Below, one piece after another: positions 1-64,000 of a DNA stretch of 64,000 bases. The stretch's first letter is position 1. Each line of letters opens with the position of its first letter. Both the position numbers and the translations under genes were made by a program. The notes beneath the pieces are model-generated. The model worked only from the letters and a program-made list of their open reading frames with translations. It was not told the DNA's origin and ran no database searches. Origin of the DNA: Corynebacterium tuberculostearicum (lineage in GTDB: Bacteria; Actinomycetota; Actinomycetes; Mycobacteriales; Mycobacteriaceae); assembly GCF_030503735.1 (NCBI RefSeq), contig NZ_CP073096.1:1612001-1676000 (forward strand), given 5' to 3'.

Positions 1-2
1 CC

Positions 3-320
3 CGCGAGATCTTCTTCTTGGGCCGCACCTACGATGCCCAACGCATGTACGAGATGGGCGCGGTCAATGAGGTCGCGGACCACGGCGAGCTCGAAGATGC
101 CGCGATCCGCATGGGTCAAGAGATCAACATGAAGTCCCCCACTGCCCAGCGCATGCTGAAGTTCGCCTTCAACCTCACCGATGATGGGCTTATGGGCCAG
201 CAGGTCTTCGCCGGCGAGGCCACCCGCTTGGCGTATATGACCGACGAGGCCGTCGAGGGCAAGGAGTCCTTCCTAGAAAAGCGCGAGCCCAACTGGGATA
301 GCTTCCCGTACTACTACTAA
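3..320 (+). CDS. menB: 1,4-dihydroxy-2-naphthoyl-CoA synthase, C-terminal part
   Basis: The gene enters from the left edge, so only the last 105 or so codons are visible. MenB closes the second ring of the menaquinone head group, converting o-succinylbenzoyl-CoA to 1,4-dihydroxy-2-naphthoyl-CoA. The visible part is the C-terminal half of a crotonase fold and ends with the family's typical tail: KSPTAQRMLKFAFN, then GQQVFAGEATRLAYMTDEAVEGK cut short here, and a final KREPNWDSFPYYY. Its TAA overlaps the ATG of the next small gene by one base (TAATG), and menE follows, so the three are probably one operon. The N-terminal substrate-binding residues lie outside the window and cannot be checked. 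Confidence 0.93.
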   Translation, partial: REIFFLGRTYDAQRMYEMGAVNEVADHGELEDAAIRMGQEINMKSPTAQRMLKFAFNLTDDGLMGQQVFAGEATRLAYMTDEAVEGKESFLEKREPNWDSFPYYY

Positions 321-445
321 TGCTTATCGCTTTTTGTATCGGCATTGCCGTCGTTGCCACGGGTGCGCTCGTGGCCGGGCGCATTGTGTTGCTGCGCGGC
401 ATACGCAAGGCGGAAAAAGACGAAACCCGCCCCTTCGACGGTTAA
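320..445 (+). CDS. 41-residue predicted membrane peptide between menB and menE
   Basis: The ATG overlaps the menB stop as TAATG and the frame runs 41 codons to TAA. Residues 1-25 are almost entirely hydrophobic (starting MLIAFCIGIAVVATG) and are followed by a basic/acidic tail (RGIRKAEKDE). This is the form of a single-pass membrane peptide with the tail in the cytoplasm. menE starts 11 bases after the stop. The one-base overlap implies translational coupling to menB. I do not recognise a family. A role near membrane-bound menaquinone synthesis is inference from position only. Confidence 0.6.
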   Translation: MLIAFCIGIAVVATGALVAGRIVLLRGIRKAEKDETRPFDG

Positions 446-455
446 AATCGCCTCC

Positions 456-1592
456 GTGACTATCCTCTCCCCGCTTCCGGTTGATCCGCACGCCCCGGCC
501 GCTATCCTCCCGGATTTGGAGGCCGCCATTGCTGGCCAAGGCTGCTTTTTGCCGCTCCCGCTTGCCGACGCCACCCGCGCCACCCTCCTGCGCAATACCC
601 AACGCGCCGGCGAGCCCATCGATCCCAGCATCGCCCTGGTGATGTCCACCTCTGGCTCCACCGGCACGCCGAAAGGCGCGCAGCTTACCCCGGCAAACCT
701 CGTAGCTAGCGCGGATGCCACCCACCAGGTGCTCGGCGGCACCGGCCAGTGGCTGCTGGCCATGCCGGCCCACCACATCGCCGGCATCCAGGTATTGGTG
801 CGCTCGCTGGTGGCGGGCGTCGATCCGCTATGCATGGATCTCAGCGAGGGCTTCGATATCCCTACCTTTGCCCGCGCGGCCGCAGAGCTCGACCGCACCG
901 GGGACCGCACCTATACCGCGCTGACCCCGCTGCAACTGGCCAAGGCCATGGATTCGGTCGAAGGCATTGACGCCCTGCGCACTTTCGATGCCATCCTGGT
1001 CGGCGGCGCGGCCATCAACCCGCGCCTGCGCACAGCGGCCGAGGAGCTGGGCATTGCAGTAGTGGCGACGTATGGATCCTCCGAAACCGCCGGTGGCTGC
1101 GTCTACGATGGTAGGCCGATTCCCGGAGCCCAGGTGCGCGTCCAGGACGGCCGCATCCTCTTAGGCGGGCCCACCATCGCCCAGGGATACCGCAATGCGC
1201 CCGAGCACGAGGCATTCCGCCAACCGGGTTGGTTTGCCACGTCCGACGGCGGCTTTATCGACGCCGGCACCCTCACCGTCACCGGCCGGCTGGATAACGT
1301 CATCGACTCCGGCGGTCTCAAGCTTCACCCCGAGGCGCTAGAAACCGAAATCCTCAAGGTCAAGGGCGTGGACCATGCCTGCGTGGTCGGCGTCCCACAC
1401 CCACGCCTCGGCCAGGCGATTATGGCGGCGTATACCGGCTGGGCCGATATCGGCGATATCCTCGAAGCCCTCGAAGACGCCGAGCTTCCCCGCTGGCAGA
1501 TTCCCAAAGACATCAAGCGCCTCGCGGAATTTCCCACGGCCGGGCCAGGCAAAATAGACCGCCGGGCGGTGGCGCGCATCTTCGGCGCTTAG
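456..1592 (+). CDS. menE: o-succinylbenzoate--CoA ligase (MenE)
   Basis: MenE activates o-succinylbenzoate with ATP and CoA, the step before MenB. It is a short member of the acyl-adenylate family, 378 residues. The AMP-binding motif TSGSTGTPKG is at residues 65-74, YGSSETAGG is in the middle, and the C-terminal domain ends PGKIDRRAV with the catalytic lysine. I chose the GTG at 456. An upstream in-frame start at 345 would run through the overlapping membrane peptide and give an atypical Cys/Arg-rich leader. The gene contains one exact copy of the repeated 12-mer at 561-572 (encoding LADA). It converges with mntR and overlaps it by four bases. Confidence 0.9.
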   Translation: MTILSPLPVDPHAPAAILPDLEAAIAGQGCFLPLPLADATRATLLRNTQRAGEPIDPSIALVMSTSGSTGTPKGAQLTPANLVASADATHQVLGGTGQWLLAMPAHHIAGIQVLVRSLVAGVDPLCMDLSEGFDIPTFARAAAELDRTGDRTYTALTPLQLAKAMDSVEGIDALRTFDAILVGGAAINPRLRTAAEELGIAVVATYGSSETAGGCVYDGRPIPGAQVRVQDGRILLGGPTIAQGYRNAPEHEAFRQPGWFATSDGGFIDAGTLTVTGRLDNVIDSGGLKLHPEALETEILKVKGVDHACVVGVPHPRLGQAIMAAYTGWADIGDILEALEDAELPRWQIPKDIKRLAEFPTAGPGKIDRRAVARIFGA

Positions 1593-2272
1593 CCACCTTC
1601 CACGTCGCGCACCGCGATATCGCGCGCCGCGGATTCACCGAGGGAAAAACTGGCTCCATTATCCACGCTGACCTCTAGGAGGCCGGCTACCGGCGGGGCA
1701 ACGACGGTCAGCCGCACGCCCGGCCGAACCCCGTGTTTGTCCAAGTAGCGCAGGAATTCGCCATCGGCGTCATTGACCTGTTCCATAGTGACGGGAGAGT
1801 TGGGTGGGACGTCGGCAAGCGTAATGCGCGAGAGCGGCTCAGCCGTGCCATCGGCCGCCGGAATGGGATCGCCGTGGGGATCGCGCGCAGGGGCGCCGAG
1901 GAAAGCATCGATGCGCTCGACAAACCTATCGGAGGTCGCATGCTCTAGCATTTCGGCTTCCTCATGCACCTCGTCCCAGGTATAGCCCAAGATGCGTACC
2001 AAAAAGGTCTCGAGCAGGCGGTGGCGGCGCACCATGGCCACGGCCAATTCGCGACCTTCCCTGACCAGCCGGACGCCAAAGTAACGCTCGTGTTCCACGA
2101 GTCCCTTGGCTGCGAGGCGCTTGACGGCCTCGGAGGTGGTGGGCAGCTTCTGGCCGACAGCCTTAGCCAGATCACCAAGCGGCATGGCGGTATCGCGTCC
2201 CGCCTTTTCCTCATGGTTCCACAAAATCTTGAGGTAGTCCTGGGTGCGTTCGGGCAGCTCGCTTACGTGCAT
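1589..2272 (-). CDS. mntR: DtxR-family manganese-responsive repressor (MntR-type)
   Basis: This 227-residue protein has the three DtxR/IdeR parts: an N-terminal winged helix (about 1-70), a metal-binding and dimerisation domain (about 75-140) and a C-terminal SH3-like domain (about 150-225). The metal motif reads E107-M-L-E110-H111. In DtxR the first position is Cys102, whereas manganese-specific MntR of Bacillus has Glu there, so the sequence points to manganese rather than iron. It is divergent from an importer operon and shares a perfect inverted repeat with it (2330-2349). The ATG at 2272 has a TATGAT box 7 nt upstream, so its transcript may be leaderless. Confidence 0.82.
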   Translation of the reverse strand: MHVSELPERTQDYLKILWNHEEKAGRDTAMPLGDLAKAVGQKLPTTSEAVKRLAAKGLVEHERYFGVRLVREGRELAVAMVRRHRLLETFLVRILGYTWDEVHEEAEMLEHATSDRFVERIDAFLGAPARDPHGDPIPAADGTAEPLSRITLADVPPNSPVTMEQVNDADGEFLRYLDKHGVRPGVRLTVVAPPVAGLLEVSVDNGASFSLGESAARDIAVRDVEGG

Positions 2273-2279
2273 TCACCCC

Positions 2280-2285
2280 ATCATA
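2280..2285 (-). promoter_or_regulatory. predicted -10 box of mntR (leaderless type)
   Basis: On the minus strand TATGAT ends 7 nt before the mntR ATG. This is the spacing expected when transcription begins at or next to the start codon, a common arrangement in corynebacteria. Confidence 0.5.
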
Positions 2286-2329
2286 GTTCATCCTATTGCT
2301 TCCATGAGTTTCAATATGTATGTTTCTAG

Positions 2330-2349
2330 AAGTTCACTACATTGAACTT
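2330..2349. promoter_or_regulatory. MntR-type operator between mntR and mntA
   Basis: A perfect inverted repeat with 7-base arms, AAGTTCA and TGAACTT, is separated by 6 bases. The core GTTCA-N6-TGAAC is the same as in the manganese-regulator site I recall for Corynebacterium glutamicum MntR. It lies 32 bp upstream of the mntA start and 58 bp from the mntR start, so one site could control both directions. Confidence 0.7.
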
Positions 2350-2380
2350 TGGTATTCATTTCTAATTTAAGGACTTTTCG

Positions 2381-3301
2381 TTGCAGAAAACCACCGCACT
2401 TCCCCTGGCCGTACTGCTCGCCGCTACTACGCTAACGGCCTGCTCAAGCGGCGATGACAACCACGGAGATAGCCTAAAAATCTTCGCCACCACCGGCTAC
2501 TTGGCCGATGCCGCAGCCAACCTCGCCCCCGAAGCCGATATCACCACCATGGTCGGCCCCGGCGGTGATCCGCACACCTACCAGCCCACCACGCACGATA
2601 TCGAGGCTATGAAGGACGCCGACCTCGTACTTTGGAATGGCCTCCACCTCGAGGCCCAGATGGTGGACCAGCTCAAGTCTCTGAGAGAAAAGCAGCTCGC
2701 GGTGGGCGATCAGCTCGATGAACAAGATCTCCTGCCCTGGCCGGAACAAGGAAAGGGCGGCGAGCAACTCTATGATCCGCATATCTGGAATAGCCCCAAG
2801 CTGTGGAGCCAGGCCGTTGAGAGAATCGGCGACAAACTTGGCGATATCGATTCCGAGCACGCCACGGACTACTCCACTGCCGCCGATAACTACGAAAGCC
2901 AGATCGCCGCTGCGCAGGACAAGGCTAAGAAGGAACTCGCTACTGCGAAGCCCCGGGTGCTCATCACCGGCCATGATGCTTTCAACTACTTTGGCAAGAC
3001 CTTCGACTTTGACATCCACGCCACCGATTTCGTGACCACCGAGGCCACAAAATCCGCCACCGAGATTTCCGCTCTGGCCGATACCATCGCCGATAAGAAG
3101 GTCCCCGTCATCTTCAAGGACAATCAAGCCAACCCACAGGCCATCACCTCGCTGCAGCAGGCCGTGGAGTCCCGCGGCTGGAAGGTTACCGTCTCGGACG
3201 AGGAGCTCTTCGCCGATACCCTCGGACCCGACGCGCCCACCGATACCTACCTCGGGGCTTTCGAGCACAACGCACACACCGTGGCAAAGGCCTTAAGCTA
3301 A
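2381..3301 (+). CDS. mntA: metal-binding lipoprotein of Mn/Zn ABC importer
   Basis: A 306-residue periplasmic-type solute-binding protein of the TroA/ZnuA family that captures a divalent metal and delivers it to the permeases encoded downstream. It has a lipoprotein signal with lipobox LTAC and Cys21. Candidate ligand regions are DPHTYQPTTHD, DPHIWNSPKLW, ITGHDAFNYFG and the C-terminal VIFKDNQANP. There is no His-rich loop of the kind seen in many ZnuA proteins, and the neighbouring MntR favours manganese. The start is TTG at 2381 with AAGGA 7 nt upstream. Its TAA overlaps the next ATG by one base, so the operon is tightly coupled. Confidence 0.88.
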   Translation: MQKTTALPLAVLLAATTLTACSSGDDNHGDSLKIFATTGYLADAAANLAPEADITTMVGPGGDPHTYQPTTHDIEAMKDADLVLWNGLHLEAQMVDQLKSLREKQLAVGDQLDEQDLLPWPEQGKGGEQLYDPHIWNSPKLWSQAVERIGDKLGDIDSEHATDYSTAADNYESQIAAAQDKAKKELATAKPRVLITGHDAFNYFGKTFDFDIHATDFVTTEATKSATEISALADTIADKKVPVIFKDNQANPQAITSLQQAVESRGWKVTVSDEELFADTLGPDAPTDTYLGAFEHNAHTVAKALS

Positions 3302-4011
3302 TGCTGCGCGCCACCCACCTCACCGCAGGCTATCCGCGCACGCCCCTGCTTGCCGACGCCACCTTTGCCCTCACTCCCGCCACCATCACCGGCCTCGTGG
3401 GCGCCAACGGCTCCGGCAAGTCCACCCTTGTGCGCACCTTGGTGGGCTTGCTTCCACCGCTTAACTGCGAATCGCTCACCTTTGATGGCACCAACCTTGC
3501 CCATTTCCGCCATCGGCTCGGTTACATGCCGCAGCACGCGGATATCGATTGGGATTTTCCGGCCACGGCCTTCGACGTCGCGCTTATGGGCCGCACCGCC
3601 GGCCTGCGCTGGTGGCAGTGGCCGAGCCGCGTCGATAAGCGCGCCGCTCACGACGCGCTCGCCCGCACCGGAATGCAAGAGCACTCGCACCTGCCCATTT
3701 CGGCCTTGTCCGGCGGCCAGCGCCAGCGTGTCTTACTCGCTCGCACGCTCGTGAGCGATCCCGAGCTCATTATCTTGGATGAGCCCTTTGCTGGGGTCGA
3801 CGCCGCAAGCCAGCGCGCCATCATGGAGGTACTGCAGAATCTGCGCGCCGATGGCGCCACCATCCTGCTGGTCCATCACAACTTGGCAGAAGTCGCCGAT
3901 TTCTGTGATGAGGTCCTCATGGTAGGCCAAGGCCGCCTCATCGCGGCCGGGCCTACTAAGCAGGTGCTCACCGAATCCGCCATCGCCGACATGTTTTGCC
4001 TGCCCTCATGA
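3301..4011 (+). CDS. mntB: ABC importer ATP-binding protein (Mn/Zn family)
   Basis: The 236-residue ATPase powers metal uptake by the MntA/C/D complex. Walker A is GANGSGKST at residues 34-42, the ABC signature LSGGQRQRV is at about 137-145, Walker B LIILDEP is at about 157-163, and the switch histidine lies in LLVHHNL. The length is normal for the family. It starts inside the mntA stop (TAATG) and ends in an ATGA overlap with the next permease. An exact copy of the repeated 12-mer (3349-3360) encodes LADA in the first strand region. Confidence 0.9.
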   Translation: MLRATHLTAGYPRTPLLADATFALTPATITGLVGANGSGKSTLVRTLVGLLPPLNCESLTFDGTNLAHFRHRLGYMPQHADIDWDFPATAFDVALMGRTAGLRWWQWPSRVDKRAAHDALARTGMQEHSHLPISALSGGQRQRVLLARTLVSDPELIILDEPFAGVDAASQRAIMEVLQNLRADGATILLVHHNLAEVADFCDEVLMVGQGRLIAAGPTKQVLTESAIADMFCLPS

Positions 4012-4862
4012 ACCCACTAGAACTCTTTCAGGATTTCACCTATACGCAGGCGCTTTTGGGGACGGTACTCATCGGAGCCTGCGCCGGCGCGCTCGGCCCG
4101 CTGGTCTATGTGCGCCGCACCAGCCTGCTCGCTGATGCCATCTCGCATTCCTCCCTGCCTGGCCTGCTGGTCGCCTTCGTCGTGGCTACGGCCTTAGGGT
4201 GGGACGGCCGCAATATCTGGCTGCTTTCTGCCGGCGCCATCCTCACCGGCACACTGGCCGTCGGCTGTATTCACCTGATTCCACGGCTGGCCCCGCTCGG
4301 CCCGACCACCGCGATGGCCGCTACGCTTACCACATTCTTCTCCATCGGCATGCTGCTCATGCAGCATATTTCCCGCCAGCCCTTGCCCGGCAAGGCCGGC
4401 ATCCAGGATTACCTGCTGGGAAACGCGTCCACGCTCACGCGCGCCGATGTGAGTTCTGCGCTCGTCATTGGCGGCGGCGTCTTGCTAATTCTTTCTTCGG
4501 TACACACTCGGCAAGCCACCGTCGCCTTTGACGCCCCCTTTGCCCGCGTAGCCGGCATTCGCACCACCGCCTTAAATGCCCTCAGCTTCCTCTCCTTAAC
4601 CGCCGTCACGGTTATAGGCGTCAAGGTGGTCGGCGTGGTCCTCATGGTGGCCGTAGTCATCAGCCCGGCCGCGGCCGCCCGCCCCTGGGTTCACCGCCTG
4701 CTTCCCTTCATTGCACTAGCCGGCTTCCTAGGCGCGCTTACTGCCGCCGTGGGTTGCTACCTTTCCATCGCCTTTGGCCCGCTGCCTACCGGCCCCATCA
4801 TCGTGCTGGTGCAAGCCGCCACCGTAGCGTTCAGCCTCATCACCAGAAAGCTTCGACCATGA
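4008..4862 (+). CDS. mntC: ABC importer permease (Mn/Zn family), first
   Basis: A 284-residue integral membrane permease of the ZnuB/MntB (ABC-3) family with many hydrophobic helices. The family region VRRTSLLADAISHSSLPG is near residue 30. I chose the ATG at 4008, which overlaps the upstream TGA as ATGA; an ATG at 3996 is also in frame but lies within mntB. It also overlaps the following permease by ATGA. Two permease genes in a row suggest a heterodimeric channel, as in mntABCD of Corynebacterium diphtheriae. Confidence 0.88.
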   Translation: MNPLELFQDFTYTQALLGTVLIGACAGALGPLVYVRRTSLLADAISHSSLPGLLVAFVVATALGWDGRNIWLLSAGAILTGTLAVGCIHLIPRLAPLGPTTAMAATLTTFFSIGMLLMQHISRQPLPGKAGIQDYLLGNASTLTRADVSSALVIGGGVLLILSSVHTRQATVAFDAPFARVAGIRTTALNALSFLSLTAVTVIGVKVVGVVLMVAVVISPAAAARPWVHRLLPFIALAGFLGALTAAVGCYLSIAFGPLPTGPIIVLVQAATVAFSLITRKLRP

Positions 4863-5686
4863 CCCTTGCCGCTACCGCTTGCCTGCTCGCCGTCCTTACC
4901 GCCGTAGCATGCGCGCTGCCCGGCACTTTTGTAGTTCTACAGGGACAGGCCATGCTTATCGACGGCATCGGCCACGCCGTCCTCCCCGGCATCGCCGTGG
5001 GCTACCTTTTAACCTCCGATATCGACTCCCCACTGCTGCTTATCGCCGCCGCGGCCGGTGCCCTGGCCGTCGCACTCGGCACGCGGTGGCTGCAGCGCAG
5101 CGCGCTGGTTACTGCCGACGCCGCCCTAGGCCTCATCTTCCCCGCCCTCTTTGCCGCCGGTGTCATCCTCATCTCTACCCGAATGAGCCACGTACATATC
5201 GATGTCCACGCCGTCTTGGTTGGCGATGTTAACCTCGCCGCCTTTTCCAATCCCCACTACTGCTATGTCATGGCCGCCGTGCTCGCCGCGAATGCGATCT
5301 TTTTCGTCCTTTCCCTGCCGCGTCTTGCTGCTATATCTTTTGACGCCGCGTTCTGCACCGTGCGCGGGGTCCACTCCCGTGCTGTACAGACAACGTTTAT
5401 GGCGGTCGTTGCCTGCACGGCTACTGCCGCTTTCCACGCCGTCGGCGCCATGCTGGTGATCGCCTTGATGGTCTTTCCCACCATGACCGCGCGGCTTTTC
5501 ACCCGCCGCGTGCCTACCCTAATGCTCGCCGCTTGCGGCATCGCGGCACTCAGCGCAGTCGCAGGATTCTGGCTGGCCTATTGGCTTGATGCGGCCACCT
5601 CCGCCGCGATGACGGTCACCAATGCCACTCTTTTCTTCGCGGCACTAGCTGCCTATCGGCTGCGCCGTCGCGCCTACCTTGGCTAA
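4859..5686 (+). CDS. mntD: ABC importer permease (Mn/Zn family), second
   Basis: A 275-residue permease homologous to the preceding gene. LPGTFVVLQGQAMLIDGIGH near residue 20 corresponds to the conserved first-loop region, and several hydrophobic helices follow. The ATG at 4859 overlaps the mntC stop (ATGA), so the four importer genes form one translationally coupled unit. An in-frame ATG at 4754 would add an arginine-rich non-membrane leader inside mntC and was rejected. menA begins 32 bases after the stop, so readthrough into menA is possible. Confidence 0.87.
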   Translation: MTLAATACLLAVLTAVACALPGTFVVLQGQAMLIDGIGHAVLPGIAVGYLLTSDIDSPLLLIAAAAGALAVALGTRWLQRSALVTADAALGLIFPALFAAGVILISTRMSHVHIDVHAVLVGDVNLAAFSNPHYCYVMAAVLAANAIFFVLSLPRLAAISFDAAFCTVRGVHSRAVQTTFMAVVACTATAAFHAVGAMLVIALMVFPTMTARLFTRRVPTLMLAACGIAALSAVAGFWLAYWLDAATSAAMTVTNATLFFAALAAYRLRRRAYLG

Positions 5687-5718
5687 TTGCCGCCCGCGCG
5701 TGCCGCAGTGGCACAATA

Positions 5719-6651
5719 GTGGCTATGTCTGCCTCCAAGTCTGCCCCGCATTCCAAGGACCATTCCGCCGGCCGTTTCTCCGCCACTGCCCAGGATTGGC
5801 TCGAGGGCGCACGCCCGCATACCTGGGCCAACGCTTTTGCGCCCGTCGTTGCGGGCACCGGCGCAGCCTTTGGCATCGGCGGCGGCCACGTGGTCCGCGC
5901 GCTCCTCGCACTCATCGTGGCATGGGCGCTTATCATCGGCGTGAACTATGCCAATGACTACTCCGACGGCATCCGCGGCACCGACGACGACCGCACCGGC
6001 CCACAGCGCCTCACCGGCGGCGGTCTGGCCCGCCCGCAGCACGTAAAGCTCGCGGCCTTTGCCGCCTTCGCCGTGGCCGGGATGGCCGGCTTCGCGCTCT
6101 CCCTCGCGGCGCACGCGTGGTGGCTCATCCTGATCGGCGCGCTGTGCATCGCCGGCGCGTGGTTTTATACCGGCGGCAAGAATCCGTATGGCTACCGCGG
6201 GCTCGGCGAGGTCGCCGTGTTCGTCTTCTTCGGGCTCGTCGCCGTGCTCGGCACCGAATTCACCCAGGCCGGCCGCCTGTCGTGGTCGGGCCTCGCGCTA
6301 GCCGTGGGCATCGGCACGATGAGCTCCGGCGTCAACTTGGTCAACAATATCCGCGATATTCCCTCCGACGCCGAAACCGGCAAGATTACCCTCGCCGTAC
6401 GGCTTGGCAATGACAAGGCTCGCCTGCTCTTCACGGTGCTACTCCTGCTACCCTTCTTGCTGACTATCGGCATCGCCTTTAGCAGCTGGCTCGCGCTCGC
6501 CGGCTTGGTCTACTTCCCCTTCGCGCTGCGCGCCATCCGCACCGTCAACCGCGGCGCCCAAGGCCCCGAGCTCATCCCCGTGCTCGGCCTGACCGGCCGC
6601 GCGATGCTCATGTGGGCCGTTATCGAGGCCGCAGCGCTTATCATCGTCTAA
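5719..6651 (+). CDS. menA: 1,4-dihydroxy-2-naphthoate polyprenyltransferase
   Basis: MenA is the membrane UbiA-family enzyme that attaches the polyprenyl tail to 1,4-dihydroxy-2-naphthoate, giving demethylmenaquinone. The 310-residue protein has the prenyl-diphosphate motif NYANDYSDGIRGTDDDR at about 75-91 and the second Asp-rich motif NNIRDIPSDAETGK. The hydrophobic helices typical of UbiA enzymes are present. The start is GTG at 5719 or ATG at 5725. It lies 4 kb from menB/menE, separated by the metal importer, and converges with the next gene with a four-base overlap. Confidence 0.93.
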   Translation: MAMSASKSAPHSKDHSAGRFSATAQDWLEGARPHTWANAFAPVVAGTGAAFGIGGGHVVRALLALIVAWALIIGVNYANDYSDGIRGTDDDRTGPQRLTGGGLARPQHVKLAAFAAFAVAGMAGFALSLAAHAWWLILIGALCIAGAWFYTGGKNPYGYRGLGEVAVFVFFGLVAVLGTEFTQAGRLSWSGLALAVGIGTMSSGVNLVNNIRDIPSDAETGKITLAVRLGNDKARLLFTVLLLLPFLLTIGIAFSSWLALAGLVYFPFALRAIRTVNRGAQGPELIPVLGLTGRAMLMWAVIEAAALIIV

Positions 6652-6974
6652 TCCTGCGCGGCGCGGCCTTCCAGCTCCGCCTGCACCCAGCGCTTGTGGG
6701 CCTTGCGCTGAGCGGAATACTCGGCCAGCGTTTGGGTGGCCTCGATGCGCCACTTTTTAAAGATCAGCATCGATAGCGGCAGCGCCACAAAAAGCGCCAA
6801 CAGCGCCGCGACGAGCACTGGAATGGGAAAACCGATGGCGATGGCCAAAATCTCGATCACCGCGGTCAAAGCGATAAAAAGCACTACACGGGCGAGCCCA
6901 TACTTCCACAGCGCCGCGCGCGAACGACGGCGCAGTTCCGGATCCGGCTTGGGTGGCTCAGGGTTATGCGTCAT
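6648..6974 (-). CDS. DUF4229 family small membrane protein
   Basis: A 108-residue protein with a charged N-terminus (PEPPKPDPELRRRSR), two hydrophobic segments around residues 25-70, and a basic C-terminal tail (KKWRIEATQTLAEYSAQRKAH). The pattern matches the DUF4229 actinobacterial family as I know it; the function is unknown. I used the ATG at 6974. A GTG at 7010 is in frame but lies against the divergent neighbour. Its end overlaps menA by four bases, tail to tail. Confidence 0.75.
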   Translation of the reverse strand: MTHNPEPPKPDPELRRRSRAALWKYGLARVVLFIALTAVIEILAIAIGFPIPVLVAALLALFVALPLSMLIFKKWRIEATQTLAEYSAQRKAHKRWVQAELEGRAAQD

Positions 6975-7012
6975 GGGGGTTGATTGTACGCGGTGCAGGT
7001 AGGATCGCACGC

Positions 7013-7258
7013 ATGGGCCGAATTATCCTCCTCTTACTCTTTGTCCTCGCCGCCTACTTGGTGTGGAAGGCCTTCGGGCCCTCCACATGGAAAAAGCGCG
7101 AGGTGGAACAACCCCGCGCTATCAAAGGCCCCGACGATGACGAGGAATTCCTCTGGAACTTAGAAAAGGAGCGCTTCAAGCAGCGCCGCGCACAGGAGGC
7201 GGAGGAAGAAAAACGCCGCCAGCGCCGCAATCGCGGCACCGACGGCGACAAGGACTAG
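7013..7258 (+). CDS. small membrane protein with charged C-terminus
   Basis: 81 residues. An N-terminal hydrophobic helix (starting GRIILLLLFVLAAYLVW) is followed by a strongly charged, probably coiled-coil tail rich in Glu, Lys and Arg (KRRQRRNRGTDGDKD at the end). AGGTAGGA lies 9 nt upstream of the ATG. It is divergent from the DUF4229 gene and converges with the XRE regulator with a four-base overlap. I do not recognise a named family; the form suggests a single-pass protein with a cytoplasmic tail. Confidence 0.65.
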   Translation: MGRIILLLLFVLAAYLVWKAFGPSTWKKREVEQPRAIKGPDDDEEFLWNLEKERFKQRRAQEAEEEKRRQRRNRGTDGDKD

Positions 7259-7515
7259 GAATCCTTCGGCACGAAGCGCATCTCCAAGCCGAGGGCCTCG
7301 GCCACGGCGGTAATCTTTTCCCACCGCACGCCCGCTCCACCGTGCTCGATGGTGTGGAGGGTGGAGCGGGAGATACCGGCGGCGTCGGCAAGCTGCTGCT
7401 GCAAAATGCCCAACTCGCGGCGGCGCTCGGCAAATTGTGCGCCCAGCCCCAAAATCACCGCATTATCGCCAGCCGGCTTTCCCTGCTTATGACGCGGGCT
7501 CGTATGCTCCGCCAT
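7255..7515 (-). CDS. XRE-type helix-turn-helix regulator
   Basis: An 86-residue protein consisting of one Cro/C1-type helix-turn-helix (about 24-80): LGAQFAERRRELGILQQQLADAAGISRSTLHTIEHG in two parts, then a recognition helix and a short tail. Its ATG directly follows the ccsB stop (TAGATG), so it is cotranscribed with the cytochrome c genes and may be translationally coupled. Its target is not evident. It carries an exact copy of the repeated 12-mer at 7381-7392 (encoding LADA). Confidence 0.8.
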   Translation of the reverse strand: MAEHTSPRHKQGKPAGDNAVILGLGAQFAERRRELGILQQQLADAAGISRSTLHTIEHGGAGVRWEKITAVAEALGLEMRFVPKDS

Positions 7516-8535
7516 CTAATTCAGCCCCGCGTAGGAGTGCAGGCCGGAGACCACCATGTTAATGAAGAAGAGGTTGAAGACCATCAGCGCCATCGCCATG
7601 ACGTTGATCCACGGCGCCGCCTTGCGGAAGGCCGGCGTCGCACGCGCATGCAGGTATGCGGCATACAGGATCCAGGTGGCAAAGGACACGGTCTCCTTCG
7701 GGTCCCAGCCCCAGAAGCGGCCCCAGGCGGACTCGGCCCAGATGGCACCCAAGATGATGCCCAGACCCAAGGTCGGCAGGGTGATAACAGCCAGGCGGTA
7801 GGCCAGCTGGTCAATCTTCGCGGCAGAAGGCAACGGGCGGGCTACAGCACCGAGGAGGCCATGCTCGGCATGCTTTGGCTGTGCCATACGCAAAAGAGTC
7901 AGCAGCGAGACAATGCCGGAGATAATACCGATGGACGCGCCCAAGGAAACCACGGTGACGTGGATAGGCAGCCAGTGCGACTGCAGCGCCGGCACCACCG
8001 GGGCAGACTCGGCATAGAGCTTGGTGGATCCATAAAACATTAGCGCCAGCACCGGGGTGAGCAGCCATGGCCACACGGTGCGCCACTCCTTGCGCTGCAT
8101 GGCCATATTGCCCACCAGCAGCACACCGAAGCTCACCATCAACACGTACTCGTACAGGTTGCCAAATGGGAAGCGGCCGGTAGCCAGGCCGCGCAGCACA
8201 ATCGCCGCGGCGTGCAGCGCAATACCTACCCACATCAGCGCGCTGGTCATGCCGCCGAGCTTATCGGCCTTGCGCTCCTTTTCCTTCAGCTCATCGGCCG
8301 TGATTCCGGAAGAGGACTGGGCAACCTCACCCTCATAGCTTTGCTTGTCGACGCCCCCAGCGCCCGCACCCACCAAGACCTTCGCGGCTTGGGACTTCAC
8401 GGCGCGGCGGCCCTCAATAATGCCCTGCATGCGTCCGTAGTAAAACAGCGACAAAAAGAGCGCGACGCAGTACACCACAAAGGCGGTCTGTACCGCGATA
8501 TCTGAGAAATTAGACAGATTCTGATCGATCTGCAT
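7516..8535 (-). CDS. ccsB: cytochrome c biogenesis protein CcsB (ResC/CcsA type)
   Basis: The 339-residue membrane protein forms, with ResB, the system II haem handling and attachment complex for c-type cytochromes. The tryptophan-rich haem-binding motif is visible as WGRFWGWDPKE near residue 270, with flanking histidines (LHARATPAFRK downstream and HVTVV upstream). About six to eight hydrophobic segments are present. The start is ATG with AGGAG upstream. A long soluble loop follows the first helix. The gene is separated from resB by 95 bases containing a palindrome. Confidence 0.9.
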   Translation of the reverse strand: MQIDQNLSNFSDIAVQTAFVVYCVALFLSLFYYGRMQGIIEGRRAVKSQAAKVLVGAGAGGVDKQSYEGEVAQSSSGITADELKEKERKADKLGGMTSALMWVGIALHAAAIVLRGLATGRFPFGNLYEYVLMVSFGVLLVGNMAMQRKEWRTVWPWLLTPVLALMFYGSTKLYAESAPVVPALQSHWLPIHVTVVSLGASIGIISGIVSLLTLLRMAQPKHAEHGLLGAVARPLPSAAKIDQLAYRLAVITLPTLGLGIILGAIWAESAWGRFWGWDPKETVSFATWILYAAYLHARATPAFRKAAPWINVMAMALMVFNLFFINMVVSGLHSYAGLN

Positions 8536-8596
8536 GAATGCTCCTAGCCTTCACACGTGTGGGGGTAAGTGCTGATTACCTTACTCAGCGAAACAG

Positions 8597-8622
8597 CCTA
8601 ATCCAACTTTTGTTGGACTAGG
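8597..8622. promoter_or_regulatory. palindrome upstream of ccsB
   Basis: The inverted repeat is CCTA-A-TCCAAC-TTTT-GTTGGA-C-TAGG, with ten paired positions and one mismatched pair. It lies between resB and ccsB. It may be an operator for ccsB or a terminator of resB; it lacks a clear T-run on the minus strand. The 11-base half CAAAAGTTGGA recurs exactly upstream of hemL (13634-13644) and hemE (19235-19245). Confidence 0.5.
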
Positions 8623-8630
8623 CCGGCGTA

Positions 8631-10262
8631 CTAATCATCGGTATAAAGCTCGTCTTCTTCGACTTCGTCTGGGTCCGGCAACTCCAACAGCGCCCGGTGC
8701 AGCTCGTGGAACTCCTCGGACCAACCGGCGCGATCGGTGCGGGCGAGGCCGCCCATCTCCACGTCGGTGCCGCCGGCCGCGTTCGGCCGCAGGCGGATGT
8801 AGACGCGGCGGCGCTTAATTATCAGCGATCCCACCAAGGAAATGAGCATCACCAGCGCGGAGGCCAGCACCCACTTCTGGAAAGGATCATAAGAAACCTG
8901 GTAGTTGGCGAACTCGCTGGCGCCGTCGAAGGTGATCTTCGTGCCATCGTCCAGGGTTACGTCCTCGCCCTGGTTGAGGTTCACGCGGTCAATCTTTTGT
9001 AGCTGGCCGGACTGCACCAGGTTCGGGTCCAGCGAGAAGAAGGACTGCGGCGTGCCGGTGTCCAGGCCGGCATCACCGCGGTAGATATCGATGGCCATCG
9101 CCGGATCATTCAGGCCCGGATACGAGGACTGCAGCAGCTTGCCGTTCTCGCCGGACCACTCGGCCGTGGGCGCGAAGAGGCCCTGGATGGCGATCTGGTT
9201 CTGACGGCGGTCATAGAGATCTGGATGCATGCCAGCCGGCGGGTCAAAGCGCATCGCGCCGGATGACAAGAAGAAGGTCGTGTCATTCGGCTGGAACTGA
9301 ATAGTCTGGGTGCGCTTTTCGCCATTGGGCCATTCCACCGTAACCGTCGGCGCATAGCCGTGGCCCTGCAAGTAGACGCGGTTGTGCGCCAAGCGCAGCG
9401 GGTGGTTGACCTTAAGCTCATAATCCTTCCACTCGGAGTCATCCTTGTAGATATCCTCGCCCTCCGCATAGGAGACGTTGGAAGTAAACATCTCCGCTTG
9501 ACCGTTGGGCAGGTATTCCGCCGCGAAGTCGTGGGCTATGAGGCAGAAGGGGTGGAGCCCGGTGCCGTCGAAAAGCGGGCCGGCGCGGAAGGAATCAAAG
9601 TTAGACGTGGAGGTATTGCAGAACTCCGTGGACTGGTCCAGGGTCTGGCCGCCGCCCTGGGAGCCGGACTCTGTGACCACGATGACCTGGCCCTCGTAGT
9701 TGACTAGCTTGCCGGCCGCGACGGTAACCAAGATGGCCACCAGCGCCACGTGGAAGATGAGGTTGGCCAGCTCGCGACCATAGCCGCGCTCCGCGGAAAA
9801 CGTGTGCACGCCGGCGCGGTCCTCTTCTGGGGAGTACTCGGCCACGCGCCACTTTTTTAAGCGCTTCTGGATTTCCGCGGACAACTCCTCCTCGTTCTTT
9901 TCCGAGTGCCCCTCGGCCGCCAGTGGCAGCTTGTGGAGATACTTCGGCGCGCGCGTGGGCGGGGTCTTCCATGCCTTATAGTGATTCCAGGAACGCGGCA
10001 GGATGCAGCCCACCAGGGAAATGGCCAAGAGGACGAAGATGGCCTGGAACCAGACGGAAGAAAAGACGTCGAAAAGCTGCAGCTTGTCGTAGATCTTCGC
10101 TACGTTGCCGTTGGACTCGATGAAGTCCTGCACGTTCTGCTCGTTGAGGTCGCGCTGCGGCAGCAAGGAACCAGGAATCGCGGCCAGCGCCAGCAAGAAA
10201 AGCAGCGCCAGTGCCGTGCGCATGCTGGTCAGCCAATGCCAGGCTTTGCGGAAGTATTTCAC
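8631..10262 (-). CDS. resB: cytochrome c biogenesis protein ResB
   Basis: The 543-residue ResB/Ccs1 protein works with CcsB to carry and present haem to apocytochrome c outside the membrane. Three N-terminal helices (around 15-35, 65-85 and 165-185) and one C-terminal helix (around 470-490) flank a large external domain. The start is GTG (VKYFRKAWHWL) just after ccdA. The C-terminus is acidic (ELPDPDEVEEDELYTDD). It stands in the order resA-ccdA-resB-ccsB usual for actinobacteria. Confidence 0.9.
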   Translation of the reverse strand: MKYFRKAWHWLTSMRTALALLFLLALAAIPGSLLPQRDLNEQNVQDFIESNGNVAKIYDKLQLFDVFSSVWFQAIFVLLAISLVGCILPRSWNHYKAWKTPPTRAPKYLHKLPLAAEGHSEKNEEELSAEIQKRLKKWRVAEYSPEEDRAGVHTFSAERGYGRELANLIFHVALVAILVTVAAGKLVNYEGQVIVVTESGSQGGGQTLDQSTEFCNTSTSNFDSFRAGPLFDGTGLHPFCLIAHDFAAEYLPNGQAEMFTSNVSYAEGEDIYKDDSEWKDYELKVNHPLRLAHNRVYLQGHGYAPTVTVEWPNGEKRTQTIQFQPNDTTFFLSSGAMRFDPPAGMHPDLYDRRQNQIAIQGLFAPTAEWSGENGKLLQSSYPGLNDPAMAIDIYRGDAGLDTGTPQSFFSLDPNLVQSGQLQKIDRVNLNQGEDVTLDDGTKITFDGASEFANYQVSYDPFQKWVLASALVMLISLVGSLIIKRRRVYIRLRPNAAGGTDVEMGGLARTDRAGWSEEFHELHRALLELPDPDEVEEDELYTDD

Positions 10263-10269
10263 GTCTCTC

Positions 10270-11073
10270 CTAAATCAGGGTTGCGCCAAAGTTGCCTGTC
10301 CACTGGCGGATGAGGCTGATGAACTCGCCCCACAGGCCGGTTACCAGGGCCAAGCCGACGAGGATCATGGCCACGCCGCCGATTATCTGGATGGTATGCG
10401 AGTGCTTGCGCGCCCACGAAATCGTGCGCATCGCCCGCGCAGACCCCAGCGCCACCAGAAGGAACGGCAGGCCCAAGCCCAGGCAATAAAAGATGATGAG
10501 CAGCACGCCGCGCGCGGCCGTCATTCCCTCGGTGCCGGCCGATACGGACATAATGGCGGCCAGCGTTGGCCCCAGGCACGGCGTCCAGCCCAGCGCGAAT
10601 ATCCCGCCAAGCAGGGGCGCACCCAGCCAAGTAGTCCAGCGCTTCGGAGCCATGCGGGTGTCCTTCTGCAGCGCCGGAATCGCGCCCAAGAAGACCACGC
10701 CCATCAGGATGGTCACGCCGCCGCCGATGCGCATGAGCATTTCCTCATTGAGCCGGAGCGCGGAAATTGCGCCGAATACGGAGACCGTCGCCAGCAGGAA
10801 AACCACGGTGAAGCCTAGGATAAACAGTGCGGATGCAAGGACAACGGCCCATTGCCTGCGCTTGCCGACGCCCACTCCCAACTCACCGTCAAACGTAACC
10901 TCGCCGCCCACCACGCCGGCCAGGTAGGAAATATAGCCGGGCACCAGCGGGATCACGCATGGGCTGGCGAAGCTCACCAACCCCGCCAGGGCGGCCGCGA
11001 GCAGGCCCAAAATAAGTGGGCCGGAGGTCGCGGCCTCGGCAAAGGTAGTGCCGATGCTCGCTGCGTTGTCCAT
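10270..11073 (-). CDS. ccdA: CcdA-like thiol-disulfide transmembrane protein
   Basis: The 267-residue membrane protein of the DsbD/CcdA family passes reducing power across the membrane to ResA so that apocytochrome c cysteines stay reduced. Two conserved cysteine sites are visible in FASPCVIPLVPGYISY near residue 37 and GWTPCLGPTLAA near residue 160, each a Cys-Pro or Pro-Cys at a helix start. Six hydrophobic segments are expected and seen. The gene starts immediately after the resA stop. An exact copy of the repeated 12-mer (10861-10872) lies in the loop, here reading GVGK rather than LADA. Confidence 0.9.
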   Translation of the reverse strand: MDNAASIGTTFAEAATSGPLILGLLAAALAGLVSFASPCVIPLVPGYISYLAGVVGGEVTFDGELGVGVGKRRQWAVVLASALFILGFTVVFLLATVSVFGAISALRLNEEMLMRIGGGVTILMGVVFLGAIPALQKDTRMAPKRWTTWLGAPLLGGIFALGWTPCLGPTLAAIMSVSAGTEGMTAARGVLLIIFYCLGLGLPFLLVALGSARAMRTISWARKHSHTIQIIGGVAMILVGLALVTGLWGEFISLIRQWTGNFGATLI

Positions 11074-11685
11074 TTATTCCTTTTCTAACTTATCCACTAC
11101 GTCCATCACATCTTTAGCGGTGATGGACCGCAAAAAGACCGTAGCCGGGCGGTGCTGTTTATCCAAGACGATGGTGGTCGGAACCACAGAGGTGGGCACA
11201 CCACCCAGGGCCGCAGCGGTCTTAAACGGTGGATCATAGATGGAGGGATACTCCAGCCCGTTGTCTTCGAGGAAATCATTGGAAACCTGCGGGTTATAGT
11301 CGCGCACATTGATGCCCAAGACGGTGCCGATTTTCCGCTTTTGGACCTCGGAGTGAATCTCTTGGAGATCATCGGCCTCGGAACGGCAGGGCGCGCACCA
11401 CTGGCCCCAGGAGTTGAGCACGACGATTTCTCCGTCATAGTCCTCCAAGGAGATGGTCTTATCCGTATCGCGCACATTATCGCCGGAGAACGTGCGCAGC
11501 GGCTTGCGCTCGGATTCCTCGTAGTTGATGACCTTTTCGCCGCCGGGCGTAATGAACTCGAAGTTGCCGCCGGTAGCCACCGCGTTTTGCGCGTTATCGG
11601 AATCCTGCGAGCAACCAGCTAGCGGCAGGGCGACGGCCGCTGCCGCTAGCACTGCGCCGACTGCGCGTCTGCGTTGTAGTGCCAT
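11074..11685 (-). CDS. resA: thioredoxin-like lipoprotein ResA
   Basis: A 203-residue TlpA/ResA-type thiol-disulfide oxidoreductase anchored outside the membrane. The signal peptide ends in lipobox LAGC with Cys25, and the redox site is WCAPC within NSWGQWCAPCRSEADD. A cis-proline is in VPTSVVPTTIV. It reduces apocytochrome c for haem attachment. I used the ATG at 11685, which overlaps the upstream phosphatase stop as TAATG. A longer frame to 11784 would place an Arg-rich stretch before the signal peptide. Confidence 0.9.
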   Translation of the reverse strand: MALQRRRAVGAVLAAAAVALPLAGCSQDSDNAQNAVATGGNFEFITPGGEKVINYEESERKPLRTFSGDNVRDTDKTISLEDYDGEIVVLNSWGQWCAPCRSEADDLQEIHSEVQKRKIGTVLGINVRDYNPQVSNDFLEDNGLEYPSIYDPPFKTAAALGGVPTSVVPTTIVLDKQHRPATVFLRSITAKDVMDVVDKLEKE

Positions 11686-12293
11686 TAAATCTCCTGCGCC
11701 GGCGAGGAGTAGAAAATATCGGTGACCTGGTTGTCCTCGAAAAGCAGCGAGGTGACCGAGGCCAGATCGCATTCGCGGTTCCACGGCGCGTGCGGCAAGC
11801 GCTGGCCCAGTACGGTGCGCTGCACCATCACGATGGGCAGCTGGTGGCTCACCAAGATTGCCTCGTGGCCGGCCGCGGCGGTGCGGGCGCGCTCGATGGA
11901 GCCCAGCATGCGCTCGGCAATCTGCTCATAGGACTCGCCCCACGATGGCTCCAGCGGATTGACCAGCAGCGGCCAGCGGCGCGGGTTCCACAGCGCGGAG
12001 CGCAGGCCCTTGGTGCGCAGGCCCTCGAAGCGGTTGCCGGACTCGATGAGCGTCTTATCGACGTCCACGTCCAGCCCCGTTACCTCCGCAATCGGCTGCG
12101 CGGTTTCCTGGGCGCGCTGCAGCGGCGAGGCCGCCAGGTAGGTCACGTCATGATCACGGAAGGACTCCGCGGTGCGCGCCGCCATGGAATGCCCGCGCGA
12201 GGACAGGTGATAGCCCGGGATGCGTCCGTAGAGGATCTTCTCTGGGTTGTGGACCTCGCCGTGACGCACGAGGTGAACGATGGTGCGTGTCAT
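11685..12293 (-). CDS. histidine phosphatase family protein
   Basis: A 202-residue protein of the phosphoglycerate-mutase-like superfamily. The phosphohistidine motif LVRHGEVHN is at residues 8-16, and the second histidine lies in SHQLPIVM. The substrate is not deducible. Cofactor-dependent mutases are usually about 248 residues and a real one is present at 33783, so this is more likely a phosphatase. It sits between hemL and resA in the cotranscribed block, with AAGGAG before the ATG. Confidence 0.85.
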   Translation of the reverse strand: MTRTIVHLVRHGEVHNPEKILYGRIPGYHLSSRGHSMAARTAESFRDHDVTYLAASPLQRAQETAQPIAEVTGLDVDVDKTLIESGNRFEGLRTKGLRSALWNPRRWPLLVNPLEPSWGESYEQIAERMLGSIERARTAAAGHEAILVSHQLPIVMVQRTVLGQRLPHAPWNRECDLASVTSLLFEDNQVTDIFYSSPAQEI

Positions 12294-12301
12294 GTCTCTC
12301 C

Positions 12302-13603
12302 TTAGTGTGCGGGACGCGCGGCGGCCGCAGCCTGGGCGGCGGGTTTGAGGGCGGCTTCGATGAGTTCAAAGTCGGCGTCGTTAAGCGCATCCGAGACAAA
12401 CCAGGTCTCAAATGGGCTCGGCGCGACGTAGATGCCGTTATCCAGCAGGGCGTGGAAGAACGGGGTGAAGCGGAAGGTCTCGGCCGCCTGCATATCGGCA
12501 AAGTTGCGGCCCTCGCCCTCGGCAAAGCGGATGGAGAACATCGAGGACGCGCGCTGGATATGGTGCGCTACGCCCTCGGCCGACAGCGCGGAGGATATCA
12601 TGCCGGTCAAGCGGTCCGCGTTGGCCTGCAGGCGCTCGTAGAGCGATTCATCGGCCAGCTCCAAAGACTTCAAGCCGGAGGCCATTGCCACCGGGTTTCC
12701 GGATAGCGTACCTGCCTGATAGACCGGCCCTTCCGGCGCAAGGTAGTCCATGACTTCGGCGCGGCCACCGAAGGCAGCGGCCGGCAGGCCACCGGAGACG
12801 ACCTTGCCAAAGGTCACCAGGTCCGCCGCCACGCCGTCGACGCCGTACCAGCCCTTATAAGAGGTGCGGAAGCCGGTCATGACCTCGTCGAGGATAAGGA
12901 GGGCGCCGTCTTCATGGGCGACGTCGGCAAGCGCGGCGTTGAAGCCCTCCGCCGGAGCCACGGTACCCATATTGCCGGCCGAGGCCTCCGCAATAATGCA
13001 GGCAATCTCGCCGGGGTTCTGCGCAAATGCCTCGCGCACGGCCTCGATATCGTTATAAGGAACAACGATAGTATCGGCCGCCGTCGCACCCGTCACGCCC
13101 GGAGAATCCGGCAGCGCAAAGGTCGCCACACCGGAACCGGCCGAGGCCAAAAGCGCATCCACATGGCCGTGGTAGCAACCCTCAAACTTCAGCACCTTGG
13201 CGCGGCCGGTGTAGCCGCGGGCCAGGCGCACCGCAGACATGGTGGCCTCGGTGCCGGAGTTGACCATGCGCACCTTATCGGCCGCGGTGCGCGACACAAT
13301 GGCCTCCGCAAGCAAAGCCTCACCCTCGGTGGGCGAGCCAAAGCTCAAACCGCCCGCAGCCGCCTTCTGCACGGCCTCCACAATCTCCGGGTGGGCGTTG
13401 CCGTGAATCATCGGGCCATAGGAACTGACCAGGTCAACGTACTCATGGCCGTCAACGTCCCACAGGCGCGAGCCCGCGCCGCGCTCAATCACGCGGGCCT
13501 GACCACCCACGGAGCCAAACGCGCGCACCGGCGAGTTCACCCCGCCCGGAATCACCTTGGAGGAACGCTCAAACCACTGTTGCGACTGGGAAGTATTAGG
13601 CAT
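12302..13603 (-). CDS. hemL: glutamate-1-semialdehyde 2,1-aminomutase
   Basis: HemL converts glutamate-1-semialdehyde to 5-aminolevulinate using pyridoxal phosphate, the second step of the C5 haem pathway after HemA. The PLP lysine lies in [11 protein letters not shown], the Asp in [12 protein letters not shown], and [13 protein letters not shown] is the phosphate region. I chose the ATG at 13603 (433 residues), because a TAGAAT box ends 7 nt upstream. The ATG at 13612 would overlap that box. The start of the downstream cytochrome c genes in the same direction suggests one haem/cytochrome c unit. Confidence 0.93.
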
Positions 13604-13610
13604 GTCTGAC

Positions 13611-13616
13611 ATTCTA
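13611..13616 (-). promoter_or_regulatory. predicted -10 box of hemL (leaderless type)
   Basis: The minus strand reads TAGAAT, 7 nt from the ATG at 13603. The TCCAACTTTTG motif lies 17 nt further upstream at the -35 position. Confidence 0.5.
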
Positions 13617-13633
13617 GCGATTCGCGCGCTATA

Positions 13634-13644
13634 CAAAAGTTGGA
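13634..13644 (-). promoter_or_regulatory. TCCAACTTTTG motif upstream of hemL
   Basis: This 11-mer is also present upstream of hemE and as half of the palindrome upstream of ccsB. It overlaps the expected -35 region of hemL, so it could be an operator or a promoter element. Confidence 0.35.
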
Positions 13645-13710
13645 CTGCGCGATTCACAGTGAGCCGCTAAACTTCGGGGCGTTGCACTTTTCAATTCGGG
13701 GGGATTTTCC

Positions 13711-14205
13711 ATGCAGCGCACTCTCATTTTCGCCATCCTGGCCGCTTTCTGCCTCGCCGGCTGCGCCCATCCCGAGCGGCCGCTGCCTACCTCGGTGGGT
13801 GCCACACCGCTTGCCGACGCCCCCTCGTGGCAACCCCCTCCCCGTCCGCTCACCCCGCGCGATCTGCCGAGTAAGGACCCGTCCCCTCCTCCGCCTCCGG
13901 CCGCGGAGCCTTCGTCGACGGACGCGGCGCCTGCTCCCGCGCCCGGACCTGCTTCGCATCCTGGCCCGACGCCCGCACCCCAGCAGCGGCCCGCACCTGC
14001 ACCTGCACCGGCACCCCGCCCGCAACCTGCGGCGCCGGCTCCGCGCCCGCCCGCGCGGGATAAAAGCGGCCTGCCAAACCTGAATATCCCGCCTCACGAG
14101 GTCCGCGGGCGCATCGAGGACGCGGTGCCTGATGTGCCCGCCGTGCCTGCGCCCGCCCCGCCGGAGTTGCCGCTGCCGCCCGCGCCGCGCATTCCGGGCC
14201 GCTAG
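13711..14205 (+). CDS. proline-rich lipoprotein
   Basis: 164 residues. The signal peptide ends in lipobox LAGC with Cys18, and the mature part is very rich in Pro and Ala (repeated PAPAPAP and PPPPP runs), with a short more ordered stretch (DKSGLPNLNIPPHEVRGRIEDAVPDV) in two pieces near 115-140. A strong GGGGGGA ribosome site lies 9 nt upstream. It probably spans the wall or periplasm; the function is unknown. It contains an exact copy of the repeated 12-mer at 13810-13821. It converges with sugE, overlapping by four bases. Confidence 0.7.
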   Translation: MQRTLIFAILAAFCLAGCAHPERPLPTSVGATPLADAPSWQPPPRPLTPRDLPSKDPSPPPPPAAEPSSTDAAPAPAPGPASHPGPTPAPQQRPAPAPAPAPRPQPAAPAPRPPARDKSGLPNLNIPPHEVRGRIEDAVPDVPAVPAPAPPELPLPPAPRIPGR

Positions 14206-14516
14206 CTCACCGCTTTCAGCCCCACGATGCCGCCGATGATCATGACGAGGAATAACACCTTCCACGCCGTGGCGGCCTCGTGTCCAGCGGCGAAGGAATA
14301 AATAACCGCCACCGAGGCGCCAACGCCCGCCCACACCGCATAGGCCGTGCCCACCGGGATGCTGCGCATCGCCCACGCCAGCCCGCCCATGGAAATCGCG
14401 CAAGCCACGAGGAAAATGAGCGAGGGCCACAGGCGAGTAAAACCAGCGGACTTATCCAGCGCCGCCGCCCACACGGCCTCGAATGCGCCGGAGAAAATCA
14501 AGATAAACCACGCCAT
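14202..14516 (-). CDS. sugE: SMR-family guanidinium exporter (SugE/Gdx)
   Basis: A 104-residue protein with four hydrophobic helices, the standard size for small multidrug resistance transporters. The essential membrane Glu13 lies in SGAFEAVWAAALDKS, a Gdx-type rather than EmrE/QacE-type signature. Proteins of this type export guanidinium in exchange for protons. The start at 14516 has AGGAAG 5 nt upstream and lies just after a guanidine-III riboswitch, which strongly supports guanidinium as the substrate. An upstream frame extension to 14612 runs through the riboswitch and was rejected. Confidence 0.9.
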   Translation of the reverse strand: MAWFILIFSGAFEAVWAAALDKSAGFTRLWPSLIFLVACAISMGGLAWAMRSIPVGTAYAVWAGVGASVAVIYSFAAGHEAATAWKVLFLVMIIGGIVGLKAVS

Positions 14517-14527
14517 AGCTGCTTCCT

Positions 14528-14568
14528 GGCCGTCTTTTCGCGTCGCCGGGTACGGCTCCCTCGTCCGG
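14528..14568 (-). ncRNA. guanidine-III riboswitch (ykkC-III)
   Basis: On the minus strand the sequence opens CCGGACGAGGGAGCCGTACC and continues through CCGGCGACG and GAAAAGACGGCC. This agrees closely with the guanidine-III aptamer of Thermobifida: CCGGACGAGG, then GCCGUACCCGG, then a GAC-AAGACGGC element, which together form its pseudoknot. The aptamer ends immediately before the AGGAAG ribosome site of sugE, so ligand binding probably controls translation start. Confidence 0.85.
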
Positions 14569-14621
14569 GGCCCGCACAAAAGGCGGCGAGCCTGCACCCA
14601 ATGATGGCACACTGGGAAAGC

Positions 14622-15470
14622 ATGAGGATTGCATTTCTTGGAACTGGCCGCATGGGAACCGAACTAGCCCGCCGCCTGCTCAATGAGCAGGACGACATCG
14701 AGATGACCGTCTGGAACCGCACCGCCGAACGCGCCCAGCCACTCGTGGAAGAAGGCGCCGAGCTCGCCGCCACGCCCACCGACGCCGTAGCGAACGCCGA
14801 CGTCATTATCACCTCGCTCTTCGGGCCCGACGATGTCCGCGAGGTCATCATCGAGCCGCAACTCATCCCCGCGGGCGTGACGTGGATCGATACCACCACC
14901 GTCTCGCCCAACGATGCCCGCGAGTTCGCCGCCGCCGTGGAGACCTACGTCCACGCCCCGGTCGTCGGCACGCTCGGCCCGGCCCGCGAGGGCAAGCTCG
15001 GCGTCTATGTGGGCACGCCCGCCGACGCCCGCCGTGAGCAAGCCATGTCCCTCGCCGAGTCCTGGGCGGGCGAAGACAAGCTCATCGGAGTGGAGGCGGC
15101 GGCCACGGCGGCCATCGGAAAGCTGCTGGCGAACCTCGCGCTCGCCGTCACCGCCGAGGGCCTGCTCGAAGCCCTACAGCTCGGCGAGTCCGAGGGCCTG
15201 GACTCCGAGGTGGTGCTGCAGATGCTCGATATCACCGGCCTGTCCTTCATCGCCAATATGAAGGCGCCGTTTATCACCGGCGAGCGCAATACCGACCCGG
15301 GCGATTTCACCGTCGACGCCCTGGCCAAGGACGCCAAGCTCATGGAGATGACCTCTACCAAGCCGCTGCCCGCCCTTACCGCCGCCATCGGCCGCTTCGA
15401 AGAGATGCAGGCCATGGGCCACGGCAATCAGGACTTCTCCTCCATCTTCGTCTTCCGCAATAAAGGCTAG
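14622..15470 (+). CDS. NAD(P)-dependent oxidoreductase, 3-hydroxyisobutyrate dehydrogenase-like
   Basis: 282 residues with an N-terminal Rossmann motif (MRIAFLGTGRMGTELARRL), a helical linker and a C-terminal all-helical domain, as in the beta-hydroxyacid dehydrogenase family. The family lysine region is recognisable in AAATAAIGKLLANLALA. The substrate is not clear; imine reductases share this fold. The ATG at 14622 is preceded by GGGAAAG. A longer frame reaching 14280 lies over sugE and its riboswitch and is not real. Confidence 0.8.
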   Translation: MRIAFLGTGRMGTELARRLLNEQDDIEMTVWNRTAERAQPLVEEGAELAATPTDAVANADVIITSLFGPDDVREVIIEPQLIPAGVTWIDTTTVSPNDAREFAAAVETYVHAPVVGTLGPAREGKLGVYVGTPADARREQAMSLAESWAGEDKLIGVEAAATAAIGKLLANLALAVTAEGLLEALQLGESEGLDSEVVLQMLDITGLSFIANMKAPFITGERNTDPGDFTVDALAKDAKLMEMTSTKPLPALTAAIGRFEEMQAMGHGNQDFSSIFVFRNKG

Positions 15471-15479
15471 TTATCCACA
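15471..15479 (+). promoter_or_regulatory. DnaA-box-like nonamer, copy 1
   Basis: TTATCCACA, identical to the high-affinity DnaA box. It directly follows the stop of the oxidoreductase gene and is part of the 15-base repeat TAGTTATCCACAGGT. Confidence 0.5.
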
Positions 15480-15495
15480 GGTCCGCCGGGCGTGC

Positions 15496-15520
15496 GGGCC
15501 GAAATTCTCCCTTTCGGCCC
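15496..15520. terminator. hairpin between the two DnaA-box-like repeats
   Basis: Perfect 9-base arms GGGCCGAAA and TTTCGGCCC with a 7-base loop. It is probably a terminator of the upstream gene, although there is no long T-run. Confidence 0.5.
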
Positions 15521-15523
15521 TAG

Positions 15524-15532
15524 TTATCCACA
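15524..15532 (+). promoter_or_regulatory. DnaA-box-like nonamer, copy 2
   Basis: A second TTATCCACA in the same orientation within a second TAGTTATCCACAGGT, 53 bases after the first, with the hairpin between them. Confidence 0.5.
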
Positions 15533-15586
15533 GGTTTGCGCGCTCGTCCTCGCGCGGGTTGCGCGCCGTAGCTTAGGCTGCGGGGC

Positions 15587-16657
15587 ATGACAGCTCTTCA
15601 GACTTATCTCGCGGCCTTGGCGCCCGGCATCGACATCGTTGCCGGGTGCGTCGGCATGTCTGAAGACCAGCTGCGCGCCGCCGGGGCGCCCAATAAGACG
15701 GCCCGCACCTTGCTCACGCTTGCCGACGCCCTCTTTGCCCCCACCTCCTTTACCCGCCTCCAACGCCAGGCGGTTACCGCCGCCCGCGACCGCGCCCACC
15801 CACTGCCCACGCTGGAGGTCATCGAGCGCTACGCTTCCCGCGCCAAGACCAAGCGCGATGCCTGGCGCCTGCGCGTGGAGCTATGCCGCACCGCCGCCGA
15901 TACCGATGAGATGGAAAAGCTGGCGCGCAAGAAGCTGCGCGAGCTCAATCCCCCAGCCCCGCCGCGCCCCGGCGTGCGCATCCGCCGCCGCAAGGACGCG
16001 CCGTGGACCCTCGCGATTACCGGGCCATCCTCGCTCATCGCTGACCTGGAATCCAGCCTGGACGAGGACGCGCCCCTCGACTCCGTTGCGGAGCTCTTCT
16101 CCCCTTCCGGCGCCGCCCCAGTCTCCCGTCCGACCATTACGACGAATGCGATCATCACGCTCGACGAGCTCGACCGCATCATCGACGGCGACGGCGAAGA
16201 AATCACCATCCAGCTCACCAACGGTGCCCGCATCACCGGCACGGAACTCGTCTCGCGCACGCTGGCAGAGCGCGGCCTTATCACCCTCGTTCACCCCTTC
16301 GAGGGCGCAGTCAACCTCTATCGCACGGAGCGCATGGCCAGCGAAAAACAGCGGCTCATGGCTGCTGCCGAAAATCCGGTGTGCCCGTGGCTGGAGTGCA
16401 ACTACCCGGCGGATAAATGCCAAGTGCACCACTTGCAGGCGTGGCGGCACGGCGGCAATACCAATATGGCAAACCTCGCCACCTGCTGCCCGTACCACGA
16501 CGGCGTCAACGACGACGATCCAAATGCCCCGCCGATCCGCGGGCGTCTCGTGCGGCGCCGAGGTCGCGTGGTGTGGCAGCCACCATGGGCCGATCCCGCA
16601 CCGGCTCCCAGCCCGGATGCGCCCGTTCCGCCGGCCCCGGCGGATCCCCAGCTCTAA
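15587..16657 (+). CDS. HNH endonuclease domain protein (DUF222-like)
   Basis: 356 residues. A helical N-terminal part typical of actinobacterial DUF222/13E12-type proteins is followed by an HNH nuclease domain (about 265-310). In that domain VCPWLECN and CQVHHLQAWRHGGN carry the Cys and His residues, and CCPYHDGVND completes the zinc/metal site. The C-terminus is proline-rich. Such genes are numerous and often variable between actinobacterial strains, and their role is unsettled. An exact copy of the repeated 12-mer is at 15719-15730. A hairpin terminator follows at 16676. Confidence 0.82.
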   Translation: MTALQTYLAALAPGIDIVAGCVGMSEDQLRAAGAPNKTARTLLTLADALFAPTSFTRLQRQAVTAARDRAHPLPTLEVIERYASRAKTKRDAWRLRVELCRTAADTDEMEKLARKKLRELNPPAPPRPGVRIRRRKDAPWTLAITGPSSLIADLESSLDEDAPLDSVAELFSPSGAAPVSRPTITTNAIITLDELDRIIDGDGEEITIQLTNGARITGTELVSRTLAERGLITLVHPFEGAVNLYRTERMASEKQRLMAAAENPVCPWLECNYPADKCQVHHLQAWRHGGNTNMANLATCCPYHDGVNDDDPNAPPIRGRLVRRRGRVVWQPPWADPAPAPSPDAPVPPAPADPQL

Positions 16658-16675
16658 TCCCCAGCCTCGCCGCAA

Positions 16676-16697
16676 GGCAGCAGGTAGCCCTGCTGCC
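16676..16697 (+). terminator. rho-independent terminator after HNH gene
   Basis: GGCAGCAGG and CCTGCTGCC form a perfect 9-bp stem with loop TAGC, followed by TCTTT. Confidence 0.75.
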
Positions 16698-16804
16698 TCT
16701 TTGGCGTGCCCGCACCAAGCCGCAGCGCGGATCGGACGGCGCACGGCGTACGATGCCGTGACAGGCGGGCTGCGATTGCTAGTGGATACGGCTAGCAGGC
16801 ACCG

Positions 16805-18184
16805 CTAGCGGACGATACGCCCGGCGGCAGCGCGGGCATCCGCGATGACGTTAGGGACGCCAACCCCGCCGGCCCAGGCACCGGTGGCATCGATACCCGG
16901 CGTCGCTGCGAGCGCACCGCGCACGCCGGCCACGGTTTCGAGGTGGCCGGCGTCGTAGCGCGGCAAACCGCCGAACCAACGTTGGGTAAAAATCTCGGCG
17001 ACGCCCGCGGCACGGCCGTCGAAGCCGGTGAGTCGCTGGAGGTCGTCGAGGGCGTAGTCGACGAGGTCATCCTCCTCGGCGCGGACGATGACATCATCGC
17101 CAAAGCGGCCGAAGGAGGCGCGCACGAGAGCCCCGCCGCGCCCTGCCAAGTGCGGCCACTTGCGCGAGGACAGGGTGAAGGCCTTGGCATGAACGTCGTC
17201 TTGGTCGGTGGCGACGAGGATGCCGGAGTTCTGCGGCAACGCGTTGCCGGCCGGGTCCGTGTCAGACTCGAATTTCAGGCCCACAACTGCCGACGCCGCC
17301 AGCTTCACCCCTTTCAGCCGCTCCGCCGCCTGCGGGGCAACCTTGGGTAGCAACCGCGCTGCGGTCGGTGCCGGGGTGGCCACCAGGACGCGGTCAAAGG
17401 GAGCGGTGTCGCCGGGTGCGCCGGCTAGGCAGAATTTTTCGCCCTCGCGAGTGATGCCGGAGATGAAGGTATCGAGGTAGATTTTGGCGCGGGATTGCTC
17501 GGCCAGTGCCTCATAAAGTTCTGCGTATCCACCGCGGAAGGTCTGGAAGACGGGGCCGCCGCTGCTCGGCTTGGCCGCGCGGGCCTCTTCCAACGAGCGA
17601 ACCGCGGCCGAGAGGGTGACTGGGCCGCGCTCGGAGAGCGCGTCGAGGGTCTCGGCCAGCGCTGGGATGGTCGCGCGTAACCCCAGTTCATCAGCCGAGC
17701 AGGAGTACACGCCGCCGAGGAGGGCGGAGATGACGTGGTCTACAAGGTCGTCGCCAAACTGCCGGCGCACTAGACGGCCCACGGAGACGTCGCTGCCGGC
17801 CGTCCACTCGAAGGGCTCCTCGTTGTCGATGCGGCGGGTGGTCTCGGCCGAGACCAAGTGAGCGACAGGCTCCGAATGCGAAGGAATGCCCATCATCCCG
17901 CCGCGCGGCAGTGGCTTAAGCTCGCCGGAGTACACCAGCGAATGCAGGCCGGAGGGCTCGACCAAGCTGCCGCCTAGGCCGAGGGATTCGATAAATTCCA
18001 CGGCGTCGCGGCGGCGGGCGAGGAAGGCCTCTGCCCCCATGTCGGTCGGGCCGTCATTAAACGGCACGGAGTACAGCTTGCCGCCGATACGGCCGGCGGC
18101 CTCGAAAACCTCTACGTCTTGATCGCGCAGCTCGTAGGCGGCCGTCAAGCCCGCCAGGCCGGCGCCAATAATGGCAATACGCAT
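16805..18184 (-). CDS. hemY: coproporphyrinogen/protoporphyrinogen oxidase
   Basis: A 459-residue FAD-dependent oxidase. The dinucleotide motif GAGLAGLTAAYEL is at residues 7-19, followed by VFEAAGRIGGKLYS, and the C-terminus has the FAD-closing DATGAWAGGVGVPNVIADA region. In actinobacteria this enzyme (CgoX) oxidises coproporphyrinogen III to coproporphyrin III in the coproporphyrin-dependent branch of haem synthesis. It is the last gene of the operon: its ATG follows the hemE stop directly (TAAATG). Confidence 0.9.
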   Translation of the reverse strand: MRIAIIGAGLAGLTAAYELRDQDVEVFEAAGRIGGKLYSVPFNDGPTDMGAEAFLARRRDAVEFIESLGLGGSLVEPSGLHSLVYSGELKPLPRGGMMGIPSHSEPVAHLVSAETTRRIDNEEPFEWTAGSDVSVGRLVRRQFGDDLVDHVISALLGGVYSCSADELGLRATIPALAETLDALSERGPVTLSAAVRSLEEARAAKPSSGGPVFQTFRGGYAELYEALAEQSRAKIYLDTFISGITREGEKFCLAGAPGDTAPFDRVLVATPAPTAARLLPKVAPQAAERLKGVKLAASAVVGLKFESDTDPAGNALPQNSGILVATDQDDVHAKAFTLSSRKWPHLAGRGGALVRASFGRFGDDVIVRAEEDDLVDYALDDLQRLTGFDGRAAGVAEIFTQRWFGGLPRYDAGHLETVAGVRGALAATPGIDATGAWAGGVGVPNVIADARAAAGRIVR

Positions 18185-19219
18185 TTAGCCCTCCTCGTGG
18201 ATGATGGATACGGCGCGGGTGATTGCCTCCGCGTCGGTAGTTGGCAGGACCCCGTGGCCAAGGTTCCAGATATGGCCGTCGATATCGCCGCGCTCGCGGG
18301 CCCTATCGACCTCGCTGCGGATGGTGCGCACGGCCTGGCGCACGGCGTCGTTGCCGGCAAAAAGCATGGCCGGGTCGAGGTTGCCCTGCAGCACGCGGGC
18401 ACTCACGCGCTCGGCCGCGGCGTCCATGGGCACGCGATAATCGACGCCCATTACTTCCGACCCCGCCTCCGACATGGCCGGCAGTAGCTCGCCGGTGCCG
18501 ACGCCGAAGTGGATGCGTGGAATCTCCACGCCGGCCAGGATTTCCCGCGAGTACGGCAGTACGAACTCGCGGTAGTCGCGCTCGTTGAGGTATCCGGCCC
18601 AGGAATCAAAGAGTTGCATGGCATCGATGCCGGCGTCGACCTGCACCTGCAGGAAGCGGGTGATGGTCGGCACTAGGCGGCGCATGAGCATGTGCCAGGT
18701 CTCCGGATCGGCATGCATGAGGGCCTTGGTGCGCTCGTGGTTCTTGGATGGCCCGCCCTCGATGAGGTAGCTGGCCAGCGTGAACGGCGCGCCAACGAAG
18801 CCGATGAGTGCTTGGGTGTCGGTGAGCTCGGCCAGGATGCGGGCAATGCCTTCGGTGACCTCGGGGACGTCGGTCTCTAGCTGCGGCAGCTTGCCGACGT
18901 CCTCCCTACTCCTTACCGCCTGCTCCATCACCGGCCCGCGACCCGGCACGATATCGACCTTGACGCCCGCGGCCTTAAGCGGGACGACGATATCGGAGAA
19001 TAAAATGGCGGCGTCGACGTCGTGGCGGCGCACCGGCTGCAGTGTAATCTCGGCCAGCAGCTCAGGCATGAAGCAAGAATCGAGCATGCTAATCCCCTCG
19101 CGGGCGGCGCGGTACTCCGGCAGCGAGCGGCCGGCCTGGCGCATGAACCAAACTGGGGGGCGGGAGGGGGTGCGGCCGAGGGCGGTGTCGATAAGCGGGG
19201 CACGATTGAGTCGAGACAT
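18185..19219 (-). CDS. hemE: uroporphyrinogen decarboxylase
   Basis: HemE removes four acetate carboxyls from uroporphyrinogen III to form coproporphyrinogen III. The 344-residue protein has the family signatures PPVWFMRQAGRSLPEYR and GFVGAPFTLASYLIEGG in its N-terminal half. I used the ATG at 19219, because a CATAAT box ends 6 nt upstream, which gives a leaderless start; the frame is open to 19237. The gene therefore seems to have its own promoter in addition to readthrough from hemB. Confidence 0.94.
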   Translation of the reverse strand: MSRLNRAPLIDTALGRTPSRPPVWFMRQAGRSLPEYRAAREGISMLDSCFMPELLAEITLQPVRRHDVDAAILFSDIVVPLKAAGVKVDIVPGRGPVMEQAVRSREDVGKLPQLETDVPEVTEGIARILAELTDTQALIGFVGAPFTLASYLIEGGPSKNHERTKALMHADPETWHMLMRRLVPTITRFLQVQVDAGIDAMQLFDSWAGYLNERDYREFVLPYSREILAGVEIPRIHFGVGTGELLPAMSEAGSEVMGVDYRVPMDAAAERVSARVLQGNLDPAMLFAGNDAVRQAVRTIRSEVDRARERGDIDGHIWNLGHGVLPTTDAEAITRAVSIIHEEG

Positions 19220-19225
19220 GTCCCA

Positions 19226-19231
19226 ATTATG
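19226..19231 (-). promoter_or_regulatory. predicted -10 box of hemE (leaderless type)
   Basis: The minus strand reads CATAAT, 6 nt from the ATG at 19219. The TCCAACTTTTG motif ends 3 nt upstream of the box, so a protein bound there would cover the promoter. Confidence 0.5.
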
Positions 19232-19234
19232 AAT

Positions 19235-19245
19235 CAAAAGTTGGA
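19235..19245 (-). promoter_or_regulatory. TCCAACTTTTG motif upstream of hemE
   Basis: Exact copy of the 11-mer found upstream of hemL and in the palindrome before ccsB. Confidence 0.35.
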
Positions 19246-19256
19246 GTGAGGGCTAA

Positions 19257-19748
19257 TTAGCCACGCAAGCTGCGGTCCTTGATGAAGCGGTTGGACTGCG
19301 GCTGGAAAAGCAGCGCGAGGGCGACGATCAAGGTGATGGGGATAATCAGCAGCCCGAGCCCGCCGATGCCAAGTGCGAGGGCGGCGATATTGGTAAAAAG
19401 CGCGAACGCGATGACCACGGTAATGATGCGGCGTGCCCACTTGGACCCGCCGGCCAGTTGCGCGGCAAAAAGCGCGAGCAGGATGGCGCCGACGGCATTG
19501 GTCACCGCGACAAAAAGGCGATTGGAATGGAGGTACTCCGCGACCTGCGCATTCTGCGGCTCTGCCTGTGGCCCGCCCGAGCCGAAGATGCCCACCATGC
19601 CGCTCACCAGCATGATCACGGCGCTGACGACGAGTACCCAATATGCCCAACGCAGGGGCCGCGGCCATGCGTCGAGGTTCTGGTTGGCGGAGGAGTTTCG
19701 GGCCGCCCGGTTATAGTCCCGGGGCCCGGGCCGATCGGTATTGCTCAT
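19257..19748 (-). CDS. membrane protein of unknown function
   Basis: 163 residues. A hydrophilic N-terminus (about 1-30) precedes four hydrophobic segments (approximately 32-55, 80-98, 105-125 and 128-148) and a short basic tail. I recognise no motif. It overlaps the preceding gene by four bases (ATGA) and is followed by hemE, so it is carried in the haem operon. A haem-related job is only inferred from position. Confidence 0.7.
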   Translation of the reverse strand: MSNTDRPGPRDYNRAARNSSANQNLDAWPRPLRWAYWVLVVSAVIMLVSGMVGIFGSGGPQAEPQNAQVAEYLHSNRLFVAVTNAVGAILLALFAAQLAGGSKWARRIITVVIAFALFTNIAALALGIGGLGLLIIPITLIVALALLFQPQSNRFIKDRSLRG

Positions 19749-20578
19749 CGCTCATCCTCCCGGTCGGTCCGGTCAGCGCGGTCGCGCTTGGTGCCGTCGC
19801 GCTTGCTGCGCTGGTCGCGCTTGGAACGCTTGCGCTCTTCCTCGGCGCGTTTCTTCTCGCGCTGCGCTTGCTCGAGTTCTTTTTCCAGCTCGCGCATCTG
19901 CTCGAGCTCGCCGGTGTAATCCAGGGTATCGGCCCGCACGGAGAAAATCAGGCCGAGCACCGCCGCGACGCCGACGAGAATTTGCACCATGCCATCGGCG
20001 GCAAAGAGCCAATCGGGCACGTCTGTGCCGGCTGGGGTGACCATAAAGGTCAGCAGGATGCGGAATCCGAAGTAGAGGGAGAAGGCGAACCACACGCGGC
20101 GCGAGGTGCCGGCCCGCTTGCTGCGGTTAGCAAGGGACCGCAACAGGAAGGCCAACAGCACGATAATCGCCAGGGATATGGCAGCCGAAAGAGCGACGGA
20201 GCCGTAGGCAGCGGTGCGGAGGAAGGCGTCGGAAAGCTGGGCTTCATCCACGCCGGCCGGTGCGGACTTTGCCATCTCCTTGGCCTGTGACATGAGTACG
20301 TCGTGGTTGAGCAGCGTGAGCACCACGTTGAGCACCTGGTGCACGGCCTCGCCGCACAGCGCGCCCAGCCACAGCCACAGCATGTACGTCACGGACTCCG
20401 GCCGCGTTTTTTTCGGCGCCGTTTGCTGCTGGTGGTGTGGACCCCGAGGAGCGCGCTGGCCCTTCGGGGCGTCCGAGTCACGCGGACCGAGCGGGGCATA
20501 TTCCGGCATGGGTTCGCGCTGTGAACGCGGCTGCTGCGGGCGCGGGGCAGGGGCGGGCGACGGGGGCGTAGCAGTCAC
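19745..20578 (-). CDS. membrane protein with charged coiled-coil C-terminus
   Basis: 277 residues. A Pro/Gln-rich N-terminal region (about 1-60) precedes four hydrophobic segments (around 65-85, 125-150, 165-185 and 195-215). A C-terminal stretch from about 225 is made almost only of Glu, Lys, Arg, Asp and Gln, and is probably a cytoplasmic coiled coil ending in a basic tail. It lies 9 bases after hemB and overlaps the next gene. It is not assigned to a family that I can name. Confidence 0.7.
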   Translation of the reverse strand: MTATPPSPAPAPRPQQPRSQREPMPEYAPLGPRDSDAPKGQRAPRGPHHQQQTAPKKTRPESVTYMLWLWLGALCGEAVHQVLNVVLTLLNHDVLMSQAKEMAKSAPAGVDEAQLSDAFLRTAAYGSVALSAAISLAIIVLLAFLLRSLANRSKRAGTSRRVWFAFSLYFGFRILLTFMVTPAGTDVPDWLFAADGMVQILVGVAAVLGLIFSVRADTLDYTGELEQMRELEKELEQAQREKKRAEEERKRSKRDQRSKRDGTKRDRADRTDREDER

Positions 20579-20587
20579 AGGGATCCT

Positions 20588-21571
20588 TTACTTGAGCAGG
20601 CGGGCGGCTTCGGTAGCGAAGTAGGTGAGAATCTGATCGGCTCCGGCACGCTTGAATGCGGTCAGCGACTCGAGCATGATGGCCTCACCGTCAATCCACC
20701 CGTTGGCGGCCGCGGCCTTGACCATCGCGTACTCGCCGGAGACCTGGTAGACCGCAACCGGCACGGGAGAAGTCTCCGCCACGGCCGAAAGCACATCCAA
20801 ATAGGGCAGGCCGGGCTTGACCATGACGAAGTCTGCGCCCTCTTCGATGTCGAGCTCGGCCTCGAGCAGGGATTCGCGGAAGTTGCGCGGATCCTGCTGG
20901 TAGGTGCGGCGGTCACCCTCGAGGGAGGAGCCGACGGCATCGCGGAACGGGCCGAAGAAGGCGGAGGCGTACTTGGCGGAATAAGCCATGATGGCCACAT
21001 CCTCGTGGCCGGCCTCGTCGAGATCGGCGCGGATGGCGGCAACCTGGCCGTCCATCATGCCGGACGGGGAAACGATGTGGGCGCCAGCGCGGACTTGGGA
21101 GCGGGCCATGTCTTGGTAGAGCTTGACGGTTTCGTCGTTAAGCACGCGGCCCTTGTCATCCAGCACGCCACAGTGGCCGTGGGAGGTGAACTCGTCGAGG
21201 CAGGTATCGGCCATGATGAGGAGGTCATCGCCGAATTCCTCGCGCAGGCAGGAAATGCCGCGGTTCAAAATGCCCTGCGGGTCCCAGGCGACGGAGCCGG
21301 TGTCATCCTTTTCTTCCTCCAGCGGCACGCCGAAGAGGTCGACGCAGGTCACGCCGGCCTCCAGCGCCTCCTCGGCCGCGCGGCGCAGCGAGTCGAAGGT
21401 GTGCTGATAGACACCCGGCATGGAAGGAATCTCGCGCGGGGCGTCGAGACCGTCCACGATGAACATGGGCAAAATCAAGTCCGAGGGGCGGACCTGGGTT
21501 TCGGCCACAAGGTTGCGCATCTGCGGGGTGGTGCGCAGGCGGCGTGGGCGGCGGGCTGGGAAGGTGCTCAT
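20588..21571 (-). CDS. hemB: delta-aminolevulinic acid dehydratase
   Basis: HemB condenses two 5-aminolevulinates into porphobilinogen. The 327-residue protein shows the metal-site segment DTCLDEFTSHGHCGV, the first lysine in YSAKYASAFFGPFRDA and the Schiff-base lysine in FVMVKPGLPYLD. AAGGAG lies upstream of the ATG. It is 28 bases downstream of hemD in the hemA-C-D-B order normal for the genus. Confidence 0.95.
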   Translation of the reverse strand: MSTFPARRPRRLRTTPQMRNLVAETQVRPSDLILPMFIVDGLDAPREIPSMPGVYQHTFDSLRRAAEEALEAGVTCVDLFGVPLEEEKDDTGSVAWDPQGILNRGISCLREEFGDDLLIMADTCLDEFTSHGHCGVLDDKGRVLNDETVKLYQDMARSQVRAGAHIVSPSGMMDGQVAAIRADLDEAGHEDVAIMAYSAKYASAFFGPFRDAVGSSLEGDRRTYQQDPRNFRESLLEAELDIEEGADFVMVKPGLPYLDVLSAVAETSPVPVAVYQVSGEYAMVKAAAANGWIDGEAIMLESLTAFKRAGADQILTYFATEAARLLK

Positions 21572-21599
21572 TGGGTACTCCTTAGAGCGAGACTAAAAC

Positions 21600-23276
21600 T
21601 TATGCTTTGTCGACCTTAGTAGCCTTCTTACGCGAGCGGCGTTTCTTGCGCGGCGCGGGCAGGTTTCCGGCGGCGCGGAGGGCGGCGACGTGGTCTGCCA
21701 GGGCGTCGACAAGCGAGGGCACGTCTGCGACCTCGGGCACGACATCGACGCGCAGGCCCATCTCTTCCGCGGCCGCTCTTGCCGACGGCCCGATACACGC
21801 AATGATCGTCCGCTGGTGCGGTTTGCCCGCAATGCCCACCAGATTGCGCACGGTGGATCCGGAGGTGAAGGCGACGGCGTCGAAGCCGCCGGTCTTGATC
21901 ATGTCTCGGATCTCGGCCGAAGGCGGGGCGGCGCGGACGGTGCGGTAGGCCACGACGTCATCGACTTCCCAGTCGAGGGCCTTGAGACCGTCAACCAGGG
22001 TATCGGCCGCGATATCGGCGCGCGGGAGCAGGACACGGCCGACGGCGTCGATATCTTCGACGTAATTGGGAAAGACTTCAAGCAGGCCTTCGGCGTTCTG
22101 CTTTTTCTTGTGCGGCAAGAGCTCCGGGACCATGCCCTTGGCGCGGATGGCGGCCGCCGTTTTGGTGCCCACGGCCGCGAGGTGGACGCCGGCGAAATCG
22201 CGAGCGTCGAGGCCGAGTTGGGCGATCTTCTCCCATACCGCGGTCACGGCGTTGACGGAGGTAAAGACAATCCACTTGTAGCGGCCCTCGACGATGCCCT
22301 TGATGGCGCGGTCCATCTGCGCCGGGTTACGCGGCGGCTCGATGGAGATGGTGGGCACGTTTTGCGGGATGGCGCCGTAGCCGGCCAGCCGTGCGGACAT
22401 CGGGCCGGCTTGTTCCTTGGTGCGCGGGACGAGCACGCGCCAGCCGTAAAGCGGGCGGTTTTCCCACCACGAGTACTTGGTGCGGTCGTCGATGCTGCGG
22501 CCGAGGGTAACGACGAGCGGGCCGGAAAGGTCCGCGTCGAGCTTGCCCATGGTACCCAGCGTGGTCTCGTAGGTGCGCTGCAGGCGGGTGGTGCCGTGGA
22601 CGGTGACAAAAGCTTCGGTCTCGGCCGGCATGCCGCGCTTTTGCAACTCGTCAGAGATAACCGGCAGGTCTTCCTTCGTGGCCTGCAGGACGATGGGCTG
22701 GGTGGCATTGGCCAGCGCGTCCCAATCGGCGCCGTCGGTGACGTCGGCTTCGGTATAGGTCGAGCCGAGCGCAATGCCGGCAAAGGACGGCACGGTAGAC
22801 GGCAGGGACATGCCCGGCACCACCTGGAACTCCAGGCCGGCAGACGCCACGGCGTTGATTTCGGCCTTGATGGACTCGCGGTGCAGCGGGTTGCCGGTAA
22901 CGAGGCGAATGACATCCTCGCCATCGGCCTCAACCAGGCACTCGCGCAGCTGGCCGACGATGTCTTCGGCCGGCTCGTACAACACTGCGGCCGTCGGCGG
23001 CGCGGGGCGAGGCGGTTTGCGGCGCGCACCCTTGGCCTTGGCATCGGCGCACATTTGGGCGTATTCGGCCTCGGCGGCGTCGAGAAGTTCTTGCGGAACG
23101 GGCAGCGCGGCGGCAACGGCATCACGCACGCCCTGCATGACCTGCGGATCGGTCACGGCGATGGCACTATTTGCCAGAACCTCGCGGGCGCGGACGGTCA
23201 GCAGGTCGGGATTACCTGGACCTGCGCCCACAAAGACGATCTTGCCCAATTGGGTGTCTGGCGCGGCATTGCTCAT
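21600..23276 (-). CDS. hemD: uroporphyrinogen-III synthase fused to SUMT-like domain
   Basis: A 558-residue fusion. The N-terminal 260 residues resemble uroporphyrinogen-III methyltransferase (VGAGPGNPDLLTVRA at about 12-26). The C-terminal half, about 275-535, is the uroporphyrinogen-III synthase that closes and inverts the tetrapyrrole ring (VFTSVNAVTAVW, AFTSGSTVRNLVG). A Lys/Arg-rich tail follows. The methyltransferase part looks degenerate: the usual Gly-Asp-Pro motif reads TGNPLHRES. I used the ATG at 23276; an in-frame ATG at 23321 is possible. It is preceded by 208 bases with two perfect inverted repeats. Confidence 0.88.
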   Translation of the reverse strand: MSNAAPDTQLGKIVFVGAGPGNPDLLTVRAREVLANSAIAVTDPQVMQGVRDAVAAALPVPQELLDAAEAEYAQMCADAKAKGARRKPPRPAPPTAAVLYEPAEDIVGQLRECLVEADGEDVIRLVTGNPLHRESIKAEINAVASAGLEFQVVPGMSLPSTVPSFAGIALGSTYTEADVTDGADWDALANATQPIVLQATKEDLPVISDELQKRGMPAETEAFVTVHGTTRLQRTYETTLGTMGKLDADLSGPLVVTLGRSIDDRTKYSWWENRPLYGWRVLVPRTKEQAGPMSARLAGYGAIPQNVPTISIEPPRNPAQMDRAIKGIVEGRYKWIVFTSVNAVTAVWEKIAQLGLDARDFAGVHLAAVGTKTAAAIRAKGMVPELLPHKKKQNAEGLLEVFPNYVEDIDAVGRVLLPRADIAADTLVDGLKALDWEVDDVVAYRTVRAAPPSAEIRDMIKTGGFDAVAFTSGSTVRNLVGIAGKPHQRTIIACIGPSARAAAEEMGLRVDVVPEVADVPSLVDALADHVAALRAAGNLPAPRKKRRSRKKATKVDKA

Positions 23277-23379
23277 AAAGTTCTTTTCTAAAATCGGGCG
23301 CGCGGCACCGCGCACGGACATGATCGCATGCGGTGTGGGTCCCCGCGCCGGCGGTGGATGACACGGTCATAACGGCCAA

Positions 23380-23405
23380 AATCCCAGGCCTTGCGTCCTG
23401 GGATT
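23380..23405 (-). terminator. hairpin between hemC and hemD
   Basis: AATCCCAGG and CCTGGGATT form a perfect 9-bp stem with an 8-base loop. On the minus strand it is followed by TT. It could end part of the hemA-hemC transcripts before hemD. Confidence 0.5.
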
Positions 23406-23421
23406 CCCTTAAAGGGGGCCG

Positions 23422-23442
23422 GATCATTGCGGGACAATGATC
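23422..23442. repeat. perfect inverted repeat between hemC and hemD
   Basis: GATCATTG and CAATGATC are separated by CGGGA. With no T-run, it is a candidate operator or RNA hairpin. I cannot match it to a regulator I know. Confidence 0.45.
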
Positions 23443-23484
23443 TGTGGTATCTACACCTTAAATTATTAGCGCCTAAAGGCGAAA

Positions 23485-24372
23485 TTACTTCCCCAGCAGC
23501 TCGGCCGCGCCACCGGCGAAAAGCTCGTCCGAAATGCGCGCGCCGAGCTCGGCAGCCTCGGCCGCAGGGCCGGAAGCGGTGGCGGTGAGCTGGCGGGATC
23601 CGTCGAGCGCGAAGACGCCACCGCGCACGGTGAGCTGGTCGCCGTCCCAACGGGAGGTCGCGGCGACCGGTGCGGTGCAGCCGGCCTCGAGGCGGGCCAG
23701 TACGGCGCGCTCACCGGCAGCGGCGGCCGAGGCACGCTCGTCCGCGATGGCATCGAGGGCCGCAGCAGCCTCGGTTCCGGCCACGGCCTCGATGGCGAGT
23801 GCGCCCTGGGCCGGCGCCGGCATGAAGACGGTAGGCTCAAAGATTTCGGTGGCGCGCTCCGCGTAACCGCCGCGCAGCAGGCCGGCGTAGGCGAGTAGGA
23901 CGGCGTCGAGCTCGCCGTCAGTGACCTTGGACATGCGGGTATCGATATTGCCGCGCAGCGGGCGAATCTCCAGGTCCGGGCGGAGGGCAGCCAGCTGGGA
24001 GATGCGGCGCGGGGCGGAGGTGCCCACGCGCGCGCCCTGCGGCAGCTGCTCCAGGCTCAAACCATCGCGGGCGACGAGCGCTTCGCGGGAATCCTGGCGC
24101 TGCGGCACCACGAGGCGGAAGCGTTCATCGGGTGCGGTGGGCAGGTCCTTGAAGGAGTGCACGGCAATATCGCACTCGCCGGCATAGAGCGCCTCGCGCA
24201 GCGCCTGGGTAAATACGCCGACGCCGATGCGCTCGACCGGCGCCATGTTGACGTCGCCGGCGGTAGTGACGATGTGGAGTTGGGAGTCAAAGCCGGCGTC
24301 GATAAGCCAGTCGCGCACATGGCCCGCCTGGGTGGTGGCGAGCTTCGAGCCGCGGGTACCAATCTGAAACAT
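23485..24372 (-). CDS. hemC: porphobilinogen deaminase (hydroxymethylbilane synthase)
   Basis: HemC joins four porphobilinogens into hydroxymethylbilane on a dipyrromethane cofactor. The cofactor cysteine is visible in [10 protein letters not shown]. The N-terminus ([16 protein letters not shown]) and [14 protein letters not shown] match the family, and the length of 295 residues is normal. The ATG directly precedes the base after the hemA stop (TAAATG), which implies coupling to hemA. Confidence 0.95.
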
Positions 24373-25707
24373 TTAGGCCTCCTTAGTTATGGTGGGCAAT
24401 TCATTGACGGCCACGGACACACCGGAGCCTTCCAGCTGCAGGCCAAAGAGTTCCTGCAGGGCGTTCTCGCTGCTGACACTGCTTTCCGACGCCGCCAGCT
24501 TCTTCGCCCGAACCGTCGGCTCATGCAGCAGCTTATCGGCCACGCGCTTGAGCGCGCGCTGAACGTCCTCGAGCTGCTTGCCCGCGAGCTCGGGGTGCTT
24601 GTGCTGCAGGCGCGCGGCCTCGCACTCGACGAGGTCGGCCGCGCGGCGGTGCAGGGCGCCTACGGCCGGGGCGACGTCGCGCACGCGCTGGGCCGAGGTA
24701 TAGGCAGCCAGCTCTTCGTCGACGATGCGGCGGGCCTGGGCGTGGGGGCTGGTGCCGGCCGCGATATCGGTATCGGCGGCCGAGAGCGACTTGCTCAGGC
24801 GCTCGATATTGACCAGATCCACGCCTTCGGCCGCGGCGGCGGCATCGTCGATATCGCGCGGCAGGGAGAGATCGATGAGCATGAGCTCGCGGCCGGCGGG
24901 GATATCGGCGGCCGCGATGGTGAAGTTATCGGCACCGGTGGCGGAGATGGCAAGGTCGACGTCGGAAAGCGCGTCGGCGCGCTCGGAAAAGTCCACAACG
25001 CGGGTGGCAACGCCCGCCTCCTCGGCGTGGCTGGCCAGGCGCTCGGCGCGCTCGCGGGTGCGGTTGGCCAACACCAGCTCCTTGATGCCCAGCCGGCCGG
25101 CGTGGGTGGCGGCGAGCGACGCCATGGCGCCCGCGCCAAGGACGAGCGCGGTCTTGCCGGCTAGGTCTTCGGTGTCGAGGCGCTGCAAGGCCTGGTCGAA
25201 GGCGAAGGACACCATGGACGCGCCGGCCTCGTCGATATCGGTCTCGGAGTGCACGCGCTTGCCGGCCCGCAGCGCGGCCTGCGCCAGCGCGTGGATGCGC
25301 GGGCCGACCGTGCCCTGCTCCGAGGCGGACTGGTAGGCGCTGCGCACCTGGCCGATGATCTGCTGCTCGCCCACCACCATGGAATCCAGGCCGGAGGTCA
25401 CGGACATGAGGTGCTCGGCCGCGGCGTCGGCATAGCGCACGTAGAGGTAGTTGCGCAGCTCCTGCTCGCTCACACCCGATACCTGGGTGAGCACGCGCAC
25501 GACTTCTTGCACGCCGGCGTGGAAGGAGTTGGTGACGGTGTAGACCTCCATGCGGTTGCAGGTGGAGATGATCATCGCCTCTGATAGCGACTCGGCCGCT
25601 ACTAATTGCCCGCAGGCGGAATCCTGGACCGCACTATCCATGCTCAGCTTCTCCAGCAGCGCCACTGGCGCCGACTGGTGGGACATGCCCACGACGAGCA
25701 CGCTCAT
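24373..25707 (-). CDS. hemA: glutamyl-tRNA reductase
   Basis: HemA reduces glutamyl-tRNA to glutamate-1-semialdehyde, the committed and usually rate-limiting step of haem synthesis. The catalytic cysteine is Cys50 in ISTCNRMEVYTV, the same number as in characterised enzymes. The NADPH domain has VLGAGAMASLAATH and a C-terminal dimerisation helix follows. I chose the ATG at 25707 (444 residues) with GAGGAG 8 nt upstream; a GTG at 25716 is too close to that site. It heads the hemACDB operon. Confidence 0.95.
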   Translation of the reverse strand: MSVLVVGMSHQSAPVALLEKLSMDSAVQDSACGQLVAAESLSEAMIISTCNRMEVYTVTNSFHAGVQEVVRVLTQVSGVSEQELRNYLYVRYADAAAEHLMSVTSGLDSMVVGEQQIIGQVRSAYQSASEQGTVGPRIHALAQAALRAGKRVHSETDIDEAGASMVSFAFDQALQRLDTEDLAGKTALVLGAGAMASLAATHAGRLGIKELVLANRTRERAERLASHAEEAGVATRVVDFSERADALSDVDLAISATGADNFTIAAADIPAGRELMLIDLSLPRDIDDAAAAAEGVDLVNIERLSKSLSAADTDIAAGTSPHAQARRIVDEELAAYTSAQRVRDVAPAVGALHRRAADLVECEAARLQHKHPELAGKQLEDVQRALKRVADKLLHEPTVRAKKLAASESSVSSENALQELFGLQLEGSGVSVAVNELPTITKEA

Positions 25708-25780
25708 GCACAACACTCCTCAACCCTTTGATTGATTTTAATCCTCCAAAAGACTACCCGTCGGTGTCATGGATCCCGAA

Positions 25781-26023
25781 TCATCCGGCTAATTCGGCCG
25801 CCAGCTCCTTGTTATCTACTTCCCAGCAGGCAAACTCCTCGCCGTCGATGACCACGACGGGCACGCGATCGCCGAACTCCATGGTGAGCTCCGCATCCTC
25901 ATCCACGTTGCGCACGGCAAGCTCTGCGCCTGCCTGCTTGACGACGGGGGTGATCTGCTCCCTCACGCGCGCACAAGAACCGCAGGTGGTGCGCACCATG
26001 AGCTCGACGAGATGCTGAGACAT
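25781..26023 (-). CDS. glutaredoxin-like thioredoxin-fold protein
   Basis: 80 residues with the redox motif C14-G-S-C17 in MVRTTCGSCARV and the cis-proline in RVPVVVIDGEE. It matches small glutaredoxin-like proteins found next to hemA in actinobacteria (DUF836 type as I know it). It probably works in thiol-disulfide exchange in the cytoplasm; its partner is unknown. It is divergent from the HAD hydrolase gene. Confidence 0.82.
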   Translation of the reverse strand: MSQHLVELMVRTTCGSCARVREQITPVVKQAGAELAVRNVDEDAELTMEFGDRVPVVVIDGEEFACWEVDNKELAAELAG

Positions 26024-26087
26024 ATTCTTCTCACAAGGACGACGGCGGTCGAAACCATTACTATGGACACGTTAGTCCACCCCGCGT

Positions 26088-27149
26088 TTGCGAAAGCTGT
26101 TTGTCTCACTCGTGTCCGCTACCACTCCCCCAGGCTTCCCCGAATCTCCCCGTGAATTCTTGGCCAATTGGACCGCCTCGCGCGGCAATCTGCGTAATTT
26201 TTTAGAAAACCAGGCGCTCGCCCCGCTGGATGAGGAATCCCAGCGCACCGCGGGCAAGGCCGCGGCTACTGCGGCGTTGGAGGAATTTGGGCTGGAGTTG
26301 GAAGATTTCGCCTCCGGCGTGGATTCGGTAACCGGCTCCTATGATGCGGCCGGCGCGCAGCGCATCACGGCCCAGGATCCGGACGTGCCGGTGGATGTGG
26401 GCGCGGCGGCGTTTTTCGACGTCGACAACACCCTCATCCAAGGTTCTTCCCTCGTAGAGTTCGCCTTCGGGCTGGCACGCAAGCGCTACTTCCGTCTTTC
26501 CGAAATCCTGCCGATTGCGTGGAAGCAGCTCAAATTCCGCGTCTCCGGCAGCGAGAATGCCAAGGACGTGGCCGCCGGCCGTGCGCAGGCATTGGAGTTT
26601 GTCAAGGGCCGCAGCGTCGACGAGCTGGTGGAGCTATGCGAGGAGATCGTGGACGCCTCGCTCGCCCGCCGCGCCTACCCCGGCACTACGCAGCTAGCGG
26701 AGATGCACCTAGCCGCCGGTCAGCAGGTGTGGCTGGTAACGGCCACCCCGGTCCAGCTGGCGCAGGTGCTTGCGCAGCGCTTCGGGTTCACGGGCGCGCT
26801 TGGCACCGTCGCGGAAGTCAAAGATGGCAAGTTCACCGGCCGGCTGGTCGGCGATATCCTGCACGGCCCCGGCAAAAAGCACGCTGTGGCCGCGCTCGCG
26901 ACCATCGAAGGCTTGGATCTTTCACGCTGCACCGCCTATTCGGATTCCGCCAATGACGTGCCCATGCTGTCCATGGTCGGCACCGCCGTAGCCATTAACC
27001 CGGACCGCAAGCTGCGCGATATCGCCGGCGACCGCGGCTGGCTGGTGCGGGACTACCGCTCCGTGCGCCGCGCCATCCGCACCTATGGCCTGCCGGCGCT
27101 GGCCACCGCCGCCTTTTCCTATGGCGGCTGGCGCTACTACCGGAAGTAG
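26088..27149 (+). CDS. HAD-family hydrolase (HAD-IB, SerB-like) with C-terminal hydrophobic end
   Basis: A 353-residue phosphatase-fold protein. The nucleophile motif [12 protein letters not shown] is at about 109-120 and motif II is VTATPV. The lysine and acidic motifs are in GPGKKHAV and [12 protein letters not shown] family-typical N-terminal extension precedes it. The substrate is unknown; phosphoserine is one possibility. The start is uncertain. TTG at 26088 gives the listed length, but GTG at 26112 ([10 protein letters not shown]) is at least as plausible. The C-terminus is hydrophobic and aromatic ([15 protein letters not shown]). Confidence 0.82.
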
Positions 27150-27177
27150 CGGGCGCGTGCGGTGCCGCCAAGCATGC

Positions 27178-27204
27178 AAAAACCCTCCGCGCTAAGGCGG
27201 AGGG
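27178..27204 (-). terminator. rho-independent terminator after the bS22 gene
   Basis: CCCTCCGC and GCGGAGGG form an 8-bp stem with a 6-base loop, followed on the minus strand by TTTTT. Confidence 0.85.
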
Positions 27205-27221
27205 CAAGAAGCGGGCTGGGT

Positions 27222-27323
27222 TTACTTGCCCAGCTTACGACGCTGCACGCGGGTACGGCGCAGCATCTTGCGGTGCTTCTTCTTGGCCATGCGCTTGCGG
27301 CGCTTCTTAATAACGGAACCCAT
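27222..27323 (-). CDS. small ribosomal protein bS22 (AURKAIP1/COX24 domain)
   Basis: A 33-residue, extremely basic peptide beginning [20 protein letters not shown] and ending RRKLGK. This is the bS22 protein of actinobacterial 30S subunits, which binds near helix 44. It is shorter than usual gene-finder limits, hence easily missed. GTGAGGA lies upstream of the ATG and a strong terminator follows directly, so it is a one-gene transcript. TTTGACA upstream may be a -35 element. Confidence 0.92.
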
Positions 27324-27495
27324 GGAGTCCTCACTTTCGTTTAGTACGTACTGTCAAACTTGTCAGCGCTAAAACGGCGAAGGTGCACTCTTGCCGCCTT
27401 GGCCTCACGGACCGCGGGCCACATCAGCGAGCCGACACGAATGCACACCATCTTACCCAGCACCCAGCCCGTGACCAAAAGCGCCCCTAAGAAAC

Positions 27496-27546
27496 GACAG
27501 CGCCCACCACCGCTGACCACGAGGGCCAACAGAGGTGGGCGCTGTC
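27496..27546 (-). terminator. long-stem hairpin after the BldC-like gene
   Basis: Perfect 13-base arms, GACAGCGCCCACC and GGTGGGCGCTGTC, with a 25-base loop. On the minus strand it is followed by GTTTCTT. The 240 bases between bS22 and the BldC-like gene hold only this and the bS22 promoter. Confidence 0.7.
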
Positions 27547-27563
27547 TATGCGGCGCGAGTTGC

Positions 27564-27752
27564 CTAGGCTCCGTAAACGGATGCCTCCAGGTACTCGTTG
27601 ACGGCGGACTCGTGAACGCGGAAGGAGCGTCCGACGCGAACAGCCGGCATTTCGCCTGCGTGAACCAAACGGTAGACGGTCATCTTGGAGACGCGCATAA
27701 TCTCGGCGACCTCCGCGATCGTCAGAAAGGTTCCCTTTTCTTCATTTGCCAT
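27564..27752 (-). CDS. BldC-like helix-turn-helix regulator
   Basis: 62 residues, one winged helix-turn-helix of the MerR/excisionase type: FLTIAEVAEIMRVSKMTVYRL, cut here, then GRSFRVHESAVNEYLE. It resembles BldC of Streptomyces, a small DNA-binding developmental regulator, and equivalents are conserved at this locus in corynebacteria. GAAGGG lies about 10 nt upstream of the ATG. The targets cannot be told from this sequence. Confidence 0.85.
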   Translation of the reverse strand: MANEEKGTFLTIAEVAEIMRVSKMTVYRLVHAGEMPAVRVGRSFRVHESAVNEYLEASVYGA

Positions 27753-27977
27753 ATATATCTAACCCTTCAGCTCGTTACGCGCTGTAGGCTTCCCCTCCCA
27801 CAGGACTTCACGCACGTGCTTGCCCTAGCCTATCGTGAAACATGTGACTAATGCGACCCAAGTGCCAAATTTTTTCACAGCATTCATTAGGGTTACCCCT
27901 AAAAGCGCTGCTTAACACCCTCCCCAGCGCTCCCGGGTGGGTACACCCCCACCACGGGGAGGTCGCAGCCAACGCCG
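27753..27977. other. intergenic region between proC and the BldC-like gene
   Basis: 225 bases, relatively AT-rich, with no convincing gene. It should hold the promoter of the BldC-like gene. An imperfect 16-base palindrome, TTAGGGTTACCCCTAA, lies at 27887-27902. Confidence 0.5.
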
Positions 27978-28769
27978 CTAGCCGAGCTCCTTGGCCTTGT
28001 CAGCGCACGCTTCTGCGGCGCGGTAGAACGCACCGCGCAGGCCGGACTCCTCCAGCTCGCGGACGGCGGCAGCAGTGGTACCGCCCGGCGAGGTCACCCC
28101 GGCGCGCAGCTGGGTGGCCGAACGCCCGGAGCTAGCCAGCATCTCACCGGAGCCGGCCGCCGCCTGGGCGGCGAGCTTCTCGGCGACGTCGCGGGGAAGG
28201 CCGAGCTGTACGCCGGCGTCGACAAGCGCCTCTGCCACAAGGAAGAAATAAGCCGGGGAGGAACCCGCCAGCGCGGTGGCAGCGTCAATATTCTTCTCCG
28301 GAATGACCGCGACCTCGCCTACGGCCTCGAGCAGCTCGCGCACGCCGTCCATCTGGGCATCGCTCACGTGCTCGCCGGCCGCGCAGGTGCACATGCCGCG
28401 GCGCACCAACATGGGGGTATTAGGCATAACGCGCACCACCGGCACGCCTTCGCCCGCAGCGCCCTCCAGCTGCTCCAACGTCAGGCCTGCGGCCATGGAA
28501 ACTACCACGGCGTCCTTTGCCGGCTTAAGACCCTCGAGCAGGTCGAGGATGGCATAAGGCTTCACACAGGCGAAGATATAGTCCGCGCCGTCCACCGCCG
28601 CCGCATTATCGCTGGTGACGTTGACGCCATAAGTCTCTTTGAGTTCCTGGCTGCGCGATTCGGTGCGATTGGTGACCGTGATATCCGAGCCCGCAAAGCC
28701 CGATGCCACAAGTCCCGAGGTCAAAGCCTCACCGATCTGTCCGCCGCCTAAAATTGCAATCTTTGTCAT
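27978..28769 (-). CDS. proC: pyrroline-5-carboxylate reductase
   Basis: ProC reduces pyrroline-5-carboxylate to proline with NAD(P)H. The 263-residue protein has the Rossmann start IAILGGGQIGEALTSGL, the middle motif VRVMPNTPMLVRRGM and the C-terminal signature ATALAGSSPAYFF with TSPGGTTAAAV. I used the ATG at 28769; an upstream in-frame ATG at 28781 adds four residues. It follows the Ala/Lys-rich membrane protein gene in the same direction. Confidence 0.94.
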   Translation of the reverse strand: MTKIAILGGGQIGEALTSGLVASGFAGSDITVTNRTESRSQELKETYGVNVTSDNAAAVDGADYIFACVKPYAILDLLEGLKPAKDAVVVSMAAGLTLEQLEGAAGEGVPVVRVMPNTPMLVRRGMCTCAAGEHVSDAQMDGVRELLEAVGEVAVIPEKNIDAATALAGSSPAYFFLVAEALVDAGVQLGLPRDVAEKLAAQAAAGSGEMLASSGRSATQLRAGVTSPGGTTAAAVRELEESGLRGAFYRAAEACADKAKELG

Positions 28770-28822
28770 AGCCTCCACCATGCCAAAAATGCGTAACCCC
28801 GGCTACCTCGTGGGGTAACCGG

Positions 28823-28834
28823 GGCATCGGCAAG
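28823..28834 (+). repeat. near copy of the repeated 12-mer (GGCATCGGCAAG)
   Basis: One mismatch to GGCGTCGGCAAG. It lies between genes, beside the hairpin CCCCGG/CCGGGG at 28796-28824, seven bases before the stop codon of the next minus-strand gene. Confidence 0.5.
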
Positions 28835-28840
28835 CGGGGC

Positions 28841-29857
28841 TTAAAGCATGACCAAAAGCAGCGGACCAAAAGTCAGGATGAGGCCGGTAAAGCCGGCTAG
28901 GAACATGGAGAACCCGTCACGCGCGGTGCGCAGCGCGTGGGTCACGCCGACCATAATTGCGGTCACGCACACCGCCAGGACGGCAACGACGAGGCGTGGG
29001 AAGCTATCCCACAGAATTTCAAAGCCCTTGAAGATGACAATCGCCAGCAGGATGCCCGCAACAATCATCAGCAGGATGGATACTGGGTTGAGCTTCTCGT
29101 GCTCTTCTTCGACCCAGTCTTCGTCGTCTTCCACCTTGGGTAGGTTGCCGGTTTCCTCGGCATTCTTAGCGACGCCCGCCTTCTTCGACGCCGGCACCGC
29201 CGCAGCCGTGGCTCCGCCAGCTGCGGCGGCTCCAGCGCCTGCCGCCGCACCCTTGGCCTTGGTGCCCTTCTCAGCGCGCTCCTTCTCCGCAGCGGGCTTC
29301 TCAGCCGTGGCCTTGCCAGTCGCAGCCTTGCCAGCGGCCGGTCGCGCGGCGGCGGCCTCGGCCTCGTCCGCCTTTTTCTTATCCACGCGCTGGATTACCG
29401 CGGTGTCATCGGCGGAAGGCTGGTTCTTCTTCGCAGCATCCTTCGCAGCTGGCTGCGCCGCCTTAGCGGCGGGCTTTTCTGCAGCCTTGGCCGCAGCCGG
29501 TTGCGCTGGCTTGTCGGCAGGTTTTGCCACGGGCTTTTCTGCCGCCTTTTCTGCGGCCTTCTCGGCTGGCTTGGCGGCGGGTTTCTTCGCCGAGGCGGAG
29601 TCGGCCTTCTCCTCGGGCTTGGGAGCGCGGATGACGGGGGCATCCTCGTCGATGGAGACGGAGGTGTGCTTGGCCTCGACAGGAGCTGCCTTGACCTTCT
29701 TGAGGTTGCCGGTCAGCTCCGCAACGGAGATGCCGCCCTCCTCCAGACTGCGGCGATGGCGGCGCGAACGCTTCTCGTCCTTGCCGTCCTTTTCGCCGCG
29801 GGCCTTCTTATTGCGAGCCAGCAGCTCCGCCACGGTCAACTGGTTTTTGTCAGCCAT
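28841..29857 (-). CDS. Ala/Lys/Pro-rich protein with C-terminal membrane domain
   Basis: 338 residues. The N-terminus contains two similar short motifs, LTVAELLARNKK (7-18) and ISVAELTGNLKK (43-54). A long low-complexity region from about 80 to 225, made of Ala, Lys, Pro and Glu in histone-H1-like repeats (PAEKAAEKAAEKP), follows. An acidic link (VEDDEDWVEEEHEKL) leads into three hydrophobic segments at the C-terminus. The arrangement suggests a membrane-anchored protein with a long flexible cytoplasmic arm. It precedes proC and follows ppx. The function is unknown. Confidence 0.7.
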   Translation of the reverse strand: MADKNQLTVAELLARNKKARGEKDGKDEKRSRRHRRSLEEGGISVAELTGNLKKVKAAPVEAKHTSVSIDEDAPVIRAPKPEEKADSASAKKPAAKPAEKAAEKAAEKPVAKPADKPAQPAAAKAAEKPAAKAAQPAAKDAAKKNQPSADDTAVIQRVDKKKADEAEAAAARPAAGKAATGKATAEKPAAEKERAEKGTKAKGAAAGAGAAAAGGATAAAVPASKKAGVAKNAEETGNLPKVEDDEDWVEEEHEKLNPVSILLMIVAGILLAIVIFKGFEILWDSFPRLVVAVLAVCVTAIMVGVTHALRTARDGFSMFLAGFTGLILTFGPLLLVML

Positions 29858-29866
29858 GATCTCTTC

Positions 29867-30796
29867 CTATTCCAATCCCTTGTCGGTCCGGCGCAAAATG
29901 ACGCCCTCACGCAGCGCCCACGGGCAGATTTCCAGCTTCTCGATTTCCAAGGCTCGCATGGATGCCTCGGCCACCAGAGCGCCGGCAACGATTTGGTGCG
30001 ATCGGTTAGAACTTACACCCTCTAGGTCCGCTCTGTCTGCTGCAGTCATGCGAGAGATGAATGAAATTAACTGCCGCAGCCCCGGCGCGGTCAGCGTGCG
30101 CTTGACATATGGGCCGGCAGACGAGGGTGCGGCACCTGTCAGGCGTGCCAGTGTGCGGAAGGTTTTGGAGGTACCCACGGCGAGGCCAGCCGGGCCCATC
30201 GCCTTCATCTGTTGGGCAACGTCTTCTAGCTCCGCATCTATATAATCGCGCAGCGCGCTGACCTTCTTTTTCTCTGGTGGGTCGGTGTCGAACCAATTAT
30301 GTGTCAACCGGCCGGCGCCTAGGTCAAGGGAGAAGGCGAGGTCAGGGTGCTCGTCGGTACCGGTGGATAGCTCCAGCGAGCCGCCGCCGATGTCTAGGTT
30401 GGTGATGCGGCCGGCAGACCAGCCGTACCAGCGGCGAGCGGAGAGGAAGGTCAGCCGGGCTTCTTCCACGCCGGAGAGGATTTGCAGGCGTACGCCGGTT
30501 TTCTTTTCTACTTCATCGAGCACGGCTTCCGAATTGGGAGCGGAGCGCACCGCCGAGGTCGCGAAGGCGATAAATTCCGCGCAGCCGAGCTTCTCCCCCA
30601 GCTCGCTAGCTTCCTTTACGGCGCTGACCAGCTTCTTTACACCCTTTTCATGGATGTTCCCCTTCTTGTCCAGCTGCTCGACCAGCCGGAGCGGGGTCTT
30701 CCAATCGCTCATCGGAGTGGGCCGTCCGCCCGTCGCGGCGTCGACCGCAACGAGGTGGACGGTATTGCTTCCGACGTCTAATACACCTAATCGCAC
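29867..30796 (-). CDS. ppx: exopolyphosphatase / Ppx-GppA phosphatase
   Basis: A 309-residue protein of the sugar kinase/actin-like fold. It has the phosphate loop [16 protein letters not shown] at residues 3-18 and the second motif [12 protein letters not shown] near 145. Ppx enzymes hydrolyse terminal phosphates of polyphosphate; a GppA-like action on pppGpp is an alternative. This is the short actinobacterial form. GTG at 30796 is 6 nt after a TACGCT box, so the mRNA may be leaderless. Confidence 0.9.
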
Positions 30797-30802
30797 ACTA
30801 AT

Positions 30803-30808
30803 AGCGTA
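30803..30808 (-). promoter_or_regulatory. predicted -10 box of ppx (leaderless type)
   Basis: The minus strand reads TACGCT, 6 nt before the GTG start. Confidence 0.4.
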
Positions 30809-30829
30809 GTAGGTCTACCGTGGTTAGGT

Positions 30830-31756
30830 GTGAATCGCCCAGAATCTGACACGGTATATCTAGGTTTTCCCGCGAGCTCGCCCGCGGCGGCGTCGATAAG
30901 AGCGGGCCGCGAAGAGGCCCCCGATTTCCCGCGGGAGTGGTTTGAATTTACCAACCCGAACGATCCGCACCACGTCTTTTCTATCGACCTGACTTGGGTG
31001 GAATCGCACTACAGCTGCCAATTTGGGACGTCGGCGTGCCGAGGCATCGATAAGCGCCAGCCCGAGGTGGGTTGCTGCGTGCATGGCGCCTATATGGCCG
31101 ATGAGGAAGACCGCGATCAGCTTTACGACGCCGTCTCGCGCATGCCCGCCAAATATTGGCAGCTGCGCCCAGCGGGGGTAGATGAGTTCCTCGCGCAGGA
31201 CGCTACGGACGAGTTAGAGCCGTGGCTGGAGTGGGACGAACTCGATGGCGAGGACGACGAACCGGAACCGGCGTTGAAAACGCCGATTGTGGATGGCGCG
31301 TGCATTTTTGCTAACCGCGCCGGCTGGGCTACGGGCACTGGCTGCGCGCTGCACCAGTGGGCGGTCGACGCCGGCGAGGAGCTCACAGTGGTCAAGCCGG
31401 AGGTGTGCTGGCAGCTGCCGCTGCGCCGGTACGAAGATTATGAGGAACGCCCAGATGGGCAGGAGATTTTGCGCACCCAGATCGGCGAGTATGACCGCCG
31501 CGGTTGGGGAAATGGCGGCGAGGATTTTGATTGGTATTGCTCGGCCGATTCTGCCTGCCATGCCAACCCGCTACCGATGTGGCAATCGCATGAGGACGAG
31601 CTGGTAGCGCTCATGGGCCGCGAGTCCTATGAAATTTTGGCCGCGCACTGCAAGGCCCGCGCGGCGGCGGCCGAACATGGCGTCCAGCTCACGCAGCACC
31701 CAGCCAGCGTAAAAGCCGGCAGCCTGCGGGCAGAAACCCAGCAGGCGGAAAGCTAA
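30830..31756 (+). CDS. cysteine-containing protein of unknown function
   Basis: 308 residues, GTG start. Its conserved-looking cysteines recall metal or iron-sulfur binding proteins: [21 protein letters not shown] near 62-82, [11 protein letters not shown] and GTGCALHQW near 155-172, VCWQLPLRR, and [10 protein letters not shown] near 236-245. The middle is acidic. I associate it loosely with conserved actinobacterial hypothetical proteins at the senX3-regX3 locus. It converges with regX3, overlapping by four bases. Confidence 0.6.
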
Positions 31757-32460
31757 AGCTCGAATTTATAGCCCAGCCCGCGCACCGTAACGAGGTGCTT
31801 CGGGCGGGAAGGTTGCTCCTCAATCTTGGAGCGCAGGCGCTTGACGTGGACGTCGAGCGTCTTAGTATCGCCAACATAATCGGCGCCCCAGATGCGGTCA
31901 ATGAGCTGGCCGCGGGTGAGCACGCGCCCGGCGTTGCGCAGCAGGTACTCCAAGAGGTCGAACTCTTTGAGCGGCATGGATACCGGCTCATCCGCAACGG
32001 TTACGGTATGGCGTTCCACATCCATCTTGACGCGGCCGCCCTCCAGAATCTGCTCGGCCACCTCCTCGGACGCATCGGCATCGGCCCCAGCGCCGGAATC
32101 GTGGCCGCGGCGTAGCACCGCGCGGATGCGGGCGATGAGCTCGCGGGAGGAATAAGGCTTGGTCACATAATCATCGGCGCCTAGCTCGAGGCCGACGACC
32201 TTATCAATCTCGGAATCGCGCGCGGTGACCATGATGACGGGCACGGAAGAAGTGGAGCGCAGCTGCTTGCACACCTCGGTGCCAGACATGCCGGGCAGCA
32301 TGAGGTCTAGAAGGACGATATCGATGTCGTTAGCGGCAAACCTTTCCAGCGCGGTGGGGCCGTCGTGCGCGATAATCGGCTCGAAGCCCTCCTTACGCAG
32401 GAGGAATGCCAGCGGATCTGCCAGCGACTCTTCATCTTCAACGATGAGGATGGTGGTCAT
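31753..32460 (-). CDS. regX3: phosphate-type response regulator RegX3
   Basis: A 235-residue OmpR/PhoB-family response regulator. The receiver domain (1-115) has the phospho-acceptor Asp in [13 protein letters not shown] and the conserved Lys in [13 protein letters not shown]. The C-terminal winged helix (about 135-233) ends [11 protein letters not shown]. With SenX3 it normally controls the phosphate-starvation response in mycolata. Its ATG overlaps the end of senX3 by four bases, so the pair is coupled. Confidence 0.93.
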
Positions 32461-33719
32461 TGTGCTTTATCCTTTCGATGTGCTGCAACGCGTGCTACTG
32501 CACGCGGGAGCCCAGGCGCCGCCGCATCGACGGCTTCCTGATTCTCATTATCCTTCATGCCAGCTTCCTGCGCCGGCTTTTCTTCCCTGTAGATGGGCAA
32601 CTCAATGGTGAATGTAGAACCCGTGCCCGGCCGGGACCACAGTTTGATGTTGCCGCCATGGTTGGCCACCACGTGTTTAACAATTGCTAATCCTAGGCCA
32701 GTGCCTCCGGTCTGCCGCGACCGGGCTTGGTCTACGCGGAAGAAGCGTTCAAAAACGCGCTTCTGATCATCCGGCGCGATTCCGATGCCGCGATCCGTGA
32801 CGCGGATGAGCACAACCCCGCCATCTACCACTTTTTGGGAGACCGATACCGGCATTTTCTCCGGCGAGTAGTTAATCGCGTTGGATACCAGGTTGGACAG
32901 GGCGGTAACCAGCAGGGATCTATCGCCTTTGACCTGCACGCCGACGGAGGCGCCGCGGTTGAGCTCGATGGAACGGGCCTCGGCGGCAAGGTGGTTGCGT
33001 GAGAGGGCTTCATCGACGAGATCATCTACAGCCAACGGTTCCATCTCCGGCAGGGCCTCGGCACCCTGCAGCTTGGACAAAGAGATAAGTTCGCTGACCA
33101 TATCGGCCATGCGGCTGGCTTCCTTGTAGACCTTATTGCCAAAGTACTCCACGGTTTCCTGGTCACCGGCGTCTTGCAGCAGGGCCTCGGCCAGCAAAGC
33201 GATGCCGCCCACGGGCGTCTTGAGCTCATGGGAGACGTTGGCCACAAAGTCACGGCGGGCGGACTCCATGCGGACGTTTTCGCTCTCATCGGCGCCGTAG
33301 ATGATGACAAAGCGGCCGTCGTTAAGCGTCAGCGGCTTAATTACCGCCTTGACCTGCGTGACGCGGTGGCCAGTGCGGCGCTTAGGAATAGCAATATCGA
33401 CGGTGCGCGTCTCCTTGTCCTCGAAGACATGCTGCGCGGTCTCCCATACCTCCGGGTTAACGGCGCGGTCATGCACCAAGGACATCTCGTGCGCGGCCGG
33501 GTTAGACATGACGATCTCTTGACTGCGGTCTAGCACTGTCAGGGCCGTCGGCGAGCCTTGCACGGCCAAGTGCAGCACCTGGCTGACCGTCGTGACCTGG
33601 TTGGCCTCGGCATCGGTGGATTGGCGGTAGCTGGCAATGCGGCCCCGCAGCCAAGAGATGGCAGGCAGAGCCAGCCCGCAGGCCACCACGCCGGCGGCAA
33701 AGGAAAGAATCAATTCCAC
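32457..33719 (-). CDS. senX3: sensor histidine kinase SenX3
   Basis: The 420-residue kinase partner of RegX3. An N-terminal helix (SFAAGVVACGLALPAISWL) is followed by a PAS-like domain (about 45-150) and the phospho-acceptor His in FVANVSHELKTPVGG. The ATPase has LVSNAINYSPE (N box), DRGIGIAPDDQ and GTGLGLAIVKHV. A Glu/Ala-rich tail of about 35 residues ends it. The GTG start lies 6 nt after a TAGGCT box, consistent with a leaderless transcript. Confidence 0.93.
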   Translation of the reverse strand: MELILSFAAGVVACGLALPAISWLRGRIASYRQSTDAEANQVTTVSQVLHLAVQGSPTALTVLDRSQEIVMSNPAAHEMSLVHDRAVNPEVWETAQHVFEDKETRTVDIAIPKRRTGHRVTQVKAVIKPLTLNDGRFVIIYGADESENVRMESARRDFVANVSHELKTPVGGIALLAEALLQDAGDQETVEYFGNKVYKEASRMADMVSELISLSKLQGAEALPEMEPLAVDDLVDEALSRNHLAAEARSIELNRGASVGVQVKGDRSLLVTALSNLVSNAINYSPEKMPVSVSQKVVDGGVVLIRVTDRGIGIAPDDQKRVFERFFRVDQARSRQTGGTGLGLAIVKHVVANHGGNIKLWSRPGTGSTFTIELPIYREEKPAQEAGMKDNENQEAVDAAAPGLPRAVARVAAHRKDKAQ

Positions 33720-33725
33720 GTGTCT

Positions 33726-33731
33726 AGCCTA
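33726..33731 (-). promoter_or_regulatory. predicted -10 box of senX3 (leaderless type)
   Basis: The minus strand reads TAGGCT, 6 nt before the GTG start of senX3. Confidence 0.45.
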
Positions 33732-33741
33732 TCCATCACAA

Positions 33742-33769
33742 AGTCCCCAGGGAATACTCCCCGGGGACT
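33742..33769 (-). terminator. hairpin after gpmA
   Basis: AGTCCCC and GGGGACT pair over a 14-base loop that can extend the stem; on the minus strand TTGT follows. It separates gpmA from senX3. Confidence 0.65.
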
Positions 33770-33782
33770 GAGGCGCAGAAAG

Positions 33783-34529
33783 TTACTTGCCGCCCTGCGC
33801 AGCAACGGCGGCGGCACCGGCCGCAGCGGCTTCCGGATCCAGGTAGGTGCCGCCCGGATTGACCACGGAGCCATCCTCCGTGATCTCGTATACCAGCGGG
33901 ATACCGGTCGGGATATTCAGGCCAGCAATATCATCATCGGAGATATTGTCTAGGTGCTTGACCAGTGCACGCAGGGAGTTGCCGTGCGCGGCGATAAGCA
34001 CGGTCTCGCCCTTCTTGGCGCGCGGAAGGATTTCCTCCTCGAAGTAAGGCACGAAGCGAGCGACAACGTCCTTCAGGCACTCGGTCTGCGGGACCTTATC
34101 CAGGTCCGCGTAGCGGGGGTCATTGGCCTGGGAATACTCGGAGTCATCGGCCAGCTCTGGCGGGCGCGTGTCATAGGAGCGGCGCCATGCCATGAACTTT
34201 TCCTCACCGTATTCTTCCTTGGTTTCGGCCTTGTTCAGGCCCTGCAGGGCGCCGTAGTGGCGCTCGTTGAGGCGCCAGTTACGTACCACTGGGATCCAGT
34301 GGCGGTCGGCGGCGTTGAGAGCGATATTTGCGGTACGGATAGCGCGACGCAACAGGGAGGTATACAGGACGTCTGGCAGAACGCCTTCCTGTGCGAGCAG
34401 CTCACCGCCGCGCTTGGCTTCTGCCTCACCCTTTTCGGTCAGATCTACATCAACCCAGCCAGTGAACTGGTTGGACTCGTTCCACTTAGATTGGCCATGG
34501 CGAAGGAGAATCAATTTTCCGTTAGTCAT
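33783..34529 (-). CDS. gpmA: 2,3-bisphosphoglycerate-dependent phosphoglycerate mutase
   Basis: GpmA interconverts 3- and 2-phosphoglycerate in glycolysis. The 248-residue protein has the phosphohistidine motif [12 protein letters not shown] at residues 5-16, the signature [15 protein letters not shown] and the second histidine in [17 protein letters not shown], all at full length. I used the ATG at 34529; an in-frame ATG nine codons upstream has no better support. It follows mshA in the same direction with a short gap. Confidence 0.95.
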
Positions 34530-34568
34530 GTCTCCAGCATGCCACGAAACGGCCACGGGCGTAAGAGT

Positions 34569-35834
34569 TTAATCCCCAATCGCCCGCCGTTGGTGGCAGT
34601 CCGGGACCTCGATACGGCTGGCTTCGTCATAGATTTCTGCGAGCGCGGCGGCGGAGCCAGCCCAGCTAAAGCGCGCGGCGTGGGCCACGGCGGCTTCGCC
34701 CATGGCGATGCGCATGGGGTCGTCGTCAAGCAGGCGGGCCAAAGCATCGGCCCAATCGGCTGGGTCGTGCGAGTGCACCAGCAAGCCGGTCTCCTCGTCC
34801 GCCACGGCGATGGGCAGCCCGCCGACGGCCGCGGCAACTACCGGCGTGCCAGAGGCCTGGGCCTCTAGCGACACTAAACCGAAGGACTCGTTATAGCTGG
34901 GCACCGCCACAATATCGGCTGCGCGGTAGACCCCTACCAGCTCCTCTGGCGGGCGGGCACCCAGAAAGCGCACGCGCTTATCGACGCCCAACTCGCGCGC
35001 CAACTCCCTATAGACCTCCGGCGCCGTATTGGCACCCGACGGGCCACCGCAAATGACTACGCGCAAGTTGCGGGCCGGTTCACGGCGGAAAAGCTCGGCC
35101 GTAGCGCGGATGAGGACCTCTGGCCCCTTGAATTTTTGCAGGCGGCCCACAAAGGCCACCACCTTGGTGTGCAGCGGAATACCCAGCTCGCGGCGGGAAC
35201 GCTCGGTATTACGGTCCGTGCCAGGGGTAAAAAGCTCGACGTCGGCGCCGGGCGAGACCACGCGAATGATGCCACACTCGGCGTCGTAGTGCTCGGCCAA
35301 GTCGCGGGCTTCTTGCTTGGTATTGACCACGAGCAGGTCTGCATTATCTACCAGCTGCTGTTCGCAGATGCGGCGGGCCTCGGACTCTAAGGTGTCATCC
35401 GCCGTCCGAGAGGCGTTTTTTACCGCGGCCAGGGTATGGGCCGTGTGGATGAGCGGGATGCCCCAGAGATCCCGCAGTAGCCAGCCCACCTGTCCGGATA
35501 GCCAGTAATGGGAGTGGATGAGGTCATATTTTTTGCCCTGCCATTTGGCAAATTGCACCATGCCGCCGGCGAAGGCGGCTAGCTGGGTGGGCAGGTCCTC
35601 CTTGTCCAGGCCCTCATATGGGCCCGCGACAATATTGATAACGCGCAGGCCGGGCTCGACCGCAATGATTTCGCCCTGGCTCGGCCGGGTGGCGCGCGTA
35701 TAGACGTCTACCTCGATTCCCCGGCGGGCTAGTTGGCGGGCGATATTGAGGACGTAGACGTTCATTCCGCCCGCATCCCCCGAGCCAGGTTGCTCGATGG
35801 GGGACGTATGCATAGAGATCATTGCGGTGCGCAT
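34569..35834 (-). CDS. mshA: D-inositol-3-phosphate glycosyltransferase (mycothiol synthesis)
   Basis: MshA transfers N-acetylglucosamine to inositol-3-phosphate, the first step of mycothiol, the main low-molecular-weight thiol of actinobacteria. The 421-residue GT4 protein has [20 protein letters not shown] at its N-terminus, which is specific to MshA. The nucleotide-sugar region contains [15 protein letters not shown] and [17 protein letters not shown] with the EX7E pair. A TAGAAT box ends 8 nt before the ATG. It is divergent from the first fadD. Confidence 0.95.
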
Positions 35835-35900
35835 GGCGCTCTATTCTAGCGGCGCTATACTGGCCCCTGCCAGAAACCTACGCTACCGAAAGGTATAGTT

Positions 35901-37616
35901 TTGTCCGCATACGAATCACAGGCTTGGCTCCAGTATTACCCGGAATGGACACCGCACCACCTCGAGTATGGCGAGACCACGCTGCTGGACATTTACGACA
36001 ATAATCTTGAGGTTAACGGCGATAAGCCAGCCACCTACTTCTTCGGACGCACCCAAACGTATGCGGAACTGGACCGGCAGGTTCGCGCTGCGGCCGCCGG
36101 CCTGAAGGCCTTCGGTGTGCGCCCCGGTGACCGCGTAGCCATCGTCGCGCCCAACTCGCCGCAGTACATCGCGGCGTTTTATGCCATCTTGAAGCTGGGC
36201 GCCCAGGTGGTACTGCACAACCCGCTGTATACCGCCCACGAACTGGAAGGTCTTTTCCAGGACCACGGCGCGCGCATCGCCATCGCCTGGGACAAGGCTG
36301 CGCCCACCCTGGAGAAGCTGCGCGCGACCACCAACCTGGAAACGGTCGTGGCCATCAACATGATCAACGCCATGCCAACCCTGCAGCGCGCCGCCTTGCG
36401 CTTACCTATCCCGCCACTGAAGTCCAAGCGCGAGCAGCTTTCTGCTCCGGCGCCTAATACCGTGCCGTGGGAGACCCTAGTGGGCAACGCCATCGGCGGC
36501 GATGGCAGCGATATCACCACGCCGCAGGACGTGGACAAGGACACCATCGCGCTTATCATGTACACCTCTGGCACCACCGGCGCCCCAAAGGGCGCCATGC
36601 TCTCGCACGGCAACCTCTTTTCCAACCTGATGCAGGGCAAGGCGTGGGTGCCAGGCCTAGGCGATAAGCCAGAGCGCATGCTGGCCGCCCTCCCCTTCTT
36701 CCACGCTTATGGCCTGACCATGAACGTGACCTTGGCGCAGTTCATCGGCGGCGAGCTGGTTATCCTGCCGAAGCCGGATATATCGCTCATCATGCAGTTG
36801 ATGAAGAAGCACACCCCGACCTGGGTTCCGGGCGTGCCGACGCTCTACGAGCGCATCGTCAAGGCCGCCGAGGAGCAGCAAATTCCGATCAAGGGCGTGC
36901 GCGCGGCCTTCTCCGGTGCTTCTACCCTGCCTTCGGACACCGTGCAAAAGTGGGAAAATTACACTGGCGGCCTCTTGGTGGAAGGCTACGGCCTCACCGA
37001 GTGCTCACCGATTATCGTGGGCAACCCCATGAGCACCGACCGCCGCCCCGGCTACGTGGGCATTCCCTTCCCGGATACTCAGGTGCGCATCGCCAACCCG
37101 GATAACCTCGATGAAACCCAGCCCGATGGCACCGAGGGTGAAGTTTTGGCGCGTGGGCCACAGATTTTCAAGGGATACCTCAATAACGAGGAGGCCACCG
37201 AGGCCGCCTTCCACGGTGAATGGTTCCGCACCGGCGATATGGGCGTCATGGAAGAAGATGGCTTTATCCGCCTGGTCAGCCGCATCAAGGAGATCATCAT
37301 TACCGGCGGCTTCAACGTGTACCCGGGCGAGGTGGAAGAAATCCTGCGCGAGCACCCAAGCATCGATGACGTCGCCGTGGTGGGCCGCCCGCGCGAGGAT
37401 GGCTCCGAGGACGTCGTGGCGTGCTTGGACCTCGCCGATGGCGCAGCCCTCGACCCGGAGGGCCTCAAGGACTACTGTCGCGAGCGCCTGACCCGCTACA
37501 AGGTCCCGCGCACCTTCTATCACTTTGAGGAGCTGGCCAAGGATCAGATGGGCAAGATCCGCCGCCGCGAGGTCCAGGCAGACCTCATCCGCCGCCTCGA
37601 GGCCGAACAGAACTAG
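35901..37616 (+). CDS. fadD: long-chain fatty acid--CoA ligase, first of three
   Basis: A 571-residue acyl-adenylating enzyme that activates fatty acids to acyl-CoA. The P-loop YTSGTTGAPKGAMLSHGN is near 215-232, EGYGLTECSPI near 358, the Asp in WFRTGDMGVM, the linker RIKEIIITGGFNVYP, and the catalytic lysine in QMGKIRRREV near the end. TTG start with GAAAGG 7 nt upstream, and TATACT at 35856-35861 as a likely -10. ogt follows one base after the stop. By eye it is strongly similar to the gene at 38160, so a local duplication is likely. Confidence 0.9.
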   Translation: MSAYESQAWLQYYPEWTPHHLEYGETTLLDIYDNNLEVNGDKPATYFFGRTQTYAELDRQVRAAAAGLKAFGVRPGDRVAIVAPNSPQYIAAFYAILKLGAQVVLHNPLYTAHELEGLFQDHGARIAIAWDKAAPTLEKLRATTNLETVVAINMINAMPTLQRAALRLPIPPLKSKREQLSAPAPNTVPWETLVGNAIGGDGSDITTPQDVDKDTIALIMYTSGTTGAPKGAMLSHGNLFSNLMQGKAWVPGLGDKPERMLAALPFFHAYGLTMNVTLAQFIGGELVILPKPDISLIMQLMKKHTPTWVPGVPTLYERIVKAAEEQQIPIKGVRAAFSGASTLPSDTVQKWENYTGGLLVEGYGLTECSPIIVGNPMSTDRRPGYVGIPFPDTQVRIANPDNLDETQPDGTEGEVLARGPQIFKGYLNNEEATEAAFHGEWFRTGDMGVMEEDGFIRLVSRIKEIIITGGFNVYPGEVEEILREHPSIDDVAVVGRPREDGSEDVVACLDLADGAALDPEGLKDYCRERLTRYKVPRTFYHFEELAKDQMGKIRRREVQADLIRRLEAEQN

Positions 37617-37617
37617 C

Positions 37618-38087
37618 ATGTTCCGCCTGATCGATAGCCCCCTCGGACCCCTGCGCCTGCAGGCGAGCCCGCGGGGGCTTTCCCGCGTCGAAATCGCCGC
37701 AGCCAGCCCCCCCCGCAGGAGGCGGCAGTCAGTGTGGACGAAGGGGGCGACGTACTCGATGCCACCCAGGCGCAGCTCGCGGAGTATTTCGCCGGCCGGC
37801 GCCGCGCCTTTGAACTGCCCCTAGACCTGCCTGAGACGACGGCATTCCGCGCCGCGGTGCACGCGCTGCTGGCGGAGATTGGCTATGGGGAGACCGTCAC
37901 CTACCGCGACGTCGCCAAGATGCTCGGCCGGCCCGGCGCGACGCGGGCCGTGGGCAGTGCGTGCGGGACCAATCCCCTGCTCATCGTGCGGCCGTGCCAT
38001 CGTGTGCTGCGCAGCGATGGCGGGCTCGGCGGCTACGCGGGTGGGCTAGATGCCAAACGATTTTTGCTGACACTGGAAGAAAACTAG
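37618..38087 (+). pseudogene. ogt: methylated-DNA--protein-cysteine methyltransferase with a frameshift in a C8 tract
   Basis: Ogt removes alkyl groups from O6-guanine to its own cysteine. The reading frame starts at ATG 37618 (MFRLIDSPLGPLRLQASPRG, as in other Ogt N-termini). It must change frame at the eight-C run 37707-37714 to continue into AQLAEYFAGRRRAFELPLDL and the active site in IVRPCHRVLRSDG. One extra C would restore a single frame of 156 codons, the normal family length. A GTG at 37734 gives a truncated product of 117 residues that keeps the active-site domain. It may be a true pseudogene, a phase-variable gene or a sequencing error. Confidence 0.8.
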
Positions 38088-38159
38088 AGAGCTTCTTCGC
38101 GTTTGGGATATGCTATCCCCTCAGAAATAGTTTTTGTAGCCAAACGAAAGGTTTTTCGC

Positions 38160-39869
38160 GTGTCCGCTTCCACCTCCCGAGCCTGGCTCGAGCACTACAG
38201 CGACTGGACCCCACACACGCTGGACTACGGCGATAAGACCATCGTCGACTACTACCGCGATAACCTGCGGGCCAACGCCAATAAATCCGCCACCTACTTC
38301 TTCGGCCGCACGCAAACCTACGCGGAGCTTGATGCCCAGGTGCGCGCCGCTGCGGCCGGGCTCAAGGCCTTTGGCATTCGCCCGGGTGACAAGGTGGCCA
38401 TCGTCCTGCCCAACTGTCCCCAGCACGTCGCCGCGTTCTATGCGGTGCAGCTACTTGGTGCCACCGTGGTCGAGCACAACCCGCTCTACACCGCCCCGGA
38501 GCTGGAAGGGCTGCTCAATGACCATGGCGCGCGCGTGGCTATCTCCTGGGATAAAACCTCCTCCACACTGGAAAGGCTGCGCTCAACGACGCCGCTAGAG
38601 ACCATCGTCTCCGTCAACATGGTCGATGCCATGCCACCGCTCAAGCGCCTCGCGCTGCGTCTGCCCATCCCGCCGCTGGCCGCCAAGCGCGAGCAGCTCA
38701 CCAGCCCCGCGCCCAATACCGTGGAGTGGTCCACCCTCATCGGCTCGGCCATCGGCGGCGATGGCTCGGACCTCGATGTCCCTGAGATCTCCCAGGACGA
38801 TATTGCGCTCATCCTCTACACCTCCGGCACCACCGGAAAGCCCAAGGGCGCCCTGCTCTCACACGGCAACCTCATTGCCAACGCCATCCAAGGTAAGGCC
38901 TGGGTGCCACAGATGGGCAAGCAACAAGAGCGCTTCCTCGCAGCGCTGCCCATCTTCCATGCCTACGGCATGACCACGCTGTGCGTCTTCAGCATCTACC
39001 TCGGCGCCGAGCTCATCCTTGTCCCTTCCCCACACATGCCGCTCATCCTGGACGTCGTGAAAAAACGCACGCCTACCTGGCTGCCGGGCGTGCCCACCCT
39101 CTATCAGAAGATCATGGACGCGGCGGAAGAAAAGGACGTGGACCTAAGCGGCATCCGCAATGCCTTCTCCGGCGCCGCCACGCTGCCCGTAGAAATTGTG
39201 GAGCGCTGGGAAACCATGACTGGCGGCCGGCTCGTGGAAGGATTCGGTATGACGGAGACCTCCCCGGTCCTTACAGCTAACCCCATGAACGGCAAGCACC
39301 GCCCCGGCTATGTGGGCGTACCCTTCCCGGATACGCAGGTGCGCATTGCTAACCCCGAAAACCTGGATGAAACCCAGCCCGATGGCCAGCCGGGTGAAAT
39401 GCTCGCGCGCGGCCCGCAAATTTTCCAAGGCTACTTTGGCAATGCGGCCGCCACCGAAAAGACCTTCCACAATGGCTGGTTCCGCACCGGCGATATGGCT
39501 CTCATGGAGCCGGATGGCTATATCAAGCTGGTCAGCCGCATCAAAGAAATCATCATCACCGGCGGCTTCAACGTCTACCCCGCTGAGGTAGAAGAGGCGA
39601 TTGCCCAGCACCCCGACGTGGTGGACGTCGCCGCCGTAGGCCGCCCGCGCCAGGACGGCTCGGAGGACGTTGTCGGCTGCGTTACCTTGCGCGATGGCGC
39701 CGTGCTCGATCCCGAGGGTTTAAAGGAATTCTGCCGCGAGCGGCTGACTCGCTATAAGGTCCCGCGCACGTTCTATCACTTTGAGGATCTAGCGCGCGAC
39801 AATCTGGGCAAGATTCGCCGCCACCAAGTGCGCAAGGACCTGCTCGAGCTGCTGGAGGCAAAGGCCTAA
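38160..39869 (+). CDS. fadD: long-chain fatty acid--CoA ligase, second of three
   Basis: A 569-residue paralogue of the first ligase, collinear from WLEHYSDWTPH through TYFFGRTQTYAELDAQVRAA to the C-terminal RRHQVRKDLLELLEAKA. All adenylation motifs are intact: YTSGTTGKPKGALLSHGN, EGFGMTETSPV, WFRTGDMALM and the lysine in NLGKIRRHQV. I chose GTG at 38160 with GAAAGG upstream; a longer frame from 38103 includes the promoter-like TATGCT. Chain-length preference cannot be read from the sequence. Confidence 0.9.
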   Translation: MSASTSRAWLEHYSDWTPHTLDYGDKTIVDYYRDNLRANANKSATYFFGRTQTYAELDAQVRAAAAGLKAFGIRPGDKVAIVLPNCPQHVAAFYAVQLLGATVVEHNPLYTAPELEGLLNDHGARVAISWDKTSSTLERLRSTTPLETIVSVNMVDAMPPLKRLALRLPIPPLAAKREQLTSPAPNTVEWSTLIGSAIGGDGSDLDVPEISQDDIALILYTSGTTGKPKGALLSHGNLIANAIQGKAWVPQMGKQQERFLAALPIFHAYGMTTLCVFSIYLGAELILVPSPHMPLILDVVKKRTPTWLPGVPTLYQKIMDAAEEKDVDLSGIRNAFSGAATLPVEIVERWETMTGGRLVEGFGMTETSPVLTANPMNGKHRPGYVGVPFPDTQVRIANPENLDETQPDGQPGEMLARGPQIFQGYFGNAAATEKTFHNGWFRTGDMALMEPDGYIKLVSRIKEIIITGGFNVYPAEVEEAIAQHPDVVDVAAVGRPRQDGSEDVVGCVTLRDGAVLDPEGLKEFCRERLTRYKVPRTFYHFEDLARDNLGKIRRHQVRKDLLELLEAKA

Positions 39870-39880
39870 ACTTAGCGGCT

Positions 39881-41410
39881 ATGGCAGATATTCACTACGG
39901 CGCTACCTTGACGGATTTCCTCGCGGCGGCTGTCGCGAGGTTTCCGCAGCGCCCCGCCACTTACTTCGCCGGCCAGACGCTGACCTATAGCGAACTCGAT
40001 GCCCAGGTGGCAGCCGCGGCTGGGGCCCTGCGCGAGATGGGCGTGCGGCCCGGCGACCGCGTGGCGATTCTGCTGCCTAATTGCCCGCAGCATGTGGTGG
40101 TATTCTTCGCCATCCTGCGCTTGGGCGCGGTGGTGGTGGAGCATAACCCGCGCTATACCGCGCACGAGCTCACCCCGCTGCTCGCCCACCATGGCGCCCG
40201 CGTGGCGATTGCCTGGGAGGACATCGCTCCCACTGTCTCCGCGCAGGTAGAGACCACTATCTCCGTCTCACTCACCGAGCCACTTCCCCTTTCCGGTGCC
40301 CCGGTGGAACCGCACCCTGCCACGCTTGCCGATGCCGCCCTTATCCTCTACACCTCCGGCACCACCGCCCGCCCCAAGGGCGTGGTCTTAACCCACGGCA
40401 ACCTCGCGGCGAACTGCCTGCAGCTAGAAACCCAGGCCCCGCTGCGCGCCGGCCACGAGCGCTTCCTGGCCGCGCTGCCCATGTTTCATTCCTATGGTCT
40501 GACGATGAGCGTGCTGCTCGCGGTACGCTGCGCGGCCGAGATCATCCTGCTTGCTGCCCCACACACCGACGCGGTGACCGCGGCCCTTGCCGCGCGCCGC
40601 CCCACCTGGATGCCGGGCGTGCCGACCATCTACGAGCGGGCCATGGCGGCCGCACCTGTCGCCGCTAGTTCAGCCGCCCCCACGGATCTTGGCGGGGTGC
40701 GCTATTCCATCTCGGGCGCGGCCTCGCTCCCCTCGCGCATCATCGATCCCTGGGAAGCACGCACCGGCGGCATGCTGGTGGAAGGCTATGGACTTACGGA
40801 AACCTCTCCCGTGCTGACCATCAATCCCCTCGATGACACCCGGCGCGCCGGCACCATCGGCCTGCCGCTTCCGGATACGCAGCTGCGCCTCGGCGATCCC
40901 CACGACCTCAGCCGCACCCAGCCGGATGGCGAGGCCGGCGAGATCCTCGCCCGCGGACCGCAGGTCTTTGGCGGCTACCTTGCCGACGCCCCCGCCTCCG
41001 CCGCCGCCTTCCACGACGGCTGGTTCCGCACCGGGGACATGGGCGTGCGCGAGCCCGATGGCCATATCCGGCTGGTGGGCCGGATCAAGGAAATTATCAT
41101 CACCGGTGGCTTCAATGTCTATCCCGGCGAGGTTGAGGAGGCTTTAACCTCCCATCCCGATATCGCCCAGGCTGCGGTCGTGGGCGTTCCTCGCTCCGAT
41201 GGTTCTGAGGACGTCGCCGCCTGCGTGGTCCTTGCCCCCGGCGCACGGCTCGACGAGCCTGCCTTGCGCGCACACTGCCGCGGCCTGCTGGCGCGCTATA
41301 AGGTCCCGCAGCGCTTCTTTGCCATGGATGAGCTCGCCGGTGATCAACTAGGCAAGCTGCGCCGCCGCGAAGTCCAGCGCGATCTCCTCGCCCTACTCAA
41401 CCAGGGCTAG
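39881..41410 (+). CDS. acyl-CoA synthetase, third of three (shorter)
   Basis: A 509-residue acyl-adenylating enzyme, starting 11 bases after the second ligase. It keeps YTSGTTARPKGVVLTHGN, EGYGLTETSPV, WFRTGDMGVR and QLGKLRRREV. It lacks the insertion of about 40-60 residues that the other two carry before the P-loop (the RLPIPPLxxKREQL region). It may act on a different, perhaps shorter or aromatic, acid. It contains an exact copy of the repeated 12-mer at 40979-40990 and a near copy at 40325-40336. It converges with the YihY gene with a four-base overlap. Confidence 0.87.
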   Translation: MADIHYGATLTDFLAAAVARFPQRPATYFAGQTLTYSELDAQVAAAAGALREMGVRPGDRVAILLPNCPQHVVVFFAILRLGAVVVEHNPRYTAHELTPLLAHHGARVAIAWEDIAPTVSAQVETTISVSLTEPLPLSGAPVEPHPATLADAALILYTSGTTARPKGVVLTHGNLAANCLQLETQAPLRAGHERFLAALPMFHSYGLTMSVLLAVRCAAEIILLAAPHTDAVTAALAARRPTWMPGVPTIYERAMAAAPVAASSAAPTDLGGVRYSISGAASLPSRIIDPWEARTGGMLVEGYGLTETSPVLTINPLDDTRRAGTIGLPLPDTQLRLGDPHDLSRTQPDGEAGEILARGPQVFGGYLADAPASAAAFHDGWFRTGDMGVREPDGHIRLVGRIKEIIITGGFNVYPGEVEEALTSHPDIAQAAVVGVPRSDGSEDVAACVVLAPGARLDEPALRAHCRGLLARYKVPQRFFAMDELAGDQLGKLRRREVQRDLLALLNQG

Positions 41411-42759
41411 CTCTCGTCATACTCTTTCCGGCGCACCGCCTTTTCATAGATGCGCTCGGATCGTTCCTCTAAGTCCCGCTGGGCACGAGCTTGGGCTTTG
41501 GCGGCGGCGTCGGAACGCGGCGGGGCTTGGATATGCCGCGCGGCGAGCAGGCCTAGTTGCAGCTCTTTGGCGCGCAGGATTTCCGCATCGAGTTTGATGC
41601 CTAAAATGAGCATCGTATTAGATAGCCACACGGCCATGAATACCGCCATGATGAGGCTGAAGGCGCCATACACGCTGGCACCGGCAAAGCGCTGGGTATA
41701 AAGGGCGAATGCTCCCCACACCACGACGTTGGTGCCGAGCGCCACCACGGAGCCTAGAGTTATCCACCGAAAGCGCGCCGGCCGCACATTCGGCGAAAAG
41801 TGGTACAAGACGGCAATCAACGTCAGCACTACCACCACGGTGAGCGGGAAGCGCAGCCAATTCCACACCGGCATAAAGATTCCGCCCAAAAAGTCCGCGG
41901 TGCCTTGCATCTCCAGCTTGCCGGCCAGCGGTTCGACAACACCGCTCACGATGGTATCGCGCAGCAAATTGGCAAAAAGCACGATGACCGCGCCGATGAC
42001 TAAGACGATGGTCAGCCCCCACATCAGCGCCCAGGTACGGATAATCCCGCGACCTTCTACTCGCCCGTAAACGGTATTAGCAGTGCGCGAGAATGCGCGC
42101 ACATAAGCCGAGGCCGCAAAGAGCGAAACCAGCACGGATACCACCAGCGCAAAGGCGCCTTGAGCCGTGGAACCGATAATGGAGCCGACCAATTTTTCGG
42201 CCTGCTCCGTCATGGAGCCCGGCACATAATCTGCAATAAACTGCGAGGTTAGCTTATGTACTTCGGCCTGCCGGGAGGAGAAGATGAGCGTGGCAATCGA
42301 ATAGGCCGCGAGCACCGTTGGGGCAAAGGCCATGAGCGTGAAATACGTCATCGTGGCGGCGCGATCCAACAGGGCATCGTGGAAGAAGTCCGCCCACACG
42401 CGGCGGATAACCAGCCCCCAGCTTTCCTTGCGCAGGCGATTGCCACGAGCCAAAGGATCTACATTATCGGTGTGGCCTTTAACCCTGACCACGGTGGGCG
42501 CAGAACTCGGCACGATTTTATCCGCACCCTCATAGACGGATGTGCCCACCGGAGTCGCCGCAGCGCTCGGCTGCTCGCCGCTCGGGTATTCGCCGATTGA
42601 CTGCTGGCCGGTTGACTGCTGGCCGGTTGGGGGTTCGCCGGAAGGCAGATCGCCCGCAGGCTGGGCGCCGACAGACTGAGTGCCGGCAGGCTCGGCACCC
42701 GCAGCGTCCGCGGTGTTCGCGGCGCCAGGGACCTCGGCGGAATCGTCCAGTGTGCTCAT
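41407..42759 (-). CDS. YihY/BrkB family membrane protein
   Basis: 450 residues. The N-terminal 90 or so are low-complexity (Gly, Gln, Pro, Ser, Thr repeats such as TGQQSTGQQS). They are followed by the YihY core (about 115-400) with six hydrophobic segments, including MTYFTLMAFAPTVLAAYSIA and the conserved SVYGAFSLIMAVFMAVWLSN region. A charged tail (EERSERIYEKAVRRKEYDES) ends it. This family was once called ribonuclease BN in error; its role is unsettled. Two 15-base repeats at 42597-42626 encode part of the Gln-rich stretch. Confidence 0.85.
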   Translation of the reverse strand: MSTLDDSAEVPGAANTADAAGAEPAGTQSVGAQPAGDLPSGEPPTGQQSTGQQSIGEYPSGEQPSAAATPVGTSVYEGADKIVPSSAPTVVRVKGHTDNVDPLARGNRLRKESWGLVIRRVWADFFHDALLDRAATMTYFTLMAFAPTVLAAYSIATLIFSSRQAEVHKLTSQFIADYVPGSMTEQAEKLVGSIIGSTAQGAFALVVSVLVSLFAASAYVRAFSRTANTVYGRVEGRGIIRTWALMWGLTIVLVIGAVIVLFANLLRDTIVSGVVEPLAGKLEMQGTADFLGGIFMPVWNWLRFPLTVVVVLTLIAVLYHFSPNVRPARFRWITLGSVVALGTNVVVWGAFALYTQRFAGASVYGAFSLIMAVFMAVWLSNTMLILGIKLDAEILRAKELQLGLLAARHIQAPPRSDAAAKAQARAQRDLEERSERIYEKAVRRKEYDES

Positions 42760-42830
42760 ATTATCCCAGCGTATGCGGTAAAGAATCTATTTCAGGAAGT
42801 GACACTCAGCTGTGATTACACTGGGGAGGC

Positions 42831-43307
42831 ATGACTGACCAGAATGAAAAGAAGCTCAACGTTAAGTCCTTCGAACTCGACCACCGCCTAGTTAGCGCCC
42901 CGTATATCCGCGTGGCCGACCGCACGGACTTGGGCGGCGGCGTCGAAATCATTAAGTACGATCTGCGCTTCTGCCAGCCGAACCAGGATCATCTGGATAC
43001 CAAAGCTCTGCACTCGGTGGAGCACATGATGGCAAACTTCATGCGCAATTACACCGATAAGCTCATCGGTTTCGCCCCGATGGGCTGCCGCACCGGCTTC
43101 TATGCCATTACTAACGGCATGGAGCAAGACGAGCTGCTGCGCGCGGTGGAAGGCGCGCTCAACGATATCCTCACCGCTACCGAGGTACCCGCAGCCAACG
43201 AAGAGCAGTGCGGCTGGGGTGCGCACCACAGCCTGGAGGGCGCACAGGAAGCAGCCCGCGCCTTCCTCGGCGCTAAGGATGAGTGGCTCCAGGTCATGGC
43301 GGCCTAA
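42831..43307 (+). CDS. luxS: S-ribosylhomocysteine lyase (LuxS)
   Basis: LuxS splits S-ribosylhomocysteine into homocysteine and the autoinducer-2 precursor, as part of the activated methyl cycle. The 158-residue protein has the metal site H61-S-V-E64-H65, the third ligand in ANEEQCGWGAHHSLEGA and the substrate stretch GFAPMGCRTGFYAI. TACACT and GGGGAGG precede the ATG. Whether it serves signalling or only methionine recycling cannot be told here. A large hairpin follows. Confidence 0.95.
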   Translation: MTDQNEKKLNVKSFELDHRLVSAPYIRVADRTDLGGGVEIIKYDLRFCQPNQDHLDTKALHSVEHMMANFMRNYTDKLIGFAPMGCRTGFYAITNGMEQDELLRAVEGALNDILTATEVPAANEEQCGWGAHHSLEGAQEAARAFLGAKDEWLQVMAA

Positions 43308-43349
43308 GCGAACGCATTCGCCGGCGCGAGAGACGAGCAACTGAAAGGC

Positions 43350-43397
43350 AGCCACGATAGCCCCGAAAACCACGCGGTTTAGGGCGTTATCGTGGCT
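43350..43397. terminator. bidirectional hairpin between luxS and murB
   Basis: AGCCACGATA and TATCGTGGCT form a 10-bp stem, with inner pairing GCCC/GGGC and AACC/GGTT over loop ACGC. It is followed on the plus strand by a weakly T-rich stretch. It serves the converging luxS and murB genes. Confidence 0.75.
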
Positions 43398-43438
43398 ACC
43401 TTGTGGGTTTTAGGCCTGTGCAAAGGCGCGGTCGCGCG

Positions 43439-44554
43439 CTACTCGTCGAGGGCGAGACCGATCCACACGGGTTCGGGCACGAGCTCCACGCCGAAGGCCT
43501 CACGAACGCCGTCGCGGATGGTGCGCGCAAGGTCCACGATATCGGCGGCCGTGGCCTCGCCGCGGTTGGTCAGCGCCAGCGTGTGCTTCGTCGAGAGCGT
43601 GGCACGGCCAGAGCCCGGGTAGCCCTTAGCAAACCCGGCGCGGTCAATGAGCCAGGCAGCGGACAACTTTTCCCGGCCAGTCTCGGCAGAGGGGTGGCGG
43701 GGCATGGAGTCTGCGGTGGCGTTGCCAAGCGTGGCACGGACCTTGGTCTGGACGGCGTCGGCAAGAGCGGAGTCCACCACCGGATTGGTAAAGAAAGAGC
43801 CGGCGGACCAGGTGTCATGGTCGGTGGGGTCGAGCACCATCCCCTTGCCGCGGCGGAGCTTTAAGACCTCCTCGCGGACCTCGGCCACGGGGCGGCGCTC
43901 GCCCGGATTCTGGGTGAGCTGGCCAAAGCGCAGCGGGCGGGAAAGGCCCTCGGTATCGAGCTGCAGCTCCACCTCAAGGACCACGGCGCGGCCGGTGAAT
44001 TTCAGGTTGGAATAGCGATACGCCAGCTCCAGATCGGAGGCGGGAACCCATTCATCGCTATCGGTGCGGCGGTTATAAAGGCGCACGCGGGTAAGGACCT
44101 CAGAGATCTCCGCGCCATAGGCACCCACATTCTGCACGGGGACCGCGCCCACGGTGCCGGGGATACCAGAGAGGCACTCGATGCCACCCAGGCCGAGCTG
44201 CACGGAACGGGCCACCACGTCATCCCAGACGGCGCCCGCCTGCGCGCGCACCACGCCAGTGTCGGTGTCCATGGAGACCTCGTCAAAGTCAAGGATGACC
44301 GCGACGAGGTCCACGGCACCATCGGCCACCAGGAGGTTGGAGCCGCCGCCGACGACTATGATCTTCACCTCGGCCCGATCTAGGGCACGGATGACGTCCA
44401 CGGCGGCTTCGGGCTGCGAGCAGCGCAGCGCGGCCTGCGGTTTTCCGCCCACACGCAGCGTAGTCAGATCCGCAAAGGTGGCGGTGGAATCCAGTTCCAC
44501 GCCCTCGATCGCTGTGAGCTGTTGCGTCAAAGATTTATCAAGCACGCCTACCAA
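43439..44554 (-). CDS. murB: UDP-N-acetylenolpyruvoylglucosamine reductase
   Basis: MurB reduces enolpyruvyl-UDP-GlcNAc to UDP-MurNAc for peptidoglycan. FAD-binding motifs are VVGGGSNLLVADG (about 75-87) and GIPGTVGAVPVQNVGAYG, with the catalytic Ser in SAGSFFTNPVV and Glu near the C-terminus. The length of 371 residues fits the actinobacterial form. The start is uncertain between TTG at 44554 and GTG at 44545. It is divergent from the DUF2505 gene and contains an exact copy of the repeated 12-mer at 43754-43765. Confidence 0.93.
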   Translation of the reverse strand: MVGVLDKSLTQQLTAIEGVELDSTATFADLTTLRVGGKPQAALRCSQPEAAVDVIRALDRAEVKIIVVGGGSNLLVADGAVDLVAVILDFDEVSMDTDTGVVRAQAGAVWDDVVARSVQLGLGGIECLSGIPGTVGAVPVQNVGAYGAEISEVLTRVRLYNRRTDSDEWVPASDLELAYRYSNLKFTGRAVVLEVELQLDTEGLSRPLRFGQLTQNPGERRPVAEVREEVLKLRRGKGMVLDPTDHDTWSAGSFFTNPVVDSALADAVQTKVRATLGNATADSMPRHPSAETGREKLSAAWLIDRAGFAKGYPGSGRATLSTKHTLALTNRGEATAADIVDLARTIRDGVREAFGVELVPEPVWIGLALDE

Positions 44555-44556
44555 GG

Positions 44557-44562
44557 TAGTCT
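44557..44562 (+). promoter_or_regulatory. predicted -10 box of the DUF2505 gene (leaderless type)
   Basis: TAGTCT ends 7 nt before the ATG at 44570. Confidence 0.4.
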
Positions 44563-44569
44563 GTTAGGC

Positions 44570-45061
44570 ATGTCAACCCGTAGTGAAAACACCGTAACGA
44601 TTAATCAGCCCATCGAAAAGGTCCACCAGGCGCTGCTCACCAAGGAATACTGGGAGTTCATCGTGGCCAACCTCTCCCCTGAGGCGGGCCAGGTGCACGA
44701 CTTCAGCGATAACGTTGCCACCCTTTTCGAGGTTCTTCCTACCACCCTGCTGCCGGAGGCAGTGCGCGCCATGGTCTCCCAGGATCTCAAGGTCAAGCGC
44801 ATGGTCACCGTAGGCGAGCTCAACGGTGAGGCCGCTGATGTTAACTACACCGCGGATGTTAAGGGCACCCCGGTGGACTTCAAGGGCGATATCTCCCTGG
44901 CTGGCGAGGGCGAGATGACCAAGCTGTCCTACGTCAACGAGATTTCCGTCAATATCCCGATGATGGGCGCCGCCATCGAGCCGAAGGTAGGCGAGTCCCT
45001 GGCTGAGCTCTTCGATAACGAGGGCAAGCTCACTGAGCAGTGGATTTCTGAGAACGCCTAA
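44570..45061 (+). CDS. DUF2505 family protein
   Basis: 163 residues of the SRPBCC-like START-fold type: the N-terminus SENTVTINQPIEKVHQALLT is followed by YTADVKGTPVDFKGDI and a C-terminal long helix (AAIEPKVGESLAELFDNEGK). Proteins like this probably bind a hydrophobic ligand; no enzyme activity is known. The ATG at 44570 follows a -10-like box by 7 nt. An in-frame start at 44522 lies within murB and was rejected. Confidence 0.82.
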   Translation: MSTRSENTVTINQPIEKVHQALLTKEYWEFIVANLSPEAGQVHDFSDNVATLFEVLPTTLLPEAVRAMVSQDLKVKRMVTVGELNGEAADVNYTADVKGTPVDFKGDISLAGEGEMTKLSYVNEISVNIPMMGAAIEPKVGESLAELFDNEGKLTEQWISENA

Positions 45062-45081
45062 GTTCTACAGAACCGAAATCT

Positions 45082-45894
45082 ATGGCCGACCACGCACATA
45101 ATCTGCGCGCCAGCGCAGCTGCGGGTCGGCCTTTTGGCGTTATTACGCGCGGTACCACCAACCACAACCGGCTGCGCCGCTGCGATAGGTGGATGCTCGC
45201 GCACCCGGAGATTTCCGCGCTGCTGCGGCATGTAGATACCCCGCTGGCGCTCGACGTGGGCTACGGGGCCTCGCATGCGACCACCGTGGAGTGGGCGGGG
45301 TGGCTGCGCCGGGTGAATCCACAGGTAGACGTGCGCGGGTTAGAGATCCACCCGGATCGGGTGCTGCCGCCGCGCGATGGCGTGCGCTTCGAGCTGGGCG
45401 GTTTCGAGCTGGCCGGCTACCGGCCGCAGCTGGTCCGAGCATTCAATGTGCTGCGCCAGTATGACGTGGACCAGGTGGAAGAGGCCTGGCAGACGGTGTG
45501 CTCCCGGCTCGCCCCGGGCGGCTTCTTTGTGGAGGGCACTTGCGATGAGCTCGGCCGGCGCGCGGCCTGGTTGCTGCTGGATGCCCACGGTCCGCGGACA
45601 CTCACCCTGGCGTGGGACCCGTTCGATGTGGCGCGCCCCTCTGATATTGCCGAGCGCTTGCCCAAAATCCTCATCCACCGTAATGTGCCCGGCGAGCCCA
45701 TCCACGAGTTGCTTAAGGCCGCCGACAAGGCTTGGGACCACGCGGCGGGGTGGGCGCCCTACGGCCCGCGCGTGCGCTGGCGCATGGCAAGAGCCGCGCT
45801 TGCCGACGCCCCCTTTAATATCCACGCCGTCCGCCGGCGCCTGCGCGATAATGTGCTCACCGTGGACTGGGAATCGGTGGCGCCGCAGAGCTAA
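45082..45894 (+). CDS. class I SAM-dependent methyltransferase
   Basis: A 270-residue protein with a Rossmann-like methyltransferase core: motif I ALDVGYGASHATTVEWAGWL near 55-75, acidic motif II VDVRGLEIHPDRV, and motif IV/V AFNVLRQYDVDQVEEAW with APGGFFVEGTCDE. The substrate is unknown. It lies 20 bases after the DUF2505 gene and is probably cotranscribed. An exact copy of the repeated 12-mer at 45799-45810 encodes LADA. Confidence 0.8.
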   Translation: MADHAHNLRASAAAGRPFGVITRGTTNHNRLRRCDRWMLAHPEISALLRHVDTPLALDVGYGASHATTVEWAGWLRRVNPQVDVRGLEIHPDRVLPPRDGVRFELGGFELAGYRPQLVRAFNVLRQYDVDQVEEAWQTVCSRLAPGGFFVEGTCDELGRRAAWLLLDAHGPRTLTLAWDPFDVARPSDIAERLPKILIHRNVPGEPIHELLKAADKAWDHAAGWAPYGPRVRWRMARAALADAPFNIHAVRRRLRDNVLTVDWESVAPQS

Positions 45895-45991
45895 TTTCCC
45901 CGCGTTGGCGTGACGATGCGGCGCAGCTGTGAAGTGCCTAGCAATGTGTCCGAAGGCTCCCGCAGACTTTGCCCCACGCCGTCTCATGCGC

Positions 45992-45997
45992 CACACT
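45992..45997 (+). promoter_or_regulatory. predicted -10 box of the DUF2993 gene (leaderless type)
   Basis: CACACT ends 7 nt before the ATG at 46005. Confidence 0.35.
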
Positions 45998-46004
45998 GGT
46001 ACGC

Positions 46005-46859
46005 ATGGCTTCGAAGAAATCGGCGGGTTCACTCGCCTGGAAAATCATCATTGGCATCCTCGTAGCACTGCTCGTGCTCATCCTGCTGGCCGAGTTCGGC
46101 CTGCGCTGGTTCATCGGCCACCAGATGACCTCGCAATTTAACCAGGCCGCCGAAGAAGAAGGTATCCAAGTCAAAGAAGACCCCTCCGTCAGCTTCGGCG
46201 GCAGCCCACTGCTATTGGGCCTATTTAGCGGCTCCATTTCCCAGATGGATATGACCACGCCGTCCACCCTGCAAATCGACGGCACCGAGATCAAGGGCCA
46301 GCCCGCCTCCGAGATCCACGTAGAAGACATGAGCACTGACCAGGAGAATCCGGTGGCCGGCAAGCTACGCGCTTCTACCACCGTGCCGGATGACTACCTG
46401 CTGGCGTCCTTCCAGAAAGGCATTTCCGAGCAGGCAGGCAGCGACAAAGTGGGCAATATGGTGGTCACGGAGATCACCGCCAACGAGCAAGACCACGTGC
46501 TGGACGTGAAGTTCGCCGGCGGCCTAGCCAACCTTTCGCTAGAGCCCACGACCCACGATGGAAAGCTCGATATCCGCGCCACCGAGGCCTCCATCTTTGG
46601 CCTTGAGCTGCCGGATCAGGCCACCGAAGCCATCTCCTCCGCACTGCAGAACGGCATGTCGGATCAATTCGTGGGTTCTGACATGAACGTCGATTCCGTA
46701 GAGGTGCTCGATGGCGAGCTCAAGCTCACCATCACCGGCACCGACGTCCCGATGAACGATATGGACAAGCTGGCTGGCGGCGGTGGCGCCAACGACAACA
46801 ACAACGGCGGCACTAATAATGGCGCGCCGCAACAGGACGCGCAGAAGAAAGCCGCCTAA
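46005..46859 (+). CDS. DUF2993 family membrane-anchored protein (LmeA-like)
   Basis: 284 residues: a short basic start, a hydrophobic helix at about 12-34 (IIIGILVALLVLILLAEFGL) and then an external beta-rich DUF2993 domain to about 245. A Gly/Asn-rich tail (GGGGANDNNNGGTNNG) ends it. LmeA of mycobacteria, from this family, acts in lipoglycan mannan elongation; the same role here is only a suggestion. Its stop overlaps the convergent DeoC-like gene by four bases. Confidence 0.78.
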   Translation: MASKKSAGSLAWKIIIGILVALLVLILLAEFGLRWFIGHQMTSQFNQAAEEEGIQVKEDPSVSFGGSPLLLGLFSGSISQMDMTTPSTLQIDGTEIKGQPASEIHVEDMSTDQENPVAGKLRASTTVPDDYLLASFQKGISEQAGSDKVGNMVVTEITANEQDHVLDVKFAGGLANLSLEPTTHDGKLDIRATEASIFGLELPDQATEAISSALQNGMSDQFVGSDMNVDSVEVLDGELKLTITGTDVPMNDMDKLAGGGGANDNNNGGTNNGAPQQDAQKKAA

Positions 46860-47395
46860 ACCGCGGGAGCGGGAAACTCGAGGACCGGAAGTGTGGCAGC
46901 GGCCAACGCCGGTCCTTTTTTCATGTCCTCTTCCCCGGCACCGGATTCTTCGTTGTCTACGGCCTCAGAGCTGCGCACAATGAGGCGCTGATAGCCGGCC
47001 TGCTGTGCAGCCGTAACTGCGGCAGCTGCGGCATCGGCCGCATCGGCCGCATCGGCCGCATCTGTGCCCACAGCCCCCGGCACGATGAGGCCCAAGCGGG
47101 CCGGATCGGGGCAGGCCTCGCGGATGGCGATGAGCTCGGAGAGCACGGCATTGGCATCCGTCACGGTCTCATCGAGGCTGACCCACACCTCGCTGGCACC
47201 CGATTGGATGGCTAGACGCGCCTCAGAGGCCTTGATGAGCGTGTGGTGGCGGCCGGTGGGATAACCGGCGACGGAGATAATATCGGCCGTGCCCGCGCCT
47301 GCGGCAAGGGAAACATGGTGCGGGGAGACGAGGACGGTGTTATCGGCAGCGCGGTCCTTGACCATCGCGGCTGGGGCAGCAAGCAGATTAAGCAT
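46856..47395 (-). CDS. DeoC-like protein lacking recognisable catalytic lysines
   Basis: A 179-residue protein that resembles deoxyribose-phosphate aldolase in its first two thirds (VLVSPHHVSLAAGAG, AGYPTGRHHTLIKASEARLAI, GASEVWVSLDETVTDANAV). It is about 40 residues short. The Schiff-base motif that normally reads Lys-Thr-Ser-Thr is replaced by IVRSSEAVDNEE, and no later Lys-x-Ser-Gly-Gly is present. An Ala/Asp stretch is encoded by 3.5 copies of a 9-base repeat (47031-47062). It is probably a non-catalytic or altered relative. It is cotranscribed with the DUF2516 gene. Confidence 0.6.
   Translation of the reverse strand: MLNLLAAPAAMVKDRAADNTVLVSPHHVSLAAGAGTADIISVAGYPTGRHHTLIKASEARLAIQSGASEVWVSLDETVTDANAVLSELIAIREACPDPARLGLIVPGAVGTDAADAADAADAAAAAVTAAQQAGYQRLIVRSSEAVDNEESGAGEEDMKKGPALAAATLPVLEFPAPAV
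47031..47062. repeat. 9-base tandem repeat within the DeoC-like gene
   Basis: Three full copies of GCATCGGCC plus GCATC; they keep the frame and encode repeated Ala-Asp-Ala. Confidence 0.85.
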
Positions 47396-47685
47396 TAGTA
47401 GCTATAATCACCGTTGATGATGGCCTTGAGCTGCGGGCGCACATCAAACCAGTACACGCCGGTAATGACCGCGCCGATCCAAGACAGAAAGGTCATGCCG
47501 GTTGCCATCGCTACCGCCGAACCCGCCAGCAAACCTACCCACACCCATTTATCCTTACGGTCGCCGGCCCGGAAGGCATCCTCACGGGTGGTAGCGGCGA
47601 GAATCGCGCCGATAATGGCGGTCAGGGCGAGGATGCGCAAAATATAGGCATCCAAGTTGTACGCAATTTCCAAAAGTAAATACAT
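47395..47685 (-). CDS. DUF2516 family membrane protein
   Basis: 96 residues with three hydrophobic segments (about 8-30, 48-65 and 68-85) and the family-like stretch TTREDAFRAGDRKDKWVWVGLL in the loop. The function is unknown; the family is confined to actinobacteria as far as I know. Its stop and the next gene's ATG overlap by one base, so it is coupled to the DeoC-like gene. Confidence 0.8.
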   Translation of the reverse strand: MYLLLEIAYNLDAYILRILALTAIIGAILAATTREDAFRAGDRKDKWVWVGLLAGSAVAMATGMTFLSWIGAVITGVYWFDVRPQLKAIINGDYSY

Positions 47686-47690
47686 GCAGA

Positions 47691-48128
47691 TTAATTCTGT
47701 GGGTCGTCGGTGTCGATTACTTCGCCATCGATAATATTATCGCCCTGCGAAGGAGCCGAATCCTGGCCAGGGCGCGCCGCATTCTTCTTTTCCGCACGGC
47801 GGGCCTGCGCGGAATTATAGGCGTCCATCACGCCCTCGCGGGTCTCGTTATAAGCGGTGGAGAACTTGCCCTTAGCGGCGTCGAAAGCAGCGGACTCACG
47901 GGTGCCATCGGCGGCCTTCTTCAAGGAAGCACCAAATTCCTTCGCGGTGGTGGCGGCTTTATCTACTAGGCCGTCCTTGCCAGTGTTGCCATAGGGGCTC
48001 TCAGCCTGCGCGCCATTAGCGTGCTGGGTGTGTTCTTCTTGCAGGCGGCCACCGAAGTCCTTGGCTACCTCAAAAGCAGCGCTGCCGGCATCCTTCAGGG
48101 AATCGAAAATCTTCTTATTATCGCTCAT
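47691..48128 (-). CDS. corynebacterial hypothetical protein, helical and charged
   Basis: 145 residues, no membrane segment, rich in Ala, Lys, Glu and Asp. Two similar stretches, KDAGSAAFEVAKDFGGRLQEE and AATTAKEFGASLKKAADG, suggest an amphipathic helical repeat. The C-terminus is acidic (GDNIIDGEVIDTDDPQN). I do not recognise a function. The pattern is like late-embryogenesis or phasin-type helices, which is only a resemblance. It lies 5 bases upstream of the DUF2516 gene in the same direction. Confidence 0.65.
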   Translation of the reverse strand: MSDNKKIFDSLKDAGSAAFEVAKDFGGRLQEEHTQHANGAQAESPYGNTGKDGLVDKAATTAKEFGASLKKAADGTRESAAFDAAKGKFSTAYNETREGVMDAYNSAQARRAEKKNAARPGQDSAPSQGDNIIDGEVIDTDDPQN

Positions 48129-48147
48129 TGCTCATTACTCCTTATGT

Positions 48148-49494
48148 CTAAGCACCAAAGATGAGGTGATTGATCGCGAATATCACCAATCCTGCCAGGG
48201 AACCGACGATAGTGCCGTTCAAACGAATAAATTGCAGGTCCTTGCCCACCATGAGCTCGATATTTTGGGAGGCTTCCTCCGCATCCCAGCGCTTGATGGT
48301 CTCCGGGATAATAGCGATAATTTCCGGCGCGAATTTCTCCACCGCGTAGCGCGCGGCCTTATCCACGAGCGCATTGCCCTGGGCCAAGAATTCGGAGTCC
48401 TCGAGCAGACGGTGCGCCAACTCCTTTACCTTCGCCGTAATCTTCTGCCGCAGGAACGACTCCCGGTCATTGAGCTGGTCAATGAGCGTGGTAGAGACCG
48501 TGCGCCACATGGCCGCCGGTGCCTGCTGGGCTTGGTCGGAGGCGAGCATTTCTTGCTTGATTCCCTCGATGCGCCCGCGCATGTCCGCATCCCACTGCAG
48601 GTCTGAGGCTAGTTTGGACAGGTTGCGGCGAATGGCCAAGCGGGCCTCGTGGTTACCATTGCGGCGCACCTCATCGGCGAATTCCACGAGCTCGGTATAG
48701 ACCTTCTCCCCCACCATCTCGCGGGCAAAGCGCGGCGCCCAGCCCGGCATGCGCTCATCGATGGCGGTGACCACTGTGGGCTCCATGCTCAGAATCTTGC
48801 CGTGCGCCCACTCGATGAGGTCATCCTCCAACGGACGGGCCTTGCCATCTTCAATATAGCCCTCCAGCAACCTGCCCAGCGGCGGGCCCCATTCCGGCTC
48901 GGCTAGGCGGTCCATGACTTGGGTGCGGATGAATTGCTCTGCTTCTTCGGGGTCCAAATCCGACACCACGCTGGCGGCACGCTCTCCAATCCATGCGGAC
49001 ACCTCCTCCGCCTTGCCGGGCTCCACCCCTTGGCGCGCCAGCCATAGCGGCAACTCCGCCTCCCGCACCTTGGCGCTAAGCGCATCCGCGGTAAGGAAGT
49101 TCTCCTCCACAAAGTCCTTCAAGGCATCGCCCACGCGGTCCTTATTATTCGGAATCAGCGCCGTATGTGGGATGGGCAGTCCCATGGGCCGGCGGAAGAG
49201 CGCGGTGACCGCAAACCAGTCCGCCAGCCCGCCCACCATGCCGGCTTCTGCCGCCGCTCGGACGTAGCCCACCCACACAGGTGCCCCGCTTTCCGACGCC
49301 TGCCACCACGAACACCCCAAAAAGATCACCGCCGCACCAATCAGGAACGACAGCGCAATCGCCTTCCACCGGCGCAGGTCCGCCCGCCGGGCCTCCTGGT
49401 TACCGGCCTGCGGCACGGAAGCGGCACCCGACGATGTCGGCTCCGGTGCCGATGCCGTATCCGTTTCGAGGCCTTCGTCCGCGCGGTGCGTCAT
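48148..49494 (-). CDS. DUF445 family membrane protein
   Basis: 448 residues. A hydrophilic start (about 1-40) precedes two N-terminal hydrophobic segments (ALSFLIGAAVIFLGCSW and GMVGGLADWFAVTALF), a long helical domain (about 110-400) and a C-terminal membrane helix (NGTIVGSLAGLVIFAINHLIF). The GGLADWFAVTALFRRPMGLPIPHTALIP motif, shown here in full only by its ends, is diagnostic of DUF445. The function is unknown. It is the head of the four-gene minus-strand run to the DeoC-like gene. Confidence 0.85.
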   Translation of the reverse strand: MTHRADEGLETDTASAPEPTSSGAASVPQAGNQEARRADLRRWKAIALSFLIGAAVIFLGCSWWQASESGAPVWVGYVRAAAEAGMVGGLADWFAVTALFRRPMGLPIPHTALIPNNKDRVGDALKDFVEENFLTADALSAKVREAELPLWLARQGVEPGKAEEVSAWIGERAASVVSDLDPEEAEQFIRTQVMDRLAEPEWGPPLGRLLEGYIEDGKARPLEDDLIEWAHGKILSMEPTVVTAIDERMPGWAPRFAREMVGEKVYTELVEFADEVRRNGNHEARLAIRRNLSKLASDLQWDADMRGRIEGIKQEMLASDQAQQAPAAMWRTVSTTLIDQLNDRESFLRQKITAKVKELAHRLLEDSEFLAQGNALVDKAARYAVEKFAPEIIAIIPETIKRWDAEEASQNIELMVGKDLQFIRLNGTIVGSLAGLVIFAINHLIFGA

Positions 49495-49691
49495 GAGTTC
49501 TCCTTGGGATTGTGAAGATGTATTCGGGCTTCGGCCATTAAGACTAGTGCGTACTTAAAAGCACTCGACCTCTGCCTTCAGCAATTAAGTTTATGGACAC
49601 CAAAGAATCTGAACTGAAGTGCCCCAGGTTTTGTTCTGTAAGAGAAGATAGACCCCACCAGCACAAACTTCGTTAGTCCAAGCAGGCGGCC
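49495..49691. other. AT-richer intergenic stretch beside the broken RM gene
   Basis: 197 bases, visibly richer in A and T than the neighbours, with no gene. It should hold the promoter of the DUF445 gene. ACTGAAGTGCCCCAGG near 49612 looks like the ends of IS3-type elements, but there is no partner end or transposase. Confidence 0.4.
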
Positions 49692-52611
49692 TTATCTTAA
49701 AGCACAGGGCGAAATATATGGCTTGCCATATGGCAAGCCATATCCGGTGTTTTTGGGCTGGTGTGAGATGAGATTTTCGTAGTTGGCAAACAACAGCTCT
49801 TGGCGCTGACGCTCCGTAGTGAGCTTGCGAGGCGCACCAAATGCCTTATCCACTTCACGGTCGAGCGCGTCGTGGGCTTTCACGAGAGCCGGATCCATCG
49901 CGAGCGGGTTGTAGTGCTCGGCCAGCGAGCGTTCTGGGTGCAGCGCGCGGGCATCGAGCACCTTCTTGCCTGCCTTAATAATGCGCTGTCGCGTCTTCTC
50001 GTCGAGTTCTGGCACGGGGAAAGTATTCCACGTCAAAGTGTTAGCAAAATTAAGATCAGACTTGAGCCTTCCGCCAACGGCTCGTTGCCACGTAATAAAC
50101 ATGGAGGAAGAAATTAACCCAAATAAAAGCCCCTCGGGGTCAACTGCAACATAGACCTTGTCACCAGCAATAACGTCAGGATCTAAATGAGCAGCGGTGT
50201 AGAATTTTCGAGTTTCCGAGACCACACGAGGAATCCCCACGTAAGCACAGTCTGGTTGGTGGTCTTCTTGGAAAAGATAGGGAGTATCAGCTGACCGCTG
50301 TGTGGCTTTCTTTTTACTCCCAAGGCGCATTTCGCGTACTGCTTCTACCCGCTTTTTTAGCACTGACGATTTAGAAATATCCGCAGGATTGAAATCATCG
50401 TCTCCCATCCATAAACACCAGCGGTCAAGACCGCGCACCAGTTCCCTGCCCATGCGGAAAGGGCGGAGATACTTCGCTGCGATGGGGGCTGCTGCTACTT
50501 CTGCATAGTCACCTTTTTCTACAATTAGGTTCCCGCCATCTACTGGTTTTGACCCAAACAGCGCCCGTGGAAGTTCACCACTTAGAGGCTTCATCCGCTT
50601 GGTGACCAGTATGCTTGACCCATCTATCAAGTAGGCATTAATTCCTTGACCTACAGGCTGCCCAACGGCTCCGCCTTTCACATCTAGGTAGTCCCACAAG
50701 CGAGGCTTAGCCTTGCTATCGCGGGTGAAACCAACAACGACGCAGTGAACAGCAGCCTTGCCCGGTGCCTCAGAGTCCCACTTGAAGGTGCGGTGGGCGA
50801 ACTTAATCCGCCACCCCTCCCGGAACAAAGGCCCAAACAATGCTGGGACTGGCTGGCCTTGAGTAACCGAGTTGGTAGTCACGTAAGCAAATTCGCCAGA
50901 ACGGTCGGCAAGAAGGTCTTATTCCTTCGCATGCCAGCCGGTGACGTAATCAAGGTATCCGTCGTAGTCTTTGCCCCAGACCTGCTTCATATCCGCCGTC
51001 TGCTCTGCAGTCTTGGTGTACTGGCCAATAAACAGCGGGTTGCCGAAGATATAGGTCTTGGTAGCAGAATCCGGGAGTATGTCTGCCCAATCAAGTTGCA
51101 GGGCATTGCCGTGGACAATGTGGGCAGTAATCTTAATCGGCAACCGCTCAGGAGGCCTACCCACAGCATTAGCCAGCTCCTTGTTGGCCTGATGGTCTAC
51201 AAGGAACATGGCAGTCTCAGCAATCTTGGCAGGCCACCAGTTCAACTCAAAGCCGTAGAACTGGCCGATGGATAGCTTCTGCTCCCACTCAATATTCAGC
51301 GACAGGCCTGTTTCACCGCGGCGCTGGCGGATAGCGACAATCACATCTGTTTCAATCCGCCGCAATTCGCGGTAAACCAGCAGGAGGAAGTTGCCAGAAC
51401 CACAGGCCGGGTCACAGAACACCAGCTCAGACAGGGAGTCGCGGAAGCGCTCTAATGCGGCTACTGACGTCGACGGAGAAGACACCAGTTTGTCCGCCTC
51501 CGCTCGAAGCTCGTCTAGGAAAAGCGGACCGATGGTCTTCATTATGTTGGCCTTAGACGTGTAGTGTTCGCCGTCGCTGCGGCGAGCCTCCTTCGACTTA
51601 ACCAATTGGAACAAGGAACCAAAGACGGAGACGTCGATAGTCGACCAATCGAAGTCGCAGGCAGCAAGCAGGGCTTTACGCATCTGGTAGTCGAAGTATT
51701 CTGAGGCCAACGGCTCAGCAAACAAAGCACCATTGACATACGGGAACTTCGCCAACGTTGACGGCAAACGCTTAGCCCGCTTCTCCGGGGCGGTATTGAG
51801 TACGCTAAATAGCTCATTGAGCTGCGGGCCGAGAGACTCTGGGGTGGTTTCATTGCGCACAAAGTCCGCAAACAAATGCGGAGTATCCCAGAGCCCTGCG
51901 TCATCGCCGAAGAGAAGGAAGAGGATACGGGTGAGGTAGATAGAGGTGCGCATGACGCGCTCGTCTTCTTCCTCCGGCGTGGTGGGAGCCTCATCACCGA
52001 CGGCTTCGTCCACGTCGTCGCCGTTCATAGCACGGAAGAGCTCCACCATTAGCCGGGAAGCTTCCAGGGACGCCTTTTCTTCTTCCCGGTAGGCGGTGGT
52101 TTCGTAGTCGGCGAGGAAAGCAAGCTGGTCGACGTGCTCGTCAATCTCCTCTAAGGGAAACGTAATATCCCAGTCGGCACTATCGCCTACATAGTTGCGG
52201 TTAAGACGGGTACCCCGCAGGGTCTCGAAGTTGGAGCAGACAACATAGGCCGGCATGTGCGAGTTCGCGATAGTACCGCCCAACAGGTAATCGAGGGGCC
52301 TGGGCGTGGGCGTCGTCGAGCGGGACGCCGAGGAACTTGGCCTAGCCTATGACTTTGCCGGGCATGAACATGTCGATCTTGCCGGTGCGCCCCGTTGAGG
52401 CGCGTTTAGCGCTGCGTTGGTACAGGTACAGATCGCGGGCGTTGACACCAAAGCAGTCGAGCAGATCGCCCCAGAACTGTTGGTCGTGACTCGACTCGGT
52501 CGCAGGACGGTTTTCCGCCTCCCATTGCTTAATGCGGTCAAGCCACCGGAGTTTGAACTCGGTGAGATTGTGGCGAATGGTAGCGCGGTCAAAAACAGTC
52601 GTAGGGGCCAT
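49692..52611 (-). pseudogene. MmeI-like type IIG restriction-modification enzyme, inactivated
   Basis: Together the frames at 52611-52342, 52283-50919 and the same frame continuing to 49692 spell one enzyme of about 970 codons that fuses nuclease, N6-adenine methyltransferase and target recognition. The nuclease motif reads GKIDMFMPGKVIG-stop-AK at 52344, where family members have Glu-Ala-Lys; the catalytic Glu codon is therefore TAG. One extra base in a G4 run (52295-52298) shifts the frame. Motif I is CDPACGSGNFLLL. Motif IV is NPLF, where NPPF is usual. A TAA then interrupts YVTGWHAKE-stop-DLLADRSGEF near 50921. The recognition domain follows. The three lesions make it non-functional. Confidence 0.85.
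49716..49743. repeat. perfect 28-bp palindrome at the 3' end of the RM gene
   Basis: The half ATATGGCTTGCCAT is followed immediately by its reverse complement with no spacer. It lies within the last codons of the RM frame (YGLPYGKPYIS). Confidence 0.9.
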
Positions 52612-52881
52612 AACCATAAAGCATATAAGCCCACGCATCTAATGCCTGCCAAGGCAGGCGCTTTGGACCACTTCCCTACCGCAGGGGGCTGTGAATAGCC
52701 TGCGAAAAATGCAGTACACAGACCATTCACCCTGCTATTTCGCCTGGCCTCCTGCTTGTCCACCCACACTTGCACGGCCCCAAGAGCAGCAATCAAAACA
52801 ACAGTGAGGAGGGGGCGTCGGCAAGTGCTGTTTAAAGCAATGAAATGTTGGCGCCTTCTTGGGTCTTTGGCGGTCGATATG
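52612..52881. other. gene-free stretch between the RM pseudogene and the sdh terminator
   Basis: 270 bases with no believable gene; the longer frames over it have biased, non-membrane, non-conserved-looking products. It should contain the former RM promoter (TATGCT ends 8 nt before the ATG at 52611) and an exact copy of the repeated 12-mer. Confidence 0.5.
52814..52825 (+). repeat. intergenic exact copy of the repeated 12-mer GGCGTCGGCAAG
   Basis: It is preceded by the purine run GAGGAGGG, as at several other copies. It is not in any gene, so codon usage does not explain it. Confidence 0.7.
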
Positions 52882-52936
52882 CAACAACCCCCGCTTCCTT
52901 GCATGGCGTGCATGCTGTGGGGAGCGGGGGTTGTTG
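52882..52936 (-). terminator. strong hairpin after the sdh operon
   Basis: Perfect 14-base arms, CAACAACCCCCGCT and AGCGGGGGTTGTTG, with inner pairing GCATG/CATGC. It lies directly downstream of the last sdh-linked gene on the minus strand. Confidence 0.8.
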
Positions 52937-52959
52937 GGTGCTTGGCCTAAGAGCGAATA

Positions 52960-53334
52960 CTAGTTAACGCGGCCGGTTTCCTTGCGGTACTTGCGGTAGT
53001 AGCGGCGGCCGTAGTGGACGGAGCCTACCGCAGCGATGGCCACAATGACTAGGGCGATGATGCCGATGATCATGGTCAGGGTGTAGTCACTCTCGCCTGC
53101 GGTGCCCAGCGGAGTATCCCACACGCCAAGGCCCCAAATGATGATGCCGGCAGCCGGGAGGCAAGACATCATCAGACCCATGCCCACCCAGGTGGAGGTG
53201 CGCAGGAGGGAAGAGTGAGGAGCACCGAAGGACACGGGATCGTAGCCCTCAATGTAGGTGTCCTGAATCTTGCCGGAGAACTCCGGGTAGGTCTCGCTGG
53301 TGTAGTCAGCGACTGCATGGGTGTTATCGCTCAT
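52960..53334 (-). CDS. small membrane protein downstream of sdhB
   Basis: 124 residues with a polar start (about 1-45), two hydrophobic segments (STWVGMGLMMSCLPAAGIII near 47-70 and LTMIIGIIALVIVAIAAVGS near 86-105) and a basic tail (HYGRRYYRKYRKETGRVN). It is the last gene of the sdhCAB operon and precedes a strong terminator. Corynebacterial succinate:menaquinone reductases have one cytochrome b subunit, so this is not an expected subunit. An accessory role is inference. Confidence 0.7.
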   Translation of the reverse strand: MSDNTHAVADYTSETYPEFSGKIQDTYIEGYDPVSFGAPHSSLLRTSTWVGMGLMMSCLPAAGIIIWGLGVWDTPLGTAGESDYTLTMIIGIIALVIVAIAAVGSVHYGRRYYRKYRKETGRVN

Positions 53335-53390
53335 GGCGGAGTCTTTCTGTCTTTCTCTCGTTCCTAGTATTCCTACGGAATAACCTTAGC

Positions 53391-54140
53391 TTAGTCGTCC
53401 TTGCCACGGAAAGCAGCACGTGCACGTTCGCGGGTAACCGCGGAAACCGCGGTCAGCGGAACGCCGGCCGGGCAAACGTCAGCACACTCACCGTAGAGGG
53501 AGCAGTGACCAAAGTTGGCTTCCAGATCATCGACCATGTTGCGGGCACGGCGGCCACGCTCTTCCTTGCCCAGCGGCATGAGGGAGAGGTGCACCAGCTT
53601 TGCGCCGGTAAACAGGTGAGCCGCACCGTTCGGGCAGGCAGCAACGCAGGCACCGCAGCCAATGCAGGCAGCGTGGTCCAGCGAGTATTCGGAGGTCTCA
53701 TGGTTGATGTGCATGGTATCCGCATCCGGAGCGGTACCAGCATCCATGGAGACGTAACCGCCCTGCTCCATCACGTGATCCAGGGCCGCGCGGTCCACGA
53801 TCATGTCCTTGATGACGGGGTAGGCAGCGGAGCGGAAAGGCTCCAGCTTGATGGTCTGGCCGTCCGTGAAGTTGAACAGGCGCTGCTGGCAGGCCGGGGT
53901 GTTCTGGCCAGGGCCGTGCGGGCGGCCATTGACGGTCAGGCCACAGGTGCCACAGATGCCCTCACGGCAGTCGGAAGCGAAGGCAAAGGGCTCTTCGCCA
54001 CGCTCAATGTAGCCCTCATTGACGTGGTCCAGCAGCTCCAGGATGGACATCTGCTCAGAGGCATCATCCACCTGGACGGTCTCGAAGTGGCCTTCTTGGG
54101 TCGGTCCGGCTTGACGCCAGATCTCAAGTGTCAGTTTCAT
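53391..54140 (-). CDS. sdhB: succinate dehydrogenase iron-sulfur subunit
   Basis: A 249-residue subunit that carries electrons from SdhA to the membrane cytochrome b. The [2Fe-2S] cluster motif is CREGICGTCGLTVNG, and the [4Fe-4S] and [3Fe-4S] ligands are in CIGCGACVAACPNG and CSLYGECADVCPAGVP. The ATG overlaps the sdhA stop by one base. It is the menaquinone-linked type found in Gram-positive bacteria. Confidence 0.95.
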   Translation of the reverse strand: MKLTLEIWRQAGPTQEGHFETVQVDDASEQMSILELLDHVNEGYIERGEEPFAFASDCREGICGTCGLTVNGRPHGPGQNTPACQQRLFNFTDGQTIKLEPFRSAAYPVIKDMIVDRAALDHVMEQGGYVSMDAGTAPDADTMHINHETSEYSLDHAACIGCGACVAACPNGAAHLFTGAKLVHLSLMPLGKEERGRRARNMVDDLEANFGHCSLYGECADVCPAGVPLTAVSAVTRERARAAFRGKDD

Positions 54141-56155
54141 TACTTGTAGTTCCTTGTCATCAGCGGGATCGAATCAAAGTACAGCGGCTCGGCGTGACGG
54201 ATGAACTCGTTCTTATTAGCACCTGGCTCCCAGGCGGAAACAAAGCACCAGTTCTCGTCGTCGCGTTCTGCCTCGCCGTCTTCGGTCAGGTGGTCCTCAC
54301 GGAAGTGGGCGCCACAGGACTCATCGCGGTCCAAAGCGTCGACACACATGAGCTCGCCCAGATCCAGGTAGTCAGCAACGCGCAGGCCGTATTCCAGCAC
54401 CTGGTTCATGTCGTTGGCCTCGCCCGGAATGCGGACATTAGCCCAGAAGTCCTCGCGCAATGCGCGAACCTTGTCGATGGCGACCTTGAGATCCTCGACG
54501 TTACGGGACACACCGCAACCCCAGTAGAGGATATCGCCCAGCTGGCGGTGGTAGTAGGCCGGACCGTGCGGGTCCTCGCCACGCACGCCCATCAGGCGGT
54601 CAATACGCTCCTGTGCCTGTGCCACTGCAGCCTGTGCTTCCTGGGAGTCCTCAGCAAGCTTCTCCTCACCAAGGTGATCGGCCAAGTAGTTCGGGATGGT
54701 AAACGGCAGGGTGAACCAGCCATCCACAGAAGCCGACAGCAGGGAGTTAGCACCCAGACGGTTTGCACCGTGGTAGGTCCAGGAGCACTCACCGGCGGCA
54801 AATAGGCCGTCGATAGCGGTCATCTCGTTGAAGTCGGTCCACAGACCACCCATGGTGAAGTGACAAGTCGGAGCGATGCGCATCGGAGTCTCGTAGGCGG
54901 ACTCGCCAATGGCCTCTTCGTACATCTCGATGAGGTTGGAGTAGCGCTCACGGATCTTATCCTTGCCCAGACGCTCGATGGCGTCACGGAAGTCCAGGTA
55001 CACCGAGTTGTGCAGCGGGCCCACGCCCAAGCCCTTGTTGATCTGCTGGGAGATGGCGCGGGAAGCAACGTCACGCGGGACCAGGTTGCCGAATGCCGGG
55101 TAGCGGCGCTCCAAGAAGTAGTCGCGCTCCTCTTCCGGAATCTCATTAGCCGGGCGGTCATCTTCCGGCTTAATCGGAGACCAGATACGGCCATCGTTAC
55201 GCAGGGACTCCGACATAAGGATGGTCTTGGACTGCCAATCGGAGTTGACCGGAAGACCCGTTGGGTGGAACTGGATGAATGCCGGGGAAGCCAGGTACGC
55301 GCCGTTTTCATACGCACGCATCATGCCGCCAGCATTGGAGTTTTTAGCCAACGTGGACATGTGGAACACGTTGCCGTAGCCGCCAGTACCCAGGATGACG
55401 GCGTGCCCGGTGAAGGCGGTGAGCTCACCGTTAATCAGGTTGCGGGTGACGATGCCGCCCGCACGCTTCTTACCGCCATCGTTATAGGTGATGATTTCCT
55501 GCAGGTCGTGGTGAGCGAAAAGCTCCACATTGCCCAAGCCGATCTGGCGGTAGAGCGCAGAAGTGGTGGACAGCTGCAGCTGCTGGCCTGTTTGGCCACG
55601 CGTGTAATAGGTACGGGAGACCTGCACACCGCCGAAGGAACGGGTAGCCAGGGTGCCGCCGTACTCGCGGGCGAATGGGGCGCCGATGGCGTTCATGTGG
55701 TCAATCACGCGCACGGACTCGTTGGCCAAGCGCCAGCAATCGGACTCGCGGCAGCGGTAGTCGCCGCCCTTCACGGTGTCCTTGGTGTGGCGGTAGGCGG
55801 AGTCATTGTCCACCTTCTTGGCACGGGAGGAGTTAACACCACCCTGTGCGGCGACAGAGTGCGCACGACGCGGGGAGTCATGGAAGGTGAAGACCTTCAC
55901 CTTGTAGCCCAGCTCGCCCAGCGCGGCCGCAGCGGAGCCGGCGGATAGGCCGGTACCAACCACGAGGACTTCAAACTTGCGGCGGTTCAGCGGGGAAACC
56001 AGCTGCATGTGGTCCTTCTGGTGGGACCACATATCCTTCATCGGCACGCCGTGCGGCTCTTTAGATTCGAGGATCTTGCCGGCGGTGACGCCCGGAACAA
56101 CGGACTGTGGGTGCGAGAAATTTGGGTGCTCGCGCTTGAGTTCAGTATTAGTCAT
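54140..56155 (-). CDS. sdhA: succinate dehydrogenase flavoprotein subunit
   Basis: The 671-residue catalytic subunit oxidises succinate to fumarate. The FAD fold has VVGTGLSAGSAAAALGELG, the covalent-FAD histidine is in RRAHSVAAQGGVNSSRA, and active-site residues are in FIQFHPTGLPVNSD and CHFTMGGLW. It is longer than the 590-residue enterobacterial form, as expected for this genus. A tight sdhC-sdhA-sdhB order supports one complex. Confidence 0.96.
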   Translation of the reverse strand: MTNTELKREHPNFSHPQSVVPGVTAGKILESKEPHGVPMKDMWSHQKDHMQLVSPLNRRKFEVLVVGTGLSAGSAAAALGELGYKVKVFTFHDSPRRAHSVAAQGGVNSSRAKKVDNDSAYRHTKDTVKGGDYRCRESDCWRLANESVRVIDHMNAIGAPFAREYGGTLATRSFGGVQVSRTYYTRGQTGQQLQLSTTSALYRQIGLGNVELFAHHDLQEIITYNDGGKKRAGGIVTRNLINGELTAFTGHAVILGTGGYGNVFHMSTLAKNSNAGGMMRAYENGAYLASPAFIQFHPTGLPVNSDWQSKTILMSESLRNDGRIWSPIKPEDDRPANEIPEEERDYFLERRYPAFGNLVPRDVASRAISQQINKGLGVGPLHNSVYLDFRDAIERLGKDKIRERYSNLIEMYEEAIGESAYETPMRIAPTCHFTMGGLWTDFNEMTAIDGLFAAGECSWTYHGANRLGANSLLSASVDGWFTLPFTIPNYLADHLGEEKLAEDSQEAQAAVAQAQERIDRLMGVRGEDPHGPAYYHRQLGDILYWGCGVSRNVEDLKVAIDKVRALREDFWANVRIPGEANDMNQVLEYGLRVADYLDLGELMCVDALDRDESCGAHFREDHLTEDGEAERDDENWCFVSAWEPGANKNEFIRHAEPLYFDSIPLMTRNYK

Positions 56156-56170
56156 TGGTCTCTAACTCCT

Positions 56171-56926
56171 TTAGCTGACCAAGCCCAGGGCAACGGATAA
56201 AGGCATAACGATGTTGCCGATGCAGACAACGGCCGGGATGACGTACGCCAGGATTAGGAAGGTCTGACGCCACTTCGCACCGGTGATACCCAGGTCAGAG
56301 GCGGCAAGGCGAATGCCGTGGGTGAGGTGCAGGAACAGGAAGCACATAGCGATCACGTACACGATGGTGACCGGCCAGCGGCTGAAGGTGGCGATCATAT
56401 TGGCCTTCACCGCGCCCTCTGCAAAGTCGCCGGGGGCGAAAGGCTGCACGCCCATAGTCAGGTCCAGCAGGTGGAAGATGATGAACAGCAGCAAGACGAT
56501 GCCGGAGACCAGCATGGTCTTGGTGGCGAAGGAATCTAGGCCACCCATGAGGTTGCTGCGGCGGAACTTGCCGCGGGACGCCTTGGAGCGGGCAGTCAAA
56601 GCGATCGCGCCGTAGATATGGGCGATGATGGCAACCAGCAGGACGGCGCGAATGATCCACAATGCGCCCTCATGCGGGAACAACGGCTCGCCCATGGAGC
56701 GCAGGAATGCACCGTATTCATCCAGCGCCTCTTCGCCGCCGTGCGCCGGCAAGTACAACTTCAGGTTGCCGGCCATGTGGCCAACAACGAAGAGGGCGAA
56801 AAGCAGGCCAGTGACGGCCATGATGAGCTTCAGAACCCAGGAGGGCACTCCCGGCTTCTGACGGATTGGTTCGTTAGTAATGTGGCCGTGAGCTACTGCC
56901 TCACGGTCGGGATTTCTTAAAGTCAT
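56171..56926 (-). CDS. sdhC: succinate dehydrogenase cytochrome b subunit
   Basis: A 251-residue membrane anchor with five hydrophobic helices and candidate haem-ligand histidines in VGHMAGNLKLY, IIAHIYGAIAL, IIFHLLDLTMG and FLFLHLTHGIRLA. It belongs to the single-polypeptide di-haem type that reduces menaquinone. GGAGGT lies 6 nt upstream of the ATG. The long upstream region shared with ramB contains several regulatory repeats. Confidence 0.94.
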   Translation of the reverse strand: MTLRNPDREAVAHGHITNEPIRQKPGVPSWVLKLIMAVTGLLFALFVVGHMAGNLKLYLPAHGGEEALDEYGAFLRSMGEPLFPHEGALWIIRAVLLVAIIAHIYGAIALTARSKASRGKFRRSNLMGGLDSFATKTMLVSGIVLLLFIIFHLLDLTMGVQPFAPGDFAEGAVKANMIATFSRWPVTIVYVIAMCFLFLHLTHGIRLAASDLGITGAKWRQTFLILAYVIPAVVCIGNIVMPLSVALGLVS

Positions 56927-57034
56927 GACACCTCCATTGTCGTCCTCACCTTAACCGGGCTTAACCGCTGGTTACCAGTCAATTCCGGCGGTGTTTCACC
57001 TAACGGTACGGCGGTACGGTTAAAGTCAGAGTTC

Positions 57035-57058
57035 TTTTAGGCAAGGGTTGCCTTAAAA
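57035..57058. promoter_or_regulatory. inverted repeat resembling a DtxR box upstream of sdhC
   Basis: TTTTAGGCAA-GGG-TTGCCTTAAAA, arms matching except for one extra base. The inner 19 bases agree with the DtxR consensus at about 13 positions by hand count. Iron-responsive control of sdh is known in C. glutamicum through RipA. Confidence 0.4.
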
Positions 57059-57235
57059 GCCTCGGGGCAAAACGTCACTACCTTGGCTGCTCGGAATTCC
57101 GCAATATTGACGTTGCGTAATTTCCTCCGCAATTGTGAACTTGGCCACCCGGTGTTACTGGAGTGACCGCCTTACCCCTTTATGCGTCAAACTTTCGCAT
57201 GAAACCCACATGCAGCACACAAGGAGGTGAACATT

Positions 57236-57254
57236 CTTTGCAAGATCTTTGCGA
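57236..57254. promoter_or_regulatory. candidate RamB autoregulatory site
   Basis: CTTTGCAAG and CTTTGCGA lie two bases apart, about 40 bases upstream of the ramB start. RamB sites contain TTTGCAAA-like cores, and RamB is known to repress its own gene in C. glutamicum. Confidence 0.4.
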
Positions 57255-57282
57255 TTAGGGTGCACACCCGCAGGCCAGCCAG

Positions 57283-57288
57283 TAACCT
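57283..57288 (+). promoter_or_regulatory. predicted -10 box of ramB (leaderless type)
   Basis: TAACCT ends 7 nt before the ATG at 57296. Confidence 0.4.
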
Positions 57289-57295
57289 TGCCGGC

Positions 57296-58705
57296 ATGAG
57301 TAAGACGTATGTGGGATCCCGCCTTCGCCAGCTTCGCCGTGAGCGCGATCTCAGTCAGGCTTCCCTTGCTGCGACGCTGGGGCTCTCTGCCAGCTACGTC
57401 AATCAGATCGAGCACGACGTCCGCCCGCTCACTGTCCCGGTGCTCCTGCGCATCACGGAAGTCTTCGGCGTCGATGCCACCTTCTTCTCCCGTGACGATG
57501 ACTCCCGCCTTCTTGCCGAGATCCAGGACGTCATCCAGGACAAGGAGCTCTGCCCCTCCCCTGTCGAGCTGCAGGAGCTCTCCGAGCTGGTCTATAACCA
57601 CCCCACCGTGGCCCGCACGCTGGTAGACGTCCACCGCCGCTACCGCAATGTGCGCGATAAGCTCTCGCTGGCCACCGATGCCCGCCGCACCACCGAGGCC
57701 ACCCAGGCCCTATCCATGCCGCACGACGAGGTGCGCGACTTCTTCTACGCTCGCCAAAACTACTTGGACGATTTGGACCACCATGCAGAGCAGCTTGCCG
57801 ACGCCCTCTCGGTCACCCAATTCGGCATCCGCGACACCGAACACGCCCTGGCCCAGCGCCTGCGCGATCGCCACAATGTTGATATCCACATCACTTCACA
57901 AATGGATGGCACGTTGCACAGCTTTGACCGCGAGACCCGCGAGTTCCGGCTCGCCTCGCGCTTGAGCGAAGGCCAGCGCGCCTTCCGCATGGCCGCGGAG
58001 CTGAGCTTCCTTGAGGCCGGGGAGGACATCGCCGCCCTAGTGGAGGAGGAGCCGTTTACCTCGGACGCCTCGCGTAACCTGGCCCGACGCGGATTGGCCA
58101 GCTACTTCGCCGCCGCCACCGTAATGCCCTATGCACTGATGCATTCCGAAGCCGAGCGCTCGGGCTACGACGTAGAATACCTCTGCCAGGTCTTCGGCGT
58201 GGGCTATGAATCCGTCGCCTCCCGCCTGTCCACCCTGCAGCGCGATAACCTGCGCGGCATTCCTTTTACCTTTGTCCGCGTCGACCGCGCCGGAAACATG
58301 TCCAAGCGCCAATCCGCCACCGGCGTGCACTTTTCCAATAATGGCGGCACCTGCCCGCTGTGGAATGTCTACGAGACCTTCACCCAGCCCGGCATTATCT
58401 CCCGCCAGCTGGCCCAAATGCCCGATGGCCGCAACTACCTGTGGATTTCACGTGCCGTCCAGCACCACCAGGGGCGTTTTGGCGATACCGATAAGCTCTT
58501 CGCCATTGGCCTAGGCTGCGAAGCCCGCCACGCCGACCGCACCGTCTACGCCGAGGGGCTCGATCTCAGCGATCTCTCCTCGGCCACCCCCATCGGCTCC
58601 GGCTGCCGCACGTGCCCGCGCGAGAACTGCGCGCAACGCGCCTTCCCACCCATCAACGAGGTCATCAACGTCGATGCCCACCGCTCCGCCGTGGCACCGT
58701 ACTAA
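57296..58705 (+). CDS. ramB: acetate-metabolism regulator RamB
   Basis: A 469-residue regulator of the ScfR type: helix-turn-helix at about 8-62 ([21 protein letters not shown]), an IrrE/ImmA-like middle (about 160-290) and a C-terminal DUF2083 domain with [15 protein letters not shown]. In C. glutamicum RamB represses acetate and glyoxylate genes and lies next to sdhCAB and lpd exactly as here. I chose ATG 57296, 7 nt after TAACCT (leaderless type). In-frame GTG at 57227 would give a longer form. It contains an exact 12-mer copy at 57794-57805. Confidence 0.93.
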
Positions 58706-58736
58706 CGCTGCCACCCCGGTGGAATGCACATAAAAA

Positions 58737-58790
58737 AGCGGCACCGCGGCCCGCCTCCCTCCAACGAGGGGCGAACGGTGCGGTGCCGCT
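58737..58790 (-). terminator. terminator of lpd (also follows ramB)
   Basis: AGCGGCACCGC and GCGGTGCCGCT form a perfect 11-bp stem with GC-rich inner pairing. On the minus strand it is followed by TTTTT, so it mainly ends lpd. Confidence 0.85.
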
Positions 58791-58808
58791 GGCGTCGCAC
58801 TCAAAGGC

Positions 58809-58820
58809 GACGTCGGCAAG
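58809..58820 (+). repeat. near copy of the repeated 12-mer (GACGTCGGCAAG)
   Basis: One mismatch to the main form. It lies between ramB and lpd, with its first bases inside a second small hairpin (GCGTCGC at 58792 pairing with GCGACGT). Confidence 0.6.
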
Positions 58821-58829
58821 CAGCCCTGC

Positions 58830-60242
58830 TTAGAGGTTAATCATGTGGCCGCCAATACCCTCGGCAGCTTCCTTCATGGCCTCAGAGAGGGTCGGGTGGG
58901 TGTGAACGTTGCGGCCGATTTCCTCAGCGGTGAGGTCGAAGCGCTGCGCCAGGGTCAGCTCTGGCAGCAGCTCGGAAACGTTGGAGCCCACCATGTGGCC
59001 GCCGATGAGCTCGCCGTATTCGCCGTCCGCGATGAGCTTGACAAAGCCCGCGGTCTCGTTCAGGCCGGCAGCCTTGCCATTAGCGGAGAACGGGAAGGTA
59101 GCGACCTTAATGTCGCGGTCCGCGAACTTCTCCTTGGCAGCCTCTTCGGTGTAGCCGAAGGAAGCGACCTGCGGGTTGCAGAAGGTAGCGCGCGGCATAT
59201 TCATGTAGTCGCCCAAAAGCTGGGTCTCCACGCCGGCGATGGTCTCTGCAGCCACAACGCCCTGGGCCTCAGCAACGTGGGCGAGCTGCAGCTTCGCGGT
59301 GACGTCACCGATGGCGTAGATGTGGTCGACGTTGGTGCGCATGGTGTCATCGATGGCGATGGCGCCGCGCTCGGTGAGCTCAACGCCGGTGTTCTCTAGG
59401 CCAAAGCCCTCGGTGCGCGGGGCGAAGCCGATGGAAATCATGGCACGGTCCACGGTAAGGGTATCCTGCTTGGAGCCGTCCTTGGACTCGACCTCAACGG
59501 TGACGTCACCGCCATTGTCCTTCACGGAGGTGGTCTTGTAGCCGGTCAGCAGCTTGACCCCCAGCTTCTTGTATTCCTTGGCAATGGCCTTGGAAACATC
59601 CTTGTCCTCATTCGGCAGGACGCGGTCCATGAACTCCACGATGGTGACGTCCACGCCGTAGTTTGCCAGCACGTAGGCAAACTCCATGCCGATGGCGCCG
59701 GCACCGACGATAACCATGGACTTTGGGGCCTCATCGTTGAGGATCTGCTCCTCGTAGGAGACGATGTTGCCGCCCAGCTCCACGCCCGGCAAGGACTTGA
59801 CCACGGAACCGGTAGCGATGATGCAGTCATCGAAAGTGACGGTCTTGCCCTTGTCATCGCCCTCGGTGATTTCGATGGTTTTATCGTCCTTGAAGGAGCC
59901 CAGACCGTTGATCTCGGTGATCTTATTCTTCTTCATCAGGTAATGAACGCCCTTGACGATGCCCGCGGAAACCTTGCGGGAACGCTTGTGGGCAGCACCG
60001 AAGTCGAAGGAGACATCGCCGGAGATGCCAAAGTCCTTGGCCTCATGGTTAAAGGTGTGGGCAACCTCAGCGTTCTTCAGCAGCGACTTGGAAGGGATGC
60101 AACCTACGTTGAGGCAGACACCGCCCCAGTACTGCTTCTCGATTACGGCAACTTTCTTACCAAGCTGAGCTGCACGGATGGCGGCCACGTAGCCGCCAGG
60201 GCCCGCGCCGAGTACTACTACGTCATAATGTTCATTAGTCAC
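58830..60242 (-). CDS. lpd: dihydrolipoamide dehydrogenase
   Basis: The 470-residue E3 flavoenzyme reoxidises lipoamide in the pyruvate and 2-oxoglutarate dehydrogenase complexes. The FAD motif [17 protein letters not shown] is at about 9-25, the redox pair is in [14 protein letters not shown], the NAD motif in [13 protein letters not shown], and the catalytic His-Glu in [14 protein letters not shown]. The GTG at 60242 is 7 nt after TATCCT, a leaderless arrangement; the frame is open upstream to 60335 but that leader is not E3-like. Confidence 0.96.
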
Positions 60243-60249
60243 GCCCTTT

Positions 60250-60255
60250 AGGATA
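60250..60255 (-). promoter_or_regulatory. predicted -10 box of lpd (leaderless type)
   Basis: The minus strand reads TATCCT, 7 nt before the GTG start of lpd. Confidence 0.5.
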
Positions 60256-60337
60256 CGTAACTTTCCCCTCCATGTCGCGCATTGGGCCACACTCCCTTGC
60301 CCGAGTACCCCACGCTTCGGGGGTAAAACGCACAAAG

Positions 60338-60385
60338 GCCCTGCACGGTGGCGTCGGCAAGCGCGCGACGCCCCCCACGCAGGGC
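60338..60385 (-). terminator. hairpin after the 36-residue gene, containing the repeated 12-mer
   Basis: Outer arms GCCCTGC and GCAGGGC, inner arms GGCGTC and GACGCC. On the minus strand CTTTGTGCGTTTT follows. The inner left arm is the start of the 12-mer copy at 60350-60361. Confidence 0.75.
60350..60361 (+). repeat. intergenic exact copy of the repeated 12-mer GGCGTCGGCAAG
   Basis: Its first six bases pair with GACGCC at 60367-60372, so this copy forms part of the terminator stem and the rest lies in the loop. Confidence 0.7.
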
Positions 60386-60400
60386 TATGGGCTCGGTGTT

Positions 60401-60511
60401 TTAGAACAGGCCGAGAGCCAGTGCGGCGGTGGAGGACATGGAGGAACCGGTGTGCAGGAACTGGCCCAGAACTTCGTTGATGGATACGAGGATGGAATCG
60501 AAAACGTTCAT
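60401..60511 (-). CDS. 36-residue peptide, possible small mycomembrane protein
   Basis: The frame begins [20 protein letters not shown] and ends [11 protein letters not shown]. It has no signal peptide, an amphipathic first half and a hydrophobic end. AAAGAAG lies 5 nt upstream of the ATG and a clear terminator follows. The size, lack of a signal and neighbouring mycolyltransferases recall corynebacterial PorA/PorH/ProtX-type outer-membrane peptides, which are O-mycoloylated. No sequence identity to these is evident, so that is inference. The gene is too short for ordinary gene finders. Confidence 0.6.
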
Positions 60512-60780
60512 TATGCTTCTTTCTGTGTTTTTACTTACCTAGAGCGAGGGATGGGCCCGCGGTTGGGGACCGCATTATTCACACGTTTAGTACTAGCGGA
60601 GATTGTAGCGCCACCGTTACATACTTACGCGCTGCGTTCAGAATTATGACACACAAACCACATGCGTCACAGGTTTTGCTACATTAAAAGGGCTATTAAG
60701 ACATAGGATCTTGCTAACACTCCCGCTTTGCGGAACGATACCTATTGAGAAGATTCTCTTAACTCGAGGAAGCTAAAAAT
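60512..60780. other. promoter region between the 36-residue gene and the mycolyltransferases
   Basis: 269 bases, AT-richer than the surroundings, with no gene. It should hold two divergent promoters. TGACACACAAACCACATGCGTCA near 60645 has short inverted ends (TGAC/GTCA). AGGAAG precedes the ATG at 60781. Confidence 0.5.
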
Positions 60781-62175
60781 ATGCATACTTTGCGCTCTAT
60801 CGGCTCCAGCGTCGCAGGCATCGCCATCGCGGCAGGAGTCCTCTCCGCCCCCATCGCCTCCGCCGTCGAGCCGGCCGAAATTCAGGGCGACGCTACCCTG
60901 TCCACCATCCGCGAGGTAAACCTCACCAACCCGGCGGATCCGGAAAACATCAATTACGCCATCACCACCGAAGGTGAAAACCGCGTGGTGGATATTGCCG
61001 AGCTGAAAGATAAGGACAAGTGGAAGGGCTATGCCTTCGGCCATAAAAGCAAGGCCGGCAACCACTACGGCGACCACGTCAAGGTCATGACCGCAACGTC
61101 TGACGCCATGGGCGGCCGCGAGGTCCCGCTTGCAGTCATCACCCCGGACGGCAACTTTGAAAAGAAGCGCCCCACCTTGTACCTGCTCAACGGCGCCGGT
61201 GGCGCTGAGCAGGGCATGGACTGGATCACTGCCACCGCGAAGAGCGACGTCAACCCCGAGCAAGAGGGCGTGCAGGACATGGTGGATTTCTACACGTCCA
61301 AGGACGTCAATGTAGTCATTCCCCAGGCCGGCGCCTTCTCCTACTACACCGACTGGGTAGACACCCCGAATAATGGCTACCTCAAGGGCCCGCAGAAGTG
61401 GGAAACCTTCCTCACTAAGGAACTGCCGGGCGCATTGGAATCTCAAATCGGCGGCAACGGCAAGCGCGGCATCGCCGGCATGTCCATGTCCGCGACCTCC
61501 TCCCTGCTACTAGCAGAGCACAACCCAGGCTTCTACAACGCCGTGGGCTCCTTCTCCGGCTGCGCCGCAACCTCCCGCCCACTGCCGCGCCTGTACACCC
61601 AGCTGACCGTCAATCGGGGTGGCGGCTCGGCCGATCAGATGTGGGGCGCTATGGGCAGCGACTACAACGTGTACAACGACGCTCTTGTCAACGCCACTCC
61701 GAAAAACTTGGGCCCATCCGAGACCTATGTCTCCGTGAACAGCGGCCTAGGCGGCGCCAATGACTGGGGTGTTCCGGGGTCTTCCACGCTGCTGGTTGAA
61801 GGCGGTGTCATCGAGGCCGCAATGAGCTCTTGCACCCATGACCTCAAGGCCAAGATGGATTCCCAGGGTATGAAGGCGGACTGGAACTTCCGCAATACCG
61901 GCACCCACTCCTGGCCGGGCTGGCGCGATGACATTTTCTCCTCGTGGAAGACCTTCGAGCGCGGCTTTGCCAAGGACGCTGCTGAGGCACCGGCCGCACC
62001 AGCGGTAGAGGCTAATGAGCTTTCCGTTGATGCTCCGCAGGCGGAGCAAGATGCGCAGGTCAAGGATGCCCCGAGTGCCGCTGAGCAGTCCCCGGATAAG
62101 GATTTTGTTGAGGACATGGGCGCTGAGGGTACCGAGGCTGCTGGAGCCCCAGAGGCCGTCGGCGCTGCGGAATAG
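60781..62175 (+). CDS. mycolyltransferase with acidic C-terminal tail
   Basis: A 464-residue secreted alpha/beta hydrolase of the antigen 85 / Cmt family that transfers mycolates to trehalose, arabinogalactan or proteins in the outer layer. Signal peptide to about residue 28 (GVLSAPIASA). The nucleophile serine is in GIAGMSMSATSSLLLAEHN. Other family features are PTLYLLNGAGGAEQGMDW, QAGAFSYYTDW and NTGTHSWPGW, the last with the catalytic His. A tail of about 65 residues rich in Ala and Glu follows. It is followed by a paralogue 51 bases on. Confidence 0.9.
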   Translation: MHTLRSIGSSVAGIAIAAGVLSAPIASAVEPAEIQGDATLSTIREVNLTNPADPENINYAITTEGENRVVDIAELKDKDKWKGYAFGHKSKAGNHYGDHVKVMTATSDAMGGREVPLAVITPDGNFEKKRPTLYLLNGAGGAEQGMDWITATAKSDVNPEQEGVQDMVDFYTSKDVNVVIPQAGAFSYYTDWVDTPNNGYLKGPQKWETFLTKELPGALESQIGGNGKRGIAGMSMSATSSLLLAEHNPGFYNAVGSFSGCAATSRPLPRLYTQLTVNRGGGSADQMWGAMGSDYNVYNDALVNATPKNLGPSETYVSVNSGLGGANDWGVPGSSTLLVEGGVIEAAMSSCTHDLKAKMDSQGMKADWNFRNTGTHSWPGWRDDIFSSWKTFERGFAKDAAEAPAAPAVEANELSVDAPQAEQDAQVKDAPSAAEQSPDKDFVEDMGAEGTEAAGAPEAVGAAE

Positions 62176-62226
62176 GTAGCGCGGAAGTATAATCAGCGAG
62201 TTCATTAACTACAGGAAAGAAGCACT

Positions 62227-63306
62227 ATGAAGCGTCTTAGCTCCATCCTTGCCGCCACCGTCGTGTGCGCAGGCCTAGCTTGCACCCCAATCGCGGGTGC
62301 CGCACAGCTCACCCCACAGCAGGTGGCAGGCAACGCCACCCAGTCCACCTTGGCCCCGCTGGAGGTCACCCCAGAACTGGAGCAGCAGACCTGGTACCAG
62401 AAGTACAAGGACGATCCGCGCGTCGAAAAGCTGCAGGCCACCTCCCCTGCCATGAACGGCCGCGAGATTCCGCTGGCCGTCATTCGCGCGACGGATGAGA
62501 ACCGCCCGACCATCTACCTGCTCAATGGCGCAGGCGGCGCGGAGCAGGACATGGACTGGCTGAAGCTTTCCGATGCCGTTGATTTCTACCACTCCAAGAA
62601 CGTCAACGTGGTTATCCCGCAGGCCGGTGCTTTCTCCTACTACACCGACTGGGTCTCCGAGCCGAACTCCAAGTACCTCAAGGGGCCACAGAAGTGGGAA
62701 ACCTTCCTCACCAAGGAACTGCCGGGCGCCATCGAGGGCCATATCAAGGCCGATAATCACCGTGCCATCGCGGGCATGTCCATGTCCGCGACCTCCTCCC
62801 TGCTGCTGGCAGAGCACAACCAGGGCTTCTATGACGCCGTCGGTTCCTACGCCGGCTGCGCGGCCACCGCTTACCCGGTAGAGCACAAGGCCGTTGAGCT
62901 TACCGTCAACCGCGGCGGCGCTACCACGGAGCAGATGTGGGGCCCGTTCGGCTCTCCCACCAACCGCTATAACGATGCAATGATGAACCACGAAAAGCTG
63001 CGCGGCACGGAGCTGTACATCTCTTCCGGTTCCGGCCTGGCCGGCAAGGAGGATACTTTCTCCTATAACGTGGCTAAGGGCTATAACCCTGCTACCGCTG
63101 CTTTGGGCTCCGCTCAGTTGCAGGTGGAGGGCGGCGCCATCGAGGCAGGTGTGAATTACTGCACCCACAATTTCAAGGCCAAGCTGGACCAGGCTGGCAT
63201 CCCGGCCACCTATAACTTCCGCAATACCGGCACCCACTCTTGGCCGCACTGGATTGCGGACCTTAAGGACTCCTGGCCGGTCTTCGAGCGCGCTTTCAAT
63301 AAATAA
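62227..63306 (+). CDS. mycolyltransferase, second copy
   Basis: A 359-residue paralogue of the preceding gene: signal peptide ending PIAGAA near 26, PTIYLLNGAGGAEQDMDW, QAGAFSYYTDW, the nucleophile in AIAGMSMSATSSLLLAEHN, and the catalytic His in NTGTHSWPHW. It lacks the acidic tail and the about 60-residue N-terminal insertion of the first copy. AGGAAAGAAG lies upstream of the ATG. The pair is probably one operon arising from tandem duplication. Confidence 0.9.
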   Translation: MKRLSSILAATVVCAGLACTPIAGAAQLTPQQVAGNATQSTLAPLEVTPELEQQTWYQKYKDDPRVEKLQATSPAMNGREIPLAVIRATDENRPTIYLLNGAGGAEQDMDWLKLSDAVDFYHSKNVNVVIPQAGAFSYYTDWVSEPNSKYLKGPQKWETFLTKELPGAIEGHIKADNHRAIAGMSMSATSSLLLAEHNQGFYDAVGSYAGCAATAYPVEHKAVELTVNRGGATTEQMWGPFGSPTNRYNDAMMNHEKLRGTELYISSGSGLAGKEDTFSYNVAKGYNPATAALGSAQLQVEGGAIEAGVNYCTHNFKAKLDQAGIPATYNFRNTGTHSWPHWIADLKDSWPVFERAFNK

Positions 63307-63326
63307 GCTCGTTTCTTTCCGCGGCT

Positions 63327-63377
63327 GAAAGGGCGGTAGGCTTGCAGCATTATGAAGTTGCTTCCTACCGCCCTTTC
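63327..63377. promoter_or_regulatory. 14-bp inverted repeat enclosing the start codon of the aminopeptidase gene
   Basis: GAAAGGGCGGTAGG and CCTACCGCCCTTTC pair perfectly; the 23-base loop contains the ATG at 63352. It may act as a terminator for the mycolyltransferase transcript and could hold the start codon in a loop in readthrough RNA. Confidence 0.7.
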
Positions 63378-64000
63378 GCGTACTCACACTGACCCTTATA
63401 CCGGCGTGGATTTTAACCTCGGTTTTGAGGTCTTGCACTACACGCTGGATCTGACCTATCGCGTGGAGCCCAACCTGCTCCAAGGCGAGGCTACTTTGAC
63501 TATCCGGGCCGACGAAGATTTAACGTCCCTGACCCTAGACTTGGGCGGGGCAATGGTGGCCCGGCGCGTGACCGCAAAGAGCGCGCCGCGGGTGGCTAAG
63601 TTCCGCCAGTCTTCCGGCAAGCTGCGCCTGCGTTTTGCTGAGGAGATTGCCGCTGGTACGGAATTTGATCTGGTCATTCGCTATGGCGGCAGCCCGCGGC
63701 CGATCCGCACCACCTGGGGCGAGATTGGCTGGGAAGAAACCGAGTCCGGTTCGCTGGTGGCCAGCCAGCCCAATGGCGCGCCGAGCTGGTTCCCCTGCGA
63801 CGATACGCCGTCTGAAAAGGCGCTCTATGACATCATCATCACGGCCGATGATCCCTTCATCGTGGTATCCAATGGTGACCTCCTCTCCCGCCGGGCGGGC
63901 GGCTCCACCACGCAGTGGCACTACCGCACCCGCGAGCCCATGGCTACCTATCTGGCGACGGTCCAGGTAGGCGAGTTCTCTAATTTTGCTTTGGGGCCTT
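63352..64000 (+). CDS. pepN: M1-family aminopeptidase (PepN-like), N-terminal part
   Basis: The frame is open to the right edge (216 codons visible). The beginning matches M1 metallopeptidases: YTGVDFNLGFEVLHYTLDL, VEPNLLQGEATLTIRA, and SQPNGAPSWFPCDDTPSEKA with the conserved Pro-Cys-Asp-Asp-x-Pro. The zinc-binding HExxH lies beyond the window. It would trim N-terminal residues from peptides. ATG at 63352; TAGGCT ends 9 nt upstream. The gene has no stop in the visible part. Confidence 0.88.
   Translation, partial: MKLLPTALSRTHTDPYTGVDFNLGFEVLHYTLDLTYRVEPNLLQGEATLTIRADEDLTSLTLDLGGAMVARRVTAKSAPRVAKFRQSSGKLRLRFAEEIAAGTEFDLVIRYGGSPRPIRTTWGEIGWEETESGSLVASQPNGAPSWFPCDDTPSEKALYDIIITADDPFIVVSNGDLLSRRAGGSTTQWHYRTREPMATYLATVQVGEFSNFALGP

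Follow-up and report, generated by a model that had tools for sequence, protein, structure and literature searches.

A genome-wide, uptake-sequence-like DNA word with lineage-specific dialects in Corynebacterium

The chromosome of Corynebacterium tuberculostearicum carries a short, non-palindromic word, GGCGTCGGCAAG (dialect A), which is real, genome-wide, and enriched far above chance. Related species carry variants of the word, referred to here as dialects. Taken together, the data make it probable that the word is a genome-wide signal of the uptake-sequence type, with dialects, that is read by a Tad-pilus/Com machine.

Enrichment and extent of the word

The window, i.e., the whole 64-kb stretch of DNA that was analyzed, contained 12 exact copies of GGCGTCGGCAAG and is denser in the word than the genome, which contained 179 exact copies in 2.5 Mb and none of the reversed control. 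In an 864-kb sample (41 stretches, a third of the genome), 59 copies were observed, versus 0.87 and 2.9 expected from order-5 and order-6 Markov models, respectively. A thresholded position weight matrix (PWM) search for the motif in the same genome returned 468 sites versus 57 in simulated sequence (800 kb). Exact and one-mismatch copies in the window amounted to 25, versus 1.1 in dinucleotide shuffles, and 0 of 100 shuffles reached 25. The 12 exact and six one-mismatch copies reported by the first-pass annotation were all recovered where it had placed them, and seven additional one-mismatch copies were found (Table 1). Spacing of the copies in the window was no more even than random (coefficient of variation [CV], 0.90 versus 0.94).

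The degenerate form of the recognition word is GNCGTCGNNAAGC, and its commonest form is GGCGTCGGCAAGC. The longer consensus that had been suggested for the word was retained on its right side, since a C directly followed 86% of 256 degenerate sites versus 27% of 891 controls. On the left side, G was moderately enriched at positions -1 and -2 (~0.2 bit each over control), but much of the remaining G-richness showed the period of codon third positions.

Table 1. Exact and variant copies of the word in the 64-kb window
Copy	Position	Strand	Context
Exact dialect A	561..572	-	Opposite strand of AMP-binding enzyme gene (ORF 345-1592 +); aligned G006 place is exact dialect B
Exact	3349..3360	-	Opposite strand of ABC transporter ATPase gene (3301-4011 +)
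Exact	7381..7392	+	Uncertain: weak called frame 7255-7458 -; ORF 7342-8043 + without Pfam match
Exact	10861..10872	-	Same strand as called gene 10270-10956 -; longest ORF 10270-11073 without Pfam match
Exact	13810..13821	-	No called gene; within ORF 13654-14430 -, without Pfam match
Exact	15719..15730	-	Opposite strand of weak-HNH-match gene (ORF 15587-16657 +); aligned G006 place is exact dialect B
Exact	40979..40990	-	Opposite strand of AMP-binding enzyme gene (39881-41410 +); next base G, not C; no site at aligned G006 place
Exact	43754..43765	+	Opposite strand of murB-like gene (43439-44554 -)
Exact	45799..45810	-	Opposite strand of ORF 45082-45894 + (without Pfam match); aligned G006 place is exact dialect B
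Exact	52814..52825	+	Outside called genes; within ORF 52347-52913 -, without Pfam match
Exact	57794..57805	-	Opposite strand of short-chain-acyl-CoA regulator gene (57227-58705 +)
Exact	60350..60361	+	Between genes; upstream of pyridine-nucleotide disulphide oxidoreductase gene (58830-60335 -)
One mismatch, GACGTCGGCAAG	1808..1819	+	
One mismatch, GGCGTCGACAAG	8344..8355	-	Absent from first-pass list
One mismatch, GACGTCGGCAAG	12920..12931	+	
One mismatch, GACGTCGGCAAG	18890..18901	-	
One mismatch, GGCGTCGGAAAG	20225..20236	+	Absent from first-pass list
One mismatch, GGCGTCGACAAG	21702..21713	+	Absent from first-pass list
One mismatch, GCCGTCGGCAAG	21778..21789	-	Absent from first-pass list
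One mismatch, GGCGTCGGAAAG	24482..24493	-	Absent from first-pass list
One mismatch, GGCGTCGACAAG	28215..28226	+	Absent from first-pass list
Dialect B, GGCATCGGCAAG	28823..28834	+	Between called genes
Dialect B, GGCATCGGCAAG	40325..40336	-	Dialect B in G006 too
One mismatch, GGCGTCGGAAAG	49289..49300	-	Between called genes; absent from first-pass list
One mismatch, GACGTCGGCAAG	58809..58820	+	Between called genes

Selection on the DNA letters

Among the 48 exact copies located inside called genes of the 864-kb sample, 42 encoded Leu-Ala-Asp-Ala (LADA) on the gene strand, in line with the single reading frame described for the window, five encoded GVGK, and one was in another frame. This predominance of one frame is what a codon-usage or peptide artifact would produce if LADA were written with preferred codons, and LADA is itself a common peptide (53 seen versus 19 expected). 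However, 42 of the 53 LADA tetrapeptides were spelled CTTGCCGACGCC, versus 1.02 in 100 codon shuffles (maximum, 5), and CTT, correctly singled out as an unusual Leu codon, is indeed minor, at 13.9% of the Leu codons of long open reading frames. GAC accounts for 49% of Asp codons in C. tuberculostearicum (G000), yet CTT-GCC-GAY-GCC occurs 29 times with GAC and twice with GAT; in the relative G144, GAC accounts for 65% of Asp codons, yet the counts are 0 with GAC and 9 with GAT. The Asp codon inside the word therefore differs by lineage, against the usage of the genome itself, indicating that codon bias is not involved. Copies were also present in other reading frames in G156 and G056 and outside called genes, as had been noted for the window, although the latter fraction (11 of 59 in the 864-kb sample, "noncoding" being defined by a simple gene caller that assigned 79.7% of the own-genome sample as coding) is too high if, as is probable, the caller misses genes. 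Thus, the codon shuffles, the codon-usage comparison, and the G144 spelling counts leave virtually no room for an artifact of codon usage or peptide content, and selection acts on the DNA letters of the word. The enrichment beyond codon and peptide expectation that the first-pass annotation had offered as a test of its reading was found in the genome-wide count, the Markov comparison, and the codon shuffles.

Orientation, folding, and flanks

Chi and KOPS are short, genome-wide, non-palindromic words that are read by a trans-acting machine and oriented with replication. A polar motif of the KOPS or AIMS type, acting in chromosome segregation or architecture, would likewise be short and genome-wide, and the GC skew of the genome flips near 0.73 and 1.86 Mb. 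The replication bias expected of Chi, KOPS, or AIMS was not seen among 264 degenerate sites (864 kb, 41 stretches), as 121 were on the leading strand and 143 on the lagging strand. The orientation is thus mixed, as first described, and a replication-polar motif is rejected as highly improbable.

A general role in hairpins or terminators was also rejected. The folding of 35 noncoding sites was no better than that of 60 random noncoding stretches (mean z score, -0.42 versus -0.44), and only one adjacent inverted pair within 60 bp was found among 255 sites. The placement of intergenic copies in hairpins, which had been put forward from the window, does not hold as a general feature.

The word could alternatively be the remnant of a dispersed mobile repeat, since small repeats are able to disperse, or be tied to a restriction-modification system, for which the D12-class methylase gene near comEC could be invoked. 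Against this, the flanks of the copies were unrelated, which led us to reject a dispersed repeat, and sites differed in place by single bases and turned over between species (see below). Restriction predicts avoidance of a site rather than enrichment, and usual restriction sites are shorter than the word. We consider explanations of this kind improbable.

Dialects across the genus

The occurrence of the word in related species, proposed as a check by the first-pass annotation, was determined in 201 genomes of the genus, in which counts of GGCGTCGGCAAG ranged from 0 to 216 and lineage-specific dialects appeared. Dialect B, GGCATCGGCAAG, was present in 27 to 448 copies in 13 of the 201 genomes, each with no more than 15 dialect-A copies, whereas the remaining 188 genomes had no more than 19 dialect-B copies each. 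Genome samples and codon shuffles revealed further dialects, namely, a looser A, a C type, and a weaker T type; the invariant core of the dialects is C-R-T-C-G. In genes of the G144 sample, the A form was seen 0 times versus 2.8 in shuffles, and GGCATCG..AAG was seen 41 times versus 2.5. Three to four of the 10 relatives sampled (from 200, at 160 kb each) had no clear motif: with two or three seeds each and a false rate of 15%, no motif set was obtained from G152, G163, and G084, and G010 yielded none by PWM, with TGGCGTCG[AG] at 29 copies versus 6.2 in codon shuffles.

Dialects follow phylogeny only in part. On an RpoB tree (one gene, quick search, 30 selected genomes, of which 12 carry A, 11 carry B [out of 13 such genomes], and 7 carry neither), A and B genomes interleave. 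Dialect B required five changes, at least three of them forced by starred branches, and its clustering exceeded that obtained after label shuffling (9.2 changes on average; 3 of 500 shuffles as low).

Comparison of orthologous sites revealed one-base differences in place. Eight of 10 dialect-B sites of the relative G006 that aligned to G000 have A in G006 and G in G000 at position 3 (counted from 0), with flanks 24% diverged. Half of these 10 sites are in the window, itself picked for its many copies; all five outside it have G in G000, and the result was unchanged after leaving out the G000 pieces fetched around A sites. In the reverse direction, three of four G000 A sites were exact B in G006, a count that concerns the same pairs and is not independent because the pieces of G006 had been chosen for their B sites. 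In rpoB, with sites at 10 columns, 9 of them listed, three reverse-strand columns (2283, 3075, and 3216) have G in 8 of 9 A-genome sites and A in 12 of 14 B-genome sites. Reverse-strand column 650, in another codon frame, has A in genomes of either dialect and brings these counts to 8 of 12 and 13 of 15, respectively. The five forward-strand columns, in which the base alters the amino acid, do not follow the dialect; over all columns, G occurs in 31 of 45 A-genome sites and A in 19 of 24 B-genome sites. Between G000 and G005, which share dialect A, four of four G000 sites were unchanged (flanks 10.6% diverged). Dialects leaked to some extent, as 13 genic G005 sites with a G000 ortholog corresponded to nine A-type sites, three B-type sites, and one place without a site in G000. 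Turnover was seen with distance: 9 of 13 G144 sites and all 11 sites of G156 and G056 lacked the full motif at the aligned G000 place.

Candidate reader of the word

The genome of C. tuberculostearicum contains a comEA-comEC locus, with a D12-class methylase gene near comEC, and a tad-flp locus, which we take to be ordered ssd-tadA-tadB-tadC-flp-tadE-tadF-like, most of these names being presumptive. From their sequence, the competence and tad loci look complete. ComEC was found in 201 of 201 genomes of the genus, a Tad-type ATPase in 198 of 201, DprA in 41 of 41, a TadE match in 29 of 30, and a ComEA match in 30 of 30. The comEA, comEC, and pilin-type genes suggested as a search target are thus present, together with dprA. 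Since the machinery genes are also present in G152, G163, and G084, in which no motif set was found, the genes do not predict the motif.

This lack of separation between motif-rich and motif-poor genomes would also suit a cytoplasmic chromosome factor as the reader, the word being the site at which a nucleoid protein or, as with Chi, an end-processing nuclease acts, or a self-marker against a defense nuclease, and the dialects reflecting changes in that factor. Selection at the DNA level, the invariant core, and the single-base differences between orthologous sites would be explained by any reader acting in trans. However, the word has no strand polarity, unlike oriented Chi sites, and repeated dialect changes within a clade are harder to square with a factor that is essential for repair or segregation. 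We regard a cytoplasmic factor as rather unlikely.

In the reading that we favor, GNCGTCGNNAAGC would be read in trans by a sequence-specific DNA-binding factor, for which the strongest candidate is the machinery that the genus would use to take up DNA, made up of a Tad/Flp-type pilus, ComEA, and ComEC; here, we infer DNA uptake, a receptor, and natural transformation. DNA carrying the species' own word would be bound and imported preferentially and would recombine into the chromosome, and the sites would thereby increase and persist through molecular drive, the process put forward for Neisseria and Haemophilus. A change of reader specificity at one base would be followed by the sites one by one. 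Evenly poised, in our judgment, is the fuller proposal that a few related dialects compete, that a one-base flip of the reader between related species is followed by the orthologous sites, and that the dialect is a fast-changing barrier to gene exchange among close relatives, in a Tad/Flp uptake system of the Gram-positive genus Corynebacterium outside the Neisseriaceae and Pasteurellaceae. The original uptake-sequence reading is supported in part, by enrichment, copies outside genes, dialects, and competence genes; pairing in hairpins or terminators is not supported.

Comparison with known systems

Like the DNA uptake sequence (DUS) of the Neisseriaceae, the Corynebacterium word is short and non-palindromic, tops the k-mers of the genome, occurs on both strands within and outside genes, and shows an excess of one-mismatch copies (here, 121 versus 51 exact 13-mers). 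Lineage-specific dialects are a feature of the DUS (PMC3630211), and both systems have one-letter dialects with an invariant core, CTG in the DUS (PMC3630211). The systems differ in phylum, cell envelope, and word, and exact copies are fewer in Corynebacterium, in which the dialects are phylogenetic only in part, inverted-pair terminators were not found, and uptake by means of the word is a prediction. The DUS is read by the minor pilin ComP, whereas Corynebacterium has a Tad/Flp pilus and no known ComP.

The uptake signal sequence (USS) of the Pasteurellaceae is similarly a 9-mer enriched throughout the genome, with extended flanks, and its two dialects share invariant positions (PMC12616744), although its word is unrelated and its density is 200 to 800 per Mb (PMC12616744), compared with 71 exact copies per Mb for GGCGTCGGCAAG. 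Terminators of H. influenzae often consist of two USS in opposite orientation (PMC5217627), an arrangement for which we found no counterpart in Corynebacterium. In the accessible portion of that paper, an unsupervised survey of spaced motifs, Corynebacterium is mentioned only for CRISPR repeats. The actinobacterium Micrococcus luteus, which has comEA and comEC, requires Flp/Tad pili for transformation (PMC6370729); the accessible part of that report mentions no uptake sequence, and transformation of Corynebacterium is a prediction. Our literature searches yielded no report that Corynebacterium has an uptake sequence or undergoes natural transformation.

Implications

A 2025 paper states that no families other than the Neisseriaceae and Pasteurellaceae are known to rely on a short word to sort DNA at the binding step (PMC12616744). 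If our reading is correct, such self-recognition evolved again, in Corynebacterium, with another pilus. Natural transformation would then be predicted when DNA carries the right word, offering a practical way to transform Corynebacterium, and related species that differ in dialect could be compared pairwise to find the receptor. Should the uptake machine not be the reader, the data would still point to an unrecognized genome-wide DNA reader whose specificity is changing.

Enrichment and shape of the motif

All 12 exact copies of the over-represented 12-mer (dialect A) that the first-pass annotation had placed in the window were found where it located them, and copies with at most one mismatch numbered 25 versus 1.1 in shuffles. 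The window corresponds to G000:C1:1612001-1676000. The source genome (G000; 2.50 Mb in 4 contigs) carries 87 and 92 exact copies on its two strands versus none on either strand for the word read backwards. In an 864-kb sample composed of the window and 40 evenly spaced stretches of this genome, 59 copies were detected versus 0.87 and 2.9 expected from Markov models of order 5 and 6, respectively, establishing the enrichment proposed from the window. The word had the top z-score among 12-mers present in at least 25 copies in this sample, and the leading 9- to 11-mers were overlapping fragments of the same motif. The counts of all single substitutions gave the 13-mer consensus G-[G/a/c]-C-[G/a]-T-C-G-N-N-A-A-G-C, with almost no variation at positions 1, 3, 5 to 7, and 10 to 12 and degeneracy at both N positions (commonest pairs: G-C, A-C, A-T, G-A, and G-T). 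A thresholded position-weight-matrix (PWM) search retrieved 468 sites in 800 kb (585 per Mb) versus 57 in simulated sequence.

The GC skew of the genome switches sign near 0.73 and 1.86 Mb. The 264 degenerate sites were divided between the leading (121) and lagging (143) strands of replication, indicating that orientation is mixed, as first described, and arguing against a replication-polar motif. The suggestion that intergenic copies form hairpins was not borne out: noncoding sites folded in the same way as random noncoding DNA, and a single adjacent inverted pair within 60 bp was found among 255 sites.

Selection on the DNA sequence

The word had been described as occurring both between genes and, within genes, almost always in one frame encoding Leu-Ala-Asp-Ala (LADA). 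Of the exact copies, 42 of the 59 of the 864-kb sample were opposite to a gene in this frame and 11 were outside called genes; 5 were read along the gene as Gly-Val-Gly-Lys and 1 was in another frame. LADA tetrapeptides were in excess, with 53 observed and 19 predicted by dipeptide frequencies; CTTGCCGACGCC was the spelling of 42 of them, versus 1.02 (maximum of 5 in 100) for within-gene synonymous codon shuffles. GAC accounts for 49% of the Asp codons of the source genome. Between CTT-GCC and GCC, Asp was encoded by GAC 29 times and by GAT twice, versus 21 GAC and 24 GAT in GCC-GAY-GCC strings preceded by another codon. Thus, the DNA word shapes both codons and amino acids and is under selection at the level of its letters genome-wide.

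Dialects of the word in Corynebacterium

As proposed in the first-pass annotation, occurrence was compared among related species. The exact 12-mer was present in 0 (5 genomes) to 216 copies per genome in 201 Corynebacterium genomes, with at most 5 for the reversed control in each. Outside the genus (140 genomes from 30 other genera of the family), the dialect-A 13-mer, the only form counted, was present in 0 to 8 copies, about equal to the control. The exception was three genomes (G279, G292, and G315) of one genus (g23), with 12 to 16 copies of the 13-mer GGCGTCGGCAAGC versus 0 to 1 of the control.

Ten relatives were surveyed for other dialects by sampling 160 kb from each. In G144, which lacks the 12-mer, the top words were GGCATCGGCAAG and CATCGTCAAGC-like. 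The former (dialect B), which has A instead of G at one position, was abundant in 13 of the 201 genomes (27, 37, 41, 53, 59, 82, 107, 157, 197, 218, 218, 237, and 448 copies), the highest count being found in the 2.6 Mb of G053. Dialect B did not exceed 19 copies in the other genomes, nor dialect A 15 copies in these 13. Dialect B also encodes LADA (as CTTGCCGATGCC, which spells 9 of the 12 LADA tetrapeptides sampled from G144). Despite this spelling, G144 prefers GAC for Asp overall (65%); GCC-GAY-GCC not preceded by CTT comprised 5 GAC and 10 GAT.

Further motifs were CGTCGG-N-AAGC with a looser left end (G156 and G056), GGCGTCG followed by A-rich DNA (G033 and G066), and TGGCGTCG[AG] (G010). 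Those of G033, G066, and G010 were weaker but exceeded codon shuffles (23 versus 8.2, 43 versus 12.3, and 29 versus 6.2, respectively) and, outside genes, base shuffles. PWM searches of the samples yielded no motif set for G152, G163, and G084. All dialects found share the core C-R-T-C-G. Stretches L143 to L150 of G033 also contained other high-copy 12-mers, such as CCGGGTGCTCCA (11 copies versus 0.07 expected), which probably form a separate repeat family.

Dialect switching and site turnover

In an RpoB tree of 30 genomes of our choosing, dialects A and B interleave, dialect B requiring 5 changes, at least 3 of which are forced by well-supported branches; G006 (dialect B) clusters with G000 and G004 (dialect A) with a support of 99. 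Even so, dialect B clustered more strongly on this tree than did shuffled labels. For 30 of the 218 B sites of G006 the neighboring sequence was retrieved, and 10 sites could be aligned to G000 pieces, with 24% divergence in the flanks. The dialect position was G in G000 at 8 of these 10 sites (3 exact A copies), one site had the B spelling, and one was absent. The result was unchanged without the G000 pieces retrieved around A sites, and all 5 aligned sites outside the window had G. At three reverse-strand columns of rpoB (2283, 3075, and 3216) the base can change without altering the protein; there, 8 of 9 sites from A genomes had G, and 12 of 14 from B genomes had A. No match to dialect was observed at forward-strand columns, where the base would alter the protein, or at reverse-strand column 650, which is in another frame.

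For the pair of A genomes G000 and G005, all 4 G000 sites compared had the identical sequence in G005, and the reverse comparison gave 4 of 5 (flanks about 10.6% different). In gene alignments, G005 sites corresponded in G000 to 9 A-type sites, 3 B-type sites, and 1 lost site (n = 13); 4 of 13 G144 sites were A-type in G000, and none of the 11 sites of G156 and G056 was a site in G000. A single base separates the dialects, which switch repeatedly across the tree with retention of many orthologous sites. Since the word persists while its places come and go, a trans-acting reader fits better than descent of a repeat.

Features located in this analysis
Feature	Location	Remarks
Exact dialect-A site of G000 aligned to a G006 B site	window, 561	
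Exact dialect-A site of G000 aligned to a G006 B site	window, 15719	
Exact dialect-A site of G000 aligned to a G006 B site	window, 45799	
ComEC of G000 (short)	L072:9167-10576	470 aa; Competence domain only
D12-class N6-adenine DNA methyltransferase gene and its neighbor	L072:12602-14768 (G000:C1 ~96.6-98.8 kb)	near comEA-comEC-holA; the neighbor has DUF6996/DUF6997/DUF7226 domains
ComEA match of G006 (dialect B)	G006:C1:1883988-1884674	one internal TGA

Competence machinery and proposed reading as an uptake sequence

A search for comEA and comEC, suggested with the uptake proposal, detected both genes in the source genome, comEA encoding a helix-hairpin-helix and a weak SLBB match. We take the gene order to be nadD-rsfS-gpmB-degV-comEA-comEC-holA, several names being putative. 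Another locus was read as ssd-tadA-tadB-tadC-flp-tadE-tadF. All 201 genomes of the genus contained ComEC, and 198 of them a Tad-type ATPase (195 above the cut-off); DprA was detected in each of the 41 genomes examined. Because these genes are nearly universal, the machinery is compatible with an uptake function but does not lend itself to a test by presence or absence. ComEC open frames of 476 residues occur in seven other motif-rich genomes, and the frame is longer in many relatives, reaching 810 residues. The methyltransferase gene and its neighbor are possibly a restriction-modification pair.

We searched an open library of papers and found none describing an uptake sequence for Corynebacterium. 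In the Neisseriaceae, uptake-sequence dialects with an invariant core influence transformation (PMC3630211), and the Corynebacterium word likewise has dialects around an invariant core. The uptake sequences of the Pasteurellaceae (PMC12616744) offer a second analogy, and transformation of Micrococcus luteus depends on Tad/Flp (PMC6370729). By analogy with these three systems, the reader of the word would, on balance, be a DNA-uptake machine, a view slightly weakened by the leaking of dialects between G005 and G000 sites. The word may thus be regarded as an uptake-sequence-like signal of Corynebacterium, a candidate rather than a proven member of this class.
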